Origin: Streptomyces sp. NRRL WC-3605
Lineage (GTDB): Bacteria; Actinomycetota; Actinomycetes; Streptomycetales; Streptomycetaceae
NCBI RefSeq assembly: GCF_001509795.1
Contig: NZ_LLZN01000092.1
Location: 1-23,353, forward strand
DNA: 23,353 nucleotides
Reading direction: 5' to 3'
Each line of letters begins with the position of its first letter. Within the stretch, counting starts at the first letter, position 1. The notes beneath the pieces were generated by a model. It did not search any database. It was not told the DNA's origin and saw only the letters and a program-made list of their open reading frames with translations. The translations under genes were made by a program, and so were the position numbers. Positions 1 through 23,353 of this stretch are shown one piece after another.

Positions 1-1
1 C

Positions 2-1537
2 GGTGCGGTCGTGTACGCGACGTCGGGCGTCGCCGCGGGGGAGGGACGGCTGGAGATCCACAATCTGACCATGCCGGGCGTGCCCGGCCTGGCCGGGGCC
101 AGGACCTACCGCTTCGCCGAGGGAAGCGCCACCGTGGCCTCCGTCGACTCCCGGCCGGCCATGCCGGCCGCGCGTATCGACGAGGTGACCTTCGCGCGCA
201 CCGAGGTGCGGCATCTGCGCATGCTCGGTGTGCGGCCCGACCCGACCTACGGATACTCGCTCTTCGCGTTCGAAGCGCGCAGCGGTGCGGACGGCGCCGA
301 TCTGGCCCGCACCGGTACGGCCACCGCCTCCTCCTACGACACCGGCAAGGAGCCGGCGCTGGCGGTGGACGGCAGCACGACGACCCGGTGGGCGGTGTCA
401 CGCGGCGACCGCCCCCGCGCGGACAGCTGGTTGGCTGTCGACCTCGGGGCTCCGCACGCTGTGGACCGGGTCACTCTGCGCTGGGAGGCCGCCGCGGGAC
501 GCGCCTATACGGTGCAGGGGTCGGCGGACGGCCTTCAGTGGGAGGACCTCGCCTCCTGGCCGGTGCCCGACGTCACCAGCCGGGGCGGATGGCTGGACGT
601 CGACGGCCGCGCGGGCCTCGTGGTGCGAGGCGCCACCTCCGGCCTGACGGTCCACCAGGACGAGATCATCCTGGCCGACGGCCCGGCCGCACCCCTCCTG
701 GTCGAGGGACTCCCCGGCGCCTCGCCCCGTACGTTGCGCGAGCGGGCCGAAGCGCCCACGCCGCGAACGGAGGCTGAAGCCGTCCGCGCCGCCCTCACCG
801 ACGATCACCTCAGCTTGTTCAACCTGTCGGACGAGTCGGTCACGACGCGCGTCGACGTGCCGCAGACCGGGAGCGCGAGGCTGCTCTTCGAGGGACGTCA
901 GACCCTCACCGACGGCGGCACCGCCTACGACGCCGAACTCGACGCGGCGGAAGCCCGGCTGCTGCCACCACGGCTCACCGTGCGCCCGCTCGACGGCCGT
1001 CAGCTGCCGACGGGTCTGCGGGCGCGTGTGGTCGACGGCACGACGGTCGAACTCACGGGGCCCTCCTGCCGCGTGCAGGTGACCGCCCAGGAGCGCACTG
1101 AGGTGGCGGTGGTCCACGCGGGCCGCACCACGACGGTCACCGTGAAGCGGGCCGTCGCCTACCCTCTGCGCGACCTGGCACTGGGTCGCACGGTGTTCCC
1201 GACCAGCCCACTGCCGCCGGGCATGTCGGACCCCTCCGCCGCTGTCGACGGCGATCCGGCGACGGCGTGGACGCCCGGCCCGAACGGCCGCCTGGTCGTC
1301 GACCTCGGCGCCCGGCTCCGTGTCCGCGACATTCGCACCGAATGGACCAGTGGCCGCGTGCCCGGGCTACGCGTCGAGTACAGCGGTGACGGTCTCACCT
1401 ACACCCCGGCCGGTCAGCTCACGGGCCATGGCCGCGACAGGCACCTGAGCACGGACATCACCGCCCGCTACGTGGCCCTGGCGACCGACGCGGGGCACGA
1501 GGGTGGTGGCCGCCTGATCCAGCTGTCCCTGCAGTGA
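2..1537 (+). CDS. Discoidin (F5/8 type C) domain protein, C-terminal part, 5' truncated by window
   Basis: The reading frame is open to the left edge, so only the last ~511 residues are present and the true start lies upstream. Two discoidin/F5-8C-like (CBM32-like) modules are visible. The first spans roughly residues 95-225 and carries ATASSYDTG, AVDGSTTTRWA and WLAVDLG. The second covers the last ~115 residues, with AAVDGDPATAWTP, LVVDLG and VEYSGDGLTY. Between them is a beta-rich linker with no recognised domain. Such modules bind carbohydrate and in Streptomyces usually sit at the end of secreted glycoside hydrolases or surface proteins. The catalytic part, if any, is outside the window, so the enzyme class cannot be given. 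It ends just before a tandem repeat and a hairpin terminator. Domain call is fairly sure; overall function unknown. Confidence 0.85.
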   Translation, partial: GAVVYATSGVAAGEGRLEIHNLTMPGVPGLAGARTYRFAEGSATVASVDSRPAMPAARIDEVTFARTEVRHLRMLGVRPDPTYGYSLFAFEARSGADGADLARTGTATASSYDTGKEPALAVDGSTTTRWAVSRGDRPRADSWLAVDLGAPHAVDRVTLRWEAAAGRAYTVQGSADGLQWEDLASWPVPDVTSRGGWLDVDGRAGLVVRGATSGLTVHQDEIILADGPAAPLLVEGLPGASPRTLRERAEAPTPRTEAEAVRAALTDDHLSLFNLSDESVTTRVDVPQTGSARLLFEGRQTLTDGGTAYDAELDAAEARLLPPRLTVRPLDGRQLPTGLRARVVDGTTVELTGPSCRVQVTAQERTEVAVVHAGRTTTVTVKRAVAYPLRDLALGRTVFPTSPLPPGMSDPSAAVDGDPATAWTPGPNGRLVVDLGARLRVRDIRTEWTSGRVPGLRVEYSGDGLTYTPAGQLTGHGRDRHLSTDITARYVALATDAGHEGGGRLIQLSLQ

Positions 1538-1570
1538 CACCGGGCTTGCCACACCCGATGGTTCGCCCCT

Positions 1571-1610
1571 GACGCCCTGACGCCCTGACGCCCTGACGCC
1601 CTGACGCCCT
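1571..1610. repeat. Tandem repeat, five perfect copies of GACGCCCT
   Basis: Five consecutive identical 8-bp units lie 33 bases after the stop codon of the discoidin gene and directly before a terminator hairpin. It is probably a slippage-generated microsatellite; no function is evident. Confidence 0.95.
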
Positions 1611-1612
1611 GC

Positions 1613-1660
1613 GGCCCTCCCTTCCTCCGACACGCCTGCTGTCGGCGGGCCGGGAGGGCC
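1613..1660 (+). terminator. Hairpin terminator after the discoidin gene
   Basis: GGCCCTCCC (1613-1621) pairs perfectly with GGGAGGGCC (1652-1660). The loop holds a second perfect stem, CCGACA (1627-1632) with TGTCGG (1640-1645). There is no U-tract, as is common for Streptomyces terminators. It lies about 75 bases after the stop codon. Confidence 0.7.
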
Positions 1661-1982
1661 GTCGTGCGGGTGGGCCCGCCGGCCGCCCATCACCCCGGAC
1701 GTTCGACGAGATCGCCAGGACCAGGCGACGCCCGACGGACCGGCCCTGGACCGGCACGGGCCAAGGTCATCTCGCGCTGACCCAGCGTCCTGTCGGGGCG
1801 GCGATTCATGGCAGGGACCCGGTGACGGGCGGCCGCGGCAACTCCGCAGGGGCGGACCGCCAGTGCCGTGCCAGCAGAGCGAGAAGCGCGGAGAGGTATG
1901 GCACTCCGCTACGCGGCACCACGAGCCTCAGCGGGCGCCCCGGCCCGTACCGAGCAGTTCCACCACCCTCCGAATCACCGTC

Positions 1983-2012
1983 TTGACGGGTGACGCAGAG
2001 GACTGCCATGAT
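1983..2012 (+). promoter_or_regulatory. Putative sigma-70-type promoter of ohr
   Basis: TTGACG (1983-1988), an 18-bp spacer, then CATGAT (2007-2012). The palindrome at 2016-2036 starts three bases after the -10 hexamer and would cover the transcription start, a position suited to repression. The -35 is good and the -10 only fair; no start site is known. Confidence 0.5.
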
Positions 2013-2015
2013 TGC

Positions 2016-2036
2016 GTCACCACCTCAACCGGTGAC
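2016..2036 (+). promoter_or_regulatory. 21-bp palindromic operator, copy A (upstream of ohr)
   Basis: GTCACC, spacer ACCTCAACC, GGTGAC. It is one of five intergenic copies of GTCACC-N9-GGTGAC in the window. It lies 71 bases before the Ohr start codon and right after a putative -10 element. The protein that binds it is not known. Confidence 0.75.
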
Positions 2037-2107
2037 GGCATGGAAATGCTGGTCGGGAGGTGTCGTCAAACCTTTCTCGGCCCGGACTCAGATGCGGAGC
2101 ACCAGTC

Positions 2108-2533
2108 ATGGCAGTCACCTACACCGCCGTTGTCGACGTCGACGGAGAGGGCCGCAACGGCGGTCACGTCAGTTCCTCCGACGGTCTGCTGGACACCAGC
2201 CTGGCGATACCGAAGGAGCTGGGCGGCGCGGGTGGCGCGACCAACCCCGAGCAGCTCCTGGCCGCCGGTTGGGCGGCCTGCTTCCTGGGCGCAGTGCGCC
2301 GCGCCGCGATCGAGCGCAAGATCCGGCTGGCGAGCACCGCCATCACGGCGGAGATCACCCTCACCCACGGTGACGACGGGGAGTTCTCCCTGTCCGCCGT
2401 TCTCAACCCCGTCCTCGGCGGGGTCGACCAGGCCACCGCCCAGCAGCTCGCCGACGCCGCGCATCAGATCTGCCCCTACTCCAAGGCCACGCGCGGCAAC
2501 GTGCCGGTCACCATCAAGGCTGCCGCGGCCTGA
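2108..2533 (+). CDS. ohr: Organic hydroperoxide resistance protein, Ohr subfamily of OsmC
   Basis: 141 residues, the usual Ohr length. Ohr proteins reduce organic and fatty-acid hydroperoxides with a catalytic cysteine pair in the cytoplasm, generally recycled by lipoylated proteins. Both cysteines are seen: Cys58 in AAGWAACF and Cys122 in CPYSKATRGNV, the second motif separating Ohr from OsmC proper. The start at 2108 has GGAG eight bases upstream; an in-frame upstream extension has no homology-like content. The gene stands alone between a promoter/palindrome and a strong terminator. The MarR regulator OhrR that often accompanies ohr is absent here, so control through palindrome copy A by a distant regulator is an inference. 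An FAD oxidoreductase and a glyoxalase-like gene downstream fit a peroxide/electrophile-stress setting. Confidence 0.93.
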   Translation: MAVTYTAVVDVDGEGRNGGHVSSSDGLLDTSLAIPKELGGAGGATNPEQLLAAGWAACFLGAVRRAAIERKIRLASTAITAEITLTHGDDGEFSLSAVLNPVLGGVDQATAQQLADAAHQICPYSKATRGNVPVTIKAAAA

Positions 2534-2547
2534 GAGGCCACCTGAAC

Positions 2548-2583
2548 GCGGGTCCCGCGTCTCCCCCCGGATGCGGGACCCGC
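2548..2583 (+). terminator. Terminator after ohr
   Basis: An 11-bp perfect stem, GCGGGTCCCGC (2548-2558) with GCGGGACCCGC (2573-2583), around a 14-base loop, starting 15 bases after the stop codon. Confidence 0.85.
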
Positions 2584-2631
2584 ACCCCTCTCCGGTCGGC
2601 CCGTGCCGCCCGCGGAGAACAAGGACAGCGC

Positions 2632-2832
2632 ATGACACACCCTGCAACCGCCCGTGGTGACCGGGTCTCCAGCGGTACCGCCGCCCCGGCCGACGACGAG
2701 CGGCCGCTGGGAAGGACCCCGGTGCCCTCGGACGCCGAGCGGCCGGCTCACCCGACCGACGTGCTCGTCTGGCACTGGGCCGAGAGCGCGGCGCTCGGGG
2801 GATACGGCCCGCCCGCAGCGAACTTCCTCTGA
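2632..2832 (+). CDS. Small hypothetical protein, 66 aa
   Basis: AAGGA six bases before the ATG is a good ribosome binding site. The protein is rich in Pro, Ala and polar residues in its first 40 residues (likely disordered) and ends in a more hydrophobic, aromatic tail (residues ~43-66 with VLVWHWAES and GGYGPPAANF). No signal peptide, membrane segment or known domain is recognised. It follows the ohr terminator and precedes a ~180-base gap before the glyoxalase-like gene. Codon third positions are strongly G/C, but overlapping frames on both strands are open too, so it could be a chance frame. No function is proposed. Confidence 0.45.
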   Translation: MTHPATARGDRVSSGTAAPADDERPLGRTPVPSDAERPAHPTDVLVWHWAESAALGGYGPPAANFL

Positions 2833-2933
2833 AGCAGAGGCCGTTGCCACACGCGCAGGCCGCAACCCCTCACACGTATCCCAGGGCGGGCATGTGCCGT
2901 GATCCTGGGTGACTCATCGTCAGTCCGCCTGCT

Positions 2934-2950
2934 GTTCCTGCTCAAGGAAC
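2934..2950. repeat. Short inverted repeat upstream of the VOC gene
   Basis: GTTCCT (2934-2939) and AGGAAC (2945-2950) form a 6-5-6 inverted repeat 62 bases before the downstream start codon. It is a possible operator but unlike the 21-bp palindromes elsewhere; support is only positional. Confidence 0.35.
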
Positions 2951-3011
2951 TGACGGCCGTCGCCGGACCCACCTTGTCAGCATCATCCGAATCGAAAGTG
3001 AGAACCCCGCT

Positions 3012-3458
3012 GTGGACATGAAGCTCGAAGTCGTCGTTCTGCCGGTGTCCGACGTCGACCGCGCCAAGGCCTTCTACGCCGAACGCCTGGGCTGGCGTCT
3101 CGACGCCGACTTCCCGATCGACGACGGATACCGGATCGTGCAGGTCACCCCGCCCGGCTCCGAGTGCTCGGTCATCTTCGGGCGCGGCCTGACGGCGCAG
3201 GAGCCGGGCACACTCCACGGCCTCCAGCTGACCGTCACCGACGTCGTCGAGGCACAGAAGGAACTGGAGTCCCGCGGCGTGGAGGTGTCCGGACCGTTCC
3301 GCGACGAGACGGGCGTCTTCCACCACGCCGGTGACACCCACCGCGTCCCCGGGCTCCACCCGGAGCGGGCCAGCTACGGGACGTTCGCGGCCTTCGCCGA
3401 TCCCGACGGCAACGAGTGGTTCCTCCAGGAGGTCACCCAGCGCGCTCCCGGCCGCTGA
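3012..3458 (+). CDS. VOC superfamily (glyoxalase/bleomycin-resistance-like) protein
   Basis: 148 residues. The paired beta-alpha-beta-beta-beta pattern of the vicinal-oxygen-chelate fold is evident. It starts with MKLEVVVLPVSDVDRAKAFY and LGWRLDADF and ends with FADPDGNEWFLQEV, the usual closing motif with its metal-ligand-position Glu. Members include glyoxalase I, ring-cleaving dioxygenases and drug-binding proteins; nothing here fixes the substrate. The start used is GTG at 3012, with ATG at 3018 as an alternative; the AAAGTGAGAA stretch upstream can serve as ribosome binding site. The C-terminal third contains a small insertion (FHHAGDTHRVPGLHPERASY) common in actinobacterial members. It stands between its own hairpin terminator and the small hypothetical gene. 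The neighbourhood suggests a role in detoxifying reactive electrophiles. Confidence 0.88.
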   Translation: MDMKLEVVVLPVSDVDRAKAFYAERLGWRLDADFPIDDGYRIVQVTPPGSECSVIFGRGLTAQEPGTLHGLQLTVTDVVEAQKELESRGVEVSGPFRDETGVFHHAGDTHRVPGLHPERASYGTFAAFADPDGNEWFLQEVTQRAPGR

Positions 3459-3467
3459 GACCCGGCC

Positions 3468-3497
3468 CCGGCGCCGCTGACCACGACGCGGCGCCGG
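3468..3497 (+). terminator. Terminator after the VOC gene
   Basis: A 10-bp perfect stem, CCGGCGCCGC (3468-3477) with GCGGCGCCGG (3488-3497), around a 10-base loop, starting nine bases past the stop codon. It separates the VOC gene from the FAD oxidoreductase gene. Confidence 0.75.
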
Positions 3498-3561
3498 AAC
3501 CGCCCCGATGCGCGGGCGCGTTTCGCCCGCCGCACCCCACCCCACCTTCAGGAGGCCAGGC

Positions 3562-5010
3562 ATGGCGACCGAGGACATCCAGACGTACGACGTCATCGTG
3601 ATCGGGGCCGGTCCGGTCGGCGAGAACGTCGCCGACCGGACCGCCGCGGCGGGCCTGAGCACCGTCGTCGTCGAGAGCGAACTGGTGGGCGGTGAATGCT
3701 CGTACTGGGCCTGCGAACCCAGCAAGGCTCTGCTGCGTCCCGTCCTGCTGCGTGCCGACGCCGTGCACGTACCGGGCATCGACCCGGCCGTCGGCAACCC
3801 GCTGGACACCAAGGCGGTCCTCGCCCACCGCGACCGAATGTCCGCCGACTGGAAGGACGACAGCCAGGTCGAGTGGCTGGAGTCCGCGGGCATCACTCTG
3901 CTGCGCGGTCACGGACGCCTCGCCGGAGAGCGCGAGGTGTCCGTGGAGACACCGTACGGCGCGACCGTACGGCTGCGCGCCCGGCACGCGGTCGCCGTGT
4001 GCACCGGCAGCCGGGCGGCGCTGCCGGAGTTGCCCGGCCTCGAGGACGTGAGGCCCTGGACGAGCCGCGAGGCCACCACCGCCGGCGCGGCGCCCCGCCG
4101 CCTCGCCGTCGTCGGCGCGGGAGTGGTCGGCGTCGAGATGGCCACCGCCTGGCAGGCACTGGGCAGCCATGTGACACTGCTTGCCCGTGAGGGAGGGCTG
4201 CTGCCCCGTATGGAGCCCTTCGCGGGAGAACTGGTCGCCGAACGACTGCGGGAGGCGGGAGCGGACGTGCGGTTCGGCGTCTCCGTCACTGCCGTGCGAC
4301 GCCTGCGCGACGGACAGGCCGACGAGGTACGGATCACCCTGTCCGACGGGGACGAGGTCGTCGCCGACGAGATCCTCTTCGCCACCGGGCGCGCCCCGCG
4401 CTCCGCGGACATCGGACTCGAGACCGTGGGGCTCGGCCCGGGGGAGTGGCTCACCACCGACGACAGCCTGACCGTCACCGCCGTGCCGGGGGACTGGCTG
4501 TACGCCGTGGGCGACGTCAACAGGCGGGCGCTCTTCACCCACCAGGGCAAGTACCAGGCCCGCATCGCCGGTGCCGTGATCGTGGCCCGGTACCGGGGGG
4601 AGCGTCCCGCGACCGGACGCTGGACACCGCACAGCGCCACGGCAGACGGCGAGGCCGTCCCGGGCGTCGTCTTCACCGATCCCGAGATCGCCACGGTGGG
4701 CCTCACCGCGGCCGAGGCCGAAAGGGCCGGACGCGATGTCGAGATCGTCGACTACGAACTCGGCAACCTCGCGGGTGCCGTGCAGTACCGCCCCGACTAT
4801 CGAGGGAGGGCCCGCGTCCTCATCGACCGGGAACGGGAGGTCGTCGTCGGCGCCACCTTCGCGGGACCGGGCGTGGGCGAACTGCTCTACTCGGCCACCA
4901 TGGCGATCGCCGGGGAGGTTCCGGTGGAGCGCCTCTGGCACGCGGTACCGGCCTTCCCCACCATCAGCGAGGTGTGGCTGCGCCTGCTGGAGACCAGGAG
5001 GGACGCATGA
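3562..5010 (+). CDS. FAD-dependent pyridine nucleotide-disulfide oxidoreductase (class I fold)
   Basis: 482 residues, normal for class I flavoprotein disulfide reductases. GGAGG (3551-3555) sits six bases before the ATG. The FAD-binding GAGPVG is at residues 15-20. The redox-active pair is Cys46/Cys51 in GGECSYWACEPSK, with the normal four-residue spacing. A second Rossmann motif, VVGAGVVGVEMA, binds NAD(P)H. YAVGDVN closes the FAD site, and a dimerisation domain starts near FTDPEIATVGLT. Near the C terminus, where lipoamide and mercuric reductases have the catalytic His of HPT..E, this protein reads AFPTISE, so that His appears to be Phe. Classic lipoamide dehydrogenase activity is therefore doubtful; a quinone or other small-molecule reductase is possible. 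It overlaps the next small reading frame by four bases (ATGA). Family call is sure, substrate unknown. Confidence 0.92.
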   Translation: MATEDIQTYDVIVIGAGPVGENVADRTAAAGLSTVVVESELVGGECSYWACEPSKALLRPVLLRADAVHVPGIDPAVGNPLDTKAVLAHRDRMSADWKDDSQVEWLESAGITLLRGHGRLAGEREVSVETPYGATVRLRARHAVAVCTGSRAALPELPGLEDVRPWTSREATTAGAAPRRLAVVGAGVVGVEMATAWQALGSHVTLLAREGGLLPRMEPFAGELVAERLREAGADVRFGVSVTAVRRLRDGQADEVRITLSDGDEVVADEILFATGRAPRSADIGLETVGLGPGEWLTTDDSLTVTAVPGDWLYAVGDVNRRALFTHQGKYQARIAGAVIVARYRGERPATGRWTPHSATADGEAVPGVVFTDPEIATVGLTAAEAERAGRDVEIVDYELGNLAGAVQYRPDYRGRARVLIDREREVVVGATFAGPGVGELLYSATMAIAGEVPVERLWHAVPAFPTISEVWLRLLETRRDA

Positions 5011-5161
5011 GCACCGCACGCGCACTCGCTCTCATCACCCTGGGCCTGCCGGCCGAAGCACGGTGCTGGCCTCCGTCGGGGACGCGGTTGCGGAACTGGA
5101 GGCCGTGAGGCTGCGCCGGGGCGTCGAGGACGCCGCGTTCGACAACATCTGGCGGGGCTGA
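5007..5161 (+). pseudogene. Small gene coupled to the FAD oxidoreductase, apparently frameshifted
   Basis: An ATG overlaps the oxidoreductase stop (ATGA at 5007-5010) and opens MSTARALALITLGLPAE, but that frame soon becomes unlike protein and stops at 5108. From about 5060 a different frame reads TVLASVGDAVAELEAVRLRR, then GVEDAAFDNIWRG and a stop at 5159-5161. The two halves join well if one base is missing in the codon at 5058-5059, giving a ~51-residue acidic helical protein. The break may be a real mutation, a sequencing error or programmed slippage; no classic slippery heptamer is present. A strong terminator follows directly, so this was the last gene of the transcript. The product is not recognised. 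Confidence 0.55.
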
Positions 5162-5171
5162 CGGCCGACCC

Positions 5172-5215
5172 GGCGCCCGCGCACGGACAATGCAGGCGCC
5201 GAGTGCGGGGGCGCC
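5172..5215 (+). terminator. Terminator after the oxidoreductase pair
   Basis: A 13-bp stem with one mismatch, 5172-5184 (GGCGCCCGCGCAC) with 5203-5215 (GTGCGGGGGCGCC), starting 11 bases past the stop at 5161. Confidence 0.7.
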
Positions 5216-5355
5216 GCGCACGTGTGGGTGTGACCTCAGGGGCCGACGAGCGGCGGTCGCCCGCGCGACCAGCCGGCGGGCCTGGATCGCCGCCCTTAGC
5301 CCTGATGTGTCACCACGAAGAGTCCCGGTGTGGAAACCTGGAGGGAGGGGGTGGA

Positions 5356-5841
5356 TCAGGCGGCCGTCTCCGACGGGCTGAGGGTGTACATCACGGAACG
5401 CTGCCGCTTGTGGCGCCGGATCCGTCCCTTGGCCACCAGGGACTCCAACGTGTTCCGCACCACCTGCGGTGTCGGTTGGCGGTCCGGGTGCTTCGCCAGG
5501 AGCTCGTCGCGCAGTTCCTTCGCCAGGCGTGGCTGGTCGTGCTCGCGGAGCAGCTCCAACAGCAGGTCACCAAGCAGGGGCCGACGCTCGGCGGCCGCAC
5601 TGGTGCGCTTCGTCCTCGCCGCGACAGGCTCGTCCTGCGACTGCTCGGGCAGCCGGGACGGGTCCGCGAATCCCTCGTACCGCTGGGCGAGCTTCAGGAT
5701 GTCGGTCAGGAGGGCCTCCTCCTGCCGCAACACCGTCAGCTGTTCCGTCAGTTCCCGCTGGCGACGGCGGTTGTCCTCCAGGTCCGACGCGGCTTGGTCC
5801 ACCAAGCGCGACCGGAGGGTGCCGGTTGATTGGCTGGTCAC
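5356..5841 (-). CDS. Coiled-coil / winged-helix DNA-binding-like protein
   Basis: 161 residues. The GTG start at 5841 has GGGAG at a normal distance upstream. The N-terminal ~60 residues are a heptad-like amphipathic helix (EDNRRRQRELTEQLTVLRQE), followed by a charged linker with a basic patch (AARTKRTSAAAERR). The C-terminal half looks like a winged helix: LLGDLLLELLREHDQPR, then TPQVVRNTLESLVAKGRIRR as recognition helix and wing, and a final strand VMYTLSP. This layout (dimerising coiled coil plus winged helix that seems to judge expression of short units) is common in unnamed Streptomyces regulatory proteins. No ligand domain is seen. It is convergent with the oxidoreductase operon and is transcribed in the same direction as the ABC-F genes, but about 380 bases separate it from them. 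DNA binding is inferred, target unknown. Confidence 0.75.
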   Translation of the reverse strand: MTSQSTGTLRSRLVDQAASDLEDNRRRQRELTEQLTVLRQEEALLTDILKLAQRYEGFADPSRLPEQSQDEPVAARTKRTSAAAERRPLLGDLLLELLREHDQPRLAKELRDELLAKHPDRQPTPQVVRNTLESLVAKGRIRRHKRQRSVMYTLSPSETAA

Positions 5842-6155
5842 AACCGTTTCACTCCCTCATATGGATGTTGCTGCGCATGGTACCCACGGTGCCGACAGCG
5901 TGCGGACAAGTGTCGACCACGGAGGGCGCTCCGGGCATGTTCACCTTTCACGATAAGCGCAGCGGACCTGAAGTATGAGGTGAGCGCAGGTATTCACCGC
6001 CGTCTGCCGCTGTACGGCCGAACCCTGGCGGTCCCACGTACTGGTGGCTGGACGTGTGACACGTGTGCGGGATGGCGCCGGGCGCTGGAGCCGGACATGT
6101 CCCGGGCCGTCGTGCCCCTGCCCGGACGCCGTCCTGTCGACGTCCCCGAAGAGAG
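5842..6155. other. Intergenic region upstream of the winged-helix gene
   Basis: No credible gene. It must contain the minus-strand promoter of the 5356-5841 gene, although no hexamer pair stands out. A perfect 6-1-6 palindrome, ACGTGT-G-ACACGT, lies at 6052-6064; it is about 210 bases from the start codon, so a link to that gene is uncertain. Confidence 0.5.
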
Positions 6156-6215
6156 GGCCCGCCGAGGCCGCGCGCCGCACACGCGACGGGGCGACGCGCG
6201 GTGTTCGGGCGGGCC
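6156..6215 (-). terminator. Two-stage hairpin terminator after the ABC-F operon
   Basis: The outer stem GGCCCGCC (6156-6163) pairs with GGCGGGCC (6208-6215). The inner stem CCGCGCG (6168-6174) pairs with CGCGCGG (6195-6201). It begins seven bases beyond the stop codon of the minus-strand ABC-F gene. Confidence 0.6.
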
Positions 6216-6221
6216 GGGGGG

Positions 6222-7883
6222 TCACGACCGGGCCGGCGCCGGCTCCCGCTCCCGGTCGTGGTCCGGGGCCAGCCGGATCTCGCGGCCCGACCACCGGCGT
6301 CGCAGCCAGCGGTCGTGGCTGGCGACCACGATCGCCCCTGGACCCGTGGCGAGCGCGTCCTCGAGTTCGTCGCAGAGCCGGGGGGAGAGGTGGTTGGTCG
6401 GCTCGTCCAGAAGCAGCAGCTGTGGCGGCCGGGCGACCAGCAGTGCCAGCGCCAGTCGCCGGCGCTGCCCCACCGACAGACGCCCGACCGGCTTGTCCAT
6501 GTCCGCCTCGTGCAGCAGGCCCAGCGAGGCCAATGGCACCTTCTCCGCCCGGGCCGCGCCCAGCGCCTCCTCGTAGGTGCCGCGGACCGTGCGCTCGGGC
6601 CGTTCGAAGACGGTGTCCTGGGTGAGCAGCCCCACCGAAAGCCGCCGCCGCCTGTGCACCTCGCCCCCGGTGACCGCCAGCCGTCCCGCGAGCACGGCCA
6701 GTAGCGTCGACTTGCCCGCGCCGTTGCCGCCGGTGACCAGGAGCCGGTCGGTGGCGGCCACCTCCAGCCGGTCCACCGCGAGCCGTCCCGGCACCCGTAC
6801 GTCACGCAAGACGACCAGCGGCTGCGGGCCCTCCTCCGACCGGGTCGCCAGGTCACCGGCGGCGAACCGCAGGGGGCGCGGCGGCTCGGCAACCTGGACG
6901 CGCTCCAGTTCCTCCAGCCGTCGCGTGGCGTTGCGGACCCGGCGGGAGATCGAGTTCTGGACGCGGCCCGCCCAGTGGCCGTAGCCCATCTTCTCGTTGT
7001 CGGTACGGCCCCGGTCCGGGGCGACCCGGTGCGCGGTCACCCCCGCCGACGTACGCAACTCCCGCAGCTCCTGCTGTTCCTCGACGTACCGCTGTTCCCA
7101 GCGCCGCCGCTCGGCGTGCTTCTCGGACAGGTAGGCGCTGTAGTCGCCGCCGTAGCGGACGGGGCCGTCCACCGCCGGGTCGAGGTCGATCAGGTCCGTG
7201 CAGACGGCGTCGAGGAACGCCCGGTCGTGGCTGGCGAGCACGACGGTTCCGGGCAGCGAGCGGACCTGCTCCTCCAGGAAGGCGGCGGCGCCGTCGTCGA
7301 GGTGGTTGGTCGGCTCGTCCAGGAGCAGCGCGGAGGGCCGCCGGACGAGCAGCGCGGCCAGGGCGAGCCGTCCGCGCTGCCCGCCGGAAAGCGAGCCCAG
7401 CGTGCGGTCGTGGTCGACGGCACCGAGGCCCAGACCGTCCAGGACCAGGGCGGCACGCCGGTCGGCGTCCCAGGACTCCCGGTCCTGGGCCTGTTCGAGA
7501 CGCCTGCCGTAGGCATCGAGGACGCCCTGGTGGCCGGGGTCGTCCTCGGGCACCCGGGCGAGTTCCCTGGCTAGCCGGTCCAGCTCGGCCAGGTCCTCCC
7601 GCGCCTCGCGCAGGGCCTCGTCCAGGACGGCCGCGACGGTGGTGCCGCCCTCGAAGGACATCTCCTGGTGGAGGAAGCCGAGGTCGGCGGGGCGGGTGAC
7701 ACGACCCGCGTCGGGGTCGTCCGCGCCGGCGAGCAGGCGCAGCAGGGTGGACTTGCCGACGCCGTTCTCCCCGATCAGGCCGATGCGGTGACCGGGGGAG
7801 GCCGTCAGGGAGACGCCGTCGAGGACCCGGCGCCCGCCCAGGTCGCGAACGAGGTCATGGGCGAGAAGTGCGTGCTGGGGCAC
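6222..7883 (-). CDS. ABC-F ATPase, resembling antibiotic ribosomal-protection proteins
   Basis: 553 residues, two ATP-binding domains, no membrane segments. NBD1 has Walker A GENGVGKST, signature LSGGQ and Walker [16 protein letters not shown]2 has GGNGAGKST, a variant signature LSVGQ and [12 protein letters not shown]. The inter-domain linker, rich in Arg/Glu (ERRRWEQRYVEEQQELRELR), would reach the ribosomal P/E-site region. ABC-F proteins bind the ribosome; one branch displaces macrolides, lincosamides or streptogramins, others aid translation. Length, LSVGQ and the short PTNHLS end of NBD2 recall Streptomyces self-resistance members (TlrC/CarA/OleB/LmrC type), but the drug cannot be told from sequence. 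The GTG start at 7883 has AAGGA about 11 bases upstream; in-frame extension to 8180 overlaps the neighbouring gene and is not used. It lies 80 bases after a second ABC-F gene, probably the same operon. Confidence 0.9.
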   Translation of the reverse strand: MPQHALLAHDLVRDLGGRRVLDGVSLTASPGHRIGLIGENGVGKSTLLRLLAGADDPDAGRVTRPADLGFLHQEMSFEGGTTVAAVLDEALREAREDLAELDRLARELARVPEDDPGHQGVLDAYGRRLEQAQDRESWDADRRAALVLDGLGLGAVDHDRTLGSLSGGQRGRLALAALLVRRPSALLLDEPTNHLDDGAAAFLEEQVRSLPGTVVLASHDRAFLDAVCTDLIDLDPAVDGPVRYGGDYSAYLSEKHAERRRWEQRYVEEQQELRELRTSAGVTAHRVAPDRGRTDNEKMGYGHWAGRVQNSISRRVRNATRRLEELERVQVAEPPRPLRFAAGDLATRSEEGPQPLVVLRDVRVPGRLAVDRLEVAATDRLLVTGGNGAGKSTLLAVLAGRLAVTGGEVHRRRRLSVGLLTQDTVFERPERTVRGTYEEALGAARAEKVPLASLGLLHEADMDKPVGRLSVGQRRRLALALLVARPPQLLLLDEPTNHLSPRLCDELEDALATGPGAIVVASHDRWLRRRWSGREIRLAPDHDREREPAPARS

Positions 7884-7963
7884 GATCGGTCCGTCCTTCG
7901 TGATCGGTGGTCGGCCCGCCGGGCACACGGCCTCGGACGCGGGCCACGTCACACGTCGGAGGC

Positions 7964-9598
7964 TCACACCCCAGGAGCCCCCACTTCCTGCAGCGTGCCG
8001 TCGGCCAGCCGCAGCCATCGGCTGATCCCGATCTCGGCGAGGAACCGCTCGTCGTGGCTGACCACCATGAACGCGCCCTGGTAGGAGTTGAGCGCGCTCT
8101 CCAACTGCCCCGCGCTGACGAGGTCGAGGTTGTTGGTCGGCTCGTCGAGCAGCAGCAGGTGCGGGGCCGGCTCCGCGCACAGCACGCAGGCCAGGGTGGC
8201 GCGCAGCCGCTCGCCGCCGGAGAGCACACCGACCGGCAGATGGGCGCGCGTACCCCGGAAGAGGAACCGGGCGAGCAGGTTCATCCGCTCCGCCTCCGGC
8301 CGCTCGGGCGCGAAGTCGGCGAAGTTCTGCGCCACGGTCCGGTCCAGGTCCAGCAGATCCAGGCGCTGCGACAGGTAGGCGATCCGTCCGTCGTTGCGCT
8401 TGATCTCACCGCTGTCCGGCGCGAGGTCGCCTGTGACCACCCGCATCAGGGTGGTCTTCCCGGCGCCGTTGGGGCCGGTCAGCGCGATGCGCTCGGGCCC
8501 CCGCACGGTCAGGTCGACGCCGTTCGGGGCGAACACGTCCGCGTCGCCGAGCCGGACCTGCATGCCCTCACCGAGGAACAGGTTGCGTCCGGCGGGCACC
8601 TGGGTGTCGGGCAGTTCCAGGCTGAGCCTGACCTCCTCGCGCAGGGAGCGCCCGGCCTCGTCCAGACGGGCCTTGGCCTCGCTGACCCGCGCGGCGTGCA
8701 TCGTGCCGGACTTGCCGGCGGCCTCCTGCGCGCCCCGTTTCATGTTCCCCGCGAAGATCCGCGGCAGGCCGGCGTTCTTCAAGTTCCTCTGGGCGTTGCC
8801 GGCGCGGCGCTCGGCGCGTTCGCGGGCCTGCTGCATCTCCCGCTTCTCACGCTTGAGCTCCTGTTCGGCGCTGCGGATGTTCTTCTCTGCGACCTCCTGC
8901 TCGGCACGGACGGCGGCCTCGTACTCGGTGAAGTTTCCTCCGTACAGGCGCAGTTCGTCGCTGCCGAGTTCCGCGATGCGTTCCATGCGGTCCAGGAGCG
9001 CGCGGTCGTGGCTGACCAGGAGCAGGCAGCCGGTGAAGTCCGACAGGACGTCGTACAGCTTGTGCCGGGCGTCCGTGTCGAGGTTGTTGGTCGGCTCGTC
9101 GAGGAGGAGGACGTCGGGCCGCTTGAGCAGTTGGGCGGCGAGGCCGAGGGAGACGACCTGGCCGCCGCTGAGGGTGGCGAGGCTGCGGTCCAGCGCGATG
9201 TCGGTCAGGCCGAGCCGGTCGAGCTGGGCGCGGGTGCGCTCCTCGATGTCCCAGTCGTCGCCGATGGTGGTGAAGTGCTTGTCGTCGACGTCGCCGGACT
9301 CCACGGCGTCCAGCGCGCGGATCACCTCGGCGACGCCCAGCACCTCGGCGACCGTGAGGTCCAGCGTGAGCGGCAGGCTCTGGGGGAGGTGACCGAGGGT
9401 GCCGTTGACGGACACCGAGCCGGTGAGCGGCTTGAGTTCACCGGTGATCAGCTTGAGCAGGGTGGATTTGCCGGAGCCGTTGGGGGCGACCAGGCCGGTG
9501 CGGCCGGGCGTCACGGAGAACGACAGGTCGTGGAAGACCGGGGTGTCGTCGGGCCAGGCGAAGGAGAGGTTCGAACAGACGATGGCGGCGTCGGACAT
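7964..9598 (-). CDS. ABC-F ATPase (Uup/YheS-like soluble duplicated NBD protein)
   Basis: 544 residues with two ATP-binding domains and no membrane segments. NBD1 shows [14 protein letters not shown] and [14 protein letters not shown]2 shows [14 protein letters not shown] and [12 protein letters not shown]. The linker between them is long and highly charged (about residues 235-330, with [20 protein letters not shown]), predicted as the ribosome-probing helical hairpin of ABC-F proteins. The start chosen is ATG at 9598; the frame stays open upstream to 9736 but that part is proline/arginine-rich and unlike ABC-F N termini. It is the promoter-proximal gene of a two-gene operon with the ABC-F gene at 6222. 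The ~45-base upstream hairpin (9641-9655) could belong to a drug-responsive leader, as known for other ABC-F genes, but no clear leader peptide was identified. Translation factor versus resistance factor remains open. Confidence 0.9.
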
Positions 9599-9829
9599 GA
9601 CGGAAGACCTCTGAGGAACTGAGGGCGGAGCGCATGGTTCTCTGCCCTGGGCAGACATGGGAAAAGGGGTACGACGACAGGGACCACTCGGCAGCGCCCG
9701 CGGCGCCGACCAGTGGCCGTCACATCCGGATCTCACCCGGAGATGTCGTCTTCACCCACCACGTCTGTCTCTCCTCGCTGGACGATCTACGTGCCCACTC
9801 ACGATAGCAGGTGGGTCCGTCTCAGGGCG
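9599..9829. other. Divergent intergenic region between ABC-F and molybdenum-enzyme operons (left part)
   Basis: No gene is seen. On the minus strand it should hold the ABC-F promoter and leader. A compact hairpin, TCTGCC-CTG-GGCAGA, occupies 9641-9655 in the presumed leader. A second inverted repeat, CCCAC (9794-9798) with GTGGG (9811-9815), lies further up. No convincing leader peptide was found. Confidence 0.5.
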
Positions 9830-9858
9830 TTGACAGCGGCGGAGTCACATGTCAGCAT
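9830..9858 (+). promoter_or_regulatory. Putative promoter of the molybdopterin oxidoreductase operon
   Basis: A consensus TTGACA (9830-9835), a 17-bp spacer and CAGCAT (9853-9858). The palindromic operator copy B begins one base after the -10, the same arrangement as upstream of ohr. Confidence 0.55.
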
Positions 9859-9859
9859 C

Positions 9860-9880
9860 GTCACCTGTTGAAACGGTGAC
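9860..9880 (+). promoter_or_regulatory. 21-bp palindromic operator, copy B (upstream of molybdopterin oxidoreductase)
   Basis: GTCACC, spacer TGTTGAAAC, GGTGAC. It lies 97 bases before the start codon at 9978 and over the expected transcription start of the promoter at 9830-9858. Confidence 0.75.
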
Positions 9881-9977
9881 GCACGGTAGGTCGGCGAAAC
9901 ACACACGTGTCGATCCCGTCGTCATACGGGCCTCACATGTCGCCGGGTGACGCCCTCACGTAAGGAGCACACTGACC

Positions 9978-10703
9978 ATGGCAGGAAAGCGGAAGCCGGA
10001 CCCCGAGAGCGGTCCGCCGGTCGGTCGCCGAGCGCTGCTGGGCATGCTCGGCGCGGGCGCCGCTGGCCTCGCCGCCGCGCCCTACCTCCAGCGAGGCTGG
10101 GAGAACTTCCTCGGCGCCGCGTCCCAGGTGGACGCGACCGGCCTCACCGGCCTGCTGCCCAACCCGGGCGGCTTCCGGTACTACAGCGTCGTCGGCTCGG
10201 TGCCGCACAAGGACGAGACGAACTACGCGCTCAAGGTCCGCGGCCTGGTCGACAAGCCGAAGACGTACACCCTGACCGACCTGCGTGCGATGGCCCAGAC
10301 CCGGGTCGTCGCCGACGTGCTGTGCACGGACGGCTGGCGGGTGGACGACACCCCGTTCGAAGGGGTGAGGCTGTCGGACATCCTGGACGACGTCGGGGTG
10401 CGCTCTCCCGGCGCGGCGATTCGCTTCACCTGCTTCGACGGCGCGTACAGCGAGAGCCTCACCCTGGAACAGGCCCGCCGCGCCGACGTCCTGGTGGCGC
10501 TGAAGATGCAGGACAAGCCCATCACCCACGAGCACGGCGGCCCCGTCCGCCTCTTCGTGGCACCCATGTACTTCTACAAGTCGGCCAAGTGGCTGTCCGG
10601 CATCTCGGTCACCGACAAGGTCGTCCCCGGTTTCTGGGAGGAACGCGGATATGCGATCGACGGCTGGCTCGACGGAGCCGACCGGCACGGCGAGGCGGCC
10701 TGA
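9978..10703 (+). CDS. Tat-exported molybdopterin-dependent oxidoreductase (sulfite oxidase fold)
   Basis: 241 residues. AAGGAG lies upstream of the ATG at 9978. The N terminus carries a twin-arginine signal: VGRRALLGML followed by an alanine/glycine-rich hydrophobic stretch to about residue 40. The rest matches the short oxidoreductase molybdopterin-binding domain: ALKVRGLVDKPKTYTLTDL, then Cys116 in VLCTDGWRVDDTPFEGVRL as the likely molybdenum ligand, and an FFVAPMYF-like segment (RLFVAPMYFYKSAKWLSG). YedY/MsrP-type enzymes use this fold on the outer face of the membrane to reduce oxidised methionine, receiving electrons from a haem membrane partner. The next gene, overlapping by 53 bases, encodes such a candidate. 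The substrate is unknown, and low identity to MsrP in length (shorter by ~90 residues) argues against equating them. Confidence 0.88.
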   Translation: MAGKRKPDPESGPPVGRRALLGMLGAGAAGLAAAPYLQRGWENFLGAASQVDATGLTGLLPNPGGFRYYSVVGSVPHKDETNYALKVRGLVDKPKTYTLTDLRAMAQTRVVADVLCTDGWRVDDTPFEGVRLSDILDDVGVRSPGAAIRFTCFDGAYSESLTLEQARRADVLVALKMQDKPITHEHGGPVRLFVAPMYFYKSAKWLSGISVTDKVVPGFWEERGYAIDGWLDGADRHGEAA

Positions 10704-11343
10704 CCCGGCCGACCGCGTCCGCCGCTTCAGCACCGCGGAACGCTGGGTCCACCGCACCACCGGCTGGTTGATGCTGGTGTGCCTGGTCACCGCCGCGTGC
10801 CTCTACCTCGGCCCGCTCGCCCAACTCGTCGGGCGTCGCCACGTGATGGTCTTCTTGCACGAGTGGTCGGGCATCCTGCTGCCGTTGCCGGCCCTCCTCG
10901 GGCTGTTCTCCGCCGACTTCCGCGCGGATCTGCGGCGCCTGAACCGGTTCGCGGTATACGACCGCCAGTGGCTGATGGCCGTCCGCCGGGGTCGCAGGTC
11001 ACCTGGGGCGCGTCCGGCCGGGAAGTTCAACGCGGGTCAGAAGATCTACGCGGGCTGGATCGCCGGGGCCGTGCTGGTGATGATGTTCACCGGCCTGCTC
11101 ATGTGGTTCATGGGGCTGCTGCCCTTCATCTCCCGCACCAGCGCCATCTTCGTCCACGACCTGCTGGCCTGGGCGATCACCGCGGTCGTCCTGGGCCACC
11201 TGCGCAAGGCATTCCAGGACCCGGAGGCACGGCTGGGCATGCGCACCGGGTACGTCAGCCGGTCCTGGGCCGAGCGAGAGCACTCCCGGTGGCTGAGCAA
11301 GGACCGCGACTCCGGCGTGGCCGACCGGACGCACGTGGTGTGA
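10651..11343 (+). CDS. Cytochrome b561-like integral membrane subunit
   Basis: 230 residues. The start at 10651 has GGAGG at good spacing inside the end of the upstream gene, so translation is coupled through a 53-base overlap. The first ~25 residues are polar and proline-rich. Four hydrophobic segments follow: about 37-57 (TTGWLMLVCLVTAACLYL), 68-88, 133-155 (WIAGAVLVMMFTGLLMWFMG) and 165-187. Histidines that could ligate two b haems lie in or near them: ERWVHRTTGW, VFLHEWSG, FVHDLLAW and VLGHLRKA. The protein resembles formate dehydrogenase gamma/cytochrome b561 subunits and probably passes quinol electrons to the exported molybdoenzyme. The operon ends in a strong hairpin at 11443-11481. 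Confidence 0.87.
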   Translation: MRSTAGSTEPTGTARRPDPADRVRRFSTAERWVHRTTGWLMLVCLVTAACLYLGPLAQLVGRRHVMVFLHEWSGILLPLPALLGLFSADFRADLRRLNRFAVYDRQWLMAVRRGRRSPGARPAGKFNAGQKIYAGWIAGAVLVMMFTGLLMWFMGLLPFISRTSAIFVHDLLAWAITAVVLGHLRKAFQDPEARLGMRTGYVSRSWAEREHSRWLSKDRDSGVADRTHVV

Positions 11344-11344
11344 G

Positions 11345-11372
11345 GTGCCCGGTGCCCGGTGCCCGGTGCCCG
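11345..11372. repeat. Tandem repeat, four perfect copies of GTGCCCG
   Basis: Four consecutive 7-bp units begin two bases after the stop codon of the cytochrome gene. Like the GACGCCCT array at 1571-1610, it directly follows a gene end and precedes a terminator. Confidence 0.95.
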
Positions 11373-11442
11373 GTCAGCGGCGGCAATGTCGTATCCCGAC
11401 CGGCGGACGGGCATAGGGCGTAAGTTCCGGATCGGCCGCACC

Positions 11443-11481
11443 CCGGGCGGCGGCGAACCGAGCGGTTCGTCCGCCGCCCGG
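11443..11481. terminator. Bidirectional terminator between the cytochrome and TetR genes
   Basis: CCGGGCGGCGG (11443-11453) pairs with CCGCCGCCCGG (11471-11481). The interior adds CGAACCG with CGGTTCG around a two-base loop, leaving one bulged T. It lies between two convergent genes and can serve both. Confidence 0.85.
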
Positions 11482-11516
11482 CCTACCCCGAAACCCTCTG
11501 AGGCGGTGCCCTCGTG

Positions 11517-12059
11517 TCAGGGGACGCCGGCGCCGCGCAGCAGGGTGTCGACGACGAGGTCCGCCGCGCGGGCGGGGCTCAGGTCGGGCAACTGACGTGA
11601 CACCAGGTGCATGAGCTGCGGCAGGAGGGCGCTCACCCACCCGGCCGGCAGGTCGGCACGGAGGAAGCCCTCAGTGACGGCGCGGTCGAGGAAGACGTCG
11701 ACCTCGTGGGCGGATGCGTCGCGGCGGGCGCGCACCTCCTCGTCGGCGAGCATGCGGGTGAGGTCGACGGGCCAGGTGCGGTTGACCGCGATGATGTTCT
11801 CGACGTAGCGGTGCAGGGCGACGGCGACGGGTGCCTCGCGCAGCCGGGCGTCCTCGATGGCTCGTTCGATCGCGGCCAGGCGGGACTCGTAGATCGCGGA
11901 GAGCAGGTCCTCGCGGGACGCGAAGCGCCGGTAGACGGTGCGCCGGTCCACGCCGGCCTCGGCGGCGATGCTCGCGATGCTCGCGCCGGGATCCGCGGCG
12001 AGCATGCGCGCTCCCGTGGTCAGGACGGCTTCCAAGTTGCGTGCTGCGTCGGCTCTCAC
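11517..12059 (-). CDS. TetR/AcrR family transcriptional regulator
   Basis: 180 residues. The N-terminal helix-turn-helix is clear: ASIASIAAEAGVDRRTVYRR with FASREDLL (residues ~27-55), followed by an all-helical ligand domain that is not conserved with any member I recognise. The GTG start at 12059 has a weak ribosome site (CAGGG). It is divergent from the DHA2 exporter gene with 218 bases between, the usual layout for a TetR repressor of a drug pump. The inducer is unknown. A degraded second copy of this gene lies at 15455-15715 next to the aldehyde dehydrogenase gene, and a 22-bp DNA element is shared by both promoters (12130-12151, 15791-15812). That suggests this regulator, or its lost paralogue, controls both. 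Confidence 0.9.
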   Translation of the reverse strand: MRADAARNLEAVLTTGARMLAADPGASIASIAAEAGVDRRTVYRRFASREDLLSAIYESRLAAIERAIEDARLREAPVAVALHRYVENIIAVNRTWPVDLTRMLADEEVRARRDASAHEVDVFLDRAVTEGFLRADLPAGWVSALLPQLMHLVSRQLPDLSPARAADLVVDTLLRGAGVP

Positions 12060-12129
12060 GCCCTGATTCTATGCGCCCTGTGACCCCTGAGGCCTTCTAA
12101 TGCCCCTCCAGAGTGAAGTACCGGGTGTG

Positions 12130-12151
12130 AAGTGCTACATTGACGTGGCAG
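12130..12151. promoter_or_regulatory. Shared 22-bp element, copy 1 (TetR/exporter divergent promoter)
   Basis: It contains the core AAGTGCTACATTGA and matches 15791-15812 at 20 of 22 positions. The interval continues into an interrupted dyad: CTACA and TGGCA here are mirrored by TGCCA and TGTAG at about 12165-12175. TTGACG at 12140-12145 may be the -35 of the exporter promoter. It is a plausible operator for the TetR protein encoded on the left. Confidence 0.65.
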
Positions 12152-12189
12152 GTAGCTAAGATAGTGCCAGTGTAGTGAGACGCAAATGC

Positions 12190-12253
12190 CGGGTGGCGGC
12201 AGGCGCGAGCTCCTACCGCCACCCGAAGAGCCACCCGAAGAGCCATCCGTAGT
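12190..12253 (+). repeat. Leader hairpin and 12-bp repeats before the DHA2 exporter
   Basis: CGGGTGGCGG (12190-12199) pairs perfectly with CCGCCACCCG (12216-12225). The right arm is part of a 12-bp direct repeat, GCCACCCGAAGA at 12218-12229 and 12230-12241, with a weaker third copy to 12253. The left arm could also pair with the second repeat, giving alternative hairpins just upstream of the ribosome binding site. Confidence 0.6.
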
Positions 12254-12277
12254 CCTCGAAAGAAGGAAGGCACCGCC

Positions 12278-13861
12278 ATGTCGTTGCCGAAGCCACCGTC
12301 CGCATCGCCCAGGCCGGGCGGTGTCGCCGCCGCGATGAGCGCGCTGATCCTCGCGGTGCTGCTCGCGGCCCTGGACCAGACGATCGTCTCCACCGCGTTG
12401 CCCCGGATAGCGGAGGACCTCAACGGGTTCGACGACATCGCCTGGGTCAGCGCCGCCTACCTGCTCGCCTCCACGGCCGTGACGCCGCTGTGGGGGAAAC
12501 TCGGCGACATGTTCGGCCGCAAGCGGCTCTACCTCGCCTCCACCTCGGTCTTCCTGATCGCCTCCGTGGCCTGCGGTCTGGCGCAGAGCCTTCCCGAACT
12601 GATCGGTGCCCGGGTGCTCCAGGGCATCGGTGGCGGCGGCATGATCGTGCTGACCTTCGGCCTCGTCGGCGACATCGTGGCGCCGAGCGAGCGCGGTCGT
12701 TACCAGGGCATGTTCGGCTCGGTCTACGGCGTCGCCAGCATCGTGGGACCGCTGCTCGGCGGTGTCTTCACCGACCAGCTGTCATGGCGCTGGGCCTTCC
12801 TGATCAACCTGCCGGTCGGCATCGTGGCCCTCGCCCTCGCCGCCCGGGCCCTGCCCGCCGCCGCCCGCGGTGCCAAGGCGCGCATCGACTACGCCGGAGC
12901 CACCCTGCTGGCCGCCATCGCCACCGGTCTCGTCCTCGTCACGTCCTTCGGCGAGCGCTGGGGATGGGGCTCGCCGTCCATCGTCGGCCTGATCATCGCC
13001 ACAGTCGTGCTCGCGGCGGTGGTGGTTCCCGTCGAGCGCCGAGTCGCGGCCCCGGTACTGCCGCCGGCCATGCTCGGCTCGCGCACCGTGGTGTTCTCCT
13101 CGCTGATCGCATTCCTCGCCAACGCGGCGATGTTCTCCGTGCTGGTCTACCTGCCGACGTATCTCCAGATCGTCCACGGGGTCTCGGCCACCCTCTCCGG
13201 CATCCACATGCTGCCGCTCGTCGCCGGTCTCGTCGTCAGCCAGTCCCTGGCCGGGCGCTGGGCGGCGCACATCGAGCGGCTGAGGGTGATCCTGCTGAGC
13301 GGCCTCGTCGCCAACCTGGCCGGTCTGCTCCTGCTGGCCACCATCGGCAACGGACCCGGCACCCTGCTGCTCAGCGTCTACTTCCTGATCACCGGCATCG
13401 GCATCGGCATGGTGCCCATGGTCGTCCTGACCACCGTCCAGAACAGCGTCCCGGCGGCGGACATCGGCGCCGCGAGCGCCGTCGTCACCTTCTCCCGCTC
13501 CATCGGCGCCGCCTTCGGAGTCGCCGTCTTCGGCACCCTGCTCAACACGGGCTTCGCCGACCGGGTCCGGGACCTGCCGACCGCCGGCGGATTCGACGCC
13601 GGGCGGCCCGACACCATCGGACACCTGCCCGGAGCGCTCCGCGACACCGCCCTGGACGCCTTCGCCCACGCCACCGCCGTCGGTTACCTGTGGATCGCGC
13701 CGGCCCTGGCCGTCGGCACCCTCCTCGCCCTCTTCCTCAAGCCGTCAGCAAGGAAGCCGTTCAAAAGGAAGCCGTCTGGAAGGAACGACGACACCGCCCT
13801 CGGCGCTCCCGACGAAGCGGCCGGCGTCCCCACCACGAAGGAGAACACCCCGGCCGCCTGA
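12278..13861 (+). CDS. DHA2 family (EmrB/QacA-type) MFS multidrug exporter
   Basis: 527 residues, the size of 14-helix DHA2 drug:proton antiporters. AAGGAAGG lies eight bases before the ATG. Diagnostic motifs: LDQTIVSTALPRIAEDL in helix 1 (motif D1), GKLGDMFGRKRLYL (motif A), LQGIGGGGMI (motif B) and GVASIVGPLLGG (antiporter motif C). About fourteen hydrophobic segments can be counted up to residue ~485. The last ~45 residues are a polar cytoplasmic tail whose lysine-rich part comes from an AAGGAAGCCGT-like repeat in the DNA. Divergent from the TetR gene and followed by a good terminator. Probably exports lipophilic or cationic drugs when the repressor is released; substrate not predictable. 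Confidence 0.93.
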   Translation: MSLPKPPSASPRPGGVAAAMSALILAVLLAALDQTIVSTALPRIAEDLNGFDDIAWVSAAYLLASTAVTPLWGKLGDMFGRKRLYLASTSVFLIASVACGLAQSLPELIGARVLQGIGGGGMIVLTFGLVGDIVAPSERGRYQGMFGSVYGVASIVGPLLGGVFTDQLSWRWAFLINLPVGIVALALAARALPAAARGAKARIDYAGATLLAAIATGLVLVTSFGERWGWGSPSIVGLIIATVVLAAVVVPVERRVAAPVLPPAMLGSRTVVFSSLIAFLANAAMFSVLVYLPTYLQIVHGVSATLSGIHMLPLVAGLVVSQSLAGRWAAHIERLRVILLSGLVANLAGLLLLATIGNGPGTLLLSVYFLITGIGIGMVPMVVLTTVQNSVPAADIGAASAVVTFSRSIGAAFGVAVFGTLLNTGFADRVRDLPTAGGFDAGRPDTIGHLPGALRDTALDAFAHATAVGYLWIAPALAVGTLLALFLKPSARKPFKRKPSGRNDDTALGAPDEAAGVPTTKENTPAA

Positions 13862-13884
13862 GCCACCGCGTCGCCACCCGACCG

Positions 13885-13908
13885 GCCGGCCCCCACGCAG
13901 GGGCCGGC
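13885..13908 (+). terminator. Terminator after the DHA2 exporter
   Basis: A 9-bp perfect stem, GCCGGCCCC (13885-13893) with GGGGCCGGC (13900-13908), and a six-base loop, 24 bases past the stop codon. Confidence 0.85.
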
Positions 13909-14187
13909 AGTCGGCGCGTGCGCCCGGCCGTGAGGAACGGCCGCGCGGCGGCGCGCTCTCCGACAGCCGCCTGCACGGAGCGTAGAACCGGACTCGTCAC
14001 CGCCGTGGCTGGTGATGCATGGACCAAGAGCTCCGCCACCCGTCAAGGTGGTGCCGGAACCTCGTCGCGTCTCATGAGTGCCCCCGGGCGGCGGAAGTGC
14101 CGTTGCCCGGGGCCCGGTCCCGCGGCGCGCTGGTCGGCTCACGGCCGAGCCCGTGCCCTCGGCGGTGGTGATGGGCGGGGTGCGGAT
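13909..14187. other. Convergent intergenic region, no feature recognised
   Basis: Between the exporter terminator and the 3' end of the epoxide-hydrolase-like gene. Open frames crossing it on both strands have no start signal or protein-like content, and no further hairpin stands out. Confidence 0.5.
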
Positions 14188-15261
14188 TCAGAGGCGGTCG
14201 GCGTCGACCACGGCCTGGGCGAAGGCGGTGGGCGCCTCCTGCGGCAGGTTGTGGCCGACGTTCGCGATCGTGCGATGCGCGTACGGGCCGGTGAAGTGGT
14301 CGCGGTAGCCCGATCCGTCCCCGGGCGGGGTGAAGGGGTCGAGGGCGGCGTCGAGGGTGACGGTGGGGACATGGATGGAGGGCTGGCCGGCGAGCAGCTT
14401 CTCGTAGCGCGCGTACCGGCCGTCCGTGTCCACGAGGCCGATGCGCCAGCGGTAGTTGAAGAGCACGATGGCCGCGTAGTCGGGGTTCTTGAACGCCTCG
14501 GCGGTGCGGTTGTACGTGTCGTCGCTGAAGTTCCAGTTGGGGGAGACCAGGGTCCACACGTACCGGCACAGCGCGAGGCGGCTGTCCTCGTCCTCCATGG
14601 CCGCCTTGCCCCGGGGAGTGGCGAAGTACCACTGGTACCACCACGTGTGCTCGACGGCCGGGGCGGCGGGCGCGGCCTGCGCCGCACGGTTGGTGATGAG
14701 GTAACCGCTGGTGGAGACAAGGGACTTGACCCGCTCCGGCCAGAGGGCGGCGATGATGTCGGCGGTGCGCGATCCCCAGTCGAAGCCGGCCAGCACGGCC
14801 TTGTCGATCCGCAGGGCGTCCATCAGGGCGATGACGTCCAGCGCGATGGCGGACTGCTCGGCCGTGCGAGGGGTGCGGTCCGACAGGAAGGCCGTGCTGC
14901 CGTGTCCGCGCAGATAGGGGACGACGACGCGGTACCCCAGGTCGGCGAGCAGCGGGGCGACGTCGGCATAGCTGTGAATGTCGTACGGCCAGCCGTGCAG
15001 CAGCACGACCACGGGGCCATGCGCCGGGCCGGCCTCCGCATAGCCGACGTTCAGGACTCCCGCCCTGACCTGCCTGATCTTTGCGAACGAAGTGTGGGTG
15101 CCCGGTGTGACGGCCGGGACGGTGGGGACCTGGGAGCCGCCGCCCGGCCGCCCACGCGAGGCGGACGAGGCGAACGCGTCGGTCCCCATGCCCGAGAGCG
15201 AGACAGCGGCCGCGCCGGTGCCAAGGCCTACGGCCTTGCTGAAAGTACGCCTGTTGATCAT
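14188..15261 (-). CDS. Tat-exported alpha/beta hydrolase, epoxide hydrolase-like
   Basis: 357 residues. The ATG at 15261 opens a twin-arginine signal, INRRTFSKAVGLGTGAAA, ending near residue 35, so the enzyme acts outside the cell. The hydrolase domain has the oxyanion motif HGWP (89-92), the nucleophile elbow AGFDWGSR with Asp161 in place of Ser, and the histidine motif NVGHNLPQEAP near the C terminus. Asp nucleophile plus HGxP marks epoxide hydrolases and haloalkane dehalogenases; NYRWR in the cap may supply a ring-opening tyrosine. Secreted epoxide hydrolases are less usual than cytoplasmic ones. The 5' region carries palindrome copy C 118 bases upstream. The frame remains open upstream to 15459, but only the inner start gives the export signal. 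Substrate unknown. Confidence 0.9.
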   Translation of the reverse strand: MINRRTFSKAVGLGTGAAAVSLSGMGTDAFASSASRGRPGGGSQVPTVPAVTPGTHTSFAKIRQVRAGVLNVGYAEAGPAHGPVVVLLHGWPYDIHSYADVAPLLADLGYRVVVPYLRGHGSTAFLSDRTPRTAEQSAIALDVIALMDALRIDKAVLAGFDWGSRTADIIAALWPERVKSLVSTSGYLITNRAAQAAPAAPAVEHTWWYQWYFATPRGKAAMEDEDSRLALCRYVWTLVSPNWNFSDDTYNRTAEAFKNPDYAAIVLFNYRWRIGLVDTDGRYARYEKLLAGQPSIHVPTVTLDAALDPFTPPGDGSGYRDHFTGPYAHRTIANVGHNLPQEAPTAFAQAVVDADRL

Positions 15262-15378
15262 GTCAAACCTTCCGTCATTCGTTGTCCGGTGACCGGCCCG
15301 TCCGCGCGAGGCCGCTTGCCCACCTGCCCTACGAGCGCGGTGAGCCCCCGTGGCACGGGGACCTTTGCACAGAACATC

Positions 15379-15399
15379 GTCACCTGTCCAGCCGGTGAC
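15379..15399 (-). promoter_or_regulatory. 21-bp palindromic operator, copy C (upstream of epoxide-hydrolase-like gene)
   Basis: On the minus strand it reads GTCACC, spacer GGCTGGACA, GGTGAC. In this orientation it is nearly identical to copy D, including several bases past the right arm. TGGACA in the spacer could act as a -35, with transcription towards the gene at 15261. Confidence 0.75.
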
Positions 15400-15454
15400 G
15401 CTGACGCAGAGGGTGAGGCGAGGCCGACGCCCGTACTCTGACCTGGGGGCCCCG

Positions 15455-15715
15455 CCCACCCCTCCGGCGGCTCCCCGGGCAACAGGCCCTCTTCGGTGCC
15501 CCGTCGCAGGGGCGCGTCCACCTCGGCGACGCAGATGTCCCGACGCCGGCGGATGGCCTCGTCCGAGAGCATGCGGGCAGCGAGCATGCGGGGAAGGCAG
15601 GGCGACGGCGACGGGTGCATCGCCGAGCCGGGTGTCCTGGATGGCCCGCTCGGTGGCCGGGATGCGGGACTCATAGATCGCGGAGAGTAGGTCCTCGCGG
15701 CCGGCAAAGCGGGCT
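15455..15715 (-). pseudogene. Degraded TetR gene, related to the TetR at 11517-12059
   Basis: Reading leftwards, one frame gives RARFAGREDLLSAIYESR, TERAIQDTRLGDAPVAVAL. A second frame gives RMLSDEAIRRRRD, EVDAPLRRGTEEG and PEGW. Both align with the intact regulator (FASREDLLSAIYESR ... APVAVAL ... RMLADEEVRARRD ... VTEGFLRADLPAGW). About 19 codons between VAVAL and RMLSD are missing with a frame change. The helix-turn-helix before FAGRED and the C-terminal ~25 residues are also gone. Nucleotide identity is high: 35 of 37 bases match between 15664-15700 and 11880-11916. It lies divergent to the aldehyde dehydrogenase gene, where a functional local regulator would sit. Confidence 0.85.
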
Positions 15716-15790
15716 CTCGTAGCTCAAAGGTATCGCTGACGGGGAACTTCTGTCGCGCTGATGCGACATTCATGTGTGGCTAACTCAATC

Positions 15791-15812
15791 AAGTGCTACA
15801 TTGAAGTGACAG
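15791..15812. promoter_or_regulatory. Shared 22-bp element, copy 2 (aldehyde dehydrogenase promoter)
   Basis: Matches 12130-12151 at 20 of 22 positions, with the core AAGTGCTACATTGA identical. It lies 60 bases before the aldehyde dehydrogenase start. TTGAAG at 15801-15806 could be a -35 element within it. Likely operator of a TetR protein related to the one at 11517. Confidence 0.65.
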
Positions 15813-15872
15813 TTGAACGGAAGGTCTGGTCCGAGCAGGCCAAGCGCACGGAAGACGGAAGAGAGAACGCTC

Positions 15873-17315
15873 ATGATCACCTACGACCGACTCTTCATCG
15901 GTGGCTCCTGGGTCGAGCCCAGTGACGCGGAGCTGCTGGACATCACCTCCCCGCACGACCGGTCGGTGATCGCCCGTGCCGCCCAGGCGCGGCCCGCCGA
16001 CATCGACCGTGCGGTCGCCGCGGCCCGGAAGTCCTTCGACGAGGGCGCGTGGCGGCTGACCCCGCCGGCCGAGCGGATCGCGCTGCTGCGCCGGTTCAAC
16101 GCGCTGCGCGAGGAGAACGCGGAGAAGATCGCCGCTCTGATCACTCTGGAGAACGGCTCGGCCGGGTGGTTCACGCGCGCCGGACAGGCCGGCCTCACCC
16201 GGCAGGCCAACGCCTACCTGAAGGCCGCGGAGGAGTTCGGCTGGGAGGAGACGTTCGCCCCGTCGGACCCGGCGTCACCCGTGCGCAGTGTCGTGCGCCG
16301 TGAGGCGGTCGGCGTGGTGGCCGCCGTCATCCCGTGGAACTCACCCTTCTCCTCCGCCACCTCCAAGATCATCCCGGCGCTGGTGGCGGGCAACTCCGTG
16401 GTCCTGAAGGTCTCGCCGGAGAACTCTCCGAGCATGGGCTTCCTCGCCGAGCTGCTGGAGCGGGTCGGCCTGCCCGAGGGTGTCATCAGCGTCCTGCCCG
16501 CCGACCGGGACACGAGCGAGTACCTGGTCAGGCACCCGGACGTCGACAAGATCGCCTTCACCGGGTCCACGCGCGCGGGCCGCCGCATCGCATCCCTCGC
16601 GGGCGAGCAGCTCAAGCGGGTGAGCCTGGAGTTGGGCGGCAAGTCCGCCGCGATCATCCTCCCCGACGCCGACATCGAGAAGGCCGTGGCAGGCGTCAAG
16701 TTCGGCTCCCTGCTGAACAACGCCGAGTCCTGCATCGCCCAGACACGCATCCTCGCCCCGCGCAGCCGTTACGAGGAGGTCGTCACCGGTCTCAAGGAGC
16801 TGATGGAGTCGCTGAAGGTCGGAGACCCCGACGACCCCGACACCTTCATCGGGCCGATGATCCGCCCCGACCAGCAGCAGCGGGTGATCGACTACATCCG
16901 GCTGGGTGTCGAGGAGGGCGCCCGCCTGGTCACCGGGGGCCCGCAGATCCCGGAGGGCCTGGAGAAGGGCAACTACGTCACCCCCACCCTCTTCGCCGAC
17001 GTCGACAACTCCATGCGGATCGCGCAGGAGGAGATCTTCGGCCCGGTCCTGGTCGTCATCGCCTACGACGACGAGGACGACGCGGTGCGCATCGCCAACG
17101 ACTCCGAGTACGGCCTGTCCGGCGGCGTCTGGTCCGCCGACGAGGAGCGCGCGCTCGCCGTCGCCCGTCGCGTCCGCACGGGCACCGTCACCGTCAACGG
17201 CGCCTCGCTCGCCTTCGACGGCCCGTTCGGCGGATTCAAGGCCAGCGGCATCGGCCGGGAGTACGGCACGGTCGGCCTCGGCACCTACACCGAATACAAG
17301 ACGATCACCGTCTGA
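15873..17315 (+). CDS. NAD(P)-dependent aldehyde dehydrogenase
   Basis: 480 residues, typical for the ALDH superfamily. The ATG at 15873 follows a GGAAGAGAGAAC ribosome site; an upstream in-frame start at 15813 would overlap the operator and is rejected. Catalytic residues are in place: Asn156 (IPWNSPF), general base Glu253 (LELGGKSA) and nucleophile Cys287 (NNAESCIAQTR). The cofactor motif FTGSTRAGRRI and the closing EEIFGPVLVVI and PFGGFKASGIGREYG are also present. It oxidises an aldehyde to a carboxylate using NAD(P)+; the general sequence type is shared by many broad-range ALDHs, so the substrate is not set. It is monocistronic as far as seen. The shared 22-bp element upstream links it to the TetR/exporter pair 3.6 kb away. 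Confidence 0.95.
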   Translation: MITYDRLFIGGSWVEPSDAELLDITSPHDRSVIARAAQARPADIDRAVAAARKSFDEGAWRLTPPAERIALLRRFNALREENAEKIAALITLENGSAGWFTRAGQAGLTRQANAYLKAAEEFGWEETFAPSDPASPVRSVVRREAVGVVAAVIPWNSPFSSATSKIIPALVAGNSVVLKVSPENSPSMGFLAELLERVGLPEGVISVLPADRDTSEYLVRHPDVDKIAFTGSTRAGRRIASLAGEQLKRVSLELGGKSAAIILPDADIEKAVAGVKFGSLLNNAESCIAQTRILAPRSRYEEVVTGLKELMESLKVGDPDDPDTFIGPMIRPDQQQRVIDYIRLGVEEGARLVTGGPQIPEGLEKGNYVTPTLFADVDNSMRIAQEEIFGPVLVVIAYDDEDDAVRIANDSEYGLSGGVWSADEERALAVARRVRTGTVTVNGASLAFDGPFGGFKASGIGREYGTVGLGTYTEYKTITV

Positions 17316-17361
17316 CCTCCGCAGCGACCCCACCGTGGAGCACATGTACCGGCTGGAGTCA

Positions 17362-17384
17362 CACACACGGCGGCACCATGTGTG
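17362..17384 (+). terminator. Weak hairpin after the aldehyde dehydrogenase gene
   Basis: CACACA (17362-17367) and TGTGTG (17379-17384) form a 6-bp stem around 11 bases, 47 bases past the stop codon. It is an AT-richer and weaker candidate than the other terminators here. Confidence 0.3.
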
Positions 17385-17448
17385 CACACGCTGTGTGGTC
17401 TTGATTCGCCCGCCCACCGTTGCACGCTGATTCGGACAGGGACGAAGA

Positions 17449-17737
17449 CGAACGACACCGAACGAGACCCCGAGTTCCTCCTGGTGCACGAGGCGTGGCA
17501 CGGGTCCGGGTGCTGGCACCAGGGGGCAGGACGTCCTCACGGCACGGGCTGGGCCAGCCACACGGTGGATCTGCCGAGTGTGGTCCCCGAGGGCTGTGAA
17601 GGCAGACTCGGGCGGGGTGGAAGGACCTGCCCACCACGTACATCATGCGTGATGACGGTCTGAGTCTTCCCGCGGCCTACCAGGAACCGTTCGCCGCCCG
17701 GAGGGGGAGTCAGCCGGTGACAGGCGCTACGCGGTAA
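17449..17737 (+). pseudogene. Alpha/beta hydrolase remnant, internally deleted and frameshifted
   Basis: The first part reads EFLLVHEAWHGSGCWHQ ... SHTVDLPSV, which matches the N terminus of small esterase-like hydrolases (usual form VLVHGAWHGSWCW ... AVDLPG). The oxyanion-region Gly after His is already changed to Glu. A later stretch in another frame reads LPTTYIMRDDGLSLPAAYQE PFAARRG, typical of the C-terminal part of the same family. The region between them, which should hold the nucleophile elbow and most of the cap (well over 100 residues), is absent. The second frame runs to a stop at 17735-17737, overlapping the convergent secreted-protein gene. It is non-functional by inspection. Confidence 0.75.
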
Positions 17738-18072
17738 CTCACCTGCGGCAGGCCGAAGTCGAACTGCGCCAGTCCGCCGCTCCGGAAGCCGTAGCCGGTG
17801 CAGTCGGCGCCGCTGTACGTGGTGATGGACGACGTCTCACTGACGATGACGAGCGAGTTGACCGGCTCCGCCAGCGTGTGGCACGTGCCGAAGTCGGTGA
17901 GGTCGACCACCGTCTCAGTACCCGAGTTGTGGTGGCCCGTGTAGAGATAGCCGCCCCACTTCAGGGGCGGCCAGTCCGACGCGCTCGCTGTCCCGGCGCC
18001 GAGGCCGATCAGGGCCGCGGCGGCGGTCGCGACGACAATGGCGGTGCGGAACTTCGCTTCGGGGGAGGACAT
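17710..18072 (-). CDS. Small secreted protein, possibly beta/gamma-crystallin-like
   Basis: 120 residues. The ATG at 18072 follows GAAGGGTGGG; a GTG nine bases further up is an alternative start. A Sec signal peptide is clear: basic KFR, hydrophobic TAIVVATAAAALIGLG, then ASAS-D as cleavage site near residue 32. The mature ~88 residues contain two cysteines (GTCHTL and GADCTGYG) that may form a disulfide and several short beta-strand-like segments with Gly/Tyr/Phe. This, with the ending QVSYRV, recalls single beta/gamma-crystallin or I36-inhibitor-like secreted proteins of Streptomyces, but no diagnostic motif was seen. It is divergent from the 63-aa gene; palindrome copy D lies 181 bases upstream of its start, so shared control is possible. 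Confidence 0.72.
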   Translation of the reverse strand: MSSPEAKFRTAIVVATAAAALIGLGAGTASASDWPPLKWGGYLYTGHHNSGTETVVDLTDFGTCHTLAEPVNSLVIVSETSSITTYSGADCTGYGFRSGGLAQFDFGLPQVSYRVAPVTG

Positions 18073-18252
18073 GCGACCCACCCTTCCTCGTGTGCATCGG
18101 CATCAGGGAATGTCGGCCGACCTGCTTCGATCGTGCGCAGCCGACCGACAAGATTTTTGCGACTTCAACCATGTGAGGAAAGAGCGAAACCGGCCACCAC
18201 ATACGTGTCGGTCTCACAAGGACCTGGTGATGGTGCATTCACTGCGGCAGGC

Positions 18253-18273
18253 GTCACCGGCTTGACAGGTGAC
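18253..18273 (+). promoter_or_regulatory. 21-bp palindromic operator, copy D (upstream of the 63-aa gene)
   Basis: GTCACC, spacer GGCTTGACA, GGTGAC. It carries a perfect TTGACA (18262-18267) usable as a -35 towards the gene at 18333, though no good -10 follows. It sits in the divergent interval between the secreted-protein gene and the 63-aa gene. Confidence 0.75.
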
Positions 18274-18332
18274 GAAGATCAGGGCACGCTGACATCAATC
18301 GCGGTCCACGACCGAGGAAGTGGAGCATGGTC

Positions 18333-18524
18333 ATGAACAAGGAACTCGCCACGGACGCCGAAGCGGCGATACGGCATGCCCGCTTCGGCAAGCTCCCCGA
18401 GCGGATCCGCTACGAGGACATGACGACCGAGGCGGAAGTCGCACCCGGCGGCCCGGGAGATGGCTACAACCCCGAGAACTCGTGGAAGTTCTACTCGTGC
18501 CTCGCCCTCGACCTGGGACTGTAG
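18333..18524 (+). CDS. Small hypothetical protein, 63 aa
   Basis: The start at 18333 is preferred over the ATG at 18327 because AAGTGGAG then lies seven bases upstream. The protein has a charged, probably helical N-terminal half (ATDAEAAIRHARFGKLPERI) and a central acidic segment EDMTTEAEVAPGGPGDGY. It ends in the hydrophobic tail NSWKFYSCLALDLGL, with a single Cys. There is no export signal or membrane segment. The layout (charged leader, Gly-Pro hinge, short aromatic tail) is loosely like a peptide precursor, but no modification or transport genes are adjacent, so this is only a thought. It is preceded by palindrome copy D at 60 bases, which supports its being a real expressed gene. Not recognised as any named family. 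Confidence 0.65.
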   Translation: MNKELATDAEAAIRHARFGKLPERIRYEDMTTEAEVAPGGPGDGYNPENSWKFYSCLALDLGL

Positions 18525-19323
18525 TGGTTGTGCGCCCCTATCCAGGTGGAGTCACGGAGCGGGGCCCCATTTACCACCGGATGCGGGCGAACGGCTACCG
18601 GGGTGTGAACGAAGACATGCTCGCTCTCATACGTGCTGCATAAGTGCCAACCTCGCATATGTGAGCACGTATCGCGCTCGCAGAGGACCCTACGCCGGCT
18701 GGGGTGATGCCGGCGTCGCCGCGATCTCGTGCTCCTGGGCGGTCATCGCCGCCCCGGTGTCTTCGCCCTCGCCGAACGCGACGACGCGGCCCGCCGCCCG
18801 CAGTTCCCTGCGGGCCGGCTCTACCCTCGGCCTGGGGCACCGGACACCGCCTGCTCTCGGTCGCGTACGGCTGCCGCCGTCACCGGCGGCGCCGGCAGGA
18901 GTCGGCGGTCGCACGTAACGGCCGCGGGGCGGTGCCGCACCGGGCTTCCCGGCGCGCGTGCTTTGTGCCCGCTGCCATCTGCGTCCCTCAGCCCGACGGT
19001 CAACCTAGGAGCGCTCCGCGTCCCTGGGGACTGGGTCACCCAGGTCACAAGCCGGTCAGGGTGTGTCGCAGACCGGAACGACAGGAGCGCCGAACGGGAT
19101 ACGTCGGCCCGGATCGGCGGTCCCGGGGCGTGTCGGCGAGGAGCGCGTAGCTCGCCCTCCGATGGTGCCGCCAGAGGGCGACCGCGCCGCACGGGCGCCG
19201 GTCACTGGCACTAGTCCGACCCGGCCCCGGTGCGTTGCGTGCGCAGTCGTTCGACGGATGCGGTGCGCGCGACCGTAAGACCGATGAGTTCCAGCGGCCG
19301 ATCCCGGTGCCCCCGCGTCGTGT
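18525..19323. other. Long intergenic region with possible gene fragments
   Basis: About 800 bases without a convincing complete gene. A short plus-strand frame from 18527 to 18643 (ending RMRANGYRGVNEDMLALIRAA) looks protein-like but lacks a ribosome site. On the minus strand, around 18700-18810, a frame with strong G/C third positions reads LRAAGRVVAFGEGEDTGAAM, possibly the end of a lost gene. From ~18900 to 19323 nothing is recognised. The region may be decayed coding DNA. Confidence 0.45.
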
Positions 19324-19782
19324 TCATGACCTGCGCCCCCGGGGACCGTAACGGCGTGAGCGCGATGTCGCGGGAGTCGGCGCGGGGCGGGCCTGCCTCG
19401 CCCGGTTGAGGCTCCACAGCAGGAGAAGGAGGAGGACCAGTCCGGACACGATCAGACCGGTGCCCGTGGCCCAGCCGCCGAACGGGAGCCGGGGCAGCAG
19501 CCCCCACGTCACACCCGCCGCGAGGAGCCCGACACCGGCCAGTACGGAGGCGGCGAGCCGGAGCGGTGAGGCGACACTCTCGTCCGCTGCGCGCAGAGCG
19601 CGCACACGCACCGGATCTACGTATCTCCGGACTCCGGGGAACTCCCGGGAGAGGACCAGCAGCCCGGCAAGGACCAGGAGCAGACCCGGACCGGGCAGGA
19701 CGAGCAGCGCCACTCCCGTCAGCAGCAGTGCGCCGCCTGCCACGAGAGCCGTAGCCCGGCGCAGCGCGCCACCCTTGAGCAT
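19324..19782 (-). CDS. PGPGW-motif (TMEM-like) integral membrane protein
   Basis: 152 residues. The ATG at 19782 has GGAGG six bases upstream and is preferred over the GTG at 19797, which has no clear site. The first ~40 residues form a helical hairpin around VLPGPGLLLVLAGLLVL followed by SREFPGVRRYV, the signature of the PGPGW family of small membrane proteins of unknown function. Two more membrane segments follow: LRLAASVLAGVGLLAAGVTW and GTGLIVSGLVLLLLLLW. The tail is basic and proline/arginine-rich, presumably cytoplasmic. The gene stands alone; palindrome copy E and a promoter with TTGACT/CAGAAT lie directly upstream. Some family members associate with envelope stress, but no role is shown by the sequence. 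Confidence 0.85.
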   Translation of the reverse strand: MLKGGALRRATALVAGGALLLTGVALLVLPGPGLLLVLAGLLVLSREFPGVRRYVDPVRVRALRAADESVASPLRLAASVLAGVGLLAAGVTWGLLPRLPFGGWATGTGLIVSGLVLLLLLLWSLNRARQARPAPTPATSRSRRYGPRGRRS

Positions 19783-19845
19783 CCAGTCCTCCGTCACGCC
19801 GTGCGTCCGCAGGTCGAACAGGGACTGCCGACCAGCATTCCGGAC

Positions 19846-19874
19846 ATTCTGCCCGAATGTGTGTCACCAGTCAA
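19846..19874 (-). promoter_or_regulatory. Putative promoter of the PGPGW gene
   Basis: On the minus strand TTGACT (19874-19869), a 17-bp spacer, then CAGAAT (19851-19846). The -35 lies inside palindrome copy E, so a protein bound there would block RNA polymerase. The expected leader is about 55 bases. Confidence 0.55.
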
Positions 19875-19883
19875 ACTGGTGAC
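19863..19883 (-). promoter_or_regulatory. 21-bp palindromic operator, copy E (upstream of the PGPGW gene)
   Basis: On the minus strand GTCACC, spacer AGTTTGACT, GGTGAC. It is the most symmetrical copy: the arms extend to nine bases each (GTCACCAGT and ACTGGTGAC) around a three-base centre. It lies 81 bases from the start codon at 19782. Confidence 0.8.
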
Positions 19884-20163
19884 GTCGAGTATCGACAAGG
19901 ACGGGGACGACGGCGAGGTCATGCCGCGTGCCCAGGTCGACGGCGATACGGCCCAGCTCTCGTGACCTCGGCCGGTCGGTCCCTCGGTGAGGGGCGGAGC
20001 GGTGGAGGAGAGGCAGCACCACGGTGATGCGATGGTCAGGACCGCGGAACGGGTGCGACGACGCAGCCGCAGCTCCATCAGTACGGGGCTTGATCCGGTG
20101 CTTCTTCGGCGAATCGGCGGCTTGACTCCACAGGTCCGCGCCCGGTGTGCCAGGATCACCGGC

Positions 20164-20541
20164 ATGACTGACGGTCCAGAACGACGCGACGCACGAGCTG
20201 ACCAGCCGGAACGGCTGTCAGCCGTCGCCACCGTCACGGACGGCGTCCGCGTGGTGGCGGTGGCCGGGGGCATCGACTACGACACCTGCGACACGCTCCA
20301 GCAGACGCTCGAAATCACCGACCCCTCGCTCCCACGCGTGGTGGTGGACATGCGGCAGGTCACCTTCATGGATTCGAGCGGGATCAACGTCCTGCTCGCC
20401 GCCTACCGAGCCCACCGTGGAGCCGGCGGCTGGCTGCGCCTGGCCGGAACCACCGGCGCCGCCCTGCGGGCCCTGCAGATCGTCGGCCTCGACACCGTCA
20501 TCGACTGCCACGAGACCGTGGACCAGGCTCTCCGGGCCTGA
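20164..20541 (+). CDS. STAS-domain anti-sigma factor antagonist
   Basis: 125 residues, about the length of SpoIIAA/RsbV/BldG-type antagonists. After a charged ~18-residue N terminus, the STAS fold runs VTDGVRVVAVAGGIDYDTCDTLQ, then VVVDMRQVTFMDSSGINVLL with the DSSG motif (residues 70-73). Its serine is the expected phosphorylation site of a partner anti-sigma kinase. It ends in the helix ALRALQIVGLDTVIDC. Unphosphorylated antagonists bind the anti-sigma kinase and free a sigma factor. No kinase or sigma gene is adjacent, so its partner is elsewhere. The start at 20164 is preceded by CCAGGATC, a modest ribosome site. It converges on the alcohol dehydrogenase gene across a shared terminator. 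Confidence 0.92.
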   Translation: MTDGPERRDARADQPERLSAVATVTDGVRVVAVAGGIDYDTCDTLQQTLEITDPSLPRVVVDMRQVTFMDSSGINVLLAAYRAHRGAGGWLRLAGTTGAALRALQIVGLDTVIDCHETVDQALRA

Positions 20542-20566
20542 AGAGTGCGGCGGGATCTCCGCACCA

Positions 20567-20594
20567 GGGGCCACGTCCTCTCGGACGTGGCCCC
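20567..20594. terminator. Bidirectional terminator between STAS and alcohol dehydrogenase genes
   Basis: A 12-bp perfect stem, GGGGCCACGTCC (20567-20578) with GGACGTGGCCCC (20583-20594), and a four-base loop TCTC, between two convergent genes. Confidence 0.92.
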
Positions 20595-20636
20595 GGCACC
20601 GTTGCTGTGGTGGGTGGGAGGCGTCAGCGTCCTCGG

Positions 20637-21656
20637 TCAGGCCGCCGTGACGTCGAGCACGACGCGGAAGCGGGCCTGACCTGACAGCATCCGCTCGTAG
20701 GCCTCCGCTGCCTGCGCGAAGTCCATCACCTCGACGCTGGGCCGGATCTCGTTGGCCAGGCTGAAGGCCAGGTTGTCCTCGTTCTCGATCGCCGTGCCGG
20801 TCAGGCTGCCCACGACCGAGTGGGTGCCGAAGATCAGGTCGGGGGTGGCGATGGTCAGCGGGTCGGGCGCCGCTCCGACCACGACCAGCTTGCCGTTCGG
20901 GGCGAGGCCGCGGACCAGGGGGTTCATCGAGGCGCCGCTGGAGGCGGTGGCGATGATGAGGGACGCCCCGCCCAGGGCGGCCAGTTCGGCCCCGGGGTCG
21001 GTGCTGGTGGAGTCGATGTAGATGTGGGCGCCCAGCTCCCGGGCGTACGCCTCCTTCTCCTGGCCGCGGGCGATGGCGGCCACGCGGTAGCCGAGGCTGC
21101 GCGCGTACTGCAGGGCCAGGTGGCCGAGGCCTCCGATGCCCTGCACGGCGACAAGTGCGCCCGCCCTGGTCGCCCCCTGCTGGAGCGCGATGAAGGTGGT
21201 CAGGCCGGCGCACAGCAGCGGAGCGGCGTCGATCGCGGAGATGCCCTCGGGGATGCGCACAAGGCCGCTCGCCGGTGCGTAGGCGACCTCGGCGTAACCC
21301 CCGTCGACCGTCGTCCCGGTCTGCTGCTGGTTGAGGCAGTTGACGAAGTCGCCTCGGCGGCAGGGCTCGCACTCCCAGCACTGCCCGTTCAGGAAGCCGA
21401 CGCCCACCCGGTCGCCGATCTGCCAGGCGGTGACCCCGGCGCCGACCGCGTCGATGACACCGACGACCTCGTGGCCCGGGACCACGGGCTGCGAGGGGTC
21501 GGCCCGCAGGCCCTCCACGGCCAGCACGTCGGTGTGGCAGATCCCGCACGCCTCGACCCGCAGGCGCACCTGACCCGGTGCGGGCTCGGTCAGCTCGCGC
21601 TCGACCAGCCGCAGGTTGTGGACTCCAGTGGCCTCGAAGGCTCGGTACGTGGACAT
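20637..21656 (-). CDS. Zinc-dependent alcohol dehydrogenase (MDR superfamily)
   Basis: 339 residues, the normal length. AGGAG lies six bases before the ATG at 21656. The catalytic-zinc ligands are in CGICHTD and PGHEVVG, and the structural-zinc set is CWECEPCRRGDFVNC (four cysteines). The cofactor fold has GIGGLGHLALQYA, and a following basic position (IARGQEK) hints at NADP(H). The family oxidises primary alcohols or reduces aldehydes; this branch resembles bacterial AdhA-type enzymes, but substrate and preferred direction are open. A GACCGGTC operator lies about 130 bases upstream, and the likely regulator, a NemR/AcuR-like TetR, is encoded divergently at 22038. It forms a detoxification set with the quinone reductase gene at 23257. 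Confidence 0.95.
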   Translation of the reverse strand: MSTYRAFEATGVHNLRLVERELTEPAPGQVRLRVEACGICHTDVLAVEGLRADPSQPVVPGHEVVGVIDAVGAGVTAWQIGDRVGVGFLNGQCWECEPCRRGDFVNCLNQQQTGTTVDGGYAEVAYAPASGLVRIPEGISAIDAAPLLCAGLTTFIALQQGATRAGALVAVQGIGGLGHLALQYARSLGYRVAAIARGQEKEAYARELGAHIYIDSTSTDPGAELAALGGASLIIATASSGASMNPLVRGLAPNGKLVVVGAAPDPLTIATPDLIFGTHSVVGSLTGTAIENEDNLAFSLANEIRPSVEVMDFAQAAEAYERMLSGQARFRVVLDVTAA

Positions 21657-21762
21657 GGTGGCTCCTGTGTGTCGTTCGGAGAAGTGAGGACGGACCGGTC
21701 CTGCGAGCGGTGGCGGCTTCGGCCGAGCGGGAGCCCGTGGCGGGGCTCGGCGAGCGCGACCT

Positions 21763-21799
21763 AGCGAAATGACCGCTAGCAAAATGACCGGTCGTCTTA
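21763..21799 (-). promoter_or_regulatory. Putative TetR operator upstream of the alcohol dehydrogenase gene
   Basis: GACCGGTCGTCTT at 21786-21798 shares its core with the sites at 21928 and 23182-23220. It overlaps a direct repeat, AGCGAAATGACCG (21763-21775) and AGCAAAATGACCG (21778-21790), spaced 15 bp. It lies 107-143 bases before the alcohol dehydrogenase start. Confidence 0.65.
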
Positions 21800-21927
21800 A
21801 ACACCATAACCCATGCCCCGGAGGGGGTCTTCTTCCCTGCACCTCCTCACCTCCTCGCGATACCGGTGCTCGCCGCTCGTGTGGGCCGCCGGGCGGCATG
21901 AAGGGCGACGGCGGCGCGTACAGTGAA

Positions 21928-21942
21928 GTGGTCGGTCGTCTT
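21928..21942 (+). promoter_or_regulatory. Putative TetR auto-operator
   Basis: GTGGTCGGTCGTCTT resembles the GACCGGTCGTCT cores at 21786 and 23187 with a changed left half. It lies ~95 bases before the TetR start at 22038, suggesting autoregulation at lower affinity. Confidence 0.5.
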
Positions 21943-22037
21943 GCCCATTGCGGTCTCCCTGGCCCGGCCCGCTTCGCGGCGCCGCGGCGGAGGGCCAGTG
22001 GTCCGGCGATCGGGCACTGTCACAGGAGGTGAGCTAC

Positions 22038-22610
22038 ATGGGGCGAGCGTCCAAGCGCGAGGAGATCGCCGAGGCGGCATTCCGCCAGTTCCATGCTCGG
22101 GGCTTCAACGCCACGGGCATCAACGACATCACCAAGGCTGCTGGAGTGCCCAAGGGGTCGTTCTACAACCACTTCTCCAGCAAGGAGGACAGTGCCCTGG
22201 AGGCGCTGAGCCGGTACGCGGACACCCTGCGCTTCGATCTGCTCACGTCGCCCGACCATCCTCCGCTGGAGCGGCTGCGGGCACATTTCGAGTACCTGAG
22301 CAGGGACACGGTGGACAACGGTTTCGTCCGAGGCTGCCTGGTGGGCAACTTCGGTGCCGAGGTCGCCGACCACAACGAGGAGATCCGGTCCGCGGCCAAG
22401 CAGGGCTTCGACGGCTGGGCGGACCGGCTGCGCGGGCTGCTCGTCGAGGCTCAGGAGGCGGGCGACCTGGACGGTTCGCTCGACGCCGGGGCCACCGCGC
22501 TGTTCATCCTCAGTGCCTGGGAGGGCACCCTGATCGCGGCGCGTGTGGACAAGTCGTCGGCCCCCGTGGACGCGTTCTTCCAGACCGTCTTCGATCGGCT
22601 CCTCCGCTAA
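22038..22610 (+). CDS. TetR family regulator, NemR/AcuR-like
   Basis: 190 residues. A perfect AGGAGG lies upstream of the ATG at 22038. The DNA-binding domain (residues ~7-53) reads EEIAEAAFRQFHARGFNATG, INDITKAAGVPKGSFYNHF, SSKEDSALEAL. The C-terminal domain has GCLVGNFGAEVADHNEEIR, the hallmark of the branch that includes E. coli NemR and AcuR; NemR answers to electrophiles and hypochlorite through cysteine chemistry. Here the one Cys, in RGCLVGNF, is at the conserved place. Its likely targets are the divergent alcohol dehydrogenase and the downstream wrbA-like gene, both preceded by GACCGGTC operators, and itself. Role as repressor of a quinone/aldehyde stress set is an inference from these sites. 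Confidence 0.92.
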   Translation: MGRASKREEIAEAAFRQFHARGFNATGINDITKAAGVPKGSFYNHFSSKEDSALEALSRYADTLRFDLLTSPDHPPLERLRAHFEYLSRDTVDNGFVRGCLVGNFGAEVADHNEEIRSAAKQGFDGWADRLRGLLVEAQEAGDLDGSLDAGATALFILSAWEGTLIAARVDKSSAPVDAFFQTVFDRLLR

Positions 22611-23181
22611 GGGCCGTCCCGTCATCCTCGGCGGGCGCACGACCGCGCCCGACCCAGCGGGCCATCGCGACGCCGGCTACGGCACCTCGCCGCGTCGTTG
22701 GGCTGTCCGCGTGGGCCGAGTAGGCGGACGGCCGTCCGCCTTGCGGTTCACCGCACCTGACGCCGCGAGCCCCGCCCTGCGGGCGGACGACGCCACCTTC
22801 GAAACGCGCCTGGACCGGGCGGAGTCGTGTGCGCGGCCTCCGCTGGCGACCTGCACGACCGGGCGGGTGCCGCTCCCGCGCATTGCGTACGCCGTGCGAT
22901 GCCCCTCGGGCGCCTCGGGGCCCTGCTCAAGCGCACGGGGGAGAAGTCCAGGCGAGTCGGCGCTCACCCGCCAGAGGTGATCGCCGCCCTCCCCGGAAGC
23001 TCTCCGGCCCCCGGCGCTGACTCCCGCCCGTTCGGAGGGCTACGCGTCCTGGCCACTGCGGGCGGCACTCGTAACAGGCTCGAAGCCGGCGTGGATCCGG
23101 CGGGCGACCGGCCGCCCGCCGGTGGCCTCCGGCGAGGTGCGGCGGCGCTCGACGAACGTCCGGGACGCGACCGTTTGCCAT
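22611..23181. other. Intergenic region after the second TetR gene
   Basis: About 570 bases with no gene I can support; frames on both strands lack start signals and look like composition artefacts. A perfect 18-bp palindrome, GGCGGACGGCCGTCCGCC, lies at 22723-22740 and may terminate the TetR transcript. Otherwise nothing is recognised. Confidence 0.5.
22723..22740 (+). terminator. Perfect 18-bp palindrome, possible terminator of the TetR gene
   Basis: GGCGGACGGCCGTCCGCC is self-complementary with no unpaired loop bases and lies 113 bases past the TetR stop codon. The distance and missing loop make the terminator reading uncertain. Confidence 0.4.
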
Positions 23182-23220
23182 TAGGTGACCGGTCGTCTAG
23201 CTTAGGAGACCGGTCGCCTA
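23182..23220 (+). promoter_or_regulatory. Tandem TetR operators upstream of the quinone reductase gene
   Basis: Two 18-bp near-palindromes follow each other: TAGGTGACCGGTCGTCTA (23182-23199) and TAGGAGACCGGTCGCCTA (23203-23220). Both are centred on GACCGGTC, with centres 21 bp apart (two helical turns). They lie 37-75 bases before the start codon, overlapping the expected promoter. They are the best matches in the window to the sites near the alcohol dehydrogenase and TetR genes. Confidence 0.8.
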
Positions 23221-23256
23221 GTGGCGCCGACAACACCCCTTCGATGGAGGCTCTTC

Positions 23257-23353
23257 ATGTCTACTCCCGTCAAGCTCGCTGTCGTCTTCTACTCGTCCAC
23301 CGGCACCATCACGGAGATCGCCAAGGAGCTCCACGACGCCGGGGTGAAGGCGG
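23257..23353 (+). CDS. wrbA: WrbA-like NAD(P)H:quinone oxidoreductase, N-terminal part, cut by window
   Basis: Only the first 32 residues are present. TGGAGG lies six bases before the ATG. The sequence VKLAVVFYSSTGTITEIAKE has the flavodoxin-fold FMN phosphate loop (SSTGTI) at the place and in the form typical of WrbA quinone reductases, which reduce quinones by two electrons and so avoid semiquinone radicals. Other flavodoxin-like reductases begin similarly, so the exact type rests on few residues. Tandem GACCGGTC operators upstream suggest induction through the TetR regulator at 22038. Confidence 0.8.
   Translation, partial: MSTPVKLAVVFYSSTGTITEIAKELHDAGVKA

Follow-up and report, generated by a model that had tools for sequence, protein, structure and literature searches.

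The genes and their upstream sites

The window, by which we mean the whole stretch of 23,353 nucleotides analysed here (Streptomyces sp. NRRL WC-3605, contig NZ_LLZN01000092.1), contains a set of genes preceded by copies of a 21-bp palindrome, GTCACC-N9-GGTGAC (Table 1). The first of these genes codes for a member of the Ohr subfamily (148.4 bits to TIGR03561, with a cut-off of 88.85). The molybdopterin oxidoreductase carries the general PF00174 domain only, its scores staying far below the cut-offs of the equivalog models for SorA (62.9 vs 600 bits), SoxC (54.6 vs 420) and MsrP (51.7 vs 207), and it is presumably co-transcribed with the following cytochrome b561-type gene. The 63–65-aa protein has no match in Pfam or NCBIfam, and nearly all of the 120 matches listed among its 225 homologues are unnamed or hypothetical.

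Table 1. Putative operators, their target genes and other genes of the window
Feature	Position	Strand	Remarks
Operator copy 1 of ohr	1974..1994	+	ATCACCGTCTTGACGGGTGAC; contains TTGACG (-35), CATGAT 18 bp downstream
Operator copy 2 of ohr	2016..2036	+	42 bp from copy 1; just downstream of inferred -10
Ohr family peroxiredoxin (target)	2108..2533	+	TIGR03561 above cut-off
Two ABC-F genes	6222..9601	-	adjoin the ABATE-CGNR gene in relatives, not here
Operator of Mo-oxidoreductase/cytochrome b pair	9860..9880	+	TTGAAA (-35-like), no good -10 found
Tat-type molybdopterin oxidoreductase, sulfite oxidase/MsrP-like (target)	9978..10703	+	PF00174
Cytochrome b561-type membrane subunit	10651..11343	+	PF01292
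TetR proteins	11517-12059 and 22038-22610		second is AcuR/LmrA-like
Tat alpha/beta hydrolase, epoxide-hydrolase-like (target)	14188..15261	-	PF00561
Operator of Tat alpha/beta hydrolase	15379..15399	-	TGGACA (-35-like), weak -10 AAAGGT
Operator of 65-aa protein	18253..18273	+	TTGACA (-35), CACGCT at 17 bp
Conserved 63–65-aa protein (target)	18327..18524	+	no Pfam or NCBIfam match
PGPGW putative transmembrane protein (target)	19324..19782	-	PF09656
Operator of PGPGW membrane protein	19863..19883	-	TTGACT (-35), CAGAAT at 17 bp

The five exact copies are at precisely the positions given in the first-pass annotation. All are intergenic, as was stated there, while the distance to the likely start codons, given as 60–118 bases, is about 53–117 bp when remeasured. 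A further copy (ATCACC...GGTGAC) lies 42 bp upstream of the one at 2016 and completes a tandem pair before ohr; twin sites are also found in G107, G020, G134 and G034. Two other RTCACC matches look like noise, one within ohr (2354-2374) and one between two convergent gene ends (13996-14016).

The earlier estimate of far below one chance occurrence per window agrees with dinucleotide shuffles of the window, which contain on average 0.00 exact matches compared to the 5 real ones; allowing up to 2 mismatches raises the count to 14, vs 3.01 expected. The genome-wide scan that the annotation had recommended returned six exact copies in 7.58 Mb, five of them on the contig of the window and thus within 23 kb, and the sixth (contig C52) inside a script-called ORF. 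Exact matches per genome range from 0 to 17 in 61 genomes, which means that 12 fixed bases are not rare here and that clustering, promoter position and conservation, rather than the raw count, are the strong evidence. Scanning the own genome with one mismatch gave 171 forward matches vs 20 for a reversed control and is uninformative, probably because GTCACC/GGTGAC codon pairs are common. A chance or codon-usage artefact, to which such presumably frequent codon pairs and the up to 17 matches in a genome might point, has a negligible probability, given the intergenic promoter position, the confinement of 5 out of 6 genomic copies to 23 kb, the retention of sites at the same genes across species, and the empty shuffles.

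OhrR, of the MarR family, is a known repressor of ohr in Streptomyces (PMC6034001), and the motif before ohr might thus be an OhrR box. This is scarcely credible and was rejected by sequence comparison, as the Streptomyces OhrR boxes given in the excerpted text of that paper (GCAACTNAATTGC or ACAATTCAGTTGT-like) are unlike GTCACC-N9-GGTGAC. OhrR-box-like sequences were found in none of 16 upstream regions of regulon Ohr genes, nor before the ohr of the window. This is a weak test, as the loose pattern matched only 1 of 25 Ohr genes from genomes below the regulator-homologue cut-off.

A candidate regulator from genome comparison

No gene of the window is clearly the regulator, as had already been remarked, and the suggested search for a regulator gene that carries the site itself led to an ABATE-CGNR gene, located in the same cluster in relatives and with a site at its own start codon. 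Genome comparison points to this zinc-finger protein as the controller of the palindrome. It has an N-terminal ABATE domain (PF07336), which scores above cut-off in all 4 proteins examined, the own-genome copy among them (E 7.8e-27 to 5.1e-23), and a CGNR treble-clef zinc finger (PF11706), over which it matches the Jann_2411 structure (PDB 3h0n). All 20 aligned sequences share four cysteines, as well as several arginines.

In 80 loci fetched with the ABATE-CGNR protein as sole criterion, the self-site abuts the regulator start codon in 79 (75 exact, 4 with 1–2 mismatches) and falls 3 bp short of it in the remaining one, which has 1 mismatch. The self-site averages 1.70 bits per column vs 0.26, 0.45 and 0.62 in three upstream 20-bp stretches. 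In loci L044-L072, 24 of 29 self-sites are exact and 3 have 1–2 mismatches, the best motif match being away from the regulator start in L051 and L069.

Of the 36 genomes that have a homologue (E<=1e-35), 31 contain the strict motif, vs 8 of the 85 lacking one. Six of the 31 have the self-site only, and five genomes have a homologue at this threshold yet lack the strict motif. Among the eight motif-only genomes, G002 has a copy of 40% identity preceded by an exact self-site, and G014, G021, G081, G091 and G118 have only more distant family members. At E<=1e-20, at least 85 of 246 genomes of the actinobacterial class match ABATE-CGNR among the matches listed.

In relatives such as G020, G107, G100, G036, G072 and G104 the ABC-F genes adjoin the ABATE-CGNR gene. 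This syntenic copy is missing here, and tblastn with four homologues revealed no remnant between 5841 and 6222. The own-genome copy (L037), on contig C45, is 78% identical to that of G134, a genome in which no closer copy reaches the cut-off and an exact self-site is accompanied by sites before Ohr, MsrA and the hydrolase. Counting against the model in this genome, the own candidate is encoded outside the window and has a degenerate self-site (CTCACCGGTTAGAGTAGTGAC, 2 mismatches); this remaining orthologue would act in trans and is the likely regulator.

The assignment is by association, and since regulators often control other regulators, the ABATE-CGNR gene might be merely a target of another DNA-binding protein (TetR, MarR or other), TetR-type genes being present in several clusters. 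We consider this unlikely: no other family tracked has the site, as the CGNR gene does, in practically every locus and at a fixed base from the start codon, and an unrelated regulator would not explain why divergent CGNR paralogues have a related but different palindrome with identical geometry at their own start. The two TetR proteins of the window are encoded inside the cluster and are very improbable regulators. Near 22038-22610 there is no GTCACC-N9-GGTGAC within 2 mismatches, nor was an AcuR-type self-site of this form found; a different palindrome, around GACCGGTC, was seen by eye near the promoters of this gene and its neighbours. Orthologues of the other, TetR1, have the site in only 1 of 8 protein-chosen loci. 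Both were rejected on these grounds.

Conservation at target genes

In the same protein-chosen loci, sites occur upstream of the Mo oxidoreductase in 22 of 23 cases, the Tat hydrolase in 17 of 20, the 65-aa protein in 17 of 19, Ohr in 10 of 12 and MsrA in 6 of 7, counts that are not independent events because the orthologues are related. Matches with <45% identity or with an alignment beginning beyond query residue 25, start codons for which the upstream DNA was too short, and repeated identical upstream regions were dropped before counting. Control genes of these loci had no sites upstream (ABC-F2 0/43, cytochrome b 0/24, PenR 0/21), and permuted half-sites (n=19) gave about 0 matches. The regulon proposed in the first-pass annotation is thus upheld by sites kept upstream of orthologues and absent before the control genes. 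Of the suggested redox or envelope stress, the redox part agrees with Ohr, MsrA and the sulfite-oxidase/MsrP-like Mo enzyme, while the envelope is not specifically supported.

In a few relatives, a VOC gene plus a pyridine nucleotide-disulphide oxidoreductase gene are also among the regulon genes and fit the redox theme too. No PGPGW homologue was present in the long loci examined; among 23 genomes only the own genome and G027 have any, the latter with two, a 74% copy with a 1-mismatch site and a 58% copy without. Of 40 genomes below the regulator-homologue cut-off, 25 have an Ohr at E<=1e-30, of at most 55% identity, and none of these 25 is preceded by the operator, although this is not a clean test for loss of the site as these are different Ohr copies.

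Promoter geometry

In many target promoters the operator covers the -35 box, with TTGAC inside the operator, and at 70 sites with a -35-like core a -10-like hexamer follows at 16–18 bp in 83% vs 13% after shuffling. A clear TTGA-type core is missing in 12 of 25 sites of the Mo oxidoreductase, and the window's own promoter for this gene lacks a convincing -10; the -35 orientation is not seen at MsrA (1/10 forward) or aldehyde dehydrogenase sites (0/5 forward). Some 40 bp further downstream, near the inferred transcription start, ohr has a second copy, as does VOC in a few relatives. In the regulator's own gene, where the mRNA is apparently leaderless, the operator spans -21 to -1 and covers the -10 box (CARNAT).

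Sites over the -35 of many targets and over the -10 of the regulator gene represent a repressor geometry. In some systems a site over the -35 can serve class II activation, so that the ABATE-CGNR protein might instead be an activator. We regard this as improbable: where boxes are recognisable, the operator is centred within the -35 hexamer itself, that of the regulator gene extends over the -10 as far as +1, and at ohr the second copy sits approximately at the transcription start, three placements which would all block RNA polymerase.

Divergent family members

The divergent set comprises 80 places, among the matches listed, that lacked an earlier locus (query start <=7 in 78, 10 and 11 in the other two). 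A palindrome of the form NNNACC-N9-GGTNNN stands directly before the own start codon in 22 of them, against an average of 0.03 for 63 other cores, and is absent from this position in 58, including L293 and L325, which were scored as misses as the palindrome precedes an ATG beyond the 75-bp upstream limit. This suggests an operator grammar common to part of the ABATE-CGNR family.

An arginine at X of the finger motif D-X-S is found in 75 of 79 distinct fingers with G19 vs 0 of 22 without, the exceptions being L181 (Cys) and L367-L369 (Thr with GGTG). On a 59-row tree there are 5 base changes and 3 residue changes, and an independent-pair test is not significant; as the covariation rests on few tree changes, the residue–base rule has the standing of a hypothesis. 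Tentatively, and with somewhat more doubt than belief, we propose that ABATE-CGNR proteins are a new class of zinc-finger repressors which may share one grammar, NNNACC-N9-GGTNNN, overlapping the leaderless promoters of their own genes. The core ACC/GGT would be read by invariant finger residues and the neighbouring base by X (Arg: GGTG; Thr, Ala or other: GGTT), and the Zn(Cys)4 finger may be an oxidant switch.

Proposed mechanism and implications

We favour, with good confidence, a model in which an ABATE-CGNR zinc-finger repressor controls a stress regulon through the operator RTCACC-N9-GGTGAY. From sequence comparison we infer binding, repression and an oxidant signal. A dimer would occupy the two half-sites and, with the operator over the -10 of its own leaderless promoter, repress its own gene. 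An oxidative or electrophile signal, plausibly sensed by oxidation of the Zn(Cys)4 finger or by a ligand in the ABATE domain, would take the repressor off the DNA, so releasing Ohr, the Mo enzyme, MsrA, the Tat hydrolase and the 65-aa protein. The two-fold symmetry of the operator fits binding by a dimer, itself a proposal.

In RsrA/SigR and other actinobacterial zinc-thiol redox switches, a zinc-cysteine centre is the oxidant sensor. The centre predicted in the ABATE-CGNR protein may be similar, but here the zinc site is the repressor's predicted DNA-binding finger and no sigma factor is involved. As a self-regulated, redox-type repressor of an organic-hydroperoxide peroxidase, the protein would resemble OhrR (PMC6034001), from which it differs in protein family and operator and in a regulon that adds MsrA, the Mo oxidoreductase, the hydrolase and the small protein. 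With Jann_2411 it shares both domains. For Jann_2411, a dimer and a role in stress-linked transcription regulation have been proposed, in a paper whose excerpted text names neither operator nor regulon nor mode of action (PMC2954205); we found no target DNA for the family in the open-licence PMC papers listed. To this, the present comparison adds a proposed 21-bp operator with its placement in promoters, a list of targets and a grammar that may be shared.

ABATE-CGNR proteins are common in actinobacteria and a structure has been available since 2009; a specific operator, promoter mechanism, set of targets and recognition hypothesis are now proposed for them. If true, a family of "putative stress-induced regulators" would become a predictable repressor class, and a redox-repair regulon separate from OhrR would have been named in Streptomyces.

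The palindrome and its predicted target genes

All five copies of GTCACC-N9-GGTGAC listed in the first-pass annotation were recovered at their positions, and no other exact match exists in the window. Its judgement that a chance origin is unlikely also held, as shuffled windows yielded 0 exact matches. A further copy, 42 bp upstream of that at 2016, results in a tandem pair before ohr, and two additional relaxed matches (RTCACC-N9-GGTGAY) look like noise. The genome of this strain (7.58 Mb, 136 contigs) holds 6 exact copies, 5 of them on the 23-kb window contig; the sixth (contig C52) and three RTCACC matches beyond the window (contigs C35, C38 and C126) lie within script-called ORFs. Among 61 related genomes, 59 have at least one exact match (range 0 to 17), so that the 12 bare bases alone are no proof, which must come from position and conservation. 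The Streptomyces OhrR boxes, as given in the excerpt of PMC6034001, differ in sequence from this operator.

Features of the window (operators are exact unless noted; the last column refers to −35 and −10 boxes)
Position	Feature	Gene or context	Family	Box pair
1974-1994	Operator copy ATCACCGTCTTGACGGGTGAC (not exact)	ohr		both
2016	Operator (second ohr copy)	Ohr	TIGR03561	absent
2354	Relaxed match	within ohr		
9860	Operator	Tat-type Mo oxidoreductase + cytochrome b	PF00174 (Mo oxidoreductase)	absent
11517-12059	TetR gene			
13996	Relaxed match	between convergent gene ends		
15379	Operator	Tat alpha/beta hydrolase		weak
15456-15711	Two separate TetR-like pieces	upstream of aldehyde dehydrogenase		
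18253	Operator	65-aa protein (18327-18524)	no family match	both
19863	Operator	PGPGW membrane protein	PF09656	both
21786-21793, 21930-21939, 23182-23199, 23203-23220	(TAG)GNGACCGGTCGNCTA palindromes			
22038-22610	TetR gene		AcuR/LmrA-like	

The 65-aa protein has 225 homologues; among the 120 matches listed, nearly all are unnamed or hypothetical, and one carries the source label Arc/MetJ family. This conserved protein of 63-65 aa (also in relatives' loci L031, L033, L105, L115 and L118) is a frequent regulon member of no known family, with the C-terminus SC-x-ALDL in the copies read.

The region between the AcuR/LmrA-like TetR gene and a zinc alcohol dehydrogenase holds palindromes of a second family, around (TAG)GNGACCGGTCGNCTA, which also occurs twice before a start at 23257, whose product looks, by eye, flavodoxin/WrbA-type; this palindrome family probably marks a small regulon of that TetR protein. 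The pieces at 15456-15711, with 50% and 79% identity to the TetR gene at 11517-12059, look like a decayed duplicate.

An ABATE-CGNR protein as candidate regulator

The first-pass annotation had suggested searching related genomes for a regulator gene carrying the site, and such a gene was found. In relatives identified by the motif, the palindrome lies beside a gene for an ABATE (PF07336) and CGNR zinc-finger (PF11706) protein, at its own start (self-site); in genome G013 the operator GTCACCCGTCAGAATGGTGAC is followed at once by the GTG. Homologues at E≤1e-35 occur in 36 of 121 genomes of a genus sample. In 29 loci (L044-L072), the exact operator is at the start codon in 24 (two of these one base off) and an operator with 1-2 mismatches in 3, while in L051 and L069 the best match is not at the start codon.

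An independent set was fetched by protein alignment only, as the best 80 of 567 loci (Streptomyces, Kitasatospora, Actinacidiphila, Embleya and Planotetraspora; a few genomes are probably shared with the earlier sets). In 79 of these loci the operator abuts the start codon, 75 times as an exact copy and 4 times with 1-2 mismatches; in the remaining locus it stops 3 bp short of the codon and has 1 mismatch. Operator columns carry 1.70 bits of information on average, versus 0.26, 0.45 and 0.62 in three upstream 20-bp stretches, so conservation is not a by-product of overall similarity. Judged from these sequences, the regulator absent from the window is most probably a repressor of the ABATE-CGNR type. 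The fold of a family member, Jann_2411, has been described and stress-linked transcription regulation suggested (PMC2954205); the excerpt of that paper mentions no operator for an ABATE-CGNR protein. Among the openly licensed papers listed for the family, judged by their listings, none deals with its target DNA.

An ABATE-CGNR copy adjoins an ABC-F gene pair in, e.g., genomes G020, G107, G100, G036, G072 and G104; a copy so placed is missing from the window, where no remnant was detectable. Across the strain's own genome, the protein that matches best is encoded on contig C45; it shows 49% identity to the G013 copy, and its self-site, CTCACCGGTTAGAGTAGTGAC, is degenerate. Its identity to the G134 copy is 78%. 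G134 has no closer copy at the cut-off, and its ohr, MsrA and hydrolase sites are intact, from which we infer that the C45 protein would regulate the window sites in trans. The regulator gene often has the ABC-F pair beside it (loci L104, L116, L118, L101, L102 and L109); the pair is without operators of its own, hinting at co-transcription or a link to antibiotic resistance.

Conservation of the regulon

Exact operators ≤300 bp upstream of genes were counted in the 80 protein-chosen loci, leaving out rows with <45% identity, a start after query residue 25, short upstream DNA or repeated identical upstream regions. Sites precede the Mo oxidoreductase in 22/23 cases, the hydrolase in 17/20, the 65-aa protein in 17/19, Ohr in 10/12, MsrA in 6/7 and aldehyde dehydrogenase in 5/12. 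Sites were scarcer for ABC-F1 (4/48), VOC (1/6), pyridine nucleotide oxidoreductase (1/7), TetR1 (1/8) and SRPBCC-like proteins (1/4), and no site was present for ABC-F2 (0/43), cytochrome b (0/24) or PenR (0/21). In 125 long loci, part of them motif-chosen, the counts were 25/27 for the Mo oxidoreductase, 29/32 for the hydrolase, 22/28 for the 65-aa protein, 14/16 for Ohr and 9/12 for MsrA; with 19 permuted half-sites, the summed expectation was ≤0.05 per family. The doubled ohr operator, its two copies separated by 41-42 bp, is also seen in G107, G020, G134 and G034. The regulon proposed at first pass is thus real, its sites being kept upstream of orthologues.

A stricter motif, RTCACCNGTCARNNNGGTGAY, occurs in 31 of 36 genomes with a homologue versus 8 of 85 without one at E≤1e-35 (Fisher p 2e-16, phylogeny ignored); 6 of the 31 have the self-site only. 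Among the 8 motif-only genomes, a 40% copy of the regulator in G002 has an exact self-site, a more distant one in G119 has a self-site of the GTTACC type, and in G022 a site precedes MsrA; 5 are without such explanation, and more distant family members are present in all 8.

The wider ABATE-CGNR family

A class-wide search, with few candidates scored per genome, gave matches at E≤1e-20 in at least 85 of 246 genomes. More distant copies often have a different palindrome at their start, e.g. GTAACC-N9-GGTTAC then ATG. In 80 further 5' regions of divergent members, selected by protein only from the matches listed, NNNACC-N9-GGTNNN abuts an in-frame start codon in 22, against a mean of 0.03 for the 63 alternative cores. 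When the spacing was varied from 3 to 15, cases arose at 9 (22) and 15 (3) alone. No start-abutting palindrome of this form was found in the other 58, mostly more distant members. Of 101 distinct fingers with a start site, 79 go with GGTG, and 75 of these have Arg as residue X of D-X-S, versus 0 of the 22 without GGTG. On a tree, this covariation reflects few independent events, and it offers a lead towards a recognition rule rather than proof of one. One diverged group (loci L129, L130, L131 and L134) adjoins a 'VFDxLGTxVDxPGGLR' protein, presumably resembling a HAD-type haloacid dehalogenase, with operators near both starts.

Promoter geometry and possible mechanism

At hydrolase, Mo oxidoreductase, 65-aa protein and Ohr sites, a TTGAC-type −35 within the operator points towards the gene in 69 of 113, in reverse in 15 and neither way in 29; it is forward at 1/10 MsrA and 0/5 aldehyde dehydrogenase sites. 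A −10-like hexamer (score ≥3) follows at 16-18 bp in 83% of 70 sites with a −35-like core versus 13% in shuffled downstream DNA, and 3 of the 6 window copies checked have both boxes. At the regulator gene the operator centre is in the opposite orientation (GTCACC-NGT-CARNAT-GGTGAY, then GTG); as the self-site includes a CARNAT resembling a −10 box and runs up to the start codon, it fits a leaderless mRNA and self-repression.

An operator over the predicted −35, −10 and +1 is the geometry of a repressor, which would occupy the −35 at many targets and cover the −10 of its own gene, so repressing itself. The candidate regulators share four invariant cysteines (spacing 5, 16, 5), in the same order and with nearly the same spacing as the zinc ligands of the structurally known Jann_2411 (5, 16, 4, in the excerpt of PMC2954205). 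Oxidation of this zinc-cysteine site would be a plausible switch for the regulator.
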